A stretch of 64,000 bases of DNA from Vogesella sp. LIG4 (GTDB taxonomy: Bacteria > Pseudomonadota > Gammaproteobacteria > Burkholderiales > Chromobacteriaceae). Both the position numbers and the translations under genes were made by a program. The notes below the pieces were generated by a model that ran no database searches, was not told where the DNA came from, and worked only from the letters and a program-made list of their open reading frames with translations. The stretch spans positions 216,758-280,757 of the forward strand of contig NZ_LT607802.1 of the NCBI RefSeq assembly GCF_900090205.1. The letters are read 5' to 3'. The number at the start of each line of letters is the position of its first letter. The stretch's first letter is position 1. This document shows positions 1-64,000 of the stretch, in pieces.

Positions 1-238
1 TACCTTCGGCTCCATGATGTCCACCCCGATCATCAACCCGCCGCAATCCGCGATCCTGGGCATGCACGCCACCAAGGAACGTGCCGTGGTGGAAAACGGT
101 CAGGTTGTGGTTCGCCCGATGATGTACCTGGCCCAGTCCTACGACCACCGCATCATCGACGGCCGTGAAGCCGTACTGAGCCTGGTGGCCATCAAGGATG
201 CCATCGAAGATCCGGCCCGCCTGATCCTGGACCTGTAA
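1..238 (+). CDS. odhB: Dihydrolipoyllysine succinyltransferase, E2 of 2-oxoglutarate dehydrogenase (C-terminal part)
   Basis: The reading frame enters the window already open (codons from base 2) and 78 residues are visible. They contain the acyltransferase catalytic segment [13 protein letters not shown], where the DHRxxDG histidine and aspartate transfer the succinyl group from lipoamide to CoA, and end in LILDL, typical of E2 C-termini. The pyruvate dehydrogenase E2 has a similar end; the succinyl-transferase assignment rests on the following lpd and sucCD genes, which is the usual TCA-cycle order. The N-terminal lipoyl and E1/E3-binding domains lie outside the window. Confidence 0.9.
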
Positions 239-264
239 GTACAGCCTGCTTCGGCACATCCGCG

Positions 265-290
265 TGCGGCCAACCCCAGGGTTGGCCGCA
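265..290. repeat. Inverted pair of the TGCGGCCAAC word between odhB and lpd
   Basis: TGCGGCCAAC (265-274) faces GTTGGCCGCA (281-290). The arms extend to about 11 bp with a loop of about 4 nt, so the transcript can form a strong hairpin. No T-run follows, so it may act as an attenuator or RNA-processing site rather than a strong terminator. It is one of several back-to-back pairs of the window-wide word. Confidence 0.85.
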
Positions 291-310
291 ACGTGCAAAG
301 GAAAGACTCA

Positions 311-1744
311 ATGAGCCAACAATTCGACGTAGTAGTGATCGGCGGCGGCCCCGGCGGTTACGTAGCCGCCATCCGCGCCGCCCAGCTGGGTTTCAATACC
401 GCCTGCGTGGACGCCTACAAGAACCCGGAAGGCAAGGCCTCCCTGGGCGGCACCTGCCTGAACGTGGGTTGCATCCCGTCCAAGGCGCTGCTGCAGTCCT
501 CGGAAAACTTCCACGCCATCCAGCATGACTTCGCCAAGCACGGCATCTCGGTAGACGGTGCCAAGATGGACGTGGCCACCATGCTGGATCGCAAGAACGG
601 CATCATCACCAAGAACGCCGGCGGCATCGCCTTCCTGTTCAAGAAGAACAAGGTTGCCAACATCCACGGCCTGGGTACGCTGAAATCCCGCCAGGGCGAC
701 AAGTGGGTCATCGAAGTGACCGACAACGGCGCCGTGGTGGACACCCTGGAAGCCAGCCACGTGATCGTGGCCACCGGTTCCAACCCGCGCCAGCTGCCGG
801 GCCTGGATACCGACAACCAGCTGGTGCTGGACAACGCCGGCGCGCTGGCGCTGGCTGACGTACCGGCCCGCCTGGGCGTGATCGGCGCCGGCGTGATCGG
901 CCTGGAAATGGGTTCGGTATGGAAGCGCCTGGGCGCCGACGTCACCATCCTGGAAGCCATGCCGACCTTCCTGGCCGCTGCCGACCAGCAGATCGCCAAG
1001 GAAGCGTTCAAGAGCCTGACCAAGGACACCGGCCTCGACATCAAGCTGGGCGTGAAGATCGGTGAAATCAGCAAGGGCGCCAACAGCGTCACCGTGAACT
1101 ACGAACTGAACGGCGAAGCCGTGAAGGCCGAGTTCGACAAGCTGATCGTGGCCATCGGCCGCGTGCCGAACACCGGCGGCCTGGGTGCCGACAACGTGAA
1201 CCTGCAGCTGGACGAGCGCGGTTTCGTGGTGGTGGACGATCACTGCCACACCAACCTGCCGAACGTATGGGCGATCGGCGACGTGGTGCGCGGCCCGATG
1301 CTGGCGCACAAGGCGTCCGAAGAAGGCGTGGCGGTTGCCGAGCGCATCGCCGGCCAGAAGCCGCACGTGGACTTCGGCGTGATTCCGTGGGTGATCTACA
1401 CCTCGCCGGAAATCGCCTGGGTCGGCAAGACCGAAGAGCAGCTCAAGGCCGAAGGCATCGAGTACAAGAAGGGCACTTCCGGCTTTGCGGCCAACGGTCG
1501 CGCGCTGGGTCTGGGCCATGCCCAGGGTACCGTCAAGCTCTTGGCCTGCGCCAAGACCGACCGCATCCTCGGCCTGCACATGATCGGCCCGATGGTGTCC
1601 GAGCTGGTGACCGAAGGCGTGGTGTCGATGGAGTTCAAGGCCGCCAGCGAAGACCTGGCACGCATTGTCCACGCTCACCCGTCGCTGTCCGAAGTGGTAC
1701 ATGAAGCTGCGCTGGCCGCCGACAAGCGCGCGCTGCACGGCTAA
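311..1744 (+). CDS. lpd: Dihydrolipoyl dehydrogenase (E3)
   Basis: FAD- and NAD-dependent enzyme that reoxidises dihydrolipoamide in 2-oxo-acid dehydrogenase complexes. The 477-residue product starts with the FAD-binding [13 protein letters not shown] segment, carries the redox cysteine pair in [13 protein letters not shown] (C49 and C54), an NAD-binding GAGVIGLE around residue 191, and the catalytic HAHPSLSE near residue 454. A GTG lies 18 bases upstream in frame, but the ATG at 311 follows AAAGGAAAG and gives the usual N-terminus, so it was chosen. It lies downstream of odhB and upstream of sucCD. One exact copy of TGCGGCCAAC lies within it at 1496. Confidence 0.96.
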
Positions 1745-1787
1745 AGCGAACCGGGCCGTGTACAATATCGCGGCCCACGTGAACGGT

Positions 1788-1811
1788 GCGGCAACCGCTT
1801 GCGGTTGCCGC
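1788..1811. promoter_or_regulatory. Hairpin between lpd and sucC
   Basis: GCGGCAACCGC (1788-1798), TT, then GCGGTTGCCGC (1801-1811) form a perfect 11 bp inverted repeat. No T-run follows. It resembles the TGCGGCCAAC word with one base missing but is a different sequence. It probably shapes the mRNA between lpd and sucC (processing or partial attenuation); that role is inferred. Confidence 0.55.
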
Positions 1812-1898
1812 CTGCAAAATAAGGCTGTGCGAGCAGCCAAGGAATAGAGACGTTGGCCAGACAGGCCCCGCCATCATTTCCACCCGAAAGGAAACTCA

Positions 1899-3068
1899 AT
1901 GAACCTGCACGAATACCAAGCGAAAGAGCTGCTGGCCAAGTACGGCCTGCCGGTGCAACAGGGCATTCTGGCCAACTCGCCGGAAGAAGCTGCTGCTGCT
2001 TACGACAAGCTGGGCGGCAAGTTTGCCGTTGTGAAGGCCCAGGTGCACGCCGGTGGCCGTGGCAAGGCCGGTGGTGTAAAAGTGGTGAAGAGCCGCGAAG
2101 AAGCCGCCGAGGTAGCCAAGACCCTGATCGGCACCAACCTGGTGACCTATCAGACCGACGCCGCCGGCCAGCCGGTAAACAGCGTGCTGGTATGCGAAGA
2201 CATGTACCCGGTACAGCGCGAACTGTACCTGGGCGCCGTGGTTGACCGTGGCACCCAGCGCGTGGTGTTCATGGTATCGACCGAGGGTGGTGTCGAGATC
2301 GAGAAGGTTGCCGAGGAAACCCCGGAAAAGATCATCAAGATCGAGATCGACCCGCTGGTTGGCGCTCAGCCGTTCCAGGGCCGTGATGCCGCATTTGCCC
2401 TGGGTCTGGAAGGCGCGCAGGTTGCCGCTTTCACCAAACTGTTCCTGGGCGCCGCCAAGGCCTTCATCGAGAACGACTTCGCCCTGTTCGAAGTAAACCC
2501 GCTGGCGCTGCGCGAAAACGGCGAACTGGCCTGCGTAGACGGCAAGATCAACCTGGACTCCAACGCCCTGTACCGTCACCCGGAACTGCTGGCCATGCGC
2601 GACAAGTCGCAGGAGAACGAGCGTGAAGTGAAAGCTTCCGAGTTCGACCTGAACTACGTGGCACTGGAAGGCAACATCGGCTGCATGGTGAACGGCGCCG
2701 GTCTGGCCATGGCCACCATGGACATCATCAAGCTGAAGGGTGGCCAGCCGGCCAACTTCCTGGACGTGGGCGGCGGCGCTACCAAGGAGCGCGTGATCGA
2801 AGCGTTCAAGCTGATCCTGGCCGATACCTCGGTACAGGGCGTGCTGATCAACATCTTCGGCGGTATCGTGCGTTGCGACATGATCGCCGAAGCGATCATT
2901 GCCGCGGTGAAGGAAGTGAACGTGACCGTGCCGGTAGTTGTGCGCCTGGAAGGCAACAACGCCGAGCTGGGCGCCAAGATCCTGGACGACTCCGGTCTGA
3001 AACTGACCTCCGCCCAGGGCCTGAACGACGCAGCCGAGAAGATCGTTGCTGCCGTTGCCGCCCTCTAA
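1899..3068 (+). CDS. sucC: Succinyl-CoA synthetase (ADP-forming), beta subunit
   Basis: Nucleotide-binding subunit of the TCA-cycle enzyme that couples succinyl-CoA cleavage to ATP or GTP synthesis. At 389 residues it matches the family (about 388). It begins [19 protein letters not shown] and carries the ATP-grasp segment with [10 protein letters not shown] near residue 50 and the ligase segment [10 protein letters not shown]. The start follows GAAAGGAAACTCA, nearly the same ribosome-binding site as lpd. It is separated from sucD by 27 bases, so the two subunits are probably made from one transcript. Confidence 0.97.
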
Positions 3069-3095
3069 TCACCCGCACCGCATAAGGATTTCAAA

Positions 3096-3980
<885 letters not shown>

Positions 3981-4003
3981 TCCGGTTCTGATCGAACGGA
4001 AGC

Positions 4004-4029
4004 AACCCCGCCAACCGGCGGGGTTTTTT
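4004..4029 (+). terminator. Intrinsic terminator after sucD
   Basis: CCCCGCC (4006-4012) pairs with GGCGGGG (4017-4023) around AACC and is followed by six T. This is a textbook rho-independent terminator for the sucCD transcript. Confidence 0.9.
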
Positions 4030-4091
4030 ATTGCCCATCATCGACAAGCCCGGCAGCCCTGCCCTTGCGGCCAACCCTGAGCGGCCGCAGG

Positions 4092-4121
4092 CAAACAAAA
4101 ACCCCGCCGCAGCGGGGTTTT
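4092..4121 (-). terminator. Intrinsic terminator of the GGDEF/EAL gene
   Basis: AAAACCCCGC (4098-4107) pairs with GCGGGGTTTT (4112-4121). Read on the minus strand it is followed by TTTTTGTTTG, so it mainly ends the minus-strand gene at 4147-6966, though it could work in both directions. It sits between two copies of the TGCGGCCAAC word (4066 and 4137). Confidence 0.85.
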
Positions 4122-4146
4122 GAACAGCGGACACAGGTTGGCCGCA

Positions 4147-6966
4147 TCAGCCTTCCTGTGGCAACAGGCTTTCCTGGCGCAGCAACGGCTCCACCTGCTC
4201 CGCCGGCATCGGTTTGGCCAGCAGGTAGCCCTGTACCTGGTCGCAGCCGTGCTGCTCCAGGAAGCGCCACTGCTCGATGGTTTCCACCCCTTCCGCCACC
4301 ACCTGCATGTTCAGGTTCTTCGCCATATTGATGATGGCGCGGGTAATGGCGGTGTCGTCCTGGTCGTCCGGAATGTCGCGCACGAAGGAACGGTCGATCT
4401 TCAGCTTGTCGGCCTTGAAGCGCTTCAGATAGGCCAGGCTGGAGTAGCCGGTGCCGAAGTCGTCGATGGACATGCGGATGCCCATGTCCTGGATGGCGCG
4501 GATCGCCTGCACCGTGGACTCCAGGTCGTCCATGATCACGCTCTCGGTCACCTCCACGTCCAGGCAGCTGCCCGGCAGGTTGTAGGTGGCCAGCGCATTG
4601 CCCAGCACCTGGGTCAGGTCCTCGTGGCGGAACTGCAGTGCCGACAGGTTGACGCCCACGGTAATCAGCGGCAGGCCGGCGGCGTACCAGGCGGCAATCT
4701 GGCGGCAGGCCTCGCGGATCACCCAGTTGCCGATCTGCACGATAAAGCCGCGCTCCTCGGCCACGTCGATGAAGTGCAGCGGCCCCAGCAGGCCCAGCGA
4801 CGGGTGGTTCCAGCGAATCAGCGCCTCGGCGCCGATGATGCGGCCGGTGCGGATTTCCACCTGCGGCTGGTAGTGCAGCACGAACTCGCCGCGCTCCACC
4901 GCGTAGCGCAGCTGGCTTTCGATGGCCAGGATCTCGCGGGCGCGGGCATTGAGGTCGGCAGTGTAGAACTTGTAGTTGTTACGGCCGCTGGACTTGGCGT
5001 GATACATCGCCGCGTCGGCGTTGCGCACCAGGGTGTCGAAATCGCGGCCGTCATCCGGGAACACGCTGATGCCGATACTGCCGGTGACCATCAGCGAGTG
5101 GTTGTACACCTCCAGCGGGGTGGTGAACTCGGTGAGGATGCGCTCGGCCACGTGTGCGGCGGCGGCGGCATCGCTGACCAGCGGCAGCAGGATGATGAAT
5201 TCGTCGCCACCCTGGCGCGCCACCACCTCGCCGCTGCCCAGCACGCTGCGGATGCGTTCCGACGCGATCTTGAGCAGGATGTCGCCGGCGGCATGGCCCA
5301 GCGACTCGTTGATGGTCTTGAAGCGGTCCAGGTCCAGCAGCAGGATGCCCAGCTTGCCGTTGTCGTGGGTGGCGTTCTGGATCGCCAGCAACGCGCGATC
5401 CTGCAGGTGACCGCGGTTGGGCAGGCCGGTGAGCACGTCGAAGTGCGCCAGGAACTGGATGCGTTCGTCCGCCGCCTTGCGCTCGGACTGGTCGCTGAAG
5501 ATGGCCACGTAGTGGGTAACGTCGCCGGACGGGCTCTTCACCGCGTTGATGGCCAGCCACTCCGGGTATACCTCGCCGTTCTTGCGGCGGTTCCACACCT
5601 CGCCCTGCCACGAGCCCTGCTCGCTCAGCACCTGCCACAGGCTGTCGTAGAACTCTTTGCTGTGGCGGCCGGAGCTGAGCACCATCGGGCGCTGGCTCAG
5701 CACTTCTTCCTGGGTGAAGCCGGTGATTTCGGTGAAGGCGCGGTTCACGCTGCGGATGCGCACTTCGCCGTCGGTAATCATGATGCCTTCGGCGGTGTTC
5801 TCGAACACCTTGGCCGCCAGCTGCATGCGCTCTTCGGCGGCGCGGCGCTCGGAAATATCGCGCACCATGCGCCACACTGCGGTGATGCGGCCGCTGGCGT
5901 CGCGCATCGCCACGGTCTTGACGCTGACCGGGATCGGGTTGCCGATGCGGTTGATGTACTGCACTTCGAATTCGTCGCAGAAGCCGAAGCGCATCACCTT
6001 GTTATCCAGGTTGTAGCGCTCCTGCGCCTCGCTGTCGCGGTCCAGCAGGCCCCAGAAATTCTGCAGCTTGAGCTGGTCCAGGCTGTAGCCCAGCAGGCTG
6101 AGGAAGGCCGGGTTGGCGTCGATGATCTGCCCTTCCAGCGAGCTGATCACGATGCCGTCCAGGTTGGACCAGAACAGCTCGCGGTATTTGTTCTCGGAGC
6201 GGCGCAGCGCATCCTCCACCTCGCGGCGGCGTTCGATGTCCGCCTCCAGCGCCAGGGTCTTGGCCTTCAGCTCGTCGATCAGGCGCTTCAGTTCGGAGCG
6301 GGTCCACTCCAGGTGCTTGCCCACAGTGCCGATCTCGTCATGCCGCCCCCAGTGGAACGGTTCGTCCAGTTTCAATGCGGCCAACCTGGTGGCCTGCTGC
6401 GACAGCTGGGCAATGGGGCGCAGGAAGCGCGAATGCAGAATCGTCATCACCAGCACCACCGACAGCAGCAGCTGCGCCGCCACGATCAGCAGCAGGTTCT
6501 TCAGCTGGTTGCGCTGGTAGATTGCCAGGTGTTCGGTATCGAATTCGATGCTGACCTGGCCGATCTCCTCGCCGCGGTACACCACCGGTTTCTGCACGAA
6601 GGCCACGCTGCCGATGCGGCGCTCGCTACGCAGGGTGGACAGGAAGACGGTATTGGACTGCGTGTCGGTCACGCGGATGGAGATCACCCGCGGGTCGTCC
6701 ATCACCGAGGACACCAGCGGTGCGCCGGCCTGGCGGCTGAGGTTCCACAGCGGCTCCTGCATGCCCAGCGCCACGATGTCCAGCAGGCGTTTCTGGTCCA
6801 CCGCCAGCTGGTTTTCCGCCTGCTCGCGCTGCAGGTTGAAGGTCAGCACACTGATGATGATGGCTGGAATCAACAGGCCCAGTACCAGCGCCATTAAAAA
6901 CACCTGGCGCAACGACAAGCGCGAACCGATGGCGTAGCTATCGAAATTGTCCGGTTTCTGGGTCAT
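4147..6966 (-). CDS. Membrane PAS-PAS-GGDEF-EAL cyclic-di-GMP enzyme
   Basis: Likely makes and/or degrades the second messenger cyclic di-GMP at the inner membrane. From the ATG at 6966 (preceded by GGGGAAA) the protein has 939 residues: a membrane segment at about 19-42, a periplasmic domain, a second at 156-178, HAMP at about 180-235, PAS at about 260-380 and 385-505, GGDEF (RQGGDEF, residues 584-590) and EAL (GAEALIRWNHP, then DDFGTGYSSLAYLKRF). Catalytic motifs of both halves look intact, but no RxxD inhibitory site precedes GGDEF. The open frame extends further upstream, but that N-terminus does not look like protein. It is divergent from mtaD. The signal sensed is unknown. Confidence 0.93.
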   Translation of the reverse strand: MTQKPDNFDSYAIGSRLSLRQVFLMALVLGLLIPAIIISVLTFNLQREQAENQLAVDQKRLLDIVALGMQEPLWNLSRQAGAPLVSSVMDDPRVISIRVTDTQSNTVFLSTLRSERRIGSVAFVQKPVVYRGEEIGQVSIEFDTEHLAIYQRNQLKNLLLIVAAQLLLSVVLVMTILHSRFLRPIAQLSQQATRLAALKLDEPFHWGRHDEIGTVGKHLEWTRSELKRLIDELKAKTLALEADIERRREVEDALRRSENKYRELFWSNLDGIVISSLEGQIIDANPAFLSLLGYSLDQLKLQNFWGLLDRDSEAQERYNLDNKVMRFGFCDEFEVQYINRIGNPIPVSVKTVAMRDASGRITAVWRMVRDISERRAAEERMQLAAKVFENTAEGIMITDGEVRIRSVNRAFTEITGFTQEEVLSQRPMVLSSGRHSKEFYDSLWQVLSEQGSWQGEVWNRRKNGEVYPEWLAINAVKSPSGDVTHYVAIFSDQSERKAADERIQFLAHFDVLTGLPNRGHLQDRALLAIQNATHDNGKLGILLLDLDRFKTINESLGHAAGDILLKIASERIRSVLGSGEVVARQGGDEFIILLPLVSDAAAAAHVAERILTEFTTPLEVYNHSLMVTGSIGISVFPDDGRDFDTLVRNADAAMYHAKSSGRNNYKFYTADLNARAREILAIESQLRYAVERGEFVLHYQPQVEIRTGRIIGAEALIRWNHPSLGLLGPLHFIDVAEERGFIVQIGNWVIREACRQIAAWYAAGLPLITVGVNLSALQFRHEDLTQVLGNALATYNLPGSCLDVEVTESVIMDDLESTVQAIRAIQDMGIRMSIDDFGTGYSSLAYLKRFKADKLKIDRSFVRDIPDDQDDTAITRAIINMAKNLNMQVVAEGVETIEQWRFLEQHGCDQVQGYLLAKPMPAEQVEPLLRQESLLPQEG

Positions 6967-7133
6967 GGAAGCGGTTTCCCCAACAGCGAAAAGTGTTGCT
7001 GCAAATATTTTGAAGATTATACGGAAGCGCTGTAGATCGCGCGGATTTTCTCCATTTGCATAGTATAAGTCAGGTTGCCGAATCAGGAAGCCAGCGCCTA
7101 CAATCGCCCGCATACTTTTATAGGCAAATATTC

Positions 7134-8453
7134 ATGCAAAACACCGCATTCGATCAGCTGATCAGCGCGCGCTGGATCATTACAGTCGAACAAGATGGCC
7201 TGGTACTGGAAAACCATGCCGTGGCCGTGCGCAACGGCCGCATCGTCGCCATCCTGCGCCCGGAAGAAATCGCCGGCGCCAGTGCCGCCGAGCGCATCGA
7301 CCTGCCGCAGCACGTGCTGATGCCGGGCCTGGTGAACCTGCATGGCCATTCCGCCATGACCCTGCTGCGCGGCATGGCCGATGACAAGGCGCTGATGGAC
7401 TGGCTGCAGAACCATATCTGGCCGGCGGAAGGCAAGCATGTCAGCGATGCCTTTGTATTCGATGGTGCCTTATTGGCAATGGGTGAAATGTTCCGCAGCG
7501 GCACCACCACCATCAACGATATGTATTTCTTCCATGCCGCCATGGGCCGCGCCGGCCTGGCTGCCGGCATGCGTACCTTCGTCGGCTGTTCGATCCTGGA
7601 ATTCCCCACCGTCTACGGCCAGAACGCCGACGACTACATCGCCAAGGGCATGGCCGAGCGCCAGCAGTTCCTGGGCGAAGAGCTGATCACCTTCACCCTG
7701 GCGCCGCATGCCCCGTACACGGTGGCCGACGACACCTTCCGCAAGGTCATCACCCTGGCCGAGCAGGAAGACATGCTGATCCACTGCCACATCCACGAAA
7801 CCATGGATGAAGTGAACGGCAGCATCGACCAGTACAAGCAGCGCCCGCTGGCGCGCCTGGCGAACCTGGGCCTGCTGTCGCCGCGCCTGATCGCCGCGCA
7901 CATGGTGCACCTCAGCGACGAGGAAATCGCGCTGGTGGCCAAACATGGCGTGTCCATCGCCCACAACCCCACTTCCAACATGAAGCTGGCCTCCGGCATT
8001 GCCCCGGTACAGAAGCTGTTGGCCGCAGGCGTGAACGTGGGCATCGGCACCGACGGCGCCGCCTCCAACAACAAGCTGGACATGCTGAGCGAGACCCGCA
8101 TGGGCGCGCTGCTGGCCAAGGTCGGCACGCTGGACCCCACTGCCGTGCCGGCGGCCACCGCCATCCGCATGGCCACCCTGCACGGCGCTCAGGCGCTGGG
8201 CATTGCCGACAAGGTGGGCACGGTCAGCGTGGGCAAGCAGGCCGACCTGATCGCCGTGGACCTGTCGGCGGTGGAAACCAGCCCGCAGTTCGACCCGATC
8301 TCGCACATCGTCTACGCCGCCGGCCGCGAACAGGTGAGCCACGTCTGGGTGAACGGCCGCCAGGTGCTGCGCGAACGCGCACTGACCACGCTGGACGAAG
8401 CGGAACTGAAGGCTCGCGCCGAAGACTGGCGCGTACGCATTCTGGCTAAATAA
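7134..8453 (+). CDS. mtaD: 5-methylthioadenosine/S-adenosylhomocysteine deaminase family amidohydrolase
   Basis: Cytosolic metal-dependent deaminase of the TRZ/ATZ (amidohydrolase) family, expected to deaminate methylthioadenosine or S-adenosylhomocysteine in methyl-cycle salvage. The 439 residues contain the metal ligands of the family: LHGHSAMTLLRG (HxH), HCHIHET, AAHMVHL and the GTDGAASNN aspartate. The ATG at 7134 was preferred to an upstream in-frame ATG because MQNTAFDQLISARWIITV matches the family start. It is followed 12 bases later by ubiG, whose methylation also yields S-adenosylhomocysteine, which gives the pairing metabolic sense. Related chlorohydrolases share the fold, so the exact substrate is inferred. 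Confidence 0.85.
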   Translation: MQNTAFDQLISARWIITVEQDGLVLENHAVAVRNGRIVAILRPEEIAGASAAERIDLPQHVLMPGLVNLHGHSAMTLLRGMADDKALMDWLQNHIWPAEGKHVSDAFVFDGALLAMGEMFRSGTTTINDMYFFHAAMGRAGLAAGMRTFVGCSILEFPTVYGQNADDYIAKGMAERQQFLGEELITFTLAPHAPYTVADDTFRKVITLAEQEDMLIHCHIHETMDEVNGSIDQYKQRPLARLANLGLLSPRLIAAHMVHLSDEEIALVAKHGVSIAHNPTSNMKLASGIAPVQKLLAAGVNVGIGTDGAASNNKLDMLSETRMGALLAKVGTLDPTAVPAATAIRMATLHGAQALGIADKVGTVSVGKQADLIAVDLSAVETSPQFDPISHIVYAAGREQVSHVWVNGRQVLRERALTTLDEAELKARAEDWRVRILAK

Positions 8454-8465
8454 GCGGATAACACG

Positions 8466-9948
<1,483 letters not shown>

Positions 9949-9963
9949 AACAAGGAGAGCAGC

Positions 9964-10626
9964 ATGCTCCACCCACTGCCGCGCTTGTCCGCCCTGCTTT
10001 TGCCGGCCCTGCTTTTACTGGTCCACCTGTCGTTGCCCGCGCTGGCGGCCACGCCGCCGGAGGCATCCTACCTGCTGGCCAGCCAGCAGCAGCCGCTGGT
10101 CGCCGCCGCCATCAAACCCAACCCCTACACACCCGGCATGCCGTGGCTGGAAATCGGCGTGCGCAGCCAGAGCCTGGTGTACTACGATGAGCTGGGCGTG
10201 GCGCGTGCCCGCTACGCGGTGTCCACCGCCAAGAACGGCGTGGGCGAGCAGGAAAACAGCTATCAGACGCCGCGAGGCTGGCACAGGGTTTGCGAGCGTA
10301 TCGGCGATGGTGTCGAAGCGGGTACCATCATCTACCGTCGCCAGGTTACGCCGTGGAAATACACGCCGCAGCTGCATCAGGAATACCCGGACAAGGACTG
10401 GATCCTCACCCGCATCCTGTGGCTGTGCGGCATGGAACCCGGCAAGAACCAGGGCGGCCCGGTGGATAGCTACGACCGCGCCATCTATATTCATGGCGCC
10501 GGCGAGCACGTGGCCTTCGGCACGCCCACCTCGCGCGGCTGTGTGCGCATGCGCAACGAAGACATCATCGAACTGTTTGCCCAGACCGGTAACGGCCTGG
10601 ATGTGCTGATCAACGAAAACCTGTAA
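9964..10626 (+). CDS. Secreted L,D-transpeptidase (YkuD family)
   Basis: Probable periplasmic enzyme acting on peptidoglycan cross-links or lipoprotein attachment. The 220-residue product has a clear signal peptide (LLLPALLLLVHLSLPALA, cleavage near residue 29) and the YkuD catalytic region IYIHGAGEHVAFGTPTSRGC followed by VRM, with the catalytic cysteine in SRGCVRM (the common form is SHGCVRM). CAAGGAGAGCAGC precedes the start. It lies 15 bases after tadA and directly before a DUF2721 membrane gene. Which L,D-reaction it performs cannot be read from the sequence. Confidence 0.85.
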   Translation: MLHPLPRLSALLLPALLLLVHLSLPALAATPPEASYLLASQQQPLVAAAIKPNPYTPGMPWLEIGVRSQSLVYYDELGVARARYAVSTAKNGVGEQENSYQTPRGWHRVCERIGDGVEAGTIIYRRQVTPWKYTPQLHQEYPDKDWILTRILWLCGMEPGKNQGGPVDSYDRAIYIHGAGEHVAFGTPTSRGCVRMRNEDIIELFAQTGNGLDVLINENL

Positions 10627-10628
10627 CC

Positions 10629-11039
10629 ATGCTAAGCCTCACCACCCCTGCCCTGCTGTTTCCCGCCATTTCCCTGCTGCTGCTGGCCTATACCAACCGC
10701 TACCTGGCGCTGGCCGGCATCATCCGCAACCTGTACGACGACTACCAGCAAACGCCCAGCGAGAAGCTGGTGCAGCAGATCGGCAACCTGCGCCAGCGCA
10801 TTGCGCTGATCAAATGGATGCAGTCGCTGGGAGTGGGCAGCCTGTTCCTGTGCGTGGTGGCCATGCTGCTGATCTACACCGGTTGGCCGCAAGCCGCGCA
10901 GTTCATCTTCGGCACCAGCCTGCTGCTGATGATCATGTCGCTGGGCATGTCGCTCTTGGAGCTGCGCATGTCCACCGATGCGCTGAACATCCTGCTGTCC
11001 GACCTGATCGCCGCCGAACGCGAACGCGGCCGGCGCTGA
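10629..11039 (+). CDS. DUF2721 family membrane protein
   Basis: A 136-residue protein with a hydrophobic N-terminal segment (about residues 5-27), a basic amphipathic stretch (LVQQIGNLRQRIALIKWM) and two further membrane segments at about 60-105. The pattern matches the DUF2721 family of small inner-membrane proteins with no known function. It starts 2 bases after the L,D-transpeptidase stop, so the two are probably co-translated. The gene converges on the small-RNA candidate downstream. Confidence 0.75.
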   Translation: MLSLTTPALLFPAISLLLLAYTNRYLALAGIIRNLYDDYQQTPSEKLVQQIGNLRQRIALIKWMQSLGVGSLFLCVVAMLLIYTGWPQAAQFIFGTSLLLMIMSLGMSLLELRMSTDALNILLSDLIAAERERGRR

Positions 11040-11041
11040 GC

Positions 11042-11240
11042 AAAAAAAAAGACCTCTCCCGCCCTGGGAGAGGTCAACACCCGTGTCGTACCTGCAAGGT
11101 TCCTGACGGAACATGCAATAACAGCGTTATTGCTCTTGAAGCAGCTGTTCAAACTCACCTTGCGAGCCACTTGTCGTGTTAGCCCCTGATTTCCTCGCTT
11201 GGCCTTGATTAAACAAGCGTTTGAATAGTAGGTTTGCCAC
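11042..11240 (-). ncRNA. Candidate structured small RNA on the minus strand
   Basis: No protein fits this gap, but the minus strand reads as an RNA gene. A TATAAA -10-like box (plus 11243-11248) precedes about 195 bases that end in a strong terminator: GACCTCTCCC/GGGAGAGGTC (11051-11075) followed by nine T. In between are three hairpins, at 11099-11112, 11115-11133 (8 bp perfect stem) and 11136-11152. A GCAAG/CTTGC helix (11094-11098 with 11159-11163) encloses them and an AACAC/GTGTT helix lies outside it. I could not assign a class. A distant 6S-type RNA cannot be ruled out. The -35 box is weak and the 5' end is approximate. Confidence 0.6.
11051..11075 (-). terminator. Terminator of the small-RNA candidate
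   Basis: A 10 bp perfect stem with a 5-base loop, followed on the minus strand by an uninterrupted run of nine T (plus 11042-11050 are A). There is no minus-strand protein gene to the right that it could serve, which is the main argument for an RNA gene here. Confidence 0.85.
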
Positions 11241-11414
11241 CTTTTATACGCAAGCTTTTTCTATCGACATTAAAACAATCGTTTTATTTTTGCCACAATG
11301 CGCCGCCGGCGTCACGGCCACCTGCGCGCCGGCAGCGGACAGTGCTAGAATCCGCGGTCCGATTGCCAGACAATCGACAATCAGCCATTTCACCCAAGCC
11401 AGCAGGAGGCGGGA

Positions 11415-12077
11415 TTGAGCTTCAAGGCCAACGACTCTCTTACCGAACAGATTGCCCAGTATCTGGGGCACAAGATCGTTAGCGGCGACATGCAGCCAGG
11501 CGAGCGCATCCAGGAGCTGCGCATTACCGCCGAGCTGGATGTCAGCCGTGGTTCGGTGCGCGAGGCGCTGCTGATCCTGCAACGCCGCCACCTGGTGGAC
11601 ATCTACCCGCGTCGTGGCGCCATCGTGTCCAGCATCAGCCCGGACGACGTGCGCGAAGTGTTCGAGCTGTGGTTCCTGCTGCTGGAACAGGCGGTGGTCA
11701 ACCTGGCCGCCAGCTGGCAGAACGACGACCTGGCCAGCTTCATCGAGCTGATGACCGAGCTGGGCGAATGCCAGCGCCGCAGCGACGGCGAGAAGTTCTA
11801 CACCAGCGGTGTGGCCTTCCTGGAGCGCCTGTACCAGCACTGCGGCAACCGCTACCTGAAGCAGACACTGTTCGACCTGCTGCCGCAGTCGCAGCGCTGC
11901 CTGTTCGCCATCCTGCGCGCCGGCAAGAGCCAGATCGACCGTACCCACGCCTTCCTCGACCGCCTGCTCAAGGCCATCGTGGCGCGCGACGAGCCACAGC
12001 TGCGCCAGCTGGTGCGCGAGTTCGGCAGCCAGTACAGCCTGACGGCCCAGGACGCCGCCGCCAGGCTGCAGGCCTGA
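11415..12077 (+). CDS. GntR family transcriptional regulator (FCD subfamily)
   Basis: DNA-binding regulator with an N-terminal winged helix (about residues 1-72; LTEQIAQYLGHKIVSGDMQPG, RGSVREALLILQRRHLVDI) and a C-terminal all-helical FCD ligand domain (about 80-205). The start is a TTG at 11415: AGGAGG at 11404-11409 lies five bases upstream and no better ATG exists. Length 220 residues is normal. The effector and targets are unknown; neighbours give no clear clue. FCD regulators typically bind organic acids. Confidence 0.88.
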   Translation: MSFKANDSLTEQIAQYLGHKIVSGDMQPGERIQELRITAELDVSRGSVREALLILQRRHLVDIYPRRGAIVSSISPDDVREVFELWFLLLEQAVVNLAASWQNDDLASFIELMTELGECQRRSDGEKFYTSGVAFLERLYQHCGNRYLKQTLFDLLPQSQRCLFAILRAGKSQIDRTHAFLDRLLKAIVARDEPQLRQLVREFGSQYSLTAQDAAARLQA

Positions 12078-12084
12078 GCAGAAA

Positions 12085-12113
12085 TAAAAAAGCGGCCACT
12101 GGCCGCTTTTTTA
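12085..12113. terminator. Bidirectional terminator between the GntR gene and folA
   Basis: AGCGGCC (12091-12097) pairs with GGCCGCT (12101-12107), flanked by A-run and T-run on the two sides, so it can end transcription from both the GntR regulator and the thyA-folA operon. Confidence 0.9.
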
Positions 12114-12144
12114 TTGCTCGCTGCTTTCCTTGTTCAGGGAAGCA

Positions 12145-12639
12145 TCAGCGCAGGCGCAGGTAATCGGCAAAGCGGTAGCGCAGACCGTTGGCCGCAAGCT
12201 GCTCCTCACCTTCGCTGCATTGCCATTGCTCCGCCTGCCAGCGCGGAAACCGCGCATCACCGGCCACCTCCAGCGCGATATGCGTCAGGCACAGCTTGTC
12301 GGCCAGCGGCAGTGCCTGCTCGTACAGATTGGCGCCGCCGATCACGCACACCTCCTCTGCCGCACCAGCCAGCGCCAGTGCCGCCTCCAGCGAATGCGCC
12401 ACGCTGACGCCCTCGTGCTGCCAGTCCTGCTGGCGGGTGATCACGATGTTCAAGCGCCCCGGCAGCGGACGGCCGATGGAATCGAAGGTCTTGCGCCCCA
12501 TGATCACCGGTTTGCCCAGCGTCACCGCCTTGAAATGCTTGAGGTCTTCCGGCAGGTGCCACGGCAGGGTGTTGTCGATGCCGATCACGTTGTCGTGCGC
12601 CATCGCCGCCACCAGCGTGAGGGTTGGCCGCATGCTCAT
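12145..12639 (-). CDS. folA: Dihydrofolate reductase
   Basis: NADPH-dependent reduction of dihydrofolate to tetrahydrofolate. The 164-residue protein has the start [24 protein letters not shown] cut by the usual Trp-His and DLKHFK active-site segment, [17 protein letters not shown] and [12 protein letters not shown]. The ATG at 12639 overlaps the thyA stop (ATGA) and GGAGG lies 7 bases upstream, so thymidylate synthesis and recycling of its folate product are translationally coupled. A second in-frame ATG is two codons on. Confidence 0.96.
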
Positions 12640-13430
12640 ACCGCCACCTCCGCCTTGATGTGCGGGTGCGGGTCGTAGCCTTCCAGCATGAAGTCCTCGA
12701 ACTTGAAGGCGAACAGGTCTCGCACTTCCGGGTTGATGCGCATGGTGGGCAGCGGGCGCGGTTCGCGCGACAGCTGCAGCTGCGCCTGCTCGAAGTGGTT
12801 GCTGTACAGGTGAGCGTCGCCCAGGGTGTGCACGAACTCGCCCGGCTGCAGGCCGCACACCTGCGCCACCATCATGGTGAGCAGCGCGTAGCTGGCGATA
12901 TTGAACGGCACGCCCAGGAAAATGTCAGCCGAGCGCTGGTACAGCTGGCAGGACAGGCGGCCATCGGCCACGTAGAACTGGAACAGACTGTGGCACGGCG
13001 GCAGCGCCATCTCGTCCACCAGCGCCGGGTTCCACGCCGACACCAGCAGCCGGCGCGAGTCCGGGTTGCGGCGGATCATCTCCAGCACATTGCTGATCTG
13101 GTCGATGTGGCGGCCATCCGGCGCCGGCCAGCTGCGCCACTGGTAGCCGTATACCGGGCCCAGGTCGCCGTTCTCGTCCGCCCATTCGTCCCAGATCGAT
13201 ACGCCGTGTTCCTTCAGGTAGCGGATATTGGTATCGCCGGTCAGGAACCACAGCAGTTCGTGAATGATGGAGCGCAGGTGGCATTTCTTGGTGGTCACCA
13301 GCGGAAAACCCTGCGCCAGGTCGAAGCGCATCTGGTAGCCGAACACCGAACGCGTACCGGTACCGGTGCGATCAGACTTGTCGGCGCCGTGCTCCAGCAC
13401 GTGGCGCATCAGATCCAGGTATTGCTTCAT
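12636..13430 (-). CDS. thyA: Thymidylate synthase
   Basis: Converts dUMP to dTMP using methylene-tetrahydrofolate, giving the dihydrofolate that folA recycles. From [15 protein letters not shown] the product has 264 residues, the same as E. coli ThyA. It shows the catalytic cysteine in [12 protein letters not shown], the dUMP-binding [20 protein letters not shown] and the [10 protein letters not shown] arginines. The longer open frame upstream of 13430 lacks family similarity. Confidence 0.97.
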
Positions 13431-13600
13431 CGCTACCTCAAACATGCAGAATCGAATCGCGCGATTGTACCGTTTCCCGGCTGCCTGCGGCCAACTGGCG
13501 GCGGCAAACACCTGCCCAATTGACCAAACACCACCGCAGCCAGGCCGCAATCGGCTAACATCGCCGCTTAATGGTTATTTTCAATTAACAAGCGCGCGCC

Positions 13601-14770
13601 ATGGCAGAAGAAAGCGATCAGGAAGACCGCACCGAAGCGCCCTCGCCCCGGAGACTGGAACAGGCCCGGGCCGAAGGCAATGTGCCGCGCTCGCGCGAGC
13701 TGACCACCTTTGCCATTACCGCCACCGGTCTCGCCCTGTTGATGGTGACCGGCGGCAGCATCTATCAGTTTCTGCACAAGCTGATGATCGAGTGGTTCAC
13801 CTTCAACCAGGGCAAGGCCGTGGATGGCGCGCTGATTCTGGAGCACTTCCGCAGCAGCCTGCTGGGCACCCTGCAGACGCTGGCGCCATTGCTGGGCGCC
13901 CTGTTTCTGGTGGCCCTGCTCGCCCCGATGGCCATTGGCGGCTGGAACCTAAGCGGCAAGGGCTTTACCCCCAATTTTGGCAAGCTCAACCCCGCCAGCG
14001 GCCTCAAGCGCATGTTTTCGCTGCAGGCCGTTGCCGAGGGGCTGAAGGCCATTCTCAAGAGCCTGCTGATCGGCGGCGTGGCTACCTGGGTGATCTGGGG
14101 TGAGCGCGGCGACCTGGTAGGCCTGGTGGCCATGCCGCTGGACCGGGCGCAGATCCACCTGGTGGGGCTGATGGAGCACACCTTCATCATGGTGGTGGGC
14201 GCCATGCTGCTGCTGGTGGTGTTCGATGTGCCCTACCAGTTGTGGCAGTACCAGAAGAACCTGCGCATGACCAAGGACGAGCTGAAACAGGAATACAAGG
14301 AGCAGGAAGGCTCGCCGGAAGTGAAAGGCCGCATCCGCCAGCTGCAGCGCGAAGCCGCACGCAAACGCATGATGCAGGAAGTGCCCAAGGCCAACGTGAT
14401 CGTGACCAACCCTACCCACTACGCGGTGGCCCTGCTGTACGACGACAAGATGGCCGCACCGCGGCTGATCGCCAAGGGCTCGCTGCGGCTGGCAGAGCGC
14501 ATCATCGACAAAGGCAAGGAACACCGCGTTACCGTGGTACGCGCGCCGAGCTTTGCCCGCGCGCTGTACTTCAACGTGGAGCTGAACGAGGACATTCCGG
14601 GCAAGCTGTACACTGCCGCGGCGCAAGTGCTGGCCTACGTTTACCAGCTGCAGCAGTACGAACAGGCCGGCGGCGTCACACCGGTATTCCCCGAGCAGCT
14701 GCAGGTTCCGCCCGAGCTTGACCCTGAAAGCAAACGCACTCAACATACGGCGCCCACCGGCACCCACTAA
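13601..14770 (+). CDS. flhB: Flagellar type III export protein FlhB
   Basis: Inner-membrane component of the flagellar export gate that switches substrate specificity from rod/hook to filament proteins. The 389-residue product begins AEESDQEDRTEAPSPRRLEQ, has four membrane segments between about residues 30 and 220, and the self-cleaving NPTHYAVAL motif near residue 269. It opens a tight run flhB-flhA-flhF-flhG-fliA-motC. I could not find a convincing sigma-54 site in the 170 bases upstream. Confidence 0.96.
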   Translation: MAEESDQEDRTEAPSPRRLEQARAEGNVPRSRELTTFAITATGLALLMVTGGSIYQFLHKLMIEWFTFNQGKAVDGALILEHFRSSLLGTLQTLAPLLGALFLVALLAPMAIGGWNLSGKGFTPNFGKLNPASGLKRMFSLQAVAEGLKAILKSLLIGGVATWVIWGERGDLVGLVAMPLDRAQIHLVGLMEHTFIMVVGAMLLLVVFDVPYQLWQYQKNLRMTKDELKQEYKEQEGSPEVKGRIRQLQREAARKRMMQEVPKANVIVTNPTHYAVALLYDDKMAAPRLIAKGSLRLAERIIDKGKEHRVTVVRAPSFARALYFNVELNEDIPGKLYTAAAQVLAYVYQLQQYEQAGGVTPVFPEQLQVPPELDPESKRTQHTAPTGTH

Positions 14771-14776
14771 CGCGGC

Positions 14777-16867
14777 ATGAACAAATTTCTTGAACTGCTG
14801 AAGAAAGTCGACGTCAACACCCTGGCCGGCCCCATCCTGATCATCCTGGTGTTGTCGATGATGGTGCTGCCGCTGCCGCCGCTGCTGCTCGACATGTTCT
14901 TCACCTTCAACATCGCGATTTCCATCATCGTGCTGATGGTGGGGGTGAACACCCGCGAGCCGCTGGAATTTTCCTCCTTCCCCACCCTGCTGCTGATCAC
15001 CACCCTGCTGCGCCTGTCGCTGAACGTGGCCAGTAGCCGCATCATCCTGCTGCAGGGCCACACCGGGCCGGCCGCCGCCGGCAAGGTGATCGAATCGTTC
15101 GCCCACTTCCTGATCGGCGACAACATCACCATCGGTATCGTGGTGTTCATCATCCTGACCATCATCAACTTCGTGGTGATCACCAAGGGCGCCGGCCGTA
15201 TCGCCGAAGTGTCGGCCCGCTTCACCCTGGATGCGATGCCCGGCAAGCAGATGGCCATCGACGCCGACCTCAACGCCGGCCTGATCGGCGAGGACGACGC
15301 CCGCCGCCGCCGCAGCAAGATCGCGGAAGAAGCCAACTTCTTCGGCTCCATGGACGGTGCCTCCAAGTTCGTGCGTGGCGATGCCGTGGCCGGCATCCTG
15401 ATCATGGTGATCAACATCGTCGGCGGCCTGATCATCGGCGTGCTGCAGCACGACCTGGATGTCGGCTCGGCAGCCACCACCTACACCCTGCTGACCATCG
15501 GCGACGGCCTGGTGGCGCAGATTCCGGCGCTGGTGATCTCCACCGCCGCCGGTATGGTGGTGGCGCGGGTGGGCACCGAGAAAGGCATTTCCGAACAACT
15601 GGTAGGCCAGCTGTTCGCCAACCCCACCGTGCTCTACCTCACCGCCGGCGTCATCGGCATGCTGGGGCTGATCCCCAATATGCCGCACCTGGCCTTCCTG
15701 CTGATTGCCAGTACCCTGGCCGCCACCGCGCACTGGCTGGAAAAGAACGTCCGCAAGCAGGCCGAAGCCGCCGCCGTGGTCGAGATGGAACAGCCGCCAC
15801 CATCGGTTACCGAGCAGCCGCTGGCCGAAGTGAGCTGGAAGGACGTGCAGCCGGTGGATGCACTGGGGCTGGAAGTCGGCTACCGGCTGATTCCGCTGGT
15901 GGACCGCGACCAGGATGGCGAGCTGCTGCGCCGTATCCGCGGCATCCGCAAGAAAATGGCACAGGAACTGGGCTTCCTGGTGCCGGCGGTTCACATCCGC
16001 GACAACCTGGAAATCCGCCCCAACGCCTACCGCATCCTGCTCAAGGGCGTGGAGATCGGCCAGGGCGAGGCGTATATCGGCCAGTTCCTGGCCATCAACC
16101 CCGGCCAGGTCAGTGGCGAGCTGCAAGGCACACCCACCACCGACCCGGCCTTCGGCCTGCCGGCAGTGTGGATCGACGCCAGCAAGCGCGACGAGGCGCA
16201 GAACCTGGGCTACACCGTGGTGGATGCCAGCACCGTGGTGGCCACCCACCTGTCCAACCTGCTGCAGACCCACGCCGCCGAACTGCTGGGTCGCGAAGAG
16301 GTGCAGGCACTGATCGACCACGTGGCCAAGGAAGCGCCCAAGCTCATCGAGGACCTGGTGCCCAAGGTGGTGCCCATCGGCGTGCTGCAGAAGGTGCTGC
16401 AGCAGCTGCTGCTGGACGGCATCCACCTGCGCGACTTCCGCACCATCATCGAAACGCTGGCCGACCATATTGCCCTGTCGCAGGATATCGACGAGCTGAC
16501 CAGCGCAGTGCGTACCGCGCTGTCACGCGCCATCGTGCAGCAGCTGTTCCCGGGCGAGCAGGAGCTGCCGCTGATGACGCTGGAGCCGCAGCTGGAAAAC
16601 ATCCTGCTGCAGGCGGTGAACAGCAAGGCCGGCGGCGGGCTGGAACCTGGCCTTGCCGAGAACCTGCTATCCAATGCGGCGCAGGAAACAGAAAATGTTG
16701 AAAATCAGGGTTACAATCCGGTACTGCTTACACCGCCTGGTTTACGACCACTTTTGGCACGCTTCTTGCGCCGGGCGCTGCCGCAGCTGAAGGTCATTTC
16801 TCATAATGAGATACCCGACAGTAAATCCATTCGTATAATTGCGGTGATTGGGGGGAGCAGAGGCTAA
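14777..16867 (+). CDS. flhA: Flagellar export gate protein FlhA
   Basis: Large export-gate subunit that uses the proton gradient and docks chaperone-substrate complexes. At 696 residues it matches the family. The N-terminal half is membrane-spanning and includes LRLSLNVASSRIIL and the conserved cytoplasmic loop KGAGRIAEVSARFTLDAMPG; the C-terminal half (from about 330) is the cytoplasmic docking domain. It starts 6 bases after flhB and ends 3 bases before flhF. Confidence 0.97.
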   Translation: MNKFLELLKKVDVNTLAGPILIILVLSMMVLPLPPLLLDMFFTFNIAISIIVLMVGVNTREPLEFSSFPTLLLITTLLRLSLNVASSRIILLQGHTGPAAAGKVIESFAHFLIGDNITIGIVVFIILTIINFVVITKGAGRIAEVSARFTLDAMPGKQMAIDADLNAGLIGEDDARRRRSKIAEEANFFGSMDGASKFVRGDAVAGILIMVINIVGGLIIGVLQHDLDVGSAATTYTLLTIGDGLVAQIPALVISTAAGMVVARVGTEKGISEQLVGQLFANPTVLYLTAGVIGMLGLIPNMPHLAFLLIASTLAATAHWLEKNVRKQAEAAAVVEMEQPPPSVTEQPLAEVSWKDVQPVDALGLEVGYRLIPLVDRDQDGELLRRIRGIRKKMAQELGFLVPAVHIRDNLEIRPNAYRILLKGVEIGQGEAYIGQFLAINPGQVSGELQGTPTTDPAFGLPAVWIDASKRDEAQNLGYTVVDASTVVATHLSNLLQTHAAELLGREEVQALIDHVAKEAPKLIEDLVPKVVPIGVLQKVLQQLLLDGIHLRDFRTIIETLADHIALSQDIDELTSAVRTALSRAIVQQLFPGEQELPLMTLEPQLENILLQAVNSKAGGGLEPGLAENLLSNAAQETENVENQGYNPVLLTPPGLRPLLARFLRRALPQLKVISHNEIPDSKSIRIIAVIGGSRG

Positions 16868-16870
16868 GGC

Positions 16871-18364
16871 ATGGTCGTCAGAAAGTTCTACGGCAAAACA
16901 ACACGCGACGCGCTGCGCCAGGTTCGGGAAGAACTTGGCGCTGATGCGTTGATCCTGTCCAATCGCCCGACACTGGGCGGTGGGGTAGAGATCATGGCGG
17001 TTGCCGATGCTGACGTTTCCGCGCTGGCCACCACCTTCACCCCGCCGGCGCAGCCCAAGCCGCCGCGCAATACCGTACCGCCGGCGGCGCAGGGTACTGC
17101 CGCGCCCGCCCAGCCCTCGCGCATACCGGCCGCCTCGCCACCCAAGCCTGCGGCCAACCCGTCTCCGGCGGTAAACCGCGCCTTGGCGCGCACCTATGCC
17201 ATGCCGGTGGAACCGCTGGAAGAACCGCCGGCGGCGCCACCGCCACGCCCGGCCCCTGCCCCGGCTGCCGCGCCGGCTGCAGCGGCCCCGGTGGAGCAGG
17301 AGCTGCCGCAATCCTTCCTGCAGCACGTGCAGCAGAACACCAGCCGCCGGCCATCGACTCCGCCGCCCGCCGCCGCCCGCGGCAGCGGCGCCGAAACCGA
17401 TGCCGAACGCGAGCAGATGTCGCAGGAACTCAAGCAGATCAGCGACGAAATCAAGCAGCTGCGCAGCCTGCTGCAAAGCCAGCTGGCCGGCTTTGCCTGG
17501 TCGGACATGGAGCAGCGCACCCCCAACCGCGCCGAACTGTTCCGCCACCTGCTCACCGCCGGCTTCAGCTCGGCGCTGATCCGCCAGCTCACCCAGAAGC
17601 TGCCGCCGCAGTACGACGGCGATGTGGCGCAGAAATGGGCGCGCTCGGCGCTGATCCACAACCTCAAGTGCATGGACCCGCAGCACGACCCCATCGAGGT
17701 CGGCGGCATCTTTGCGCTGATCGGCCCCACCGGCGTGGGCAAGACCACCACCGTGGCCAAGTTGGCCGCACGCGCCACCATGCGCCACGGTGCGCAGAAC
17801 GTGGCGCTGATCACCACCGATACCTACCGTATCGGCGCCCAGGACCAGCTGCGCATCTACGGCAAGATCCTCGGCGTGCCGGTGTTCTCGGTGCAGAACG
17901 AAGGCGACCTGCAGCTCACGCTGGCCGATCTCACCCCGCGCAAGATCGTGCTGATCGACACCGTGGGCATGAGCCAGCGCGATGCGCGGGTGCAGACGCA
18001 GCTGGACATGTTCAGCCAGGCCGGCCGCCCGGTGCAGCGCCTGCTGCTGCTGGCGGCCAATGCCGACGGCCACACGCTGGAAGACGTGGTGCGCCATTAC
18101 AAGGGCGACGGCCTGGCCGGCGCCATTGTGTCCAAGATCGACGAAGCGCTGGCGCTGGGCCCCAGCCTGGACGTGGTGATCCGCAACCGCCTGCGCCTGT
18201 TCTACGTCACCAACGGCCAGCGCGTGCCGGAAGACATCCACGCCGCACATGCCGAGCTGCTGATCGACCGTGCCCTGCGTGCCGCTCAGCAGCAATCGCC
18301 GTTCAACCCTTCCGGCGACGAACTGGGCCTCGTCAACGCCGCACAATCCGGCTGGCTGGGGTAA
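16871..18364 (+). CDS. flhF: Flagellar placement GTPase FlhF
   Basis: SRP-type GTPase that sets the site and number of polar flagella. The product has 497 residues: an N-terminal segment (RKFYGKTTRDALRQVREELG), a long Pro/Ala-rich linker (about 60-180), and the NG domain with GPTGVGKTTTVAKLAA near residue 284, DTYRIGAQDQLRIYG and a DTVGMSQRD G3 motif. The Pro/Ala linker is longer than in many FlhF proteins. It is followed 3 bases later by flhG, its usual antagonist. Confidence 0.94.
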   Translation: MVVRKFYGKTTRDALRQVREELGADALILSNRPTLGGGVEIMAVADADVSALATTFTPPAQPKPPRNTVPPAAQGTAAPAQPSRIPAASPPKPAANPSPAVNRALARTYAMPVEPLEEPPAAPPPRPAPAPAAAPAAAAPVEQELPQSFLQHVQQNTSRRPSTPPPAAARGSGAETDAEREQMSQELKQISDEIKQLRSLLQSQLAGFAWSDMEQRTPNRAELFRHLLTAGFSSALIRQLTQKLPPQYDGDVAQKWARSALIHNLKCMDPQHDPIEVGGIFALIGPTGVGKTTTVAKLAARATMRHGAQNVALITTDTYRIGAQDQLRIYGKILGVPVFSVQNEGDLQLTLADLTPRKIVLIDTVGMSQRDARVQTQLDMFSQAGRPVQRLLLLAANADGHTLEDVVRHYKGDGLAGAIVSKIDEALALGPSLDVVIRNRLRLFYVTNGQRVPEDIHAAHAELLIDRALRAAQQQSPFNPSGDELGLVNAAQSGWLG

Positions 18365-18367
18365 CAC

Positions 18368-19228
18368 ATGGTTGACCAGGCATCCGGACTGCGCCAGGCC
18401 AGCGCCCACTACCACTACCCGCCCTCCTTCGCCTTCTTCGGTGGCGAAGGCAGCGGCGTGAGCAGCGTGGTGGGCGAGTTGGCCGCATCGCTGGCCATGA
18501 GCGGCCAGCGCCCGCTGCTGGTGGAACACCAGCCGGGCAACCACCAGGCGCGCCGCCTGGGGCTGCCCGCCAGCGCCAGCTTTGCCAGCCTGGCCATCAG
18601 CCTGGGCGGTGTCAGCGACCTGCTGGTAAACAATCGCTACGGCCTGAGCCTGATCAACCTGGTGGCCAGCAACGAGGAGCGCACCCGCATGTCGCCGCGG
18701 CTGTGGCGCCGGCTGGCCAGCGAATTCGCCGCGCTGGAAACCGACCACAGCGTACTGCTGATCGACCCGCCCGCGCTGGTGGATGACCCGGCACCGCTGT
18801 GCATTGCCGACAACCTGGTACTGGTACTGAGCCCGGACGCGGACAGTCTCACCCAGGGCTATGCCAGCCTGAAACGGCTGGCCGGCGACTACGCGCGCCG
18901 CCGCTTCAACGTACTGGTGAACCAGGCCCGCGACTTCAACGAAGCGCAGGCGGTGTTCACCCGCCTCAGCGCCGTGGCCGGCGACTACCTGTCGGTGGCG
19001 CTGCGCTGGGTGGGCTTCGTGCCAACCGACAATACCCTGCGCAAGAGCCAGACGCTGCGCCGCCCCACCGTGGAAGCATTCGGCGACAGCGAGGCGGCCC
19101 AGGCCTGCAGCCAGCTGGCGCAGATGCTGCCGCACTGGCACGCGCCGGACAGCCAGGCGCAGCGTGCGAGCTATCTGGAACAACTGCTGATGACCAGCAA
19201 ATCACTTGCCGATTTGACAGGAAATTGA
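18368..19228 (+). CDS. flhG: FlhG/FleN-like MinD-family protein with degenerate P-loop
   Basis: By position (between flhF and fliA) and MinD-like fold this is the flagellar-number regulator FlhG. The 286 residues contain LLIDPPALVDDPAPLCIADN and a C-terminal VGFVPTDNTLRKSQTLRRP block, as in the family. The nucleotide-binding loop is abnormal: FFGGEGSGVSSVV replaces the deviant Walker A (GKGGVGKT), so both the signature lysine and the P-loop lysine are absent, and the usual DTGAG is DPPAL. It may therefore not hydrolyse ATP and may work as a scaffold. The frame is intact, so it is not an obvious pseudogene. Confidence 0.8.
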   Translation: MVDQASGLRQASAHYHYPPSFAFFGGEGSGVSSVVGELAASLAMSGQRPLLVEHQPGNHQARRLGLPASASFASLAISLGGVSDLLVNNRYGLSLINLVASNEERTRMSPRLWRRLASEFAALETDHSVLLIDPPALVDDPAPLCIADNLVLVLSPDADSLTQGYASLKRLAGDYARRRFNVLVNQARDFNEAQAVFTRLSAVAGDYLSVALRWVGFVPTDNTLRKSQTLRRPTVEAFGDSEAAQACSQLAQMLPHWHAPDSQAQRASYLEQLLMTSKSLADLTGN

Positions 19229-19230
19229 CC

Positions 19231-19974
19231 ATGGCAACCCATAACAAGATGCGTGCCTATGCGCAGGTTGCCGCCACCCGCGAGCAGATCGACATCGAAC
19301 GCTACACCCCGCTGGTGAAGAAGCTCGCCAGCATGATGGTGGCGCGGCTGCCGGCCAACGTCGATATCAACGACCTGATCCAGGTCGGCATCATCGGCCT
19401 GATGGAAGCGGCCAAGCAGTTCGATGTCAGCCAGGGCGTGCTGTTCGAGACCTTTGCCAGCCAGCGCATCCGCGGCGCCATGCTGGACGAGCTGCGCCGC
19501 GAGGACTGGATGCCGCGCCAGACGCGACGCAACTCGCGTCAGATCGAGGACGCCATCCACAAGCTGGAGCAGCAACTGGGCCGCGCGCCGCTGGAAAGCG
19601 AAATCGCCGACTACATGGACCTGCCGCTGGAGCAGTACCAGGAAATGCTCGGCGAATGCCGCGGCATCAGCCTGGTGCATTTCGACGACAATGCCGATGA
19701 CGAAGGCGGCAGCGCCAACCAGGTGGAAAACGTCGCCGACGACAACAGCCCGGAACCGGTCGACGTACTGGCCAGCGATGCCTTCCGCAGTGCGCTGGTG
19801 GAAGCCATCAAGCTGCTGCCGGAGCGCGATCAGCTGGTGATGAGCCTGTACTACGAGCAGGAATTGAATCTGAAAGAAATCGGCGCCGTACTCGGCGTCT
19901 CCGAATCGCGCGTGTGTCAGCTGCACAGCCAGGCCATTACCCGCCTGCGCAGCCGCCTGCGCGACTGGGTGTGA
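19231..19974 (+). CDS. fliA: RNA polymerase sigma factor for flagellar genes (sigma-28)
   Basis: Directs transcription of late flagellar and motility genes. From the ATG at 19231 (ACAGGAAATTGACC upstream) the product has 247 residues: region 2 (LVKKLASMMVARLP, DLIQVGIIGLMEAAKQFD, FETFASQRIRGAMLDELR), a short region 3, and region 4 (LPERDQLVMSLYYEQELNLK, GVSESRVCQLHSQAITRLR). It lies 2 bases after flhG. The anti-sigma factor FlgM is not in the window. Confidence 0.96.
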   Translation: MATHNKMRAYAQVAATREQIDIERYTPLVKKLASMMVARLPANVDINDLIQVGIIGLMEAAKQFDVSQGVLFETFASQRIRGAMLDELRREDWMPRQTRRNSRQIEDAIHKLEQQLGRAPLESEIADYMDLPLEQYQEMLGECRGISLVHFDDNADDEGGSANQVENVADDNSPEPVDVLASDAFRSALVEAIKLLPERDQLVMSLYYEQELNLKEIGAVLGVSESRVCQLHSQAITRLRSRLRDWV

Positions 19975-20017
19975 TGCGGCCAACCTTTTGCGCCGCCAGT
20001 AAACGGAATCGTCAATC

Positions 20018-20767
20018 TTGGACAAGATCAGTTTTGTCGCCATCCTGGGGGGCCTGACCGCCATTCTGGCCGGTCAGGCGCTGGAAGGCGGAAACATCGC
20101 CTCGCTGGTACAGGTCACCGCCTTTCTCATCGTCATCGGCGGCACCGCCAGTGCGGTGATGCTGCAATCGACGCCGCGCCAGTTCGTTACCGGGCTGCAG
20201 ATGCTGCGCTGGGTATTCATGCCGCCCGGCATCGAATACGACAAGCAGATCAAGGACATCGTCGGCTGGAGCAATACCGCGCGCCGCAACGGCCTGCTGG
20301 CGCTGGAAAGCAATCTGAACAGCCAGAAGGACCTGTTCACCCGCAAAGCGCTGCAGCTGCTGGTGGACGGCGCCGAGCCGCAACTGATCCGCGAAGTGCT
20401 GGAGCTGGAGCTGGAAAGCCACGAACACGCGCGCAAGCTGGCGGCCAAGGTGTGGGAATCCGCCGGCGGCTACTCGCCCACCATGGGCATTCTGGGTGCG
20501 GTACTGGGGCTGATCCACGTGATGGAGAACCTGTCCGACCCGTCCAAGCTGGGCAGCGGCATCGCGGTGGCCTTCGTTGCCACCGTGTACGGCGTGGGTG
20601 CGGCCAACCTGCTGTTCCTGCCGATCGCCAACAAGCTCAAGCACCTGATCACGCTGGAAAGCACCGCGCGCGAGCTGGTAATCGAGGGCATCGTCGCCAT
20701 CGCCAACGGCGAGAACCCGCGGCAGATCGATGCGCGGCTGCGCGGCTTCCTGGCCATTACCGATTAA
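20018..20767 (+). CDS. motC: MotA/MotC-type flagellar stator subunit, unpaired
   Basis: Inner-membrane proton-channel subunit of a flagellar motor stator. The start is a TTG at 20018 giving MDKISFVAILGGLTAILAG, which matches the Pseudomonas MotC N-terminus. The 249 residues have membrane helices at about 5-22, 30-50, 150-172 and 182-205 and the SPTMGILGAVLGLIHVM segment. MotA proteins need a MotB/MotD partner; normally it lies immediately downstream, but here a hairpin and a convergent exonuclease gene follow. The partner must be elsewhere or lost. Confidence 0.85.
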   Translation: MDKISFVAILGGLTAILAGQALEGGNIASLVQVTAFLIVIGGTASAVMLQSTPRQFVTGLQMLRWVFMPPGIEYDKQIKDIVGWSNTARRNGLLALESNLNSQKDLFTRKALQLLVDGAEPQLIREVLELELESHEHARKLAAKVWESAGGYSPTMGILGAVLGLIHVMENLSDPSKLGSGIAVAFVATVYGVGAANLLFLPIANKLKHLITLESTARELVIEGIVAIANGENPRQIDARLRGFLAITD

Positions 20768-20776
20768 GCCATCACG

Positions 20777-20817
20777 CCAAACGACAACGCCCGCTGCATG
20801 CGGGCGTTATCGTTTGG
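20777..20817. terminator. Strong hairpin between motC and the exonuclease gene
   Basis: CCAAACGA and AACGCCCGC (20777-20784, 20086-type arm at 20786-20794) pair with GCGGGCGTT (20800-20808) and TCGTTTGG (20810-20817), with one mismatched pair in the middle. About 17 bp pair in all. There is no T-run, but its place between convergent genes suggests a two-way transcription barrier. Confidence 0.7.
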
Positions 20818-20835
20818 GGTAGCCTGGAATGCCTG

Positions 20836-22230
20836 CTACGGCTGCTCGATCACCGTGGCGTTGTCACCGGGCTTGCGCAGGAAGGCGGCCAGCAGCTTGT
20901 AGATATCGTGGTCGAAGCGTGGCTTGCCCGCCGGCTGGCGGTCACCGCTGCGGCGCAGGCCCAGGTAGCACCAGCGCTCGAACAGATACTCCTCCCACTC
21001 GCCGCTCACCGGGTCGGTTTCGCGCACCGCCACCGCCCCGGCATACGGCCAGCTCTTCAGCTGCAGCCGCGACAGCGCGTGCAGCAGGCGGATATTGTGA
21101 TCGCCGGGCTCTTCCTTGCCGACACAGGCACCCTTGCAACGGCCCTGCAGGTGCGCCTGGCAGGCGCCCTTGCGTGCGCCGCGCTTTTCCAGCTGCAGAC
21201 AGGTCTGGCACAGACCATTGGCGGTGCATAGCTCGGTCAGCACCTTCTTGGCTTCCTTCTGGCTGCGGAACAGGCCGTACAGGCTGTCCAGTCGCGAGAA
21301 ATCCACCTCGCGCGCCTGCACGATGCGCGGCAGCAGGAAACCGCTGCCGCCCTGTTGCAGCTGGATGGAGCACAGCTCCTGCTCCAGCCGGCCCCGCGGG
21401 TTGTGGATGGGCTTGAGTTCCTTGATCAGCTGCAGCTCCAGCAGCTGGGCGCCAAAGTCGCCCAGCGTTTCATGCCATTCCACCCGGCGAACCTGCGGCC
21501 CCAGCTGCAGCTCCTTGTGCTGGCGATGCTCGCCGGCAAAGTGCGCCAGCACGCGGTTGCGCAGATTGCTGCTTTTGCCCACGTACAGCGGCAGCTCGTT
21601 TTCGCCGTAGAACACATACACCCCCGGCACGTCCGGCAGATTGTCCATCACCTCCGGGTCCAGCCCCGGCGGTACCGCCGGCTGCGCCATCAGCTCGGCA
21701 GCCACGGTTTCCACCGTATCGCGGCCCAGCGTGGCCAGCGACTGCTGCAGAAACTGGTACAGCGCCTCGGCATCGGCCATGGCGCGGTGGCGGTCGGCCA
21801 GCTGAATGGCGTGGCGCTGGATGATGCTGTCCAGGTTGTGCTTGTAGTGCTGCGGGTAGAGCTTGCGCGACAGCTTGACGGTGCACAGCACCTCGCTGCG
21901 GAACTTGATGCCGACGCGCTTGAATTCGTTCTTCAGGAAGCCGTAGTCGAAGCGCACGTTGTGGGCGATGAACAGCCGGCCCTGCAGTTTTTCCAGCAGA
22001 CCGTCGGCAATGGCGGCAAACGGCGGCGCATCGGCCACCATGGCATCGCTGATGCCGGTCATCTCCTCGATGAACGGCGGAATGCCCTGTCCCGGGTTGA
22101 CCAGCATGTCGAAGCGTTCCACCTGCTCGCCGTCGATCAGGATCACGCCCACCTCGGTGATGCGGTCGCGGGTGATGTGGCCGCCGGTGGTTTCCAGGTC
22201 GACGATGGCGAGGGGACGATCAAACAGCAT
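20836..22230 (-). CDS. DEDDh exonuclease fused to a UvrC-like GIY-YIG nuclease
   Basis: A 464-residue two-nuclease protein. Residues 1 to about 175 are a DnaQ-type 3'-5' exonuclease (VDLETTG, AHNVRFDYGFL, HRAMADAEALY). From about 195 a UvrC/Cho-like GIY-YIG domain follows (GVYVFYGENELPLYVGKS, NLRNRVLAHF) and then a cysteine-bearing segment (CTANGLCQTCLQLE, CKGACVG) like that of UvrC. It lacks the UvrC helix-hairpin-helix and RNase H-like C-terminus. The combination suggests a DNA repair nuclease that incises and trims; this is inference. Such DnaQ-Cho fusions exist in other bacteria. Confidence 0.85.
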   Translation of the reverse strand: MLFDRPLAIVDLETTGGHITRDRITEVGVILIDGEQVERFDMLVNPGQGIPPFIEEMTGISDAMVADAPPFAAIADGLLEKLQGRLFIAHNVRFDYGFLKNEFKRVGIKFRSEVLCTVKLSRKLYPQHYKHNLDSIIQRHAIQLADRHRAMADAEALYQFLQQSLATLGRDTVETVAAELMAQPAVPPGLDPEVMDNLPDVPGVYVFYGENELPLYVGKSSNLRNRVLAHFAGEHRQHKELQLGPQVRRVEWHETLGDFGAQLLELQLIKELKPIHNPRGRLEQELCSIQLQQGGSGFLLPRIVQAREVDFSRLDSLYGLFRSQKEAKKVLTELCTANGLCQTCLQLEKRGARKGACQAHLQGRCKGACVGKEEPGDHNIRLLHALSRLQLKSWPYAGAVAVRETDPVSGEWEEYLFERWCYLGLRRSGDRQPAGKPRFDHDIYKLLAAFLRKPGDNATVIEQP

Positions 22231-22241
22231 GCTGAACTCGA

Positions 22242-22270
22242 TAAAAAGGAAAACCCGCCGGGCGGCGGGG
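22242..22270 (-). terminator. Probable terminator upstream of the exonuclease fusion
   Basis: On the minus strand CCCGCC...GGCGGG is followed by TTTTCCTTTTT, so transcripts of the 3'-5' exonuclease gene (22351-22941) would end before the fusion gene. The stem is short and the T-run is broken by CC. Confidence 0.6.
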
Positions 22271-22350
22271 CGTTGAGACTACCACGATTCGCCGCCGGCT
22301 TCACCCGCGCCGGGCGGCGGCGTTGCGGCGCAAAGCGGGCACAGCCGCGA

Positions 22351-22941
22351 TCAGCCTTGCAGCGCCAGCCACACCCGGTACGCCACCCAGGCATCGTTGG
22401 CCGCATACAGCTGCTGCGACTCGCTAAGCTCACGCAGCGACCAGTTGGAGGTGGACACCTTCTTGGATTTGCGGAAGTACTGGCCGAACAGCTGCGCCAC
22501 CGCCTGCACCGCACCGATGGTCAGCCGCTTGTCTTCGCACTGGAAGCGGTTGCCCAGGTCCAGCAGCGCCAGGTCGGTCACGCCGAAGCGGTTCTTCAGG
22601 TGCGCGCGGTCGGAGCTGAGGTCGAAGCCGGCCAGCGTCAGGCCGGGGCGCGCCAGCAAGGCGGCCAACACGGCCGGCATCGGCCCCTCGCCCAGCGGGA
22701 ACAGCCAGGCATGATCGGCGCAAGCCAATTGCACCAGGTGCGGCCCGGTGGGCTGCTGCCCCTTGTGAAAGGTTGGCCGCGACTCGGTGTCGAAGCCCAG
22801 CACCGGCTCGGTGGCCAGGCGCTCGGCCGCGGCGGCCAGCGCCGCCTCGTCCTGCACCAGGGTGATCTGCGGCAGCGCCAGGCCGGCAAACAGCGGCAGC
22901 GCCTTGATTTCTTCGCGGGGGATATGGCGGGTGATCTTCAT
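22351..22941 (-). CDS. 3'-5' exonuclease of the RNase D-like DEDD family
   Basis: A 196-residue single-domain exonuclease. The motifs are Exo I (VLGFDTESRP), Exo II (LAGFDLSSDRAHL) and Exo III (YAANDAWVAYRVW), of the DEDDy type, as in the catalytic domain of RNase D and WRN-like proteins. The HRDC domains of RNase D are missing. The ATG at 22941 was chosen; a GTG three codons upstream is possible. DNA or RNA preference cannot be told. Confidence 0.82.
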   Translation of the reverse strand: MKITRHIPREEIKALPLFAGLALPQITLVQDEAALAAAAERLATEPVLGFDTESRPTFHKGQQPTGPHLVQLACADHAWLFPLGEGPMPAVLAALLARPGLTLAGFDLSSDRAHLKNRFGVTDLALLDLGNRFQCEDKRLTIGAVQAVAQLFGQYFRKSKKVSTSNWSLRELSESQQLYAANDAWVAYRVWLALQG

Positions 22942-23000
22942 GGCCGACACGGTACCAAAAGCTGCCGGTCAGGAAAACCTCGGCGCGCCTGCGGCCAAGC

Positions 23001-23900
23001 TTATTCCGCCCCGCGCCTCAGGCCGGCCAGGTAATCGGCCACCTCCTGCTGCAGCCAGTCGGCAAAGATTTCCTGCTTGTAGCGCGAGCTTTCGCGCGGC
23101 GGCCACACCAGCCAGCACGGGTAGGGATACGGCGCCACGATGCCGGTAAGCTGCACCAGCCGGCCGGCCTCCAGGTCGCGCTGCACCAGGCTGCGCCGCT
23201 CCAGGGTGATGCCCTGCCCCTGGCGCACCATCTCCAGGATCAGGTTTGAATCGTTGATCCACAGCCAGGCCTCGCCAGGCTCCTCGATGCCGGCCAGCTG
23301 GCACCATGGCTGCCAGCTTTCCACCGAGCGGATCAGCGGCCCGGCCATCACCTGCTGCGGCGTCTGCGGCAGGCGGCCACCGTTGAACGCCGGCGCCGCC
23401 ACCATCAACAATTCGTCGTCGAACAGCTTCTGCTGCTGCAGGCCCTCCCAGTCGCCCTGGCCGATGCGGATGCCCACATCCACCAGCCCCTGGCGCAGGT
23501 CGAGAATGTCCAGGCTGGCGCGGATGCTCACCCGGTAGCGCGGATACAGCGCCTGGAAGCGATGCAGCCGCGGCAGCAACCACTGCGAACCGAACGACGG
23601 CAGCACCGCCACCGCCAGATCGCCCTCGCGCGGCCGCGCCTGTACCAGCCGGGTGGCTTCGCTCAGTTCGGCCAGACCGGAACGGATCTGCAGCGCGTAG
23701 AAGCGCCCTTCTTCGGTAAGCCGCAGCCCGCGGCCTTCGCGCATGAACAGCGTCACACCCAGCTGCTCTTCCAGCAGGCGGATCTGCTGGCTGATGGCGG
23801 AGTGGGTCACGTGCAGTTCGCCGGCGGCGCGGGTAATGCCGCCCAGGCGGGCAACGGCCTCGAAACTGCGCAGCGCGGTGAGGGGTGGCAGAGCTTTCAT
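23001..23900 (-). CDS. LysR family regulator (GcvA-like)
   Basis: A 299-residue LysR protein with an N-terminal winged helix (LPPLTALRSFEAVARLGG, THSAISQQIRLLEEQLGV) and a two-lobed ligand domain from about residue 92. The LTALRSFEAVAR start places it in the GcvA branch. It is divergent from the DUF2917-GST pair with 92 bases between starts, so those genes are its likely targets. The inducer is unknown. Confidence 0.9.
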   Translation of the reverse strand: MKALPPLTALRSFEAVARLGGITRAAGELHVTHSAISQQIRLLEEQLGVTLFMREGRGLRLTEEGRFYALQIRSGLAELSEATRLVQARPREGDLAVAVLPSFGSQWLLPRLHRFQALYPRYRVSIRASLDILDLRQGLVDVGIRIGQGDWEGLQQQKLFDDELLMVAAPAFNGGRLPQTPQQVMAGPLIRSVESWQPWCQLAGIEEPGEAWLWINDSNLILEMVRQGQGITLERRSLVQRDLEAGRLVQLTGIVAPYPYPCWLVWPPRESSRYKQEIFADWLQQEVADYLAGLRRGAE

Positions 23901-23992
23901 GTAAGAAAAACTAACACGTCTCGGCAGAAATCATCAATTTTTCTTTGTGTTTCACCGGCTTATAGTAGCAACACTACTTGGAGGGAAACACT

Positions 23993-24283
23993 ATGGAACA
24001 CGTACTGCATCTTACCCTGCAACGGCAGGAACTGTTGGTGCTGCAACTGGTGCGCCCCGGCCAGGTCCGCGCGCTGAGCGGTGCGCACTGGCTGACCATC
24101 AACGGCGAGGACATCTGCCTGCGTGCCGGCGAGCAGGCGCAGCTGCCGGTCGGTAAACTGCTGCTGGAGGGTGACGGCCGCCTCGACCTGCAAGGCCTGA
24201 GCGCCCCTACGCCACAAGGTGGCGCCCTGCAACTGGGCTTTATTTCGGTACGCAACGAGCAAAGGGAGGTGTCATGCAACTGA
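23993..24283 (+). CDS. DUF2917 family small protein
   Basis: A 96-residue protein with the cupin-like pattern of DUF2917 (VRPGQVRALSGAHWLTINGE, then ICLRAGEQAQLPVGKLLLEG). The ATG at 23993 follows GGAGGG at 23980-23985. No function is known to me. Its last ten bases overlap the start of a glutathione S-transferase gene, so translation is coupled, and a LysR gene is divergent. This LysR-DUF2917-GST layout suggests a small regulated module. Confidence 0.75.
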   Translation: MEHVLHLTLQRQELLVLQLVRPGQVRALSGAHWLTINGEDICLRAGEQAQLPVGKLLLEGDGRLDLQGLSAPTPQGGALQLGFISVRNEQREVSCN

Positions 24284-24882
24284 TAGGCATGCTGGATTCA
24301 CCCTATGTCAGAAGGGTGGCGATTTCGCTGCAACTGCTGGAGCTGCCCTGGCAGCATCTGCCGCTGTCGGTGTTCCGCAACATGCCGGAATTCCGCCAGA
24401 TCAACCCGGTGATCAAGGTGCCCACCCTGGTGTGCGACGACGGCGAGCTGCTGATGGATTCCAGCCTGATCCTCGACTACCTGGAGCGGCTGGTGCCGGC
24501 CGAACGCCGGCTGCTGCCGGAGGCATTGCCGGCCCGCCAGCATGCGCTGCACGGCGTGGGCCTGGCGCTGGCGGCGATGGAGAAGGCGGTGCAGGCCTAC
24601 TACGAGTGCAATCTGCGGCCAGCCGAAGCACGCCATGCGCCGTGGCTGGAGCGGGTGGCGGAGCAGCTGAACGGCGCCTGCACGCTGATGGAAAACCATC
24701 TGCAGCGCCATGCGCCGCAAGTCGACAAGCTGGATCAGGCCACGCTCAGCATCGCCGTGGCCTGGCGCTTCATCGCCGAACGCGCGGCGGAACACGTAGC
24801 GGCCGATGCCTACCCGGCACTGCGCGCCTGGAGCCGGCAGGCGGAAGCGCACCCGGCCTTCCTCGCCTTCCCGTTCGACTGA
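24274..24882 (+). CDS. Glutathione S-transferase family protein
   Basis: A 202-residue GST with the thioredoxin-like half (MQLIGMLDSPYVRRVAISLQ, NPVIKVPTLVCDDGELLMDS) containing the cis-proline of KVPTL and the glutathione-binding DSSLI, and an all-helical C-terminal half. It starts inside the DUF2917 gene with AGGGAGG just upstream. Substrate is unknown; detoxification of electrophiles is the usual role. Confidence 0.88.
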   Translation: MQLIGMLDSPYVRRVAISLQLLELPWQHLPLSVFRNMPEFRQINPVIKVPTLVCDDGELLMDSSLILDYLERLVPAERRLLPEALPARQHALHGVGLALAAMEKAVQAYYECNLRPAEARHAPWLERVAEQLNGACTLMENHLQRHAPQVDKLDQATLSIAVAWRFIAERAAEHVAADAYPALRAWSRQAEAHPAFLAFPFD

Positions 24883-24889
24883 AACGGCA

Positions 24890-24915
24890 TGCGGCCAACC
24901 CAGGGGTTGGCCGCA
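24890..24915. repeat. Inverted pair of the TGCGGCCAAC word after the GST gene
   Basis: TGCGGCCAAC (24890-24899) and GTTGGCCGCA (24906-24915) form an 11 bp stem with a 4-base loop, eight bases after the GST stop. A separate intrinsic terminator follows immediately, so the pair is not needed for termination. Confidence 0.85.
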
Positions 24916-24919
24916 AAGC

Positions 24920-24953
24920 AAAACCGCCAGTCCCTGCGGGACGGGCGGTTTTT
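24920..24953 (+). terminator. Intrinsic terminator of the DUF2917-GST unit
   Basis: AACCGCC (24922-24928) pairs with GGCGGTT, with an inner GTCCC/GGGAC stem, followed by a short T-run. Confidence 0.8.
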
Positions 24954-24969
24954 CATACTAATAACGCTG

Positions 24970-25407
24970 CAGGGCGATCCGCCAACACCTTGGCCGCAAG
25001 CTGGCAGCACATCCCGGCGGAACGCCCCTGCGGGGCTTCCGCCCTACGGTTTGCTCTCCCTCTGCTCTTGCTCCAGCGCCAGCAACAGGCTCAGCCGCTG
25101 TTCGCGCGCCACCTGCTGCCAGGGCTGATCGCACAGTGCGCCCTGCAGCGCCCAGAGCAGGTTGAGCGAGGCGCCCGGCCACACCGCCTTCACCCGCAGC
25201 CAGGCAGCCACCGCGCCCAGCGCTGCCAGCTGCGCTCTATCCTCGATGCCGGCAGCAGCCAGCATCTGCCGCGATTTCGGCCCCAGATTGCGCCACTCGT
25301 CCGCCATGGCATCCTCCACAAGGAAAAACCGCCGCGCCCGGTGGGCAGCGACGGTTCGGGCATTGCCGATTCAGCCGTAGGGCGGATGCCCGCCAGGGCG
25401 ATCCGCC
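24970..25407. repeat. Cluster of GTAGGGCGGA palindromic (REP-like) elements
   Basis: Three related elements lie here. 25378-25407 reads GTAGGGCGGATGCCC... and ends GATCCGCC. 25016-25047 is the reverse orientation, reading GTAGGGCGGAAGCCCC on the minus strand and ending GTTCCGCC. 24970-24983 is a half copy, CAGGGCGATCCGCC. The full elements are imperfect palindromes. A fourth copy is at 52343-52379. They look like dispersed REP-type elements at gene ends; I recall similar GTAGGGCGGA...TCCGCC sequences in other proteobacteria. Confidence 0.7.
25044..25307 (-). CDS. Stand-alone TfoX_C-like domain protein
   Basis: An 87-residue helical protein (NLGPKSRQMLAAAGIEDRAQ, LAALGAVAAWLRVKAVWPG, LNLLWALQGALCDQPWQQV) that matches the C-terminal domain of TfoX/Sxy without the N-terminal domain. 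The start MADEWRN at 25307 follows GGAGG by five bases, so it was preferred to an upstream GTG. Its stop codon lies within a REP-like element. TfoX/Sxy proteins control competence in Pasteurellaceae and Vibrio; whether this lone domain does so is unknown. Confidence 0.75.
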   Translation of the reverse strand: MADEWRNLGPKSRQMLAAAGIEDRAQLAALGAVAAWLRVKAVWPGASLNLLWALQGALCDQPWQQVAREQRLSLLLALEQEQRESKP

Positions 25408-25420
25408 ATCAACCGCAGGC

Positions 25421-27322
25421 TCAGGCCGACAGTTCCAGCATCAGCTTGTTGATGCGCTTCACGAATGCCGCCGGGTCTTCCAGCTTGCCGCCTTCGGCCA
25501 GTAGCGCCTGGTCGTACAGCACATGGGCCAGGTCTTCGCGGCGGCCGTCATCGCTTTCCGCGGCCAGACGCTTCACCAGCACGTGTTCCGGGTTGATCTC
25601 CAGCGTCGGCTTGGCGCCTTCCGGCACCGGCTGGCCGGCGGCCTTCAGCATGCGCTCCAGGTGGGCGCTCATATCGTGCTCGCCCACCACCAGGCAGGCG
25701 GGGCTGTCGGTGAGGCGGGCGGTGGCGCGCACTTCCTGCACGCGTTGGCCCAGCGCCTTCTGCACCAGTTCCACCAGTGGCTTGGCGGCTTCTTCCACCT
25801 GCTTCTGCGCGGCCTTGTCGGCTTCGTCTTCCAGCGCGCCCAGATCCAGCGCGCCCTTGGCTACCGACTGCAGTTTCTTGCCGTCGAACTCGGTGAGCGA
25901 CCCGCTTACCCACTCGTCCACGCGGTCGGTGAGCAGCAGTACTTCCACGCCCTTCTTCTTGAACACTTCCAGGTGCGGGCTGTTGCGCGCGGCGGACAGA
26001 CTGTCGGCGGTGATGAAGTAGAGCTTGTCCTGACCTTCCTTCATGCGGCCAACGTAGTCACCCAGCGATACCGCCGGCACGTCGCCTTCGGAAGCGGTGG
26101 ACACGAAGCGCAGCAGCTTGGCGATGCGCTCCTTGTTGGCGAAGTCCTCGCCCACGCCCTCTTTCAGCACCTGGCCGAATTCCTGCCAGAAGCTGGCGTA
26201 TTTGTCCTGATCGTTGGCCGCAAGGTCTTCCAACAGGCCCAGCACCTTCTTCACGCAGCCGGCGCGGATGGCGTCGATGTCCTTGGATTCCTGCAGGATC
26301 TCGCGCGAGACGTTCAGCGGCAGGTCGTTGCTGTCGATCACGCCGCGCACGAAGCGCAGGTACTGCGGCATCAGCTTGTTGCTGTCTTCCATGATGAACA
26401 CGCGGCGCACATACAGCTTCACGCCCTGCTTGCGGTCGCGGTCCCACATGTCGAACGGGGCGCGCGACGGGATGTACAGCAGCTCGGTGTACTCCTGGCG
26501 GCCTTCCACGCGGGCATGGCTCCACGCCAGCGGGTCGCTGAAGTCATGCGCCACGTGCTTGTAGAACTCCCGGTACTGCTCTTCGCTGATGTCGTTCTTG
26601 CTGCGGGTCCACAGCGCGGAGGCCTCGTTCACTACTTCCACGTCGTCGCTGACGATCACTTCGCCGTTCTCGCCGTAGCCGTTGCCCTTCTTCATCTCGA
26701 TGGGGATGGAGATATGGTCGGAATAGGTGCGCACGATGCGCTTGAGCGACCAGTCGTTCAGCAGCTCGTCCTGGCCTTCCTTCAGGTGCAGCACGATCTC
26801 GGTGCCGCGGCCGGGCTTGTCCAGCTGCTCCAGGGTGAATTCGCCCTCGCCCTGCGATTCCCAGCGCACGCCGTCGCCTGTCGGGCTGCCGGCGCGGCGG
26901 GTGGTGAGCGTTACCTTGTCTGCGACGATGAAGGCGGAATAGAAGCCCACGCCGAACTGGCCGATCAGGTTGGCGTCCTTGCGTTCGTCGCCGGACAGCT
27001 GCTCGAAGAAGGCCTTGGTGCCGGATTTGGCGATGGTGCCGATATTGGCGATCACCTCGTCGCGGTTCATGCCGATGCCGTTGTCGGCGATGGTGATGGT
27101 GCGGGCGTCCTTGTCGAAGCTGATGCGGATTTTCAGCTCCGGGTCGTTCTCGAACAGGGCAGCGTTGTTCAGCCCTTCGAAGCGCAGCTTGTCGGCCGCG
27201 TCGCTGGCGTTGGACACCAGCTCACGCAGGAAGATCTCCTTGTTGGAATACAGGGAGTGGATCATCAGTTGCAGCAGCTGTTTGACTTCGGTCTGAAAAC
27301 CCAGGGTTTCTTTTGCGCTCAT
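25421..27322 (-). CDS. htpG: Chaperone HtpG (Hsp90)
   Basis: ATP-dependent cytosolic chaperone. From [19 protein letters not shown] the product has 633 residues. It shows the GHKL ATPase motifs ([46 protein letters not shown]), the middle-domain LNVSREILQ segment and the C-terminal dimerisation domain. A sigma-32-type promoter lies 37 bases upstream, in keeping with heat-shock control. The open frame runs further upstream but MSAKETLGF is the family start. Confidence 0.97.
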
Positions 27323-27358
27323 GGTAACGGTGTGCTTAGGTTGAACAGGATGAGCCAA

Positions 27359-27385
27359 AAATAGGGTCGTCCGCGGTGATTTCAA
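27359..27385 (-). promoter_or_regulatory. Sigma-32 (RpoH) type promoter of htpG
   Basis: On the minus strand ATTGAAA (core TTGAAA, plus 27380-27385) is separated by 13 bases from CCCTATTT (plus 27359-27366). The E. coli RpoH consensus is CTTGAAA, about 13-14 bases, then CCCCATNT. The match and the position just upstream of the htpG start make a heat-shock promoter likely. Confidence 0.75.
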
Positions 27386-27506
27386 TACCCGTGCTGCGGC
27401 GCAGCTTGCGCGGGACGGGGCAAAAGTTCACCATGGTTAATACTTCAATACAAAACCATAAGCCTGCTAGCGGTTCTCCCCGCCAAGCGACAACCGGGAT
27501 GGCCCG

Positions 27507-29051
27507 ATGCGTAGCATCAAGACAAGACTGATTATCTGGATTGTGCTGGTACTGCTGCTGACGCTGGGCATTACCGGCTACGTGTCCTATAGCAGCACGC
27601 TGGGCAGCGAGGAACGCGATTTCGCGGCGCAGAAGGAAGGGCTGAAGCAGCGGCTGGCGCTGTCGCTGCCGCATGGCGTGTGGCAGCTGGATGACGAGTT
27701 CATCCGCCTGACGCTGGACGCCGAGCTGAAATCGCCCATCGTGGTGGCCATGCGGGTGGAAGGCGATGCCGGCCTCTACCTGGGCCGCCAGCGCAATGCC
27801 GGCGGCGGGCTGGTGAACCTGCCGCGCGGCGAGCAGCCTGCCAGCGACGAAACCCTGAGCCTGCCGGTGATCTACCAGCAGCGCGACAACCTGGGCACCG
27901 TCAAGGTGTACCTGTCCCGCGAGCGCATCAAGCAGCGCCTGGAGCGCGAAGTGCTGCGCCAGGGGGGGCAGGCGCTGGTGATCTCGGTGGTGCTGTCGGT
28001 AATCCTGATCCTGCTGCTGCGCGGCTATGTGTTCGCCCCCATCCACCAGCTGCAGCGCGCCTTGCAGCGTGCCGCCGAGTTGCAGGGCCGCGATACGCCG
28101 CAGCTGCCCGAGGCGCGCTACAGCGAGTTTTCCGAGCTGGTGCACCGGGTCAACGCCATTGTGTACAAGATCAGCAGCGAGCTGGGGCTGCGCCGCCAGG
28201 CGGAAACCACCGCGCTGGAACAGAAGGAACGCGCCGAACTGGCCTACCGCCAGCTGCTGGACACCCAGGACACGCTGATCAAGGTGGAAAAGCTGGCCTC
28301 GCTGGGCTCGCTGGTGGCCGGCGTGGCGCATGAGATCAACACTCCGGTGGGCATCACTCTCACTGCCGCCTCGCACCTGGCGCTCAGCACCGGGCAGGTA
28401 CGCGAGCTGTTCAGCAGCGGGCAGATCAGGAAAAGCGATCTGCATGACTACCTGCAGGACGCGCAGGAATCCAGCAGCCTGATCCTGAACAATGCCGAAC
28501 GTGCGGCCAACCTTATCCACAGCTTCAAGCAGGTGGCGGTGGACCAGACCAGCGAAGCGCGCCGCGAATTCGAGCTGGGCGACTACCTGGGCGAAATCAT
28601 CACCAGCCTGCGCCCCAAGCTGCGCCGCAGCCAGGTTCAGGTGGAGATAGACTGCCCGGACGCGCTGCAGATGGACAGTTACCCGGGCGCGCTGTCGCAG
28701 GTGGTCACCAATCTGGTGATGAATGCCCTGACGCATGCCTATGATGAAGATGCGGAGGGCACAATTCGCTTGCAGGCGCGCTTGCTCGCCGACCAGAGGG
28801 TAAGCCTGCAGGTATGTGATGACGGCAAGGGCATTCCGCCGGAAAACATGAAGCACATCTTCGAGCCGTTCTTCACCACCCGGCGCGCCAGCGGCGGCAG
28901 CGGGCTGGGCTTGCACATCGTGTTCAACATCGTGTTCAAGCGTCTGGGTGGTGTCATCAATGTGGACAGTACGCTGGGAAAGGGGACGTGTTTCACCCTG
29001 CTACTGCCCTGTAATGCCCCGCAAGCCAAGCATGAGGAGCAAGTGGTATGA
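27507..29051 (+). CDS. Membrane sensor histidine kinase
   Basis: Two-component kinase of 514 residues: membrane helix at about 8-28, a periplasmic sensor (30-152), a second helix at 154-174, a linker with coiled-coil character, and the kinase core with phosphoacceptor histidine in AGVAHEINTPVGI (H275), N-box VTNLVMNALTHAY, G1 DDGKGIP and G2 GGSGLGLHI. Its stop overlaps the start of the next gene (GTATGAG), an HD-GYP response regulator, which is surely the partner. It is divergent from htpG. The signal is unknown. Confidence 0.92.
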   Translation: MRSIKTRLIIWIVLVLLLTLGITGYVSYSSTLGSEERDFAAQKEGLKQRLALSLPHGVWQLDDEFIRLTLDAELKSPIVVAMRVEGDAGLYLGRQRNAGGGLVNLPRGEQPASDETLSLPVIYQQRDNLGTVKVYLSRERIKQRLEREVLRQGGQALVISVVLSVILILLLRGYVFAPIHQLQRALQRAAELQGRDTPQLPEARYSEFSELVHRVNAIVYKISSELGLRRQAETTALEQKERAELAYRQLLDTQDTLIKVEKLASLGSLVAGVAHEINTPVGITLTAASHLALSTGQVRELFSSGQIRKSDLHDYLQDAQESSSLILNNAERAANLIHSFKQVAVDQTSEARREFELGDYLGEIITSLRPKLRRSQVQVEIDCPDALQMDSYPGALSQVVTNLVMNALTHAYDEDAEGTIRLQARLLADQRVSLQVCDDGKGIPPENMKHIFEPFFTTRRASGGSGLGLHIVFNIVFKRLGGVINVDSTLGKGTCFTLLLPCNAPQAKHEEQVV

Positions 29052-30682
29052 GCAGCATGGAAAACAATAACGACGACTGGCTGCTGGATGACGATGCCGA
29101 GCAGCAGGCGCGGCCTGCCAACGCGCGCAAGCCATGGAAGATCCTGATCATCGACGATGAAAAGGATGTGCACAGCGCCACGCGGCTGGCCATCAAGGAC
29201 CTGATCTACAAGGAGCGGCCGCTGGAGTTGCTGAGCGCCTACAGCGCACGCGAAGGCTTCGACATGCTGCGCCGCTACGACGACGTGGCGCTGATCCTGC
29301 TCGACGTAGTGATGGAAACCGACAACGCCGGCCTGGACCTGGTGCACCGCATCCGCGACGAGCTGGGCAACCGCCTGGCGCGCATCGTGCTGCGTACCGG
29401 CCAGCCAGGCCAGGCGCCGGAGCAGGAAGTCATCCTCGGCTACGACATCAACGACTACAAGACCAAGACCGAACTCACGGTGCAGAAGCTGTTCACCACC
29501 GTGATTGCCTCGCTGCGCGCCTACGAAAACCTGGTGGCCATCGAAAAGAACCGCCAGGGCCTGTCCAAGATCCTGGAAGGCGCCGCCGACCTTTACCAGC
29601 TGCGCTCGCTGCGCGAATTCGCCTCCGGCGTGCTCAAGCAGATCAGCGCCATCCTCGACATCGGCACCGACGGCGTGCTGTGCATGGAAAACACCCACTT
29701 TGGCAACGACCAGGCCAGCCGCCCGGCGCTGGAGATCCTGGCCGCCACCGGTGCCTTCGAGCCGCTGCTGGGGCGCACCACCAACGATATGCAGTCCAGC
29801 TTCCCGGAGCTGCACGCCGCCATCATGGAAACACTGCGCAACAAGCAGAGCCTGTACCGCCACCCGGTGGACGTGCTGTACATCGCCTCGCAGAACGGCC
29901 GCGAATTCGTGGTGCACTTCTCGCCGCAGTGGCCGCTGGAAGACGTGGAGCGCGACCTGCTGGAAGTGTTCTGCCAGCGTATTTCCTCCGCCTACGACAA
30001 CCTGTACCTGTATACCCAGCTGGTGAAATCGCAGGAAGCCACCGTGGTGGCGCTGGCCGACCTGGCGGAATTCCGCGACACCGATACCGGCGAACACGTG
30101 CTGCGCGTGCAGCAGCTGAGCGATGCCATTGCCGGCGAGATGCAGCAGGCCGGCGACTACCCGGCGGACCTCTCCCCCGCCTTCATGGACATGATAGGCA
30201 TGGCCAGCATCCTGCACGACGTGGGCAAGGTGGGCACGCCGGACCACATCCTGTTCAAGCCCGGCCGGCTGGACCCGGACGAGCGCATCATCATGGAGCA
30301 GCACGCCAGCATCGGCGCCAACATCCTGCGCAAGGCCAGCGCCATGGTGGAAGGCGTCAGCTACCTGTCGGTGGGCTCGGAGATCGCCGGCGGCCACCAC
30401 GAGTACTTCGACGGCAGCGGCTACCCGAACAAGCTCACCGGGCAGGAGATTCCGCTGTCGGCACGCATCGTGGCAGTAGTGGACGTGTTCGATGCGCTAC
30501 TGCACAAACGGCCGTACAAGCAGCCATGGCCGCTGCAGGAGGTCATGGACTACATTGCCGGCCGCGCCGGCAGCCAGTTCGACCCCAAGGTGGTGGCCGC
30601 GCTGCAGCGGCTGGTGAGCGGCGGCAAGCTGCCGCCCATGCTGCTGGGGCCGATCCATCGCGGCGAGCAGCCGGCATCATGA
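29048..30682 (+). CDS. Response regulator with DUF3369 and HD-GYP domains
   Basis: Predicted cyclic-di-GMP phosphodiesterase switched by the kinase encoded just upstream. The 544 residues have a receiver domain (ILIIDDEKDVHSATRLA, phosphoacceptor in ILLDVVMETDNAG), DUF3369 (about 185-330), and HD-GYP from about 335 (EHVLRVQQLSDAI, ILHDVGKVGTPD, ILFKPGRLDPDE, GGHHEYFDGSGYP). The metal-binding HD and the GYP motif are intact. An AT-flanked palindrome follows the stop. Confidence 0.93.
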   Translation: MSSMENNNDDWLLDDDAEQQARPANARKPWKILIIDDEKDVHSATRLAIKDLIYKERPLELLSAYSAREGFDMLRRYDDVALILLDVVMETDNAGLDLVHRIRDELGNRLARIVLRTGQPGQAPEQEVILGYDINDYKTKTELTVQKLFTTVIASLRAYENLVAIEKNRQGLSKILEGAADLYQLRSLREFASGVLKQISAILDIGTDGVLCMENTHFGNDQASRPALEILAATGAFEPLLGRTTNDMQSSFPELHAAIMETLRNKQSLYRHPVDVLYIASQNGREFVVHFSPQWPLEDVERDLLEVFCQRISSAYDNLYLYTQLVKSQEATVVALADLAEFRDTDTGEHVLRVQQLSDAIAGEMQQAGDYPADLSPAFMDMIGMASILHDVGKVGTPDHILFKPGRLDPDERIIMEQHASIGANILRKASAMVEGVSYLSVGSEIAGGHHEYFDGSGYPNKLTGQEIPLSARIVAVVDVFDALLHKRPYKQPWPLQEVMDYIAGRAGSQFDPKVVAALQRLVSGGKLPPMLLGPIHRGEQPAS

Positions 30683-30687
30683 AAAAA

Positions 30688-30705
30688 GGGCGGGATATCC
30701 CGCCC
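30688..30705. terminator. Hairpin after the HD-GYP gene
   Basis: GGGCGGGATATCCCGCCC is a perfect 18-base palindrome, flanked by six A on the left and TCCTTCTTG on the right. It starts six bases after the stop codon and probably ends the kinase-regulator transcript. Confidence 0.75.
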
Positions 30706-30746
30706 TCCTTCTTGCCATACGCATGCGGCCAACCTTCACCCCGTAA

Positions 30747-30780
30747 AGAAAATGCCGTTCACCGAAGTGAACGGCATTAC
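30747..30780 (-). terminator. Intrinsic terminator of the exbB-adk gene run
   Basis: AATGCCGTTCAC (30751-30762) and GTGAACGGCATT (30767-30778) form a perfect 12 bp stem. On the minus strand the loop is a stable TTCG tetraloop followed by TTCTTTAC. It lies about 35 bases after the adk stop. Confidence 0.85.
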
Positions 30781-30812
30781 CGGGTTCGCGGCCCTTTACA
30801 GCTACGCCGGCA

Positions 30813-31472
<660 letters not shown>

Positions 31473-31497
31473 TTACTCCCAATCAGTAGTTGTTGTG

Positions 31498-32265
31498 TTA
31501 TCGGGTGGATCCAGCCACCACGGCGCGCACCCGTTCCAGGTCTTCCGGGGTGTCCACGCCGGCAGCGGGCGCATCGGCAACGCATTCCACGGCAATGGCA
31601 TGGCCATGCCACAGCATGCGCAGCTGTTCCAGCGCCTCGAACTGCTCCAGGGGGGCGGGTGCCAGCTGGCTGTAGGTATGCAGCAGGCTGGCGCGGTAGG
31701 CGTACATGCCGATGTGGCGATATACCGGCAGACCGGCCGGCAACGATTCTCTGCTGGTGGCAAAGGCATCGCGCGCAAAGGGGATGGGCGCACGGCTGAA
31801 GTACAGCGCGTGCCCCTGTTTGTTCAGCACCACCTTGACCACGTTCGGGTTGAACATGTCGGCGGCACTGTGGATATCGTGTGCCAGGGTAGCCATCGGC
31901 GCGCTGCTCTCGCCCAGCAGTGCTGCCAGGCGGTCGATCAGCGCCGGTTCGATCAGCGGCTCGTCGCCCTGCACATTCACCACCACGGCATCGTCCGGCA
32001 GCGCCAGCAGGCTGGCTACCTCGGCCAGACGGTCGGTGCCGCTGGGGTGGTCGGCGCGGGTCAGCACTGCTTCCACGCCATATTGTTCGCATGCAGCCAG
32101 GATGCGCGGGTGGTCGGTTGCCACCACCACACGGTTGGCCGCAGACAGGCGCGCGCGTTCAGCCACGCGCACCACCATCGGCTTGCCGCCGATGTCGGCC
32201 AGCGGTTTTTCCGGCAGGCGGCTGGAAGACAGCCGCGCCGGAATCACCACCAGGAAGCCGCTCAT
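31498..32265 (-). CDS. kdsB: 3-deoxy-manno-octulosonate cytidylyltransferase
   Basis: Activates Kdo with CTP for attachment to lipid A. At 255 residues it is slightly longer than E. coli KdsB. The start [20 protein letters not shown] contains the nucleotide-binding arginine and lysine, followed by [22 protein letters not shown] and [10 protein letters not shown]. It overlaps the upstream ycaR stop by four bases. Confidence 0.96.
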
Positions 32266-32444
32266 TGCACCTCTTCCTCGGGCGCCAGTTCGCGCGCTTC
32301 GCTCTCCAGCATCATCGGGATGCCGTCGCGCACCGGGAAGGCCAGACGGTCACCCTTGCAGATCAGTTCCTGCTTTGCCTTGTCCTGCACCAGGGGGCCC
32401 TTGCACAGCGGGCAAACCAGAATCTCGAGAAATTTAGCGTCCAT
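32262..32444 (-). CDS. ycaR: Trm112/UPF0434 family small protein
   Basis: A 60-residue protein of the YcaR/Trm112 family: [15 protein letters not shown] with a single CxxC, then [18 protein letters not shown]. In E. coli and many relatives it also sits between lpxK and kdsB. It overlaps lpxK by 11 bases and kdsB by 4. In other organisms Trm112 is an activator of methyltransferases; the bacterial role is not settled. Confidence 0.9.
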
Positions 32445-33441
32445 GGAGTTCTTTCAATCGGGACAAAATCCAGCCGGCCAAATCGGGCTCCAGCTGTGCC
32501 GTTACCGGCAGGAACCATAGTCTAGCATGATTGACGCACTGCAACTTCACCGCGTCCTTACTGGTAACAATCACTGCATCTGCATCGTCCGGAATGTCCG
32601 TCGCTACAAAGTCGTGGTGGTCCGGCAGTGCGATAGTGCGCTGCAACACCAGCCCCATGCCGCGCAGGGTGGCAAAGAAGCGTTCCGGGTTGCCGATACC
32701 GGCCATGGCCACCACTTTCTGGCCGGCAAAATCGGTAGCCAGCCGTGGCGACAGGCTGCCGGCCAGGTGCTGGAACGTACCGGGCAGCAGGCGCTGGCGG
32801 AACAATGGCAGCCGCGGCGGCCAGTCTATTGCCGTACGCTGCTCGCCGTTGACCACCACGGCATCCACGCTGGCCAGCCGCGATGCCGGCTCGCGCAGCG
32901 GGCCGGCCGGCAGCAGGTGGCCGTTACCCAGGCCACGCTCGCCGTCGATCACCACGATCTCCAGTGTGCGGCGCATGGCGTAATGTTGCAGCCCGTCGTC
33001 GCTGAGCAGCAATTCGACTTCCGGATGATGCGCCAGCAGCAATTGCCCGGCCGCCACGCGGTCACGGCCCACCACCACCGGCGCGCCGGCGGCGGCCAGC
33101 AGCAGCGGCTCGTCGCCCACCAGGCTGGCCGGGGTGTTGCGGCCAACCTCGGTTGGCTCGCGGTGGCTGCCGCCATAACCGCGGCTGATCACCCCCACCT
33201 TCACGCCGCGGGCGGCAAAGGCCTGCAGCAGCGCCAGCGTCAGCGGCGTCTTGCCTACCCCGCCCACGTTGATATTGCCGATCACCACCACCGGCACCGG
33301 CAGGCGCCGGCTGGATTTCAGCCCGTAGCGGAACAGCGCGCGCCGCAGCGCGGCCACTAGAGCAAACAGCCCTTCGGGCAAGGCCAGAAGGGCTGTCATC
33401 CACCAGCGGGGCTGGTACCAGTGTCGTTCCAGCCGGTTCAC
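32434..33441 (-). CDS. lpxK: Tetraacyldisaccharide 4'-kinase
   Basis: Phosphorylates the lipid A precursor at the 4' position at the inner membrane. The 335-residue product has an N-terminal membrane-binding helix ([20 protein letters not shown]), the P-loop [17 protein letters not shown] (about 54-70), SRGYGG and [11 protein letters not shown]. It lies between exbD (4-base overlap) and ycaR. Confidence 0.96.
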
Positions 33442-33857
33442 TTCGGCCCCATCTGGGTGGCGAAGGTCAGCTGCGACAGGCCGGCAAAACGCGCCGCCTC
33501 CATCACCGTCACCACCGACTGGTGGGTGGATTCGGCATCGGCGCTGATGATCACCACCGGTTGGGTCTTGCCGGCTGCCTGCGACTTGAGCAGTTCGGTC
33601 AGCGCCGTCACATTGGGCGCCGCCGGCGCCTGGCCGTTGACGCGGTAATCGCCGTGACGGCTGACTTCCACCCGCAGCGGGCTGTTCTTCTGATCGTCGG
33701 CCTTGCCTTCCGCCTGCGGCAGATTCACCTGCAGCTCGGAGTAGTGCGAGTAGGTGGTGGTGACCATCAGGAAGATCAGGATCACCAGCAGCAGGTCGAT
33801 CAACGGAATGAAGTTGATCTCCGGCTCCTCACGCTGGCCGTGGCGTCGAAAATTCAT
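33438..33857 (-). CDS. exbD: ExbD/TolR family biopolymer transporter
   Basis: A 139-residue protein with a short cytoplasmic head, one membrane helix containing the proton-relay aspartate (FIPLIDLLLVILIFLMVTTT) and a periplasmic domain. With the ExbB homologue it should form a proton-driven complex. Placement before lpxK, with no TonB, is common in betaproteobacteria. Two bases separate it from exbB. Confidence 0.93.
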   Translation of the reverse strand: MNFRRHGQREEPEINFIPLIDLLLVILIFLMVTTTYSHYSELQVNLPQAEGKADDQKNSPLRVEVSRHGDYRVNGQAPAAPNVTALTELLKSQAAGKTQPVVIISADAESTHQSVVTVMEAARFAGLSQLTFATQMGPK

Positions 33858-33859
33858 GC

Positions 33860-34471
33860 TCAGTCTCCGCGGCGCTCGCCATGAATGGCTTCCACCAGAC
33901 GTACGGCCTGCGCTTCCATTTCCACCAGGAAGTCGTCAACGCGGGCGCGGAAATGGCGATAGAAGATCATGCTGGGAATCGCCACCACCAGGCCCAGCGC
34001 GGTGTTGTACAGCGCGGTGGAGATGCCGTGCGCCAGCGCGCGCGGGTCGGAACCGGCCGGCGACTGCGAGCCGAAGATGTCGATCATGCCGATTACCGTG
34101 CCCAGCAGGCCCAGCAGCGGCGCCATGGCGGCGATGGTGCCCAGGGTGTTGAGGTAGCGGCCCAGCTCATGCGCCACCACACGGCCCTCGTCTTCGATGG
34201 CTTCCTTCATCACGTCGCGCGAGCTGCCCACCTGGCGCAGGCCGGCGGCGAACAGGCGACCCAGCGGCGAATGGCGCTGCAGTTCGTTCACCACTTCGCG
34301 GCTGGCGCCGGCACGGCGGTATTCCTGCAGCGTCTGCGCCAGCAGGCCTTTGGGCACCACCAGCGGTGTGCGCAGGCTGTAAAAACGCTCCAGGGTAATG
34401 GTAAGAGAAATGACCGAGGCGATGATGATGGCCCAGATCGGCCAGCCGGCGGCTTCAATAATGGACAACAC
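33860..34471 (-). CDS. exbB: ExbB/TolQ/MotA family proton channel protein
   Basis: Three-helix inner-membrane protein (helices about 8-28, 105-130 and 145-170) with the family segment IAAMAPLLGLLGTVIGMIDIF. A GTG at 34471 with GGGAGA upstream gives MLSIIEAAGWPIWAIII, the usual N-terminus, and 203 residues; the open frame extends nine codons further to a TTG. It is first in the run exbB-exbD-lpxK-ycaR-kdsB-adk, and the AT-rich gap upstream probably holds its promoter. Confidence 0.92.
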   Translation of the reverse strand: MLSIIEAAGWPIWAIIIASVISLTITLERFYSLRTPLVVPKGLLAQTLQEYRRAGASREVVNELQRHSPLGRLFAAGLRQVGSSRDVMKEAIEDEGRVVAHELGRYLNTLGTIAAMAPLLGLLGTVIGMIDIFGSQSPAGSDPRALAHGISTALYNTALGLVVAIPSMIFYRHFRARVDDFLVEMEAQAVRLVEAIHGERRGD

Positions 34472-34838
34472 GATGGGGATTCTCCCGTGATTGGGCAAGC
34501 GCTAAACTTTATCGGGTAGGCTGCATTGGCGCAACACGAGTGCAGCGGCTTCATGCATCGCGAATGCAATTTAAGTTCCCGGGCTAAGTACCGATTTTTG
34601 CAGGGCTTTTGCTCTTCATCCACAAAAGCTGTGGATAACTCTGTGGATGAACGGCATTCCACCGCAGCGGAGCCAGCATCTATGCGCCTGGCGCTGGAAT
34701 GCCCACAAAATACACCAGCAAAGTAAACCATTGATTTTATTGGTTTTTGCTTTTTTAAATGCATCTATTGCATGGCATGCACAAACAACAATCGCTTGTG
34801 CGCCTTCCGAATAACCCGCTGTGGATGACTTGACAAGC
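34472..34838. promoter_or_regulatory. AT-rich gap with DnaA-box cluster between exbB and xseA
   Basis: This 367-base gap is markedly AT-richer than its surroundings. It holds a perfect DnaA box TGTGGATAA (34630-34638) with near matches TCATCCACA (34616-34624), TGTGGATGA (34642-34650) and TGTGGATGA (34820-34828). A T-rich stretch (about 34730-34760) resembles a duplex-unwinding element. Promoters of the divergent exbB and xseA genes must also lie here. No ORF of note was seen. Confidence 0.6.
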
Positions 34839-36194
34839 ATGTTTTTCCCCGCCAACCAAAACGATGTCATCTCCGTCGCCACCCTCAACCGCATGGCGCG
34901 CGACCTGCTGGAGTCCGGCCTGCCACCGATGTGGATAGGCGGCGAGATTTCCAACCTTACCCTGGCGGCATCCGGCCACGGCTACTTTTCGCTGAAAGAC
35001 AGCAATGCGCAGATCCGTTGCGTGATGTTCCGTAACAAGCTGTCGCAGCTGGATTTTCGCCTGGCGGAAGGCATGCAGGTGGAACTGCGCGGTACCGTTA
35101 CCCTGTACGAGGCGCGCGGCGACTACCAGATCAACGTCGACACCCTGCGCGCTGCCGGCCTGGGCCGGTTGTACGAGGCGTTTGCCCGCCTGAAGGCCAA
35201 GCTGGAGGCCGAAGGATTGTTCGACAATCGGCACAAGCAGCCGCTGCCCGCCAGCCCGCGCCGGGTGGGCATCGTCACCTCCCCCGCCGCCGCCGCGCTG
35301 CGCGACGTGGTGACCACCCTGCGCCGGCGCATGCCCGGCATCGAGGTGATTCTCTACCCCACCCAGGTACAGGGCAGCACCGCGCCGGCACAGATCGTGG
35401 CCGCCATCCATGCGGCCAACCGTCGCGCCGAGGTGGACGTGCTGATCGTCTGCCGCGGTGGCGGCAGCATCGAGGACCTGTGGGCGTTCAACGATGAAGC
35501 GGTGGCGCGCGCCATCTTCGCCAGCAAGCTGCCGGTGGTCAGCGGTGTCGGCCACGAAACCGACTTCACCATCGCCGATTTCGTTGCCGACCGCCGCGCC
35601 CCCACCCCCACCGCCGCCGCCGAGCTGGTCTCGCCCAGCCGCGAGGCACTGCAACAGGGGCTGGACCTCACCCGCCGCCAGCTGGAACGCGCGCTGTCGC
35701 GCCTGCTCACCGACAAGAGCCAGCAGCTGGACTTCCTTGGCCGCCGCCTGCAACACCCCGGTGAAAAACTGCGCCAACAGCAGCAGCTGCTGGAACGCCA
35801 CGGCCTGCAATTGCGCCAGCGGCTGCAGGACATGCTGCGCCAGCGCCAATGGCGGCTGGACAGCCTGCGCTACCGCCTGGCGCAGGGCAAGCCGGCCTTG
35901 CCGGGCCTGCAGCATCGCCTGCAACAGGGCCAGCAGCGCCTGCACGCTGCGGTGCACCGCCAGCTGGGGCAGCAACAGCTGGCGCTGGGCAAACTGGAAG
36001 CCACCCTGCTGGCCATGAACCCGGAAGCAGTACTGGCACGCGGCTACGCCATCGTGCAGAACGAAGCCGGCCAAGTCATCCACTCGCCGGCACAGCTGCA
36101 CGACGGCGAAGCCATCCAGCTGCAACTGGCAGAAGGCCGCGCCCACGCCCGGGTGGAACAGGAACGCGGCACGCAGAGCCAGCTGCCGTTCTGA
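34839..36194 (+). CDS. xseA: Exodeoxyribonuclease VII large subunit
   Basis: Large subunit of the single-strand-specific nuclease that degrades DNA into oligonucleotides. The 451-residue protein begins with an OB-fold (ISVATLNRMARDLLESGLPP, MWIGGEISNLTLAASGHGYF), followed by the catalytic region (VGIVTSPAAAALRDVVTTL, CRGGGSIEDLWAFNDE, PVVSGVGHETDFTIADF) and a long coiled-coil C-terminus. An upstream GTG (34821) overlaps a DnaA-box-like site; the ATG at 34839 fits the family better. The small subunit xseB is not in the window. Confidence 0.95.
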   Translation: MFFPANQNDVISVATLNRMARDLLESGLPPMWIGGEISNLTLAASGHGYFSLKDSNAQIRCVMFRNKLSQLDFRLAEGMQVELRGTVTLYEARGDYQINVDTLRAAGLGRLYEAFARLKAKLEAEGLFDNRHKQPLPASPRRVGIVTSPAAAALRDVVTTLRRRMPGIEVILYPTQVQGSTAPAQIVAAIHAANRRAEVDVLIVCRGGGSIEDLWAFNDEAVARAIFASKLPVVSGVGHETDFTIADFVADRRAPTPTAAAELVSPSREALQQGLDLTRRQLERALSRLLTDKSQQLDFLGRRLQHPGEKLRQQQQLLERHGLQLRQRLQDMLRQRQWRLDSLRYRLAQGKPALPGLQHRLQQGQQRLHAAVHRQLGQQQLALGKLEATLLAMNPEAVLARGYAIVQNEAGQVIHSPAQLHDGEAIQLQLAEGRAHARVEQERGTQSQLPF

Positions 36195-36198
36195 ACGC

Positions 36199-37107
36199 TC
36201 AGGGCCGCAGCGTCACCACCTCCCGCACCGCCTGCACGGTAGCCAGCAGCTCCTGCTGCAACCAGGTGCGCAGCCGGCTGATACCGGCTTCCTGCTCCCG
36301 CCCGGCGGCAGTCAGCAGCACGTAGTCGGAGCCATCGGCGATGCCGCCCTGCGGCGCCAGCAGCCGCCCGGCCAGCAGGGCGTCCGCCGCCATGTACAGC
36401 GATGCCTGGGCGTAGCCCACGCCGGCCTGCGCGGCCTGCAGGCTGAGATAGAAATGCTCGAACGACTGCTGGCTGGCATAGGGCGGCAGCGGCATGCCCA
36501 GCTGCTGCCAGCTGACCCAGGCCTGCGGCCGGCTGCGGCTGTGCAGCAGGGCCGCCGATGCGGCCAACGATGGCGCCTGCACCGCCAGCATGTACTCCGC
36601 CGCCAGGGTCTCGGCATGGCAGTCGCGGCCCCAGGCAAAGTCATTGCGCCGCAACGCCGCATCCACGCCCCCCCGCCACAGATCCACCGGCCCGCCTGCC
36701 GCCAGCAGATGCAGCGGCAGATCCGGCGCCAGCTGCTGCCAGCGCGGCAGGCGCGGAATCAGCCAGTACATCGCCAGCGTGGGTTCGCAGGACAACACCA
36801 GCGGGCGCACTGCCGGCTGCGCCCTGACCGCATCCACCGCCTCGGCCAGCGTCTGCAGCGCCTGACTGCAGCCACCCAGCAGCAACTGCCCGGCCTGGGT
36901 GAGAAACACCGCGCGGTTGCGCCGCTCGAACAGGGCCACGCCCAGGCTGTCCTCCAGCTGCCGTACCTGGCGGCTGACCGCGCCATGCGTCACGCACAAC
37001 TCGTCCGCCGCCCGGGCAAAGCTCTGCCAGCGCGCCGCCGCCTCGAACACCCGCAGCGCATTCAGGCTGGGCAGGCCACGCAGATTACGTGAGTTTTCCT
37101 CAAGCAT
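36199..37107 (-). CDS. LysR family regulator (GcvA-like)
   Basis: A 302-residue LysR protein (LPSLNALRVFEAAARWQSFA, VTHGAVSRQVRQLEDSLGVA) with a ligand domain. It is divergent from a LysE-family exporter with 127 bases between starts, the classic LysR-target layout (as in lysG-lysE), so it probably controls amino-acid export. It closely resembles the regulator at 51460-52341 in its DNA-binding part. Confidence 0.9.
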   Translation of the reverse strand: MLEENSRNLRGLPSLNALRVFEAAARWQSFARAADELCVTHGAVSRQVRQLEDSLGVALFERRNRAVFLTQAGQLLLGGCSQALQTLAEAVDAVRAQPAVRPLVLSCEPTLAMYWLIPRLPRWQQLAPDLPLHLLAAGGPVDLWRGGVDAALRRNDFAWGRDCHAETLAAEYMLAVQAPSLAASAALLHSRSRPQAWVSWQQLGMPLPPYASQQSFEHFYLSLQAAQAGVGYAQASLYMAADALLAGRLLAPQGGIADGSDYVLLTAAGREQEAGISRLRTWLQQELLATVQAVREVVTLRP

Positions 37108-37234
37108 CCGGCTACACCATCATCGTTATTCATCTGCAGATACATTGCCGAAAATGGCGATCAGTCACAAGTCATAGCTGCTGTTGCAGCCGTGATGCGT
37201 GATTCCTGATCAACCATGGATACGAGAGCGCACC

Positions 37235-37849
37235 ATGCTGGAACTCATTGCCGTTGCCACCATCACCCTGCTTGCCGTCATCAGCCCCGGCGCCGATTTC
37301 GCCATGGTCAGCCGGTTCAGCCTGCTGCACGGCCGCCGCGCCGGCCTGTTGGCCGCATGCGGCATCGCCCTGGGCGTGCTGTTGCATGTGAGCTATACCC
37401 TGCTGGGCCTCGGCCTGCTGCTGGCCGCCTCGCCGCTATGGCTGGGCGCACTGAAATGGCTGGGCGCGGGCTACCTGATCCATATCGGTATCGGCACCTT
37501 TCGCAGCCCGCCGATCAGCGATGCCGCCCAGGCAGCGCAGACGGCCCCCGGCAGCTGGCAGGCGCTGCGCAGCGGCCTGCTGTGCAACGCGCTCAACCCC
37601 AAGACCACACTGTTCGTGGTGAGCACCTTCAGCCAGGTGGTCAGCAGCCATACCCCGCTGTGGCAGCAGCTGGGCTATGGCCTGTTCATGTCGCTGGCTC
37701 ACCTGCTGTGGTTTGCCGTGGTGGCGGTCGGCCTGTCCAGCCAGGCGGTGCGCAGCCGGCTGCTGCAGCGCCAGCGCACGCTCAACCGCGGCATTGGCAG
37801 CGTTCTGGCCATGCTGGGCTTGCTGCTGGCAGCCAGCAACCTGGCCTGA
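37235..37849 (+). CDS. LysE/RhtB family exporter
   Basis: A 204-residue inner-membrane protein with about six hydrophobic helices and the family start (ITLLAVISPGADFAMVSRFS) and NPKTTLFVVSTFSQVV segment. Members export amino acids such as homoserine, threonine or lysine; the substrate here cannot be told. The ATG at 37235 is preferred to an upstream start in the same frame. Confidence 0.88.
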   Translation: MLELIAVATITLLAVISPGADFAMVSRFSLLHGRRAGLLAACGIALGVLLHVSYTLLGLGLLLAASPLWLGALKWLGAGYLIHIGIGTFRSPPISDAAQAAQTAPGSWQALRSGLLCNALNPKTTLFVVSTFSQVVSSHTPLWQQLGYGLFMSLAHLLWFAVVAVGLSSQAVRSRLLQRQRTLNRGIGSVLAMLGLLLAASNLA

Positions 37850-37918
37850 AGTGCCGCTTGACGCCGACTGGCAATTTATCGACGATAGGCAAATTCAAAC
37901 AAACGTTTAACCACTACC

Positions 37919-38368
37919 ATGCACCATCGCCTCGCCAAATTCGTCTTCAATCTGTGGCCGCCGTTCCTGGGCGCCGGCATTCGGGTTGGCCGCATCGCGC
38001 CGGACTGGCGCCAGGTGGATGTACGCCTGCGTCTGGGGCTGACCAACCGCAACTACGTGGGCGTGCATTACGGCGGCAGCCTGTATTCGATGACCGACCC
38101 CTTCTTCATGCTGATGACACTGAAGAACCTGGGCCGCGACTACATCGTGTGGGACAAGGCCGGCAGCATCGACTACATCAAGCCGGGGCGCGGCACGGTA
38201 AGCGCCCGCTTCCGGCTGGATGAGGCCTGGCTGCAGGCGGCCCGCGCCGCCACCGCCGACGGCAGCAAGCACCTGCCGCAGCTCACGGTGGATATCACCG
38301 ACCGGCAGGGCGAGCTGGTGGCGCGGGTACACAAGACACTGTACATCCGCCGCAAACAGCCACACTGA
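37919..38368 (+). CDS. DUF4442 (hotdog-fold) protein
   Basis: A 149-residue protein with the pattern of DUF4442: LWPPFLGAGIRV, RNYVGVHYGGSLYSMTDPFF, then IDYIKPGRGTVSARFRL. The fold is related to acyl-CoA thioesterases and the HYGGSLYSMTDPF segment resembles the hotdog central helix. A thioesterase role is possible but not shown. It stands alone between lysE and gpmI. Confidence 0.75.
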   Translation: MHHRLAKFVFNLWPPFLGAGIRVGRIAPDWRQVDVRLRLGLTNRNYVGVHYGGSLYSMTDPFFMLMTLKNLGRDYIVWDKAGSIDYIKPGRGTVSARFRLDEAWLQAARAATADGSKHLPQLTVDITDRQGELVARVHKTLYIRRKQPH

Positions 38369-38562
38369 GCGCACGTAGCGGGCGGGTTACCAACACCCGC
38401 CGCCTGCCGCACCTGACAGCTTCGGCGCGATCCAATACCATCGCCAAAGCAGTCCCGGTACTCGCCCAGCGGCGGCGCAGCCTGTACTATTCCGTTCTTG
38501 CACCCTGGTGGGAGGCAGCCTGCGACTGCGCCCACCCCTGACATTGCACGCACGGAAAACAC

Positions 38563-40089
38563 ATGAGTACGGTAACGCCGGTTCTTCTGCTGATTCTTGA
38601 CGGTTTCGGCCACCGCCTGGAAGGCGACGACAACGCCATCCTGGCGGCCAACACCCCCAATATCGACAACCTGAAATCCCGCTACGCCTACGGTGTGATC
38701 GACGCCTCCGAAGGCTCGGTCGGCCTGCCCTCGGGCCAGTTCGGCAACTCCGAGGTGGGGCACCTGAATATCGGTGCCGGCCGCGTGGTGCAGCAGGACA
38801 TCAGCCGCATCGACTGCGACATCGAAAACGGCAGCTTCGGCAGCAACCCGGTACTGGCCGGCGCCATTGCCACCGCCCGCACCCAGGGCAGCACCCTGCA
38901 CATCATGGGCCTGATGTCCGATGGCGGCGTGCACAGCCACGAAAACCACATTTTTGCGCTGATCCGCGCCGCCGAAGCCGCCGGGGTTGGCCGCATCGCC
39001 ATCCACGCCTTCCTGGACGGCCGCGACACCCCGCCGCGCAGCGCCGAGACCTATCTGCAGCGCCTGGACGACGTGCTGGCCGCCTGCCCGCACGCCCGCG
39101 TGGCCACCGTCTGCGGCCGCTACTGGGCGATGGACCGCGACAAGCGCTGGGAGCGCATGGCTCCGGCCTGCAACGCCATCGTCGAAGGCGTGGGCGAATA
39201 CAGCGCCGCCAGCCCGCTGGCAGCACTTGCTGCCGCCTACGAGCGCGGTGAGAACGACGAATTCGTCAAGGCCACGGTGATTGGCGAGCCGCTGCCGATG
39301 CAGGACGGCGACGTGGTGGTGTTCATGAACTTCCGCGCCGACCGCGCGCGCCAGCTCACCAGCGCGCTGACCGACCCGGCCTTCGACGGCTTCGCGCTGC
39401 GCCAGCCGAAGTTTGCACAGTACGTGACGCTGACCAGCTACGGCGAAGCCTACAAGAACCCGGTGGCCTACGCGCCGCAGAAGATCAGCAACGGCCTGGG
39501 CGAGTACCTGTCCCAACTTGGCCTGAAGCAGCTGCGCATCGCCGAAACCGAGAAATACCCGCACGTCACCTACTTCTTCAACGGTGGCGAAGAGCAGGTC
39601 TACCCGGGCGAAGACCGCATCCTGGTAGCCTCGCCCAAGGTTGCCACCTACGACCTGCAGCCGGAGATGAGCGCGCCGGAAGTCACCGACAAGATCGTGG
39701 CCGCCATCGGCAGCAAGCAGTACGCCGCCATCATCTGCAACTACGCCAACTGCGACATGGTGGGCCACACCGGCGTGTTCGATGCCGCGGTGAAGGCGGT
39801 GGAAACGCTGGATAGCTGCGTACAGCGCTGCGTGGACGCCATGCTGGCCATCGGCGGCGAAGTGCTGATCACCGCCGACCACGGCAACTGCGAGCAGATG
39901 CACGACGAAGTCCATCACCAGGCGCACACCCAGCACACGCTGGAAAAAGTGCCGTTCCTGTACGTTGGCCGCAAGGCCGCCGTGGAACAGGGTGGCGCGC
40001 TGCGCGACATCTCCCCCAGCCTGCTGGCGATGATGGGTCTGCCACAACCGGCCGAAATGACCGGCCACTCGCTGATCGAATTCCAGTGA
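38563..40089 (+). CDS. gpmI: Phosphoglycerate mutase, 2,3-bisphosphoglycerate-independent
   Basis: Glycolytic and gluconeogenic enzyme interconverting 3- and 2-phosphoglycerate with a phosphoserine intermediate and two Mn ions. The 508 residues contain LLLILDGFGH (metal aspartate), GQFGNSEVGHLNIGAGR with catalytic Ser63, and the ITADHGNCEQM metal site. It overlaps the next gene, envC, by four bases (GTGA), an arrangement (gpmI-envC-ctpA) also found in enterobacteria. Confidence 0.97.
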   Translation: MSTVTPVLLLILDGFGHRLEGDDNAILAANTPNIDNLKSRYAYGVIDASEGSVGLPSGQFGNSEVGHLNIGAGRVVQQDISRIDCDIENGSFGSNPVLAGAIATARTQGSTLHIMGLMSDGGVHSHENHIFALIRAAEAAGVGRIAIHAFLDGRDTPPRSAETYLQRLDDVLAACPHARVATVCGRYWAMDRDKRWERMAPACNAIVEGVGEYSAASPLAALAAAYERGENDEFVKATVIGEPLPMQDGDVVVFMNFRADRARQLTSALTDPAFDGFALRQPKFAQYVTLTSYGEAYKNPVAYAPQKISNGLGEYLSQLGLKQLRIAETEKYPHVTYFFNGGEEQVYPGEDRILVASPKVATYDLQPEMSAPEVTDKIVAAIGSKQYAAIICNYANCDMVGHTGVFDAAVKAVETLDSCVQRCVDAMLAIGGEVLITADHGNCEQMHDEVHHQAHTQHTLEKVPFLYVGRKAAVEQGGALRDISPSLLAMMGLPQPAEMTGHSLIEFQ

Positions 40090-41396
40090 ACAAATTGTTG
40101 TTGCTCAGCCTGCTGGCAGCCGCGGCCACCCCCGCGCTTGCCGCAGGCAAACCACAGCCGGATCCTGCGCGCCCGCAGCAGGATCTGCAGGCTGTGCGCA
40201 AACAGATTTCCACCCTGCAGCAGGACATCGCCAAGAAGGAAGCCGTGCGCAAGCAGGCTGCCAGCGCGATTGCCGAATCGGAACAGGCGCTGGCGCAAAC
40301 GCACCAGGCACTGGCCGTGCTGGAGGAGAAAAAAGGCAACTCCAGCCAGCAGCTGGAGCAGTATCAGCAGGAACTGCAGGCGGTGCGCTTCAAGGTAGCG
40401 GCCACCCGCCAGCGCGTGGGCAAACTGCTGGCCAGCAACTACAAGCGCGGCCAGCACGACGCCATGGCGCTGATGCTGAACCAGGCCGACCCCAACCAGG
40501 CCGGCCGCGACCTCACCTACTACACCCATATCGCCCGCGCGCAGCAAAGCCTGATCGACAAGCTGAACGAGCAGGAAATCCAGCTGGCGGCGCTGACCCA
40601 GCGACTGGAAGACGAACTGGTGCGCCTGGGCCGCCTTTCCGCCGGCAAGGTGCAGGAAAAACGCCAGCTGCAGGCTGCCAAGAACCAGCAACTGGCGCAG
40701 GCCACCCAGCTGGACGCCAGCATCCGCGCGCAGCAGGGCCAGCTGGTGCAGCTCAAGGAAAACGAAAAACAGCTGTCGGTGCTGATCGAACGCATCAACG
40801 CCGAGCTGGAACGCCGCCGGCAGGAAGCCATCCGCCAGGCGGCGGAACGCAAGAAAGCACGTGAGCAAGCCGTACGCCTGGCAGCGGAAAAACACCGCCA
40901 GCAGGTAGCGGCGGCGAAAAAACAGGGCAAGGCACCGCCACCGGAACCGAAAACCCCGCCGCCAGTCGAAACCGTGGACGAAGTGGTGGATGGCAGCGCC
41001 AGCGGCAAGGCCTTCAAGAGCCTGCAGGGCAAGCTGAAACTGCCGGTGTCCGGCGAGCTCATCGGCCGCTTTGGCGCCCGCCGTGGCGAAGGCAATACCT
41101 GGAAAGGCATCTTCATCCACGCCGCGCCGGGCACACCGGTACGCGCCGTGGCCGACGGCAAGGTAGTTTATGCCGATACATTGCGCGGTTTCGGCAATGC
41201 GATGATCATAGATCATGGCGGCGGCTACCTTACCGTCTACACCGGCTTCGGCACCATGGTGCGCGGCCAGGGCGCCACCCTGCATGGCGGGGACGTACTG
41301 GGCACCGCCGGCAGCATGGACGGCGGCGAAACCGGCCTCTATTTTGAATTGCGCTACCTGGGCAGACCGATCAATCCGCTTTCCTGGGCGGGCTGA
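40086..41396 (+). CDS. envC: Murein hydrolase activator EnvC
   Basis: Periplasmic protein that activates cell-wall amidases at the division site. The 436 residues have a signal peptide (LLLLSLLAAAATPALA), a long coiled coil (about 25-270) and a C-terminal LytM domain (GRFGARRGEGNTWKGIFIHA, VVYADTLRGFGNAMIIDHGG). As in EnvC, the zinc ligands of active LytM enzymes are missing (GIFIHAAPG), so it should regulate rather than cut. The start is a GTG inside the gpmI stop. Confidence 0.93.
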   Translation: MNKLLLLSLLAAAATPALAAGKPQPDPARPQQDLQAVRKQISTLQQDIAKKEAVRKQAASAIAESEQALAQTHQALAVLEEKKGNSSQQLEQYQQELQAVRFKVAATRQRVGKLLASNYKRGQHDAMALMLNQADPNQAGRDLTYYTHIARAQQSLIDKLNEQEIQLAALTQRLEDELVRLGRLSAGKVQEKRQLQAAKNQQLAQATQLDASIRAQQGQLVQLKENEKQLSVLIERINAELERRRQEAIRQAAERKKAREQAVRLAAEKHRQQVAAAKKQGKAPPPEPKTPPPVETVDEVVDGSASGKAFKSLQGKLKLPVSGELIGRFGARRGEGNTWKGIFIHAAPGTPVRAVADGKVVYADTLRGFGNAMIIDHGGGYLTVYTGFGTMVRGQGATLHGGDVLGTAGSMDGGETGLYFELRYLGRPINPLSWAG

Positions 41397-41427
41397 CGGC
41401 ACGCAGACAACCAACGAGAACCAGATA

Positions 41428-42831
41428 ATGAATACACGCATTCGCAAGCTGACTCTGCTGACCACCGGCGCCATTCTCGGTGGCGCGCTCACCCTCAGCG
41501 TCCAGGCCTTTGCCGACAAGGGCGATGGCGTACTACCGCTGAGCGAGCTGCGCACCTTTGCCGAAGTGTTCGGCCGCATCAAGCAGGATTACGTTGAGCC
41601 GGTGGATGACAAGAAGCTGATCAACGAAGCGATCCGCGGCATGCTGTCCGGCCTTGACCCGCACTCCGACTATTTCGATCCCGAGGCATTCAAGGAATTC
41701 CGCGAAGGCACCCAGGGCGAATTCGGCGGCCTCGGCATCGAGATCAGCAGCGAGGACGGGCTGGTGAAAGTGGTATCGCCTATCGAGGACACCCCGGCGC
41801 AGAAGGCCGGCGTGAAGAGTGGCGACTTCATCATCAAGATCGACGACACCCCGGTACGCGGCCTGTCGCTGAACGATGCGGTGAAGAAAATGCGCGGCAA
41901 GCCGGGCACCAAGGTCACCATCACCATCGCGCGCAAGACCGAGGCCAAGCCCATCGTGCTGACGCTGACCCGCGCCGTGATCCAGACCAAGAGCGTGAAG
42001 TCGCGCATGCTGGAATCCGGCTTCGGCTACGTGCGCGTGGCACAGTTCCAGGATCACACCGTGGAGAACTTCGCCACCGCGCTGGAGGGGCTCTACAAGG
42101 AAAACAAGGCACCGCTGAACGGCCTGGTGCTGGACCTGCGTGACGACCCGGGCGGCCTGCTGACCGGCGCCGTGGGCGTTTCCGCCGCCTTCCTGCCCAA
42201 GGATGCGCTGGTGGTGTACACCGATGGCCGCGCCGCCGACTCCAAGATGCGCCTGTTCGCCGGCCAGTACAATCCGCGCGGCGGCAAGGATGTCTACGCC
42301 AAATCCCCGGCGGAACTGAAAACCGTGCCGCTGGTGGTACTGGTGAACGGCGGCTCCGCCTCGGCATCCGAAATCGTGGCCGGCGCGCTGCAGGACCACA
42401 AGCGCGCCATGATCGTGGGCACCCAGACCTTCGGCAAGGGCTCGGTACAGTCGGTACTGCCGCTGTCCAACGATGGCGGCATCAAGCTCACCACCGCGCG
42501 CTACTTCACGCCTAGCGGCCGTTCCATCCAGGCCAAGGGAATCGTGCCGGACATCGTGGCAGCAGACCCGAATGATGACAGCTCGGCCTTCCGCATCCGC
42601 GAAGCCGATCTGGACAAGCACCTGACCAACCCGAACGGCGGCGAGGAAGCACCGAGCAAGACCAACAGTAAACCGGCGGCGCCGCAGCCACAGCAGCCGG
42701 CCAAACCGGCGGCCAAGCCGGGTGAGGCCACCGACGCCAACGGCAAACCGGTGGTTGACACCCAACTGGAGCAGGCCTTGAATGTGCTCAAGGTGCAGAT
42801 GATCCTGCAGCAGAAGAAAAACCCGTCCTGA
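41428..42831 (+). CDS. ctpA: C-terminal processing peptidase, S41 family
   Basis: Periplasmic serine protease of 467 residues: signal peptide, N-terminal helical part, PDZ domain (about 95-170; GGLGIEISSEDGLVKVVSPI), and the S41 domain with the serine in VNGGSASASEIVAGAL and the lysine in GTQTFGKGSVQ. The C-terminus is rich in Pro, Ala and Lys. Following gpmI-envC it is likely part of a cell-envelope operon. It may trim penicillin-binding or murein-hydrolase proteins, by analogy. Confidence 0.94.
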   Translation: MNTRIRKLTLLTTGAILGGALTLSVQAFADKGDGVLPLSELRTFAEVFGRIKQDYVEPVDDKKLINEAIRGMLSGLDPHSDYFDPEAFKEFREGTQGEFGGLGIEISSEDGLVKVVSPIEDTPAQKAGVKSGDFIIKIDDTPVRGLSLNDAVKKMRGKPGTKVTITIARKTEAKPIVLTLTRAVIQTKSVKSRMLESGFGYVRVAQFQDHTVENFATALEGLYKENKAPLNGLVLDLRDDPGGLLTGAVGVSAAFLPKDALVVYTDGRAADSKMRLFAGQYNPRGGKDVYAKSPAELKTVPLVVLVNGGSASASEIVAGALQDHKRAMIVGTQTFGKGSVQSVLPLSNDGGIKLTTARYFTPSGRSIQAKGIVPDIVAADPNDDSSAFRIREADLDKHLTNPNGGEEAPSKTNSKPAAPQPQQPAKPAAKPGEATDANGKPVVDTQLEQALNVLKVQMILQQKKNPS

Positions 42832-42870
42832 CCCGCCTGCTGACATCGTGGCCGGCCCCGGAGGCCAGCC

Positions 42871-43164
42871 ATGATGTCGTCGGAACAGCGCAAATGCCGC
42901 ACCTTGTACCTGGCTGACCCGCAGCAGGTGGAACGTGCGGCATCGCTTTTGCGCCACGGCTTCGATATCCGGGTGCTGGCCATGCCGGAGCTGTCGCGGC
43001 TGATGCTGGTCTACGAGCTGCAGCCGCTGTGCAGCCTGGCGCGCATCCTGGCGCGGCTGGAGGCGGCGCGCATCGAGCTGGCCGGGCGCTGGTGGCAGCA
43101 GCTGCAGCAGCGGCTGATCTGCTACGGCGAAGCGGTACAGCTGCAGCAGCGGCAGGAACGCTGA
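42871..43164 (+). CDS. Uncharacterised 97-residue protein
   Basis: I do not recognise this protein. The start has GGAGG six bases upstream, so it is probably translated. Its predicted pattern (RTLYLADP strand, QQVERAASLLRHG helix, FDIRVLAMPELSRLMLVYEL strands, LARILARLEAARI helix) suggests a small ferredoxin-like alpha/beta fold, like heavy-metal-associated domains but without their CxxC. It lies between ctpA and argA. Function unknown. Confidence 0.6.
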   Translation: MMSSEQRKCRTLYLADPQQVERAASLLRHGFDIRVLAMPELSRLMLVYELQPLCSLARILARLEAARIELAGRWWQQLQQRLICYGEAVQLQQRQER

Positions 43165-43395
43165 GCGCCGGTTCGCGATCTGCTGTGCGTCGGCGATACC
43201 GCGTTCAGCATGCTTAATGAATGCGCATTTGCCCTGCGCAAGCTCCGCTTCCCCGGCCGTTTTCGCCCCCTCTCGCGCTGGCTCGCCAGCTCGTGAACGC
43301 ACGCAGAGGCCTTGCGGCCAACCCTGGCGGCCCCAAGAGCGCGGCATTCCTGCTAACCTTGCGCTTTTTCCGGCCTCTTTTGTCTGGAGCTGCGC

Positions 43396-44706
43396 ATGCT
43401 GCATCCCGAATTCGTGCTGGCCTTTCGCGAGGCTGCTCCCTACATCAATAACTTTCGCGGCAAGACCTTCGTGCTTGCCGTCAACGGCGAGTGCATCGCC
43501 CGCGGCAATCTGCATGGCCTGGCGCAGGACATCAACCTGCTGGTGAGCCTGGGGGTACGCGTGGTGCTGGTGCACGGCGCCCGCCCGCAGATCGATGAAC
43601 AGCTGCGCATCCGTGGCCTGCCGCGCCAGTTCCATAACGGCCGCCGCATCACCGATGCCGCCACGCTGGAGGCGGTCAAGGCCGCGGTAGGCGGCATGCG
43701 CCACGACCTGGAAGCCGTACTGTCGATGGGCATGCCCAATTCGCCGATGCACGGCGCCTGCCTGCACGTGGCCGGCGGCAACTTCGTCACCGCCCAGCCG
43801 CTGGGCGTCATCGACGGCGCCGACATGCAGTACAGCGGCCGGGTGCGCAAGATCGACACCGGCGCCATCAACAAGCGCCTGGATCAGGGCGAACTGGTGC
43901 TGATGTCGCTGATCGGCTATTCGCCCACCGGCGAAGCCTTCAACATGACCATGGAAGAAGTCGCCTGCCAGACCGCCATCGCGCTGAAGGCGGAAAAGCT
44001 GATCTTCATGGTGCAGAGCAATGGCCTGGTGGACAGCGACGGCGTACTGCACAGCGCCATCTCCGCCGAGCAGGCCGAGGCGATCCAGCAGCGCGGCGTG
44101 GACAGCGATGAAATCGCCGTCAGCCTGCCCTACGCCATCCGCGCCACCCGCGAAGGGGTTGGCCGCGCGCACCTGGTCAGCCATGCCGAGGATGGCGCGC
44201 TGCTGGTGGAGCTGTTCACCGACTACGGCACCGGCACCATGATCGCCCGCGACGCGCTGGTGAAAGTGCGCGAAGCCACCATCGACGACGTGGGCGACAT
44301 CATGGCGCTGATCCGCCCGCTGGAAGAACAGGGCATCCTGATCAAGCGCAGCCGCGAGCACTTCGAGATGCGCATCCGCCAGTACTTCGTGGTGGAGCAC
44401 GACGAGCGCATCTGCGGCTGCGTGGCGATGTTCCCGTTCCCGGACGAAGGCATGGCCGAGCTGGCCTGCCTGGCGGTAAGCCAGGAGCGGCGCAAGGGCG
44501 GCTTTGGCGACCTTCTGCTGGGGCACGTGGAAAAGCAGGCGCGGCTGCGCGGCCTGAAGAAACTGTTCATCCTCACCACCCAGACCGCGCACTGGTTCGT
44601 GGAGCGCGGCTTCAAGCCGTCCGAGATCGTGGACCTGCCGGCGTCGCGCAAGGAGCTGTACAACCACAACCGCCGCTCCAAGGTATTCATCAAATCGCTG
44701 GATTGA
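43396..44706 (+). CDS. argA: Amino-acid N-acetyltransferase (N-acetylglutamate synthase)
   Basis: First step of arginine synthesis, acetylating glutamate. The 436-residue protein has the acetylglutamate kinase-like domain (NFRGKTFVLAVNGECIA, GVRVVLVHGARPQIDEQL) and a C-terminal GNAT domain (VREATIDDVGDIMALIRPLE, LACLAVSQERRKGGFGDLLL). The kinase-like part usually binds arginine for feedback inhibition. It stands alone with a 230-base leader that shows only one copy of the TGCGGCCAAC word. Confidence 0.95.
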   Translation: MLHPEFVLAFREAAPYINNFRGKTFVLAVNGECIARGNLHGLAQDINLLVSLGVRVVLVHGARPQIDEQLRIRGLPRQFHNGRRITDAATLEAVKAAVGGMRHDLEAVLSMGMPNSPMHGACLHVAGGNFVTAQPLGVIDGADMQYSGRVRKIDTGAINKRLDQGELVLMSLIGYSPTGEAFNMTMEEVACQTAIALKAEKLIFMVQSNGLVDSDGVLHSAISAEQAEAIQQRGVDSDEIAVSLPYAIRATREGVGRAHLVSHAEDGALLVELFTDYGTGTMIARDALVKVREATIDDVGDIMALIRPLEEQGILIKRSREHFEMRIRQYFVVEHDERICGCVAMFPFPDEGMAELACLAVSQERRKGGFGDLLLGHVEKQARLRGLKKLFILTTQTAHWFVERGFKPSEIVDLPASRKELYNHNRRSKVFIKSLD

Positions 44707-44818
44707 ACCGTGGCGGACTTGACCGCCGACAGCCCATGCGGGCAGCAAGGTTGGTGACCCGTCATCGCTGTGTCACAATGACTGTCTACTGTGTCAGAAC
44801 TTTTGCAAGGAATGCATC

Positions 44819-45088
44819 ATGGCAAGAATGGTTAACTGTGTGAAACTCGGTCGCGAAGCTGAAGGCATGGATTTCCCGCCGCTGCCGGGCGCACTGGGCC
44901 AGCGCGTATTCGAAAACGTATCCAAGGAAGCCTGGCAGGGCTGGCTGCGTTACCAGACCATGCTGATCAACGAAAACCGCCTGAGCCTGGCCGACCAGCG
45001 TGCGCGCCAGTACCTGGCCGCCCAGCTGGAAGCCTACTTCTTCGGCCAGGGTGCCGACCAGGTAGCCGGCTTCACCCCGCAGCAGTAA
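44819..45088 (+). CDS. yggX: Probable Fe(2+)-trafficking protein YggX
   Basis: An 89-residue protein of the YggX family ([26 protein letters not shown]-like [39 protein letters not shown]) that protects iron-sulfur clusters against oxidants. Length and motifs match E. coli (91 residues). AAGGA precedes the start. It is followed by a GC-rich hairpin. Confidence 0.96.
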
Positions 45089-45150
45089 GGCGGCAGGCCT
45101 TCGCCAGCTGATGCCTACCGCAGCGCTGGCGAACAGCATCTCGATAGCAG

Positions 45151-45169
45151 GGCCCGGCACTGCCGGGCC
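45151..45169 (+). terminator. GC-rich hairpin after yggX
   Basis: GGCCCGGC (45151-45158) pairs with GCCGGGCC (45162-45169). No T-run follows, so it is a probable but unproven terminator. Confidence 0.5.
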
Positions 45170-45325
45170 TCGTTGTCAGGGGAATCGGAATCGCGCCCGG
45201 CTGTATGCAGCCGACTACCCGTCCCGCCCCGCCAGGGGCCGCGTTACGCTCGACTGGCGTCTCGGTAAGACCGTGCCTCACAGGAGGCTTTTTTTGCCGC
45301 TCACACTACCCGGACAGCATAAAAA

Positions 45326-47383
45326 ATGACCACGCCAAACGATAATCTGCTCAACCGCGAACTGGGCCTGATCGAATTCAACCGCCGCGTAATGGCACAG
45401 GCCGAGGAAGAGCGCCTGCCGCTGCTGGAGCGGCTGAAATTCCTGTGCATCGTGTCCTCCAACCTGGACGAATTCTACGAAGTGCGCGTGGCATGGTTGA
45501 AGGAAGCGGCCCAGCTCACCCCCAACCGCATCCTGGCCGACGGTCGTACCCCGGGCGAAGTGCTGGCGCACCTGTCCGATGCCGCGCACGACCTGGTACG
45601 CGAGCAGTATCGCCTGCTGCGCGAGGAAATCTTCCCGACGCTGCGCCAGCAGAACATCGTGTTCCTGCGCCGCAACGAGTGGGACCACGCGCACCGCGAG
45701 TGGGTGCGTGATTATTTCTTCCGCGAACTGATGCCCATCCTCACCCCGATCGGGCTGGACCCGTCGCATCCGTTCCCGCGGCTGTTGAACAAGAGCCTGA
45801 ACTTCATCGTCGAGCTGGAAGGCACCGATGCCTTCGGCCGCGAATCCGGCCTTGCCATTGTGCAGGCGCCGCGCATCCTGCCGCGGGTGATCAAGCTGCC
45901 GGCGGAGCTGTCCGGCGGCACCGCGGAAACCTTCGTATTCCTGTCCTCCATCCTGCACTCGCACGTGCACGAATTGTTCCCCGGCATGACGGTGAAGGGC
46001 TGCTACCAGTTCCGCGTCACCCGCGACAGCGAGCTGAACGTGGAAGACGAGGACGTGAAGAACCTGCGCACCGCGCTGCAGGGCGAATTGCGTCAGCGCC
46101 AGTTCGGCGACGCGGTGCGGCTGGAGATTGCCGACACCTGCCCGCAGCATGTGGAGGACTTCCTCACCGGCACGCTGAACCTCAGCAAGCAGGACGTATT
46201 CCGCGTCGATGGCCCGGTGAACCTGGTGCGCCTGATGCAGGTGCCGGACAAGGTGGAACGCCCGGACCTGAAGTTCGCGCCGTTCCTGCCCACCCTGCCG
46301 CGCCCGCTGGCCAACAAGGTGCCGCTGTTCGACGCCATGCGCCAGGAAGACATGCTGCTGCACCACCCGTTCCAGAGCTTCCAGCCGGTAATCGACCTGC
46401 TCAACGAAGCCGCCACCGACCCGGACGTGGTGGCGATCAAGATGACGGTGTACCGCACCGGCACCGACTCGGTGCTGATGGAATCGCTGATTGCCGCCGC
46501 CCGCGCCGGCAAGGAAGTGACCGTGGTGGTGGAGCTGATGGCGCGCTTCGACGAAGAAGCCAACATCAGCTGGGCCAACCGCCTGGAAGATGCCGGCGCC
46601 CACGTGGTGTTCGGTGTGTTCGGCTACAAGGTGCACGCCAAGATGCTGCTGGTGGTGCGCCGCGAGCAGGGCCGCCTCAAGCGCTACGTGCACCTGGGCA
46701 CCGGCAACTACCACCCGCGCACCGCCCGTCTGTACACCGACTTCGGCCTGCTGACCGCCAACGAGGAAATCGCCAGCGACGTCAACGACCTGTTCGTGCA
46801 GATCACCGGCCTGGGCCATGCCGGCGAGCTCAAGCACCTGTACCAGTCGCCGTTCACCCTCAACAACATGCTGATGAGCGCCATCGACCGCGAGATCCAG
46901 CATGCGCAGGAGGGCCGTCCGGCGCACATCATCGCCAAGATGAACGCGCTGCTGGAGCCGCAGGTGATCAGCGCGCTGTACCGCGCCAGCCAGGCCGGGG
47001 TGAAGATCCAGCTGATCATCCGCGGCGTGTGTGCATTGCGCCCCGGCGTGGAAGGGCTGTCGGAGAACATCACCGTGCGTTCCATCGTTGGCCGCTTCCT
47101 GGAGCACACCCGCGTGTTCTACTTCTTCAACGACAAGGCGGAAGACCTGTTCATCGCCAGCGCCGACTGGATGGGCCGCAACCTGTTCCGCCGCATCGAG
47201 ACCTGCGTGCCCATCCTGGATGCCAAGCTCAAACGCAAGGTGATCAAGGAAGGCCTGAAGATCTACCTGGAAGACAACGCCAATACCTGGGAAATGCAGT
47301 CGGACGGCAGCTACCGCCGCCGCGTGGCACGCGGCAGGGGCCGTTGCGCGCAGGAGATCCTGCTGCAGGAATACACCAGCTAG
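45326..47383 (+). CDS. ppk: Polyphosphate kinase 1
   Basis: Makes inorganic polyphosphate from ATP at the membrane. The 685 residues show the N domain (LLNRELGLIEFNRRVMAQAE, SSNLDEFYEVRVAWL), the head domain, and the PLD-like catalytic part with ARFDEEANISWANRLE, the autophosphorylated histidine in VFGVFGYKVHAKM, and HLGTGNYHPRTARLYTDFGL. Length is typical. It stands alone, without ppx next to it. Confidence 0.97.
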   Translation: MTTPNDNLLNRELGLIEFNRRVMAQAEEERLPLLERLKFLCIVSSNLDEFYEVRVAWLKEAAQLTPNRILADGRTPGEVLAHLSDAAHDLVREQYRLLREEIFPTLRQQNIVFLRRNEWDHAHREWVRDYFFRELMPILTPIGLDPSHPFPRLLNKSLNFIVELEGTDAFGRESGLAIVQAPRILPRVIKLPAELSGGTAETFVFLSSILHSHVHELFPGMTVKGCYQFRVTRDSELNVEDEDVKNLRTALQGELRQRQFGDAVRLEIADTCPQHVEDFLTGTLNLSKQDVFRVDGPVNLVRLMQVPDKVERPDLKFAPFLPTLPRPLANKVPLFDAMRQEDMLLHHPFQSFQPVIDLLNEAATDPDVVAIKMTVYRTGTDSVLMESLIAAARAGKEVTVVVELMARFDEEANISWANRLEDAGAHVVFGVFGYKVHAKMLLVVRREQGRLKRYVHLGTGNYHPRTARLYTDFGLLTANEEIASDVNDLFVQITGLGHAGELKHLYQSPFTLNNMLMSAIDREIQHAQEGRPAHIIAKMNALLEPQVISALYRASQAGVKIQLIIRGVCALRPGVEGLSENITVRSIVGRFLEHTRVFYFFNDKAEDLFIASADWMGRNLFRRIETCVPILDAKLKRKVIKEGLKIYLEDNANTWEMQSDGSYRRRVARGRGRCAQEILLQEYTS

Positions 47384-47476
47384 GATTGCCCCGAAGTTTG
47401 CAGCTGACACGGCGCGGGTGGAACTAATCCACCGGCGCCGTATTCTTTTCTGCCATCACCAATACGGGAGCGCACC

Positions 47477-47977
47477 ATGGCATGGCACTGGCTGGGCTAC
47501 ACCCTTGCTGTTTTGCTGATGCTGGGCGGCACGATCGCCACCCTCTACCCCACCCTGCCCGGGCTGTTGCTGCTGGGCAGCGGCATGTTGCTGGCGGCAT
47601 GGCTGGACAACTTCGCTCACGTCGGCATGTGGCCGCTGATCGCCATCGGCATGCTGGCACTGCTGGGCATGTTGATGGAAAGCCTCGCCGGCCTGCTTGG
47701 CGCACACAAGAGCGGCGCCAGCCGCCAGGCGCTGCTGGGCGCCGGCATCGGCGGGCTGGTCGGCATGTTCCTCGGGCTGTTCGGCGCCATCGTCGGCCCC
47801 ATCATCGGCGCCATGCTGGGCGAGTTGCGGGCGCGGCGTTCGCTGCCACAGGCCGGCAAGGTAGGCGTGGCGACCTTTCTTGGCTTCCTGGCCGGCACCG
47901 CGGTGAAGATCGCCTGTGCCTTTGCCATGCTGGCAGTGTTTGGCGGCGCGCTGATCTTCAGCGCCGCCAGTGCCTAG
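47477..47977 (+). CDS. DUF456 family membrane protein
   Basis: A 166-residue, strongly hydrophobic protein with about five helices and glycine-rich GAGIGGLVGMFLGLFGAIVG and GPIIGAMLGEL segments, the pattern of DUF456. No function is known to me. It converges on rluA. Confidence 0.78.
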   Translation: MAWHWLGYTLAVLLMLGGTIATLYPTLPGLLLLGSGMLLAAWLDNFAHVGMWPLIAIGMLALLGMLMESLAGLLGAHKSGASRQALLGAGIGGLVGMFLGLFGAIVGPIIGAMLGELRARRSLPQAGKVGVATFLGFLAGTAVKIACAFAMLAVFGGALIFSAASA

Positions 47978-47997
47978 GGAAACGGCTGGCGAGGCGG

Positions 47998-48666
47998 CTA
48001 GAACGGCGCCGGGCAGTGGATGTCCAACAACTCACCGCTCAGCGGATGCGGCAGCTGCAGCCGGCTGGCGTGCAGCATCAGCCGGGGCGCTGCGGCCAAC
48101 CCTTCCGGCGTGGCATACAGGCCATCGCCCAGTATCGGATGCCCCAGCGCCTGCATGTGTACCCGCAGCTGGTGCGTGCGCCCGGTATGCGGCACCAGCG
48201 CCACCCGGCTGCAAACGTTGGCCGCATCGTAGCCCAGCGCCTGCCAGTCGGTGCAGGCGCGCTTGCCCAGTTGCAGGCTCACAATCTGCCGCGGCCGGTT
48301 GGGCCAGTCGCAGATCAGCGGCAGCGTGATGCGGCCATCCCCTGCCAGGCGGCCAGACACCAGCGCGGTATAGGTCTTGTGCACCACGCGGCTGACGAAC
48401 AGCAGCGACAGCGCACGCTGCATGGCCGCGCCGCGCGCCAGCAGCAGGATACCGGAGGTGGCCATGTCCAGCCGGTGCACGATCAGCGCATCCGGAAACT
48501 CGCGCTGCGCGCGGGCGATCAGGCAGTCGGCAAAGCCCTCGCCGCGGCCGGGCACGCTGAGCAGGCCGGACGGCTTGTCCACCAGCAGCAGCGCCTCGTC
48601 GGCGTACAGCAGCCGCAGCCCCTCGTCCGGCGGCGGGTTGTAGTGATCCAGGGTATGCAGCGACAT
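47998..48666 (-). CDS. rluA: Pseudouridine synthase RluA
   Basis: Modifies uridines in 23S rRNA and tRNA. The 222 residues include LLLVDKPSGLLSVPGR, the catalytic HRLDMATSGILLLARG with its aspartate, and the GRTHQLRVHMQALGHPILGD block. The length and lack of an S4 domain fit the RluA branch (E. coli RluA 219) rather than RluC or RluD. Confidence 0.9.
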   Translation of the reverse strand: MSLHTLDHYNPPPDEGLRLLYADEALLLVDKPSGLLSVPGRGEGFADCLIARAQREFPDALIVHRLDMATSGILLLARGAAMQRALSLLFVSRVVHKTYTALVSGRLAGDGRITLPLICDWPNRPRQIVSLQLGKRACTDWQALGYDAANVCSRVALVPHTGRTHQLRVHMQALGHPILGDGLYATPEGLAAAPRLMLHASRLQLPHPLSGELLDIHCPAPF

Positions 48667-48795
48667 GGTGGCTTCGGTTGGAAAAACAGCCGGCGATTAT
48701 CGCGCAAGCGGCAGCTGTCCGTCATGTCACTTGAAAAGCGCGCCTGCCGCCAGCACTCTGTCATGACAAGCACCACCACAACAGCAGAGGACATC

Positions 48796-49512
48796 ATGCC
48801 GGAACGTTTCTACATCGACCCGTACCAGACCACGCTCGCCACCACGGTAGTAAGCCATGACGAGGCCGGCATCGTGCTGGCCGATACCCTGTGCTACCCG
48901 CTGGGCGGCGGCCAGCCCGGCGACAGCGCCAGCCTGCTGCTGGCCGACGGCAGCCGCCTCGCCATCAGCGACACCCGCCGCGACAAGGCAAGCCGCGCCA
49001 TCGTGCACAGCGTCGCCGCCGATGCGCCGCGCCTGGCCACCGGCAGCGCGGTAACGCTGGAGCTGGACTGGGCGCGCCGCCACCGCCACATGCGCATCCA
49101 CACCTGTCTGCACCTGCTGTCCTGCGTGATCAAGGCCGGCGTTACCGGCGGCAACCTCAGCGCCGAATCCGGGCGCCTGGATTTCGACCTGCCGGAAGGC
49201 ATGGAGCTGGACAAGGACCACATCGAGCGCGAGCTGAACGCGTTGATTGCCGCCAACCACGCGGTAAGCGTGCAGATGACCAGCGGCGCGGCGCTGAAGG
49301 CGCAGCCGGAGCTGATCAAGACCATGTCGGTGACGCCGCCGCTGGAGCTGCCGGAAATCCGCCTGGTGGCCATCGACGGCATCGACCTGCAGCCCTGCGG
49401 CGGTACCCACGTGCGCAGCACCGGTGAAATCGGCCAGGTCGTGGTGAAAAAGATCGAGAGCAAGGGCGCGCGCAACAAGCGCGTGGTCATTGCGCTGGCC
49501 GACGCGCCCTGA
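48796..49512 (+). CDS. Alanyl-tRNA editing protein (AlaX-like)
   Basis: Free-standing editing domain that removes wrongly attached Ser or Gly from tRNA-Ala. The 238 residues contain a glycine-rich N-terminal barrel (LCYPLGGGQPGDSA), the zinc motif HTCLHLLS and the second half CGGTHV, as in the AlaRS editing domain. The ATG at 48796 follows AGAGG; the longer open frame upstream is antisense to rluA and not coding. Confidence 0.88.
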   Translation: MPERFYIDPYQTTLATTVVSHDEAGIVLADTLCYPLGGGQPGDSASLLLADGSRLAISDTRRDKASRAIVHSVAADAPRLATGSAVTLELDWARRHRHMRIHTCLHLLSCVIKAGVTGGNLSAESGRLDFDLPEGMELDKDHIERELNALIAANHAVSVQMTSGAALKAQPELIKTMSVTPPLELPEIRLVAIDGIDLQPCGGTHVRSTGEIGQVVVKKIESKGARNKRVVIALADAP

Positions 49513-49542
49513 GCCTGCGGCCAACCTTCACCGGAGCCCGCC

Positions 49543-50340
49543 ATGTCCACCCGCTACCTGATCGCCGCGCTACTGGCCGTACTGTGCACGGCGGCAGCGG
49601 CCGAAGACCCCGCCCGCGCCAGCCTGAGCGCGGATGGCGGGACGCTGCAGTACGAGGGACCGCTGGCGCTGGATACCATCCGGCAGCTGGAGCTGCTGTA
49701 CCAGCAAAGCACGGTCAAACCGCGCGAACTACAGATCAACAGCCCCGGCGGCGATGCACGGCTGGGCATGTATCTGGGCTACCTGGTACACGGATGGGGG
49801 CTGGACGTGCGCGTGCGCGAGCAATGCGCATCGTCCTGCGCCAACTACGTGTTTCCGGCCGGGCGGGAAAAGTACCTGGAAGACGGCAGTATGCTGCTGT
49901 GGCATGGCGGTGCGCTGCAGCCGGACTGGCAGGCCATCATCCGCGCCAGATGGCCGCACGAGCCGGCCCGGCAGCAGGCGGCCCGCGACGACATCAAACT
50001 GTGGCAGCAGCAGGAGCAGACGTTCTACGGCAGCATCGGCGTCAGCCAGCTGATTACCGTCTGCGGCCAACATGAGCAATGGCGCAAGGCGGTACCGCAG
50101 TCCGTGGGCTTCGATTACTCGCCGGAAGACCTGGCGCGCTTCGGCATCCGCGGGCTGCACCTGCCGCCTGGTGGCTGGCAGCCACACCAGCGCTGGAACT
50201 CGCCAGCCTTCTTCCGTGCCGCCTGGTGCGATAAGCCACCAGCACCCGTCGATGAGGTGCTCTGCGGCTGCAAGTTCGACCAGGACCCGCCGGGCGCCTC
50301 GGCACCGGCAGCGGCTACACCCAGCCCAACATCCCCATAA
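49543..50340 (+). CDS. Periplasmic ClpP/crotonase-fold protein
   Basis: A 265-residue protein with a signal peptide (cleavage near residue 20) and a ClpP-like core: LQINSPGGDARLGMYLGYLV, VREQCASSCANYVFPAGREK (the serine of ASSCANYVF is in the nucleophile position) and LLWHGGALQ. The GGD and SSCAN segments resemble SppA/ClpP-type serine peptidases, but the histidine and aspartate cannot be placed by eye, so activity is uncertain. Its last 26 bases overlap the 3' end of the convergent chrA gene. Confidence 0.65.
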   Translation: MSTRYLIAALLAVLCTAAAAEDPARASLSADGGTLQYEGPLALDTIRQLELLYQQSTVKPRELQINSPGGDARLGMYLGYLVHGWGLDVRVREQCASSCANYVFPAGREKYLEDGSMLLWHGGALQPDWQAIIRARWPHEPARQQAARDDIKLWQQQEQTFYGSIGVSQLITVCGQHEQWRKAVPQSVGFDYSPEDLARFGIRGLHLPPGGWQPHQRWNSPAFFRAAWCDKPPAPVDEVLCGCKFDQDPPGASAPAAATPSPTSP

Positions 50341-50833
50341 GCCCGCCAGCGGCCAGAGTCCACAGCGGATTGATGCGCAGCCGCCAGGCCAGCAGCGCGC
50401 TGGCGGCACACAGCCACACCCCGCCATGCACCGGCGCCAGTGCCCGCAGCATCGAGGTGCCGCCGGCCAGGAGCAGGCCGGCAGTCAGCGGCGCCAGCCC
50501 GGATTCGATGGCGCGCGCCAGGCGGCTGCCCTGTATGCGCTGCCAGCCGCGCATCACGAAGAAACTCAGCAGTGACGACGGCAGACAGATGCCGAGCAGG
50601 CTCACCGCAGCCCCTGCCACGCCGGCCACCTGCCAGCCGATCAGGCTGACGAACAGCACGTTCGGCCCCGGCGCCGCCTGGGCAATGGCAAACAGCGCGG
50701 CAAACTGCGCGCCGCTCATCCAGCCCAGCTCCCCCACCACCACGCGGTGGATTTCCGGCAGCACCGAGATCGCACCGCCCACCGCCAGTAGCGAGTACTG
50801 GGCAAACAAGGCAAACAGCGTCCACAGCATCAT
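50315..50833 (-). CDS. Chromate transporter, second half (short ChrA)
   Basis: A 172-residue membrane protein of the ChrA family (LLAVGGAISVLPEIHRVVVG, IAQAAPGPNVLFVSLIGWQV). Full-length ChrA consists of two such halves; here they are separate genes, overlapping by ATGA. Chromate export is the family role; many short pairs have untested substrates. The start at 50833 overlaps the stop of the first half. Confidence 0.88.
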   Translation of the reverse strand: MMLWTLFALFAQYSLLAVGGAISVLPEIHRVVVGELGWMSGAQFAALFAIAQAAPGPNVLFVSLIGWQVAGVAGAAVSLLGICLPSSLLSFFVMRGWQRIQGSRLARAIESGLAPLTAGLLLAGGTSMLRALAPVHGGVWLCAASALLAWRLRINPLWTLAAGGLMGMLGWV

Positions 50834-51381
50834 CGCGTGCTCCCCGGCCAGAACCAGCTGGCGGCAATGCCCAGCGTGGCCAGCAACAGCAGCACCGGCA
50901 ACAGCGGCAGCTGCCAGATGGCCACCGCGACAAAGGTGGCCAGCAGCAACAGCCACGGCAGCACGCGGCGCGGCAGGCGTGCGGCCAACTTCAGTGCCAT
51001 GCCGAAGATCAGGCCGATGGCGGTGGGCCCCAGGCCGCGCAGCAGGCCCTGTACCAGCGGCAACTGCTGGTAGCTGGCATACACGCTGGCCAGCAGTAGC
51101 ACCACGCCCAGCGGCGCCAGCAACAGGCCGCCGCAGGCAGCCAGCGCCCCGCTGGCACCATGAAAGCGCGCCCCCACCGCCACCGCCACGTTGACGATGT
51201 TCGGCCCCGGCAGCACCTGCCCCAGGCCCAGCATTTCGGCAAACTGCTGCTGGCTGAGCCAGCGCCGCCGCTCCACCAGCATGTGCTGCGCATGCGGCAG
51301 CACGCCGCCAAAACCGGACAGCCCCACCATGAAGAAACCGGCAAACAAGGCCCGCCGATCGGGCACCACTAGCGTTGTCAT
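50830..51381 (-). CDS. Chromate transporter, first half (short ChrA)
   Basis: A 183-residue membrane protein (GFFMVGLSGFGGVLPHAQHM, LGQVLPGPNIVNVAVAVGAR) homologous to the other half at 50315-50833. The pair should form a heterodimer of opposite topology. The gene is divergent from a LysR regulator with a 78-base gap that contains a perfect 9 bp dyad, so LysR control is likely. Confidence 0.88.
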   Translation of the reverse strand: MTTLVVPDRRALFAGFFMVGLSGFGGVLPHAQHMLVERRRWLSQQQFAEMLGLGQVLPGPNIVNVAVAVGARFHGASGALAACGGLLLAPLGVVLLLASVYASYQQLPLVQGLLRGLGPTAIGLIFGMALKLAARLPRRVLPWLLLLATFVAVAIWQLPLLPVLLLLATLGIAASWFWPGSTR

Positions 51382-51413
51382 GTCCGCAAGCTTAGTCTGT
51401 TACCGCCTGGCGT

Positions 51414-51443
51414 CACAAACGAGTTTTTTCGCCATCGTTTGTG
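51414..51443. promoter_or_regulatory. Dyad CACAAACGA-N12-TCGTTTGTG between chrA and LysR
   Basis: CACAAACGA (51414-51422) and TCGTTTGTG (51435-51443) are perfect inverted 9-mers separated by 12 bases, in the gap between the divergent chrA and LysR genes. It is a candidate operator for the LysR protein; a terminator role is unlikely because both genes start here. Confidence 0.6.
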
Positions 51444-51459
51444 CCATAAACTCACAAGC

Positions 51460-52341
51460 ATGAATCGTCGCCTGCCACCTCTGAACGCCCTGCGCGTGTT
51501 CGAAGCCGCCGCCAGGCTGGAAAGCTTTTCCGCCGCCGCCGAGCAGCTCAACGTCACCCACGGCGCCGTCAGCCGCCAGATCGCCCAGCTGGAAGACTGG
51601 CTGGGTGTGGCGCTGTTCCTGCGTCACGGCCGCCGCGTGCAGCTGAGCGACGCCGGCCGCCAGTATCTGCCCACCTTGCAGAACGCCTTCGACAGCATTG
51701 CCACGGCCACCGAAAAACTCACAAGCAACCGGCCGCGGCTGCTGCGCATCAACGTCACCCCCACGCTGGCCATGCACTGGCTGCTGCCGCGGCTCACCCG
51801 CTTCCAGCGCCGCCACCCCGGTGTGGAGCTGCGGCTGGCCACCTCGGACGCCGCCATCAACAACCAGCATGCCGATTTCGACATCGCCATCCGCCGCGGC
51901 AACGACCACTGGCATGGCTTCGTGTCGCACACCTTCCTCACCGAGCACGAACTGCCAGCCATCAGCCCGGCGCTGCTGGCGCGGCTGCCGCTGCGCGATG
52001 TCGCCGACCTGGCGCAGCACACCCTGCTGCATTCGGAAACGCGCCCGGTGGCCTGGGAGCGCTGGCTGGCCGCTGCCGGGCAGCCGGCGCTGCAGGCTGC
52101 CGGCCACCAGCACTTCGACCATTACTACCTGGCGCTGCAGGCCGCCATCGACGGCCTGGGCATCACGCTGGGGCCACTGCCGGTGATCGAGGAACTGCTG
52201 GCCAGCGGCAAGCTGGTCACCCCGCTGGACGGGCCGCGGGTACGGGTGCGCGGTTATTCCTGGGTGCTGCCGCTGGCGCTGGCGGAAGATGCGCTGTGCG
52301 CGGACTTCTGCGCCTGGCTGGAGGAGGAAGGCGAAAGCTGA
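51460..52341 (+). CDS. LysR family regulator (GcvA-like)
   Basis: A 293-residue LysR regulator (RRLPPLNALRVFEAAARLES, VTHGAVSRQIAQLEDWLGVA). The open frame extends seven codons upstream to a GTG; the ATG at 51460 gives the usual GcvA start. It is divergent from the split chrA pair, its probable target. Its helix-turn-helix is very like that of the regulator at 36199-37107. Confidence 0.9.
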   Translation: MNRRLPPLNALRVFEAAARLESFSAAAEQLNVTHGAVSRQIAQLEDWLGVALFLRHGRRVQLSDAGRQYLPTLQNAFDSIATATEKLTSNRPRLLRINVTPTLAMHWLLPRLTRFQRRHPGVELRLATSDAAINNQHADFDIAIRRGNDHWHGFVSHTFLTEHELPAISPALLARLPLRDVADLAQHTLLHSETRPVAWERWLAAAGQPALQAAGHQHFDHYYLALQAAIDGLGITLGPLPVIEELLASGKLVTPLDGPRVRVRGYSWVLPLALAEDALCADFCAWLEEEGES

Positions 52342-52342
52342 T

Positions 52343-52379
52343 GTAGGGCGGAAGCCCCGGCGTGCCGGGGCGTTCCGCC
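52343..52379. repeat. GTAGGGCGGA palindromic element
   Basis: GTAGGGCGGAAGCCCC at the left end and GGGGCGTTCCGCC at the right end are near-inverted copies. It is the same family as the elements at 25016-25047 and 25378-25407. It starts two bases after the LysR stop. Confidence 0.75.
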
Positions 52380-52403
52380 GCAATGCGCCACGCCGACACC
52401 GTG

Positions 52404-53627
52404 CTACGGGGAGCTTGCCAGCGGCGGGAAGTGCAGCCGGCGCATGTCCGGCAGGCCGTCGGCAAACGGCAGCGCCACTTCTCCTGCCAGCAAGGGCTGC
52501 AGCCAGGCGCGGCAGGCTGGCGTCACGTCCAGGCCGCTGGCGGCGATGAAATCGGCCGGCAGCGCGCGTTCCAGATTGGCCACCGCCGCCAGCGGCTGCG
52601 GCACGACCTGCCAGTCGCAGCCATCGGCAGTGGCAAACCGCTCGATGGCGGCCATCACGCCGCCCTGCCCGGCTAGCGCCCACTGCACCGCCTTGCGGCC
52701 AACCTCGTAGGCCAGCCGCGCGTCCACTGCCGACAACAGATGCCGGGCGGCACGCTGCAGGCAATCGGCCACCGCCACGTGCGCATGCAGCTGCAACTGC
52801 TGCTGAATGCGCTGCGCCAGCCAGTTGCCGGCGCCGCCCAGCTGCTCGTGGCCATACACCTTGTCGGCGTGCCTCTGTGCCACGAAGCGGCCATCGGCGC
52901 CGCGCAGCCCTTCGGATACCACGATGGCACAGTAGCCCTGCACCGCCACCTGCGCCTGCACCGCGGCGAACAGCCGCGCCTCGTCGTAGGCCACCTCCGG
53001 CAGCAGCAACAACGGCGGCGCCTCGTCCGGCAGCGCCGCCAGGCAGCCGGCGGCAGCTAGCCAGCCCACGTGGCGGCCCATGGTTTCCAGGATGAACACC
53101 CGCCCCTGCGCCATGCTGCGCATGTCGAACAGCACCTCGCGCAGGCTGCTGGCCAGGTATTTGGCGGCAGAGGGGAAGCCGGGGCTGAAGTCGGTGGCTT
53201 CCAGGTCGTTGTCTATGGTCTTGGGGATGCCCACCACCGTCAGCGGCAGCTGGAAGCGCTCGGCCAGCTGTTGCAGCAGTAGCGCGGTTTCCATCGAACC
53301 GTTGCCGCCGTTGAGCAGCAGCTGGCGGATATCGTGGCGCTGCAGTACCTCGGCCAGCTGTTGCCACAGCTGCGGCGCCTCGTCGTACGGAGGCAGAATG
53401 TCGCGGCTGCTGCCGAAGGCCGCGCCCGGCAGCTGGCCCAGCCGGGCGCAGTCGTCGGCGGACAGCGCATCGCAGTCCAGCAGGCGGCCGCCCAGCAGGC
53501 CGGCCAGGCCATCGGCGGCGGCGCACACCGACACGCCCAGTGCGCGGGCGCTGTCGATCACGCCCTGGGCGGAGAGGTTCAGCACGGCGGTGGGGCCGCC
53601 GGATTGCAGATACAGCAGACGGGACAT
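52404..53627 (-). CDS. pfp: 6-phosphofructokinase, PPi-type
   Basis: Phosphorylates fructose 6-phosphate, probably with pyrophosphate. The 407-residue product has GGPTAVLN (G10-G11), GGNGSMET near residue 107, GIPKTIDNDL (the K of PKTIDND is typical of PPi-using enzymes) and ETMGRHVGW. In the usual GGDGS the aspartate binds Mg and phosphate donor; here it is asparagine, which is unusual. The start at 53627 is chosen because MSRLLYLQSGGPTA matches the family; the frame extends upstream. Confidence 0.85.
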   Translation of the reverse strand: MSRLLYLQSGGPTAVLNLSAQGVIDSARALGVSVCAAADGLAGLLGGRLLDCDALSADDCARLGQLPGAAFGSSRDILPPYDEAPQLWQQLAEVLQRHDIRQLLLNGGNGSMETALLLQQLAERFQLPLTVVGIPKTIDNDLEATDFSPGFPSAAKYLASSLREVLFDMRSMAQGRVFILETMGRHVGWLAAAGCLAALPDEAPPLLLLPEVAYDEARLFAAVQAQVAVQGYCAIVVSEGLRGADGRFVAQRHADKVYGHEQLGGAGNWLAQRIQQQLQLHAHVAVADCLQRAARHLLSAVDARLAYEVGRKAVQWALAGQGGVMAAIERFATADGCDWQVVPQPLAAVANLERALPADFIAASGLDVTPACRAWLQPLLAGEVALPFADGLPDMRRLHFPPLASSP

Positions 53628-53759
53628 GATGCGGCTACACGAAGGAGATACTTCGATTGTAGCCGTGGCGGCAGCCTTCCTGTTTACCCGACCAGGCCCC
53701 TTCGCAAGGCGAAAGGGCCTGGTCTGCACACTCGGGCGGCAGCGCCGCCCGGGATGCCA

Positions 53760-54572
53760 TCAGTTGGCCGCATCCGCGCGCCACACCACCGGAAACCAGT
53801 CCTCGCGCAGGCGCTCGCCCTGCTGCTGGTTGATGCCGGGGAACGGCGGCGAAGTGCGGCCCGGGCGCTGTTCGAAACGCACGTCGTCGCCAATGAAGCG
53901 CGCCGAAAACGCGCGGCGGCGGTTGCCGCCCAGGTTGCCGGCAGCGCCGTGCACGGTGTGGAAGTCGAACACCACCGCGTCGCCCGGCTCCATCTCCGGC
54001 ATCAGGATGCGGTAGCTGCCGTCGTCCACGTCCGGCATTTCCATGAAGTCGTCTTCGCCGGCAAAGAAGTTCTCGTTGCTGGCCCAGCGCTTGGGGCGCA
54101 CCAGCTTGGGCCAGCGGTGCGAGCCCAGCACCACGCGCAGGGTGTTGTCGCTGCGCACCGGGTCCAGCGGAATCCAGTAGCTGGCGGTCTGCAGCCCGCT
54201 GACGCAGTAGTAGGGAATGTCCTGGTGCCACGGTGTCGGCTTGGCAGTGCCCGGCTCCTTCACCAGGATGTGTTCGTGGAACATCTGTACCTGCTGCGAC
54301 TGCATCAGCTGGCCGGCAACGCCGGCGGCGGGCGAATCATGGATGAAGCGGCCGAACGGCGCGATGCGCTGCCAGTTGCAGTAGTCCTCGAAGAAGCGGC
54401 CGGCTTCGCCGTTGCCGACGTTCTCGATGGCGAACGGGCCGGGTGCGGCCAACACCTGCTCGAAGCCGTCGCGCAGGGTGTCGATCCAGTCGCGGAACAC
54501 GCCGCGCAGGACGATGGCGCCATCGCGCTGGTAGTCGGCAATCTGCTGCGGGCTGGGGGTAACAGTGGACAT
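53760..54572 (-). CDS. Phytanoyl-CoA dioxygenase (PhyH) family oxygenase
   Basis: Fe(II)/2-oxoglutarate-dependent oxygenase of 270 residues. Likely metal ligands are H116 and D118 in PWHQDIPYY and the distal histidine in FDFHTVHGA (about H208); R219 or so in NRRRAFSARF would bind 2-oxoglutarate. GGAGG precedes the start. It is divergent from a LysR gene, its probable regulator. The substrate is unknown: the family includes ectoine, halogenation and secondary-metabolite enzymes. Confidence 0.86.
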   Translation of the reverse strand: MSTVTPSPQQIADYQRDGAIVLRGVFRDWIDTLRDGFEQVLAAPGPFAIENVGNGEAGRFFEDYCNWQRIAPFGRFIHDSPAAGVAGQLMQSQQVQMFHEHILVKEPGTAKPTPWHQDIPYYCVSGLQTASYWIPLDPVRSDNTLRVVLGSHRWPKLVRPKRWASNENFFAGEDDFMEMPDVDDGSYRILMPEMEPGDAVVFDFHTVHGAAGNLGGNRRRAFSARFIGDDVRFEQRPGRTSPPFPGINQQQGERLREDWFPVVWRADAAN

Positions 54573-54665
54573 GTGAACCTCCGGTGGGTGGATGGTGTGT
54601 GCAGTATCCCCGCGCCGTAGGTAATAATAAAAATATCCGTTTTCTATTCTGCAATATCGGAAAAA

Positions 54666-55565
54666 ATGATCACCTTCTCGCTGCGCCAACTGGAGTACTT
54701 CGTCGCCACCGCCGAGCACGGCGGGGTGAATGCCGCCGCCCGCGCCCGCCATGTGTCGCAGCCGTCGGTATCGCAGGCCATTGCCGAGCTGGAACGCAGC
54801 CTGGGCACGCCGCTGTTCCGCCGCCAGGCCAGCCGCCGCGTGGAGCTTACCGACGCCGGTCTGGAGGTGTTGCAGCAGGCGCGGCAGCTGCTGGCCCAGG
54901 CCGCGGCGCTGGGGCGCCAGCCGGAAGCCGCCAGCCTGCGCGGCCAGCTGTCGCTGAGCTGCTTCCAGGATCTGGCGCCCTACTATGCGCCGCGGCTGCT
55001 GGCCGGCTTTCGCCGCCAGCACCCGGAGGTGGAGCTGACGCTGCTGGAAGGCGACCTCGCCAGCGTGCAGCGTGCGCTGCGCAGCGGCAAGGCGGAGCTG
55101 GCACTGACCTATGAGCTGGCCAGCGAGCCACAGCTGCCGCGCCAGGTGCTGGACGAGCTGCCACCGTATGCGCTGCTGCCGGCCGGGCACCCGCTGGCCG
55201 CGCAGGCGGTAGTGTCGCTGCAACAGTTGGCCGCAGAGCCGTTGATTCTGGAAGACATGCCGCATAGCCGCGAGTATCTGCTGTCGCTGTTCTGGCAGCA
55301 GCAGCTGACCCCGCGCGTGGCGCAGGCGGTGCAGAGCTTCGAGATGCAGCGCGGGCTGGTGGCACACGGCTGCGGCGTGGCGCTGGCCTGCATGCGCCCG
55401 GCGGGCGACCACAGCTATGACGGCGTGGCCATCGTCTGCCGGCCGCTGGCGGAGGCGCTGCCACCGCAACGGGTGGTGCTGGTGCAGGCGGCGGATTCGC
55501 CACTGGCCAGCGCCTTTACGCAGTGGGCCACCAGCCATGCGGCCAACCTTGGGGCTGCTGCATAA
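54666..55565 (+). CDS. LysR family regulator
   Basis: A 299-residue LysR protein (FSLRQLEYFVATAEHGGVNA, VSQPSVSQAIAELERSLGTP) with an N-terminus of the OxyR/CynR-like branch rather than GcvA. The 93-base gap to the divergent PhyH gene is AT-rich (54610-54665) and probably holds its binding site. Confidence 0.9.
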   Translation: MITFSLRQLEYFVATAEHGGVNAAARARHVSQPSVSQAIAELERSLGTPLFRRQASRRVELTDAGLEVLQQARQLLAQAAALGRQPEAASLRGQLSLSCFQDLAPYYAPRLLAGFRRQHPEVELTLLEGDLASVQRALRSGKAELALTYELASEPQLPRQVLDELPPYALLPAGHPLAAQAVVSLQQLAAEPLILEDMPHSREYLLSLFWQQQLTPRVAQAVQSFEMQRGLVAHGCGVALACMRPAGDHSYDGVAIVCRPLAEALPPQRVVLVQAADSPLASAFTQWATSHAANLGAAA

Positions 55566-55655
55566 GCACTTGGCGGGCTTGGGTTTTCCGGCGGCTTACC
55601 TACACTGAAACAGTTCCCGCCTCCGGCACGAACATCAACAGACAAGGAGAATGCC

Positions 55656-56291
55656 ATGCCCACCGCCCCCAGGATCCTGGCCTTTGCCGGCAGCGCACGC
55701 AAGGACTCGTGGAACAAGAAACTGGTTGCCATTGCTGCCGAAGGCGCCCGGGTTGCCGGCGCCGAGGTCACGCTGCTCGACCTGAGAGACTTCCCCATGC
55801 CGCTGTACGACGGCGACGAGGAAAGCGCGCAGGGCATGCCCGCCCATGCCCAGGCACTGCGCGAGCTGATGCTCAGCCACCAGGGGCTGCTGATCGCCTC
55901 GCCGGAGTACAACGGCTCGATTGCGCCGCTGCTGAAGAACGTCATCGACTGGGTGTCGCGCCCGCTAGCCGGCCAGAGCGGCCCCTCGCCCTATAGCGGC
56001 AAGGTGGCCACGCTGATGAGCGCCTCGCCCGGCGGCTTCGGCGGCCTGCGCGGGCTGGTGCACGTGCGCGCCATTCTCGGCAACCTGGGCGTGATCGTGC
56101 TGCCGGAGCAGCTGGCGATAGGCAGCGCGCACGAGGCATTCGCCGCCGACGGCAGCATGAGCAGCGACAAGCAGCAGGCAGCGGTGGCGGAACTGGGCGC
56201 CGGCCAGGCGCGGCTGCTGGCCAAACTGCATGGGCTGACGCTGTCCACCGAGTGCAGCGAACGTCGCCACGACCCGTCGCGCCTGAAGTAA
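55656..56291 (+). CDS. NADPH-dependent FMN reductase family protein
   Basis: Flavodoxin-like quinone/chromate/azo reductase of 211 residues. FMN-binding segments are FAGSARKDSWNKKL and SPEYNGSIAPLLKNVIDW, with the SASPGGFGG loop. An AAGGAG-type site precedes the ATG. It could help detoxify quinones or chromate; the split chrA pair is some 4 kb away but not co-transcribed. Confidence 0.9.
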   Translation: MPTAPRILAFAGSARKDSWNKKLVAIAAEGARVAGAEVTLLDLRDFPMPLYDGDEESAQGMPAHAQALRELMLSHQGLLIASPEYNGSIAPLLKNVIDWVSRPLAGQSGPSPYSGKVATLMSASPGGFGGLRGLVHVRAILGNLGVIVLPEQLAIGSAHEAFAADGSMSSDKQQAAVAELGAGQARLLAKLHGLTLSTECSERRHDPSRLK

Positions 56292-56331
56292 GCCGCAGCA
56301 AGGTTGGCCGCAAGCCCGCGGGGGCAAACAA

Positions 56332-56359
56332 AATGGCCATGGTTCACACCATGGCCATT
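56332..56359. terminator. Bidirectional terminator between the FMN reductase gene and parE
   Basis: AATGGCCATGGT (56332-56343) and ACCATGGCCATT (56348-56359) form a perfect 12 bp stem, with TTGTTTGTTC on the plus side and TTTGTTTG on the minus side. Confidence 0.85.
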
Positions 56360-56385
56360 GTTTGTTCATGCGAAAGCCCGCCCGC

Positions 56386-58353
56386 TCAGATATCCGCTTC
56401 CACCTCGTTGCCCTTTTCCTCCATCCAGCTGCGGCGGCTGGATGCCTCGCCCTTGCCCATCAGCTTGATGAACATGTCGCGGGTTTCCTGCAGCGCGCCG
56501 GGGCGCACCTGCACCCGTGACAGGCGGCGGGTATCCGGGTTCATGGTGGTGTCCTTCAGCTGCTCCGGGTTCATCTCGCCCAGACCCTTGAAGCGCGAGA
56601 TGCTCCAGGCGTTTTCCTTCACCCCTTCGCTGCGCAGGCGGTCGAGAATCGCCGTCATCTCGCCCTCGTCCAGCGCGTACAGCTTGCGCGGCGGGCGGTT
56701 CTTGCCCTGGCCGGGCACATCGACACGGAACAGCGGCGGCTGGGCGATGTAGATGTTGCCGTTCTCGATCAGGCGCGGGAAGTGGCGGAAGAACAGCGTC
56801 AGCAGCAGCACCTGGATGTGCGAGCCGTCCACGTCGGCATCGGACAGGATGGCGATCTTGCCGTAGCGCAGGCCGGACAGGTCCGGCGCATCGTCCACGC
56901 CGTGCGGGTCCACGCCGATGGCCACGGCGATATCGTGAATCTCGGCATTGGAGAACAGCTGGTCGCGGTCGGTCTCCCAGCTGTTCAGCACCTTGCCGCG
57001 CAGCGGCAGAATGGCCTGGTATTCCTTGTCGCGCGCCAGCTTGGCCGAACCGCCGGCGGAGTCACCCTCCACCAGGAACAGCTCGTTGCGCTCGATGTCC
57101 TCGCTCTCGCAGTCGGTGAGCTTGCCCGGCAGCACCGCCACGCCAGAGCCTTTTTTCTTCTCCACCTTCTTCACGGATTTGAGACGGCTCTGTGCCTGGC
57201 GAATCGCCAGCTCGGCAATACGCTTGCCGGCTTCCACGTGCTGGTTCAGCCACAGCTCCACCGGGTCGCGCGCCAGGCCGGAGATCAGCTTGAGCGCATC
57301 GCGGCTGGTGAGTTTGTCCTTGGTCTGGCCCTGGAACTGCGGGTCCAGCACGCGGGCGGACAACACGAAGCGCACCCGGCTCCACACGTCTTCCGCCATC
57401 AGCTTCACGCCGCGCGGCAGCAGGTTGTGGTGGTCGATGAAGCTCTTCACCGCCTCGTACACCCCGGCGCGCAGGCCGGCCTCATGGGTACCGCCGGACG
57501 GCGTGGGAATCAGGTTGACGTAGCTTTCGCCGCTGGCGCCGTCCTCGAACCAGGCCATCGCCCACTGCACGCCTTCGCCCTTGGCGAACTGCTCGTGGTC
57601 GTCGCCGATATAGGCTTCGCCGGCAAACAGCGGCGCCACCGGCTCGTCATCGCCGCACAGTTCGGCCAGATAGCTCTTCAGCCCTTCCGGGTACTGCCAG
57701 ACCTTCACCTCGTCGCCACTGGGGCGCTCCACGGTCAGCGTTACCGCCACGCCGGGCAGCAGCACCGCCTTGGCGCGCAGCAGGCGCTCCAGCTCCTGCA
57801 TCGAGTAGCGCGGGCTTTCGAAGTACTTGCCATCCGGCCACACCCGCACGCGGGTGCCGCTGGTGCGCGGACCGCAGTCGCCAACGCGGGCCAGCGGCTC
57901 GATCACGTCGCCGCCGGCAAACACCAGGCGGTGCATGCCGCCTTCACGCTTCACTTCCACTTCCAGCCGGGTGGACAGCGCGTTGGTCACCGACACGCCC
58001 ACGCCGTGCAGGCCGCCGGAGAAGGCGTAGGCGCCGCCATCCTTCTTGTTGAACTTGCCGCCGGCGTGCAGGCGGGTGAACACCAGTTCCACCACCGGTA
58101 CGCCTTCCTGCGGGTGCAGGCCCACCGGAATGCCGCGGCCGTCGTCTTCCACCGTCAGCGAGCCATCCTGGTGCACGGTCACCGCGATCTTGCGGGCAAA
58201 GCCACCCAGCGCCTCGTCGGCGGCGTTGTCGATGACTTCCTGGCAGATGTGGGTAGGGTCGGTGGTACGGGTGTACATGCCGGGCCGCTCTTTTACCGGC
58301 TCCAGCCCCTTGAGCACCCGTACCGAGGATTCGTCGTAGTTCTGTTGTGTCAT
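56386..58353 (-). CDS. parE: DNA topoisomerase IV subunit B
   Basis: ATPase subunit of the enzyme that unlinks daughter chromosomes. The 655-residue protein shows the GHKL site (EVIDNAADEALGG, VEDDGRGIPVGLH, SGGLHGVGVSVTNALS) and the TOPRIM part (LFLVEGDSAGGSAKLARDKE, LSDADVDGSHIQVLLLT). It is shorter than gyrase B and lacks its insert, so parE is favoured. parC is not in the window. Confidence 0.95.
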   Translation of the reverse strand: MTQQNYDESSVRVLKGLEPVKERPGMYTRTTDPTHICQEVIDNAADEALGGFARKIAVTVHQDGSLTVEDDGRGIPVGLHPQEGVPVVELVFTRLHAGGKFNKKDGGAYAFSGGLHGVGVSVTNALSTRLEVEVKREGGMHRLVFAGGDVIEPLARVGDCGPRTSGTRVRVWPDGKYFESPRYSMQELERLLRAKAVLLPGVAVTLTVERPSGDEVKVWQYPEGLKSYLAELCGDDEPVAPLFAGEAYIGDDHEQFAKGEGVQWAMAWFEDGASGESYVNLIPTPSGGTHEAGLRAGVYEAVKSFIDHHNLLPRGVKLMAEDVWSRVRFVLSARVLDPQFQGQTKDKLTSRDALKLISGLARDPVELWLNQHVEAGKRIAELAIRQAQSRLKSVKKVEKKKGSGVAVLPGKLTDCESEDIERNELFLVEGDSAGGSAKLARDKEYQAILPLRGKVLNSWETDRDQLFSNAEIHDIAVAIGVDPHGVDDAPDLSGLRYGKIAILSDADVDGSHIQVLLLTLFFRHFPRLIENGNIYIAQPPLFRVDVPGQGKNRPPRKLYALDEGEMTAILDRLRSEGVKENAWSISRFKGLGEMNPEQLKDTTMNPDTRRLSRVQVRPGALQETRDMFIKLMGKGEASSRRSWMEEKGNEVEADI

Positions 58354-58496
58354 GGGTCGTATTCAGACATCAGTAGCGCGTCGCCGGCGGCGCCGCGGAT
58401 TGTCGGTCATGCGCCGGCCGTAGCCAGCAACAACGGCCACGGCCGCAAATGCAGCACGTGGCCGTGGAGAAAACGGTCCGGCGTGGCCACCCCGGA

Positions 58497-59018
58497 TTAA
58501 GGTGTGGTGCCGCCTATCCGCTTCAGATAATCGCCATGGCTCTCCACGCCTTTCAAAAAGCGGGTGAGCTCGCTCAGCGCACGCTCGTACACGTCTTTCT
58601 TGAATTCGATTACCGCATCCACCGGCGCCCAGTACTCGTTCCAGCGCCAGCCATCGAATTCGGGGTGATTGGTAGCCCGCAGGCAGACATCGCTCTCGCG
58701 GCCAACCAGTCGCAACAGGAACCAGATCTGTTTCTGGCCGCGGTAGCTACCGCGCCATTCGCGCCGCACCCAGTTGCTGGGCACGTCGTAGCGCAGCCAG
58801 TCGCGGGTGCGCCCCAGAATCTTTACGTGTTGCGGCAGGAGGCCGACTTCTTCCAGAAGCTCGCGATACATCGCGGCCTCGGGGCTTTCGCCAGGTTTGA
58901 TGCCTCCTTGCGGAAATTGCCACGAGTGCTCCCGCACCCGCTTGCCCCAGAACACCTCGTTCCTGTTATTGACGAGGATGATTCCGACATTGGGGCGATA
59001 TCCGTCCCGGTCCAGCAT
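58497..59018 (-). CDS. rppH: RNA pyrophosphohydrolase
   Basis: Nudix enzyme that removes pyrophosphate from 5' mRNA ends and so triggers decay. The 173 residues begin [20 protein letters not shown] and carry a full Nudix box GX5EX7REUXEEXGU in residues 38-60 ([20 protein letters not shown]). Both are hallmark RppH features. Confidence 0.95.
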
Positions 59019-59353
59019 GGAAAAACCTAGTAGTTCGTTAGTTGGCTGGATTCTTGCACATTTCGCATTGGCGCGCCACGCAGCCCGCTGCGGCGCTACG
59101 CCAGCGACACCACAACCAGCGCTGCCCCACCCTTGGCAGTCGTCAAATAAAATTGACGGATACCGCCATTTTCGGCTAGAAAATTAGACACGCCACGTCC
59201 GGAGCCCCTGCATGGAACACCGCCTCGCCAATCTGCCACCTCAGCACGGCTGTCAGCTGGCATTGGGCGTGTTCGAGCAGCCGCTTAGTGCCGTTGGCAA
59301 CCGGGGCCGTTTGCAAGCGCTTTTCCCCATCGACTACGCAACGGACCCGTACC
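59019..59353. other. Gap between rppH and the GlnA-family gene
   Basis: No gene of note is seen in these 335 bases. A weak promoter candidate has TTGACG (59153-59158) and TAGAAA (59177-59182) 18 bases apart; TTGACG is also one arm of the inverted repeat CGTCAA (59141-59146)/TTGACG, a possible operator. A 69-codon ORF from 59212 has no recognisable product and runs into the next gene in another frame. Confidence 0.4.
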
Positions 59354-60643
59354 ATGAAGCAAACCCTGCAAGACTGGCTGCACGCGCACGCCATCACTCA
59401 TATCGAATGCCTGATTCCTGACCTGAACGGCCTGCCGCGCGGCAAGCTGGTGCCGGTCAGCCACTACCCGGCCACCGGCCAGCTGCGCTTTCCGCAAGTC
59501 AGCCTGATCCAGACCCTGATGGGCGACCCGCAGCAGCAGTTGGTGCCCGACAACGACCCCGACATGGTGCTGACCCCGGACCTGGACACCCTGTGTGTCA
59601 AACCGGGCGCTGGTCGCCGCATCGCCCAGCTGATCCACGACTGCCATTTCGAAGATGGCCGCAGCGTACCGGCCGCGCCGCGTGGCGTGCTGCGCGAGGT
59701 ACTGGCGCAGTACCGTGCGCTGGGGCTGACGCCGGTGGTGGCACCGGAGATCGAATTCTATCTGCTGGATGCCGATGGCCTGCAGGCCGAAGCGGTCGGC
59801 CCGGCCTATTCACTGGACCACAGCCAGCGCCACGAAGCGTTTTTTGCCGAGCTGGAACAGCAGTGCCACCAGCAGGGCATTGCCACCGACATCCTGCTGC
59901 ACGAAGTCGGCAACAGCCAGTACGAGCTCAACCTGCAGCATGGCGATGCCTTGCGCCTGGCCGACCAGGTATTCCTGCTCAAGCGTACGCTGCGCGCGCT
60001 GGCCGCCAGCCATGGGCTGAAAGCCTGTTTCATGGCCAAACCGTTTGCCGGCCAGCCCGGCAGCGCCATGCACATCCACCAGAGCCTGGTAGATGACAAT
60101 GACCGCAATACCTTCAGCCAGGCCGATGGCGACGCACACCCGCGCTTCGCCCACTTCATTGCCGGGCTGCAACGCTACCTGCCGGCCGCCATGGCATTGA
60201 TGGCACCGAATCCGAATGCCTATCGTCGCCTTGCGGCCAACACTGCGGCGCCGATCAACGTGGAATGGGGCTACGACAACCGCAGCTGCGGGCTGCGCAT
60301 CCCCGCCTCCTCACCGCAGGCGCGACGCGTGGAAAACCGCCTGCCGGGCATAGACGGCAACCCCTATCTGGCGCTGGCGGCCACACTGGGCTGCGGTCTG
60401 TTGGGGCTGCGCGAAGCCCTGGCCCCCAGCGAGCCGCTGACAGGCAGTGCCTACGGCCACGCCGCCACCCTGCCGCGCGACCTGTCCGCCGCCTTGCAGC
60501 TGCTGGACCGCAGCGAAGGTCTGGCCAGCGTCCTGGGTGAAGCGTTCACCGCGCTGTTCGTGGCGTTGAAGCAGGTGGAACTGGATCACTTCCAGCAGCA
60601 GGTCACCGCCTGGGAGCAGCAATACCTGCTGGATCAGGCCTGA
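59354..60643 (+). CDS. Glutamine synthetase-family ligase (PuuA-like)
   Basis: A 429-residue GlnA-family enzyme. It has the N-terminal beta-grasp (IECLIPDLNGLPRGKLVPVS), the metal-binding PEIEFYLLD, GQPGSAMHIHQSL and NPNAYRRLAAN segments and the VENRLPGIDGNPYLALAA region. The PDLNGLPRGK and HIHQSL motifs match gamma-glutamylputrescine synthetase and its relatives rather than housekeeping GlnA. No other puu genes are near, so the amine substrate is uncertain. Confidence 0.85.
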   Translation: MKQTLQDWLHAHAITHIECLIPDLNGLPRGKLVPVSHYPATGQLRFPQVSLIQTLMGDPQQQLVPDNDPDMVLTPDLDTLCVKPGAGRRIAQLIHDCHFEDGRSVPAAPRGVLREVLAQYRALGLTPVVAPEIEFYLLDADGLQAEAVGPAYSLDHSQRHEAFFAELEQQCHQQGIATDILLHEVGNSQYELNLQHGDALRLADQVFLLKRTLRALAASHGLKACFMAKPFAGQPGSAMHIHQSLVDDNDRNTFSQADGDAHPRFAHFIAGLQRYLPAAMALMAPNPNAYRRLAANTAAPINVEWGYDNRSCGLRIPASSPQARRVENRLPGIDGNPYLALAATLGCGLLGLREALAPSEPLTGSAYGHAATLPRDLSAALQLLDRSEGLASVLGEAFTALFVALKQVELDHFQQQVTAWEQQYLLDQA

Positions 60644-60790
60644 GCATGAGCCACGGCACGCCATGCCTGCAGGCATGGCGGCCTGGCTTTCGCCGCGCCC
60701 ACCGCAGCCAGATCAAATCCATCTGCCATACAGCCCTTTTTGCCGGCGCTAGTGGTAGCATCGACTTTTGCCTGTATCACGACACTATCC

Positions 60791-62131
60791 ATGCCGTTTT
60801 TCTCGCCCAGACTCTCGCTGGATCAACTGCCGGGCGTCACCCTGCCGCCAGACAGCCTGCAGACGCTGCACTCCGCCAGCGAATTCCGCCTCAAGCTGCT
60901 GGAGCTGATTCGCAATGCCAGTACGCGCATTCATCTGGCAGCGCTGTACCTGCAACAGGATGAAGCCGGAGCCGAGATTCTCGACGCGCTCTACCAGGCT
61001 GCCAGCAGCAAACCACAGCTCGATGTGCGCATCTTCGTGGATGCCCACCGCGCGCAACGCGGCTTGATCGGGCAGGGAAAACAGGCCGGCAATGCAGCCT
61101 GGTATTGCCAGCGCGCCGAGCAACAGCCGCTGGCCAACCTGGCAATCCATGGGGTGCCGGTACAGGGCAAGGAGCTGTTTGGCGTACTGCACCTGAAGGG
61201 CTTCGTCATCGACGACCAGGTGCTGTACAGCGGTGCCAGCCTCAACAATGTCTACCTGCATGTGGGCGAGCGCTACCGTTTCGACCGTTATCACCTGCTG
61301 CAACACGCCGAGCTGGCCGACAGCCTGTCGCAGTTCCTGTTGACCCAGTTGGCGGAAGACCCGGCCGTCATCCGCCTGGACCGCCCGGTGTCTGTGGACA
61401 AGCGGCTGCAACGGCTGCAGATCCGCCAGTTCCGCGCCCGCTTGGCACAGGCACAGTATCAATTGCCTGCCCAGACAGCAGGCAGCCCCAGCATTCACCC
61501 GATTTGCGGCGTAGGCCGTGGCAACCCGTTCAACAAGCTGCTACTGCAACTCCTGCGCCTGCCCACGCAGCAACTGGTCATCTGCACACCCTATTTCAAC
61601 CTGCCGCGCAGCGTGCTGCTGCAGATCGACAGCCTGTTGAGCCGCGGTGTATCCGTCGAAATCATCGTCGGCGACAAACTCGCCAACGATTTTTACATTC
61701 CGCCGGAGCAGCCCTTCAAGCTCATCGGCTGCCTGCCCTACCTGTATGAAATGAACCTGCGCCGCTTCGCCCGCAAGCGCCAGTCCTACCTGCAAAGCGG
61801 GCAACTCTGCCTGCGGCTGTGGCAGCATGCGGCCAACAGCTACCACCTGAAAGGGCTGTGGATCGATCAGCACTACATGCTGCTCACCGGCAACAACCTC
61901 AACCCGCGCGCCTTCAACCTGGATCTGGAAAACGGCCTGCTGATCCACGACCCGGCACAACAGCTGCAGGCACAGCGCGAACAGGAACTGGCCAGCATCC
62001 GCGAACACACTACCGCTCTGCGCCACTATCGCGAATTGCAGAAGCTGCACGACTACCCGGACAAAGTACGCAAACTGCTGGGCCGCCTCGGCAAGCTGCG
62101 CATCGACCGGCTGTTCTATCGGCTACTCTGA
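60791..62131 (+). CDS. pssA: Phosphatidylserine synthase (PLD superfamily)
   Basis: CDP-diacylglycerol-serine O-phosphatidyltransferase of the E. coli type. The 446 residues hold two HKD motifs, HLKGFVIDDQVLYSGASLNN near residue 134 and HLKGLWIDQHYMLLTGNNLN near 353. Length is close to E. coli PssA (451). It works at the membrane surface in phosphatidylethanolamine synthesis. Start MPFFSPRL at 60791; the frame extends 17 codons further up. Confidence 0.93.
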   Translation: MPFFSPRLSLDQLPGVTLPPDSLQTLHSASEFRLKLLELIRNASTRIHLAALYLQQDEAGAEILDALYQAASSKPQLDVRIFVDAHRAQRGLIGQGKQAGNAAWYCQRAEQQPLANLAIHGVPVQGKELFGVLHLKGFVIDDQVLYSGASLNNVYLHVGERYRFDRYHLLQHAELADSLSQFLLTQLAEDPAVIRLDRPVSVDKRLQRLQIRQFRARLAQAQYQLPAQTAGSPSIHPICGVGRGNPFNKLLLQLLRLPTQQLVICTPYFNLPRSVLLQIDSLLSRGVSVEIIVGDKLANDFYIPPEQPFKLIGCLPYLYEMNLRRFARKRQSYLQSGQLCLRLWQHAANSYHLKGLWIDQHYMLLTGNNLNPRAFNLDLENGLLIHDPAQQLQAQREQELASIREHTTALRHYRELQKLHDYPDKVRKLLGRLGKLRIDRLFYRLL

Positions 62132-62148
62132 TTACCGTTACCAGCTGG

Positions 62149-63000
62149 CTAGGAGACAGTCATCGGCCAGTCGCCAGGCGTACATTTGGACCACTCCACA
62201 CCTGGCCGGTAAAACAGGGCAGCCTGCCCGCGCGATAGCTGCAGGAACGAGGGTTGCTGCTGCAGCGTGATCTTGCCGTGCTGCACCAGGTAGTCAACCG
62301 AATACTTGGGGTAGGCCATGATGACATCGTCCCCCAGGAAGTTCACATCCTGCGGCAGCAGGATAGCGGCCAGCTTGCCTTCATCGTCGCCGGGTTCAAG
62401 TTTTGCCAGCGCGGCAATCAGCTCATCATTGCGCACTTTCTCTTTCAGGTCGGCGCGGGACTTGTTCAGAGTTTTCACGATATTGAGAGGGTTGGTGCCC
62501 ATATCCAGCAGTGATTTCACCTGTCCGATCAGCGGGTTATCGACAATCGACTTGATACTCTGCACTGCAGACTTGCCGGAAAAGGCCAGCTGCACACTGC
62601 TTGCCGGCTTCATTTGCTGCAGCAGGCTCCCCGCCCACTGATCAGCCAGTTTCCCCCAGTACTGCTGATTGGCGGTGGCAAACCCCCGGCAGGAATAGAA
62701 AGCCTGCGTTTGCCGCCGATCCAGTACCCCGGCCAGCTTGCCATCCACGAACACCACCCCGCCGGTATCCCCTTCCGTCAGCGCGACATAGGCCACATTG
62801 CGCCCCTTGGCATCCTTCATGACAAAACGCTCCAGCGCCGCGCCGGCAGGAATGCTGCGCACCACTTCTCTTGCCTGGCTCTGCTCATCTATCAACATTG
62901 AACTGGCACCAGCAAATTCCCCAGGCGTTCCTGCCGCCAGCAGCGATACACCATGACCGGCAAGCCACAAGGCCATACCAAGTTTTCCCCACTTTTTCAT
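62149..63000 (-). CDS. Secreted protein of unknown function
   Basis: A 283-residue protein with a signal peptide (KKWGKLGMALWLAGHGVSLL, likely cleavage after LLAAG) and GGAGG before the ATG at 63000. I recognise no domain. It has a globular N-terminal half (IPAGAALERFVMKDAKGRNV, GGVVFVDGKLAGVLDRRQTQ) and a helical middle, with two lone cysteines (in YSCRGF and SKCTPG) that could form a disulfide. It lies between pssA and the rRNA operon. Function unknown. Confidence 0.65.
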   Translation of the reverse strand: MKKWGKLGMALWLAGHGVSLLAAGTPGEFAGASSMLIDEQSQAREVVRSIPAGAALERFVMKDAKGRNVAYVALTEGDTGGVVFVDGKLAGVLDRRQTQAFYSCRGFATANQQYWGKLADQWAGSLLQQMKPASSVQLAFSGKSAVQSIKSIVDNPLIGQVKSLLDMGTNPLNIVKTLNKSRADLKEKVRNDELIAALAKLEPGDDEGKLAAILLPQDVNFLGDDVIMAYPKYSVDYLVQHGKITLQQQPSFLQLSRGQAALFYRPGVEWSKCTPGDWPMTVS

Positions 63001-63215
63001 GCCCACCTCCGTGATGTTGCTATCCAGCTTGCATTGGTTCGAATGAACCACATCACACCCTACGTATCAGCGAGCAATCGAACAATTCGCCACGGCAAGC
63101 AAATGTCATTTGGCGGGAAGTTTCGACAGCAAGCGCCTGCGAGGCCCGTCTGGGGCGCCGGAGGCAATGAGGCAAGCAAGCAAAACCGATCCACCGAGTA
63201 CGACAGGGCCGGTTA

Positions 63216-63237
63216 TTGCGGCCAACATTGGCCGCAA
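63216..63237. repeat. Inverted pair of the TGCGGCCAAC word
   Basis: TTGCGGCCAA (63216-63225) and TTGGCCGCAA (63228-63237) are perfect inverted 10-mers separated by two bases. One arm is the exact word (63217-63226); the other has A in place of the first G. Confidence 0.85.
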
Positions 63238-63334
63238 AGGATGGGAGCAAGGGCGGTGTTGGTGACCGCCACCATTTGGCAGCAGAAACCACAAAGCCCG
63301 CAGCAGCGGGCTTGTTGTTTGACTGATGCGCGTC

Positions 63335-63354
63335 TGCGGCCAACGTTGGCCGCA
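63335..63354. repeat. Perfect 20-base palindrome of two TGCGGCCAAC words
   Basis: TGCGGCCAAC (63335-63344) is followed without any spacer by GTTGGCCGCA (63345-63354). With no loop it is a poor terminator but an ideal double protein-binding site or a double uptake word. Confidence 0.9.
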
Positions 63355-63427
63355 AGGGTGGCGGGGTGAGGTCGTCAGGCTTGGAGCGCGGACAGCGGGG
63401 TGGATGCTAGCCCACGCCGCAAAGCAC

Positions 63428-63459
63428 AAAGCCCAGCTTGATCTCTCAAGCTGGGCTTT
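63428..63459 (-). terminator. Terminator of the rRNA operon
   Basis: AAAGCCCAGCTTGA (63428-63441) and TCAAGCTGGGCTTT (63446-63459) form a perfect 14 bp stem just downstream of 5S rRNA on the minus strand. Confidence 0.85.
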
Positions 63460-63469
63460 CTGTGGGGGA

Positions 63470-63583
63470 GTCTGGCGGTGTCCTACTTTCACACGGGTAT
63501 CCGCACTATCATCGGCGCTGAGGCGTTTCACGGTCCTGTTCGGAATGGGAAGGCGTGGGACCACCTCGCTATGGCCACCAGAC
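63470..63583 (-). rRNA. rrf: 5S ribosomal RNA
   Basis: Read on the minus strand the sequence starts GTCTGGTGGCCATAGCGAGG, contains the universal CCCATTCCGAACAGG core and ends CACCGCCAGAC, about 114 bases, as in betaproteobacterial 5S rRNA. It follows 23S with a spacer of about 126 bases. Confidence 0.95.
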
Positions 63584-63709
63584 ATAAACTGTCATCAAAC
63601 TGTCGAAGCCTTACCAGGGAATTTCTTGTTTCCCCGGCCGGTAGAATCTTGTATCTCGCACACACCCTATTTGTTGTCACTTCGCCTGCGCAAAGCACCT
63701 CAAATGATA

Positions 63710-64000
63710 GAGTCAAGCCTCACGAGCAATTAGTATCGGTTAGCTTCACGCCTCACAGCGCTTCCACACCCGACCTATCAACGTCCTGGTCTCGAACGAC
63801 TCTTCAGGGACCTCAAGGGTCCAGGGAAGTCTCATCTTCAGGCAAGTTTCCCGCTTAGATGCTTTCAGCGGTTATCTCTTCCGAACTTAGCTACCCGGCG
63901 ATGCGACTGGCGTCACAACCGGTACACCAGAGGTTCGTCCACTCCGGTCCTCTCGTACTAGGAGCAGCCCCCGTCAAACTTCCAACGCCCACTGCAGATA
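63710..64000 (-). rRNA. rrl: 23S ribosomal RNA, 3' end (partial)
   Basis: The minus strand carries the conserved 3' end of 23S rRNA, including GGATAACCGCTGAAAGCATC-type sequence (as ATAACCGCTGAAAGCATC) and the terminal GTGAGGCTTGAC region. The 3' boundary at about 63710 is approximate. The rest of 23S and 16S lie beyond the window. Confidence 0.93.

Follow-up and report, generated by a model that had tools for sequence, protein, structure and literature searches.

The window analyzed here, a 64-kb stretch of DNA from Vogesella sp. LIG4, contains 52 exact copies of the 10-base word TGCGGCCAAC, 29 in the forward and 23 in the reverse orientation (Table 1). In 100 dinucleotide shuffles of the window, the word occurred by chance 0.48 times on average and 3 times at most, which bears out the count of about 52 copies given in a preliminary description of this DNA. 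Forty-eight of the coordinates given there were correct, but four (1496, 8028, 13496, and 50990) were each 10 too high and become 1486, 8018, 13486, and 50980. According to our own codon-usage gene calls, 34 of the 52 copies lie wholly inside genes and 18 (35%) do not, in a window whose non-coding share is 10.4%; the earlier statement that about a third of the copies fall in the small non-coding fraction therefore holds.

Table 1. Exact copies of the word in the 64-kb window
Feature	Position	Strand	Basis
Word copy, left arm of inverted pair 265-290	265..274	+	exact match
Word copy, right arm of inverted pair 265-290	281..290	-	exact match
Word copy (earlier given as 1496)	1486..1495	+	exact match
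Word copy, intergenic	4066..4075	+	exact match, gene calls
Word copy, intergenic	4137..4146	-	exact match, gene calls
Word copy	6376..6385	+	exact match
Word copy (earlier given as 8028)	8018..8027	-	exact match
Word copy	8780..8789	-	exact match
Word copy, left arm of inverted pair 9185-9217	9185..9194	+	exact match
Word copy, right arm of inverted pair 9185-9217	9208..9217	-	exact match
Word copy	9462..9471	+	exact match
Word copy	10882..10891	-	exact match
Word copy	12187..12196	-	exact match
Word copy	12623..12632	-	exact match
Word copy, intergenic (earlier given as 13496)	13486..13495	+	exact match, gene calls
Word copy	17149..17158	+	exact match
Word copy	17761..17770	-	exact match
Word copy	18478..18487	-	exact match
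Word copy, intergenic	19975..19984	+	exact match, gene calls
Word copy	20599..20608	+	exact match
Word copy	22396..22405	-	exact match
Word copy, left arm of inverted pair 24890-24915	24890..24899	+	exact match
Word copy, right arm of inverted pair 24890-24915	24906..24915	-	exact match
Word copy, within HSP90-family gene	26044..26053	+	exact match, gene calls
Word copy, within HSP90-family gene	26213..26222	-	exact match, gene calls
Word copy	28502..28511	+	exact match
Word copy, intergenic	30724..30733	+	exact match, gene calls
Word copy	32134..32143	-	exact match
Word copy	33138..33147	+	exact match
Word copy	35411..35420	+	exact match
Word copy	36559..36568	+	exact match
Word copy	37348..37357	-	exact match
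Word copy	37985..37994	-	exact match
Word copy	38986..38995	-	exact match
Word copy	39964..39973	-	exact match
Word copy, intergenic	43313..43322	+	exact match, gene calls
Word copy	48091..48100	+	exact match
Word copy	48217..48226	-	exact match
Word copy, intergenic	49516..49525	+	exact match, gene calls
Word copy	50062..50071	+	exact match
Word copy (earlier given as 50990)	50980..50989	+	exact match
Word copy	52694..52703	+	exact match
Word copy	53763..53772	-	exact match
Word copy	54444..54453	+	exact match
Word copy	55226..55235	-	exact match
Word copy, at gene edge	55538..55547	+	exact match, gene calls
Word copy, intergenic	56303..56312	-	exact match, gene calls
Word copy	60232..60241	+	exact match
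Word copy	61828..61837	+	exact match
Word copy, intergenic	63217..63226	+	exact match, gene calls
Word copy, left arm of gapless inverted pair 63335-63354	63335..63344	+	exact match
Word copy, right arm of gapless inverted pair 63335-63354	63345..63354	-	exact match

The complete 4.15-Mb genome holds 2,895 copies of TGCGGCCAAC, divided 1,437/1,458 between the strands, versus 8 copies of the reversed word used as a control; a local cluster is thus ruled out. Flanks, spacing, and inverted pairs were counted in a sample of 454,243 bases composed of the window and 20 further stretches, with 7,127 masked N (stretch L042 has 4,786). All 21 stretches carry the word at 0.40-1.00 copies per kb, an enrichment of about 95-fold over expectation, and the copies are evenly spaced (variance/mean 0.67 in 87 bins). 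Even spacing would also be compatible with a chromosome-organizing or recombination signal (such as KOPS, Chi, or a nucleoid-protein or ParB-type site) maintained across the genome for the cell's own purposes. However, 161 of 336 copies lie on the leading strand, with dnaA at 1.07 Mb and a GC skew (+0.033/-0.031) that agrees with an origin near dnaA. This lack of replication-strand bias disfavors a KOPS/Chi-type role, for which strong replichore orientation bias was sought and not found. The three patterns that the preliminary description had set against its own reading, namely, a whole-genome count near expectation, clustering in this window alone, and strict replication-strand bias, are therefore all absent.

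It had been suggested that A is favored before the word and C or CTT after it; among 334 copies (2 of the 336 are too near a stretch end), the three following bases are indeed C in 173, T in 175, and T in 173, but the preceding base is T (120) more often than A (106). Outside the ten word positions, the same 334 copies carry at most 0.46 bit per position, giving no longer unit, and a dispersed repeat was rejected on this ground. Sixteen inverted word pairs occur in the 454 kb, 7 of them gapless. These pairs, together with the window copies that are not within genes, are what a dispersed repeat or intrinsic-terminator element might leave, yet a T-rich tail (5 or more T within 10 bases outside either arm) accompanies none of the 16, although for one pair just 3 bases could be read on one side. 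Intrinsic terminators were rejected for this absence of T-runs, and of the earlier parallel with words paired at terminators only the pairing stands. With 34 window copies inside genes as well, we consider a repeat or terminator origin extremely unlikely.

We found TGCGGCCAAC in abundance throughout the genus: all 13 Vogesella genomes searched contain 1,871-2,895 copies, versus 8-58 copies in 36 genomes of nine other Chromobacteriaceae genera and 2-52 in 32 genomes of other families. Related words occur in its relatives. Counted across 61 family genomes, TTCGGCCAAC reaches 183-2,168 copies in 8 sister genomes and CTCGGCCAAC reaches 1,590 and 1,940 copies in 2 Crenobacter genomes; Vogesella genomes hold 8-34 and 14-40 copies of these two words, respectively. 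The core CGGCCAAC is common to all three words, and the front two letters vary by genus: Vogesella words start with TG, those of several sister genera with TT, and those of Crenobacter with CT. One dialect dominates in each genome. Close genera, Chromobacterium and Aquitalea among them, lack the Vogesella word. When applied to Neisseria and Alysiella loci, the same k-mer screen recovers the DUS words already known there. A slight excess of a second form was seen in a few genomes (TT, 77 and 78 copies in Crenobacter; CT, 165 copies in genome G023). Genus-bound words could also arise from genus-bound methylases, if the word were a restriction-modification or orphan-methylase site over-represented for epigenetic reasons. 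Against this stand its length of 10 bases, its non-palindromic form, and its roughly 95-fold enrichment, and we know of no methylase that drives enrichment of such size; we regard this explanation as very unlikely.

Maintenance at orthologous sites is a defining trait of DUS. Where the paired genomes are 85-90% alike, 80.5% of 256 aligned sites carry the exact word, versus 39.6% of 202 for shuffled-letter control words, and the word exceeds the control in the other three similarity bins too. The flanks are less conserved around the word. These values derive from 110 nonindependent comparisons between pairs drawn from 11 genomes, over two regions of 15-20 kb. Each site was scored from both genomes, such that shared sites enter the tally twice and unshared ones once, for word and control alike. 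Between the window and four distant species, where few words align, 0 of 17 window words were exact at aligned positions, as were 0 of 13 in the reverse comparison. A chromosome signal would also fit the maintenance, and the inverted pairs could be dimer sites. Genus-bound first two letters on a fixed core, however, are what uptake dialects usually show and would be surprising in a core chromosome function, and the word is missing from close genera; together with the lack of orientation bias, this makes a chromosome signal very unlikely.

A gene for a homologue of the minor pilin ComP lies at G000:C1:1559002-1559421 in the window's genome (protein P0001), and all 13 Vogesella genomes have such a homologue. 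We found 30 comP loci, 21 of which entered the alignment and profile A1 and 28 the tree (L065 and L073, which could not be read cleanly, were left out). ComP structures are the top PDB matches of profile A1 (2nba, 2.2e-18; 2m3k, 1.3e-17; 5hz7, 5.9e-17), and the top three matches are likewise ComP for P0001 and one orthologue. A PilE-like Vogesella pilin, used as a control, matches PilE but gives no hit to ComP at E 0.01, and major pilins match profile A1 mostly via the N-terminal half. The Pfam family PF16732 (ComP_DUS) gives P0001 a score of 23.8, below the cut-off of 27.3, which is passed by 11 of the 13 Vogesella comP loci (G000, the window's genome, is below it, and G010 is not among the matches listed). 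PilE-like pilins score 72.6 in the window's genome and up to 84.1 across Vogesella genomes; because they outscore the comP loci, PF16732 does not discriminate in Vogesella.

ComP has been defined by two disulfide bridges, one joining the DD-region to beta-1, and the disulfides of Neisseria ComP are reported to be crucial for DUS binding, both according to PMC12061091. All 13 Vogesella homologues depart from this two-bridge arrangement: the sheet part has a C-terminal Cys pair only, the beta-1 site lacks a Cys, and the chain ends 3-4 residues after the last Cys, so the DD-region appears to be absent. The homologues also have a five-residue insertion after WPxLP. ComP binds DUS DNA through an electropositive surface; in the 13 Vogesella proteins, the computed globular charge at pH 7 is weak (-2.1 to +4.9). 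ComP presence was rejected as a marker of word-bearing genera, since 22 of the 38 wordless family genomes match profile A1 as strongly (3.6e-37 or better) as all 23 word-bearing ones, the profile itself including some sequences from wordless genomes. A protein of the wordless genus g7 has ComP as its best match.

Directly before comP in all 13 Vogesella genomes, overlapping or abutting it, is a gene for a basic GspH/FimT-type pilin with an approximate globular pI of 9.0-10.0; comP lies next to this gene and aroB in every case, and both FimT-like proteins tested match PF12019. A PilQ-type secretin gene adjoins aroK-aroB in the window's genome. ComEA-type and DprA proteins are encoded in 13 and ComEC in 11 of the 13 Vogesella genomes. 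ComEC (10), DprA (10), and ComEA-type proteins (9) are also found in most of 14 control genomes, E. coli included, and are thus weak evidence for competence.

The abundance on both strands, the even spacing, the dialects, the maintenance at orthologous sites, and the ComP homologue in 13 of 13 genomes support the earlier proposal of a new DNA uptake word, from which we infer uptake. TGCGGCCAAC is very probably the Vogesella dialect of a Chromobacteriaceae DNA uptake sequence of the DUS/ComP kind, built on the core CGGCCAAC. In such a system, a minor type IV pilin on the cell surface would capture free word-bearing DNA. The ComP homologue described above is the likeliest candidate, and the basic FimT-like protein encoded by the adjoining gene may act as a co-receptor. 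Pilus retraction through the PilQ-type secretin would follow, ComEA and ComEC would bring one strand in, and DprA would help recombine it. Biased uptake of word-bearing DNA from kin could then spread the word and keep it up. More tentatively, the Chromobacteriaceae address system might differ from the published one in both halves, pairing the core CGGCCAAC with a DD-loop-free receptor. The Vogesella receptor would then be a two-pilin tip, a DD-less ComP homologue plus the abutting basic FimT-like pilin, and the switch from TT or CT to TG would have come with the arrival of comP beside fimT; we hold this proposal to be possible but doubtful.

Uptake words in print, in the portions of the literature consulted, come mainly from Neisseriaceae and Pasteurellaceae. 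A 2013 survey (PMC3630211) reports no obvious DUS in the five genomes that it covered from this side of the order, those of Laribacter, Lutiella, Pseudogulbenkiania, and two Chromobacterium; the TT word TTCGGCCAAC may stand uninterpreted in its Table S1D, which gives over-represented 10-mers of the five genomes. Among the matches listed from the open-licence literature, none describes TGCGGCCAAC, TTCGGCCAAC, or CTCGGCCAAC as an uptake sequence, and the letters GGCCAAC occur there within a cloning primer or an oligonucleotide that served as a no-DUS control. Another family, with three or more dialects on a new core and wordless genera beside them, would provide a natural series for co-change of word and receptor, and would bear on which part of ComP reads DNA without a DD-loop. 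A further prediction is that natural transformation depends on the word in Vogesella, in Crenobacter, and in their relatives, which would be of use for genetic work on these bacteria.

Among known systems, the Neisseriaceae DUS is similar in being a non-palindromic 10-base word that is present about 2,000-2,900 times per genome, on either strand, inside and between genes and in inverted pairs, with dialects in related taxa that differ at few positions around a fixed core and with a ComP homologue present. PMC3630211 defines DUS by an invariant CTG (+6 to +8) and A at +10, with the CTG core kept by all eight dialects surveyed. The Chromobacteriaceae core, in contrast, is without CTG, which by inspection occurs in none of the three words or their reverse complements, and the words end in C. 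Unlike Neisseria ComP, the Vogesella homologues have a single C-terminal Cys pair, no beta-1 cysteine, and apparently no DD-region, and unlike in the Neisseria system, comP overlaps or abuts a basic fimT-like gene. The USS of Pasteurellaceae has a short core, an AT-leaning flank, and many exact copies, all traits shared by the Vogesella word, although the word itself differs. GCGG, the USS inner core, lies within the Vogesella word and not in the sister dialects, so the likeness is probably coincidental. The receptor proposed for USS is ComN/PpdA, not ComP, in PMC12616744, which also mentions the role of Legionella FimT. The Vogesella pilin encoded directly before comP is of the same basic GspH/FimT type. 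Legionella FimT is a DNA-binding minor pilin; its Vogesella counterpart, unlike it, is paired with a ComP homologue and has a putative DNA-binding role.

The word TGCGGCCAAC occurs 52 times in the window, where 0.48 copies are expected, and 2,895 times in the complete genome, evenly divided between the strands; a letter-reversed control word occurs eight times in the genome. The copies listed in the preliminary description are present as described, except that four coordinates were 10 too high. Across 454 kb sampled in 21 stretches, the word is the top 10-mer, with 336 copies versus 3.5 expected under an order-3 Markov model, and every stretch carries 0.40 to 1.00 copies per kb. The word is thus neither near expectation genome-wide nor clustered in the window alone. 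Its single-mismatch neighbors sum to 105 copies versus 109 expected, an expectation inflated by the word copies themselves, and a few neighbors are individually in excess, most of all CGCGGCCAAC (20 versus 5.1). Flanking preferences reach at most 0.46 bit per position: the proposed C-T-T after the word is recovered, the base before it is A or T and not A alone, and all of these preferences are weak.

By our own gene calls, 34 of the window's 52 copies lie inside genes and 18 in the 10.4% between genes, matching the earlier estimate of about a third in noncoding DNA. Spacing is evener than random (variance/mean of 0.67 over 87 N-free 5-kb bins). With the replication origin set at dnaA (1.07 Mb), in agreement with the signs of the GC skew, the leading strand holds 161 of 336 copies, so the strict strand bias that had been named as favoring a different role is absent. 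Inverted pairs of the word occur 16 times in the 454 kb, seven of them gapless, and none of the 16 is followed by a T-rich tail; the suggested parallel with words paired at terminators therefore holds for the pairing and not for the tail. One gapless pair lies just past the 5S rRNA gene at the window's end. Within the 454 kb, the longest two intervals free of the word have a GC content of 0.54 to 0.56 and hold two pilin-type gene clusters that look foreign by composition. Masked N account for 4,786 bases in stretch L042 and 2,339 in L043. The window also contains a tandem pair of flagellar-type genes, one of the FHIPEP family (FlhA-type) and one for an SRP54-type GTPase, presumably FlhF-type.

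Coordinates of features in the window, in sampled stretches (L031, L033) and in the genome contig (G000:C1)
Feature	Window or stretch	G000:C1
P0001, ComP homologue		1559002-1559421
Flagellar-type gene pair	window 14777-18364	
Gapless inverted word pair	window 63335-63354	
5S rRNA and 3' end of 23S rRNA gene	window 63470-64000, minus strand	
Word-free gap, 7.5 kb	L031 2419-9885	about 4.139-4.147 Mb
Word-free gap, 5.7 kb	L033 6597-12280	about 2.151-2.156 Mb

We compared orthologous sites in the parE and comP regions of 11 Vogesella genomes, with words of the same letters as controls. In pairs 90 to 95% alike, 85.1% of 416 word copies had an exact counterpart at the aligned position (controls, 53.4% of 352); the figures were 80.5% of 256 at 85 to 90% (39.6% of 202), 45.8% of 48 at 80 to 85% (14.6% of 41), and, for pairs less than 80% alike, 33.8% of 580 (11.7% of 512). 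Its flanks were slightly less conserved than control flanks in every similarity bin. An initial comparison, between the window and four distant species, found 0 of 17 words exact at aligned sites, and 0 of 13 in the reverse direction. The 12 other Vogesella genomes carry 1,871 to 2,442 copies each, 36 genomes of nine other family genera carry 8 to 58, and 32 genomes of other families carry 2 to 52. Taken together, these results show the word to be an address that is maintained and bound to its genus.

NCBI taxonomy places Vogesella in Chromobacteriaceae, Neisseriales. The window's ParE is 96 to 97% identical to those of Vogesella margarita, V. indigofera, V. urethralis, and Betaproteobacterium L13, and 93 to 95% identical to those of Chromobacterium and Aquitalea. 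In about 17.7 kb, the four named Vogesella-type loci hold 13, 11, 10, and 12 copies, against 0 or 1 in loci of Chromobacterium (five) and Aquitalea (two).

Comparison with related genera revealed dialects: five of nine sister genera (coded g2 to g10; 40 to 80 kb sampled per genus) have a word of their own in which the core is unchanged, and, run on loci of Neisseria and Alysiella, the same screen recovered known DUS words. We checked counts in 61 family genomes. TTCGGCCAAC (the TT word) is abundant in g3 (2,168 and 579 copies), g5 (1,245), g10 (1,851), g2 (1,104, 893, and 183), and one g6 genome, G017 (1,368), whereas CTCGGCCAAC (the CT word) marks g4 (1,940 and 1,590), which is Crenobacter because parE of C. 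luteus is found at 100% identity over 1,956 bases in one of its genomes. By these counts, 23 of the 61 genomes carry one of the three words. The other 38 (nine g6, nineteen g7, six g8, and four g9) hold at most 62 TT and 92 CT words, with TGCGGCCAAC at background in the 26 where it was counted. G017, the sole word bearer beside nine wordless g6 members, either has retained an ancestral dialect or is a misplaced genome. The lowest g2 count belongs to an 84%-complete genome (G029) and the lower g3 count to one that also has 165 CT words (G023), as if the TT word were decaying in both.

The leading interpretation of the preliminary description was DNA uptake, and the maintained, genus-bound word, its dialects, and a ComP homologue in 13 of 13 Vogesella genomes make it highly probable, as judged from sequence, that the word governs uptake. 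Families TIGR00426, which we take to be ComEA-type, and DprA score above cutoff in all 13 genomes, and ComEC was detected in 11; it was missed in a draft of 330 contigs and in a genome that is 88% complete. These three families also match 9 to 10 of 14 control genomes; they therefore permit uptake and do not prove it.

The anticipated ComP-like minor pilin is P0001, of 139 residues, with orthologues in all 12 other Vogesella genomes (38 to 56% identity). In all 13, a fimT-like gene is followed by comP, then by a gene for a small protein that matches no Pfam family, and then by aroB; aroK and a PilQ-type secretin gene come after aroB in the window's genome. The best solved relatives of P0001 are ComP structures, which a profile of 21 family members (A1) matches in their globular part (2nba, 2.2e-18; 2m3k, 1.3e-17; 5hz7, 5.9e-17); its matches to PilE and PilA cover mostly the N-terminal half. 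A PilE-like Vogesella pilin, used as a control, matches PilE and not ComP. This pilin outscores P0001 with Pfam ComP_DUS (72.6 versus 23.8 bits), and thus that model does not tell them apart here. A long branch with support of 100/99 sets the 13 Vogesella proteins apart from the rest of an unrooted tree of 28 sequences. Common to these proteins is an insertion of five residues behind the WPxLP motif, where they have 11 residues; seven of the eight sister sequences have 6 there, and the g5 sequence has 12. Directly upstream in all 13 genomes lies the FimT-like pilin (PF12019 in the two tested), with an approximate globular pI of 9.0 to 10.0. In the sister genera, no homologue of the fimT-like gene or of aroB turned up at distances up to about 1.5 kb from the ComP gene, although a diverged one could escape this search.

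P0001 is a reasonable candidate for the receptor of the word, a claim we hold less firmly than the uptake role because one defining ComP feature, when tested, was not found and because the basic FimT-like partner adjoins. A1 matches at 3.6e-37 or better in 23 of 23 word-bearing and 22 of 38 wordless genomes, A1 itself including g6 to g8 sequences, and a protein of wordless g7 has ComP as its best match; only g9 scores no better than PilE-like pilins do (2.5e-15 to 3.5e-18). Given ComP-like pilins in wordless genera, either ComP predates the word or those genera have lost it.

In Neisseriaceae, DUS is read by the minor pilin ComP. Neisseria ComP has two disulfides, one of them holding the DD-region, and the disulfides are reported as crucial for DUS binding (PMC12061091), whereas the Vogesella homologues have a single C-terminal Cys pair and no beta-1 cysteine. 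They end 3 to 4 residues past the last cysteine, and their calculated charge is weak. CTG is kept in all eight published Neisseriaceae dialects (PMC3630211), whereas the three Chromobacteriaceae words are without it. DUS-like in action, the word is best filed as a new DUS variant, a candidate uptake-sequence system of Chromobacteriaceae.
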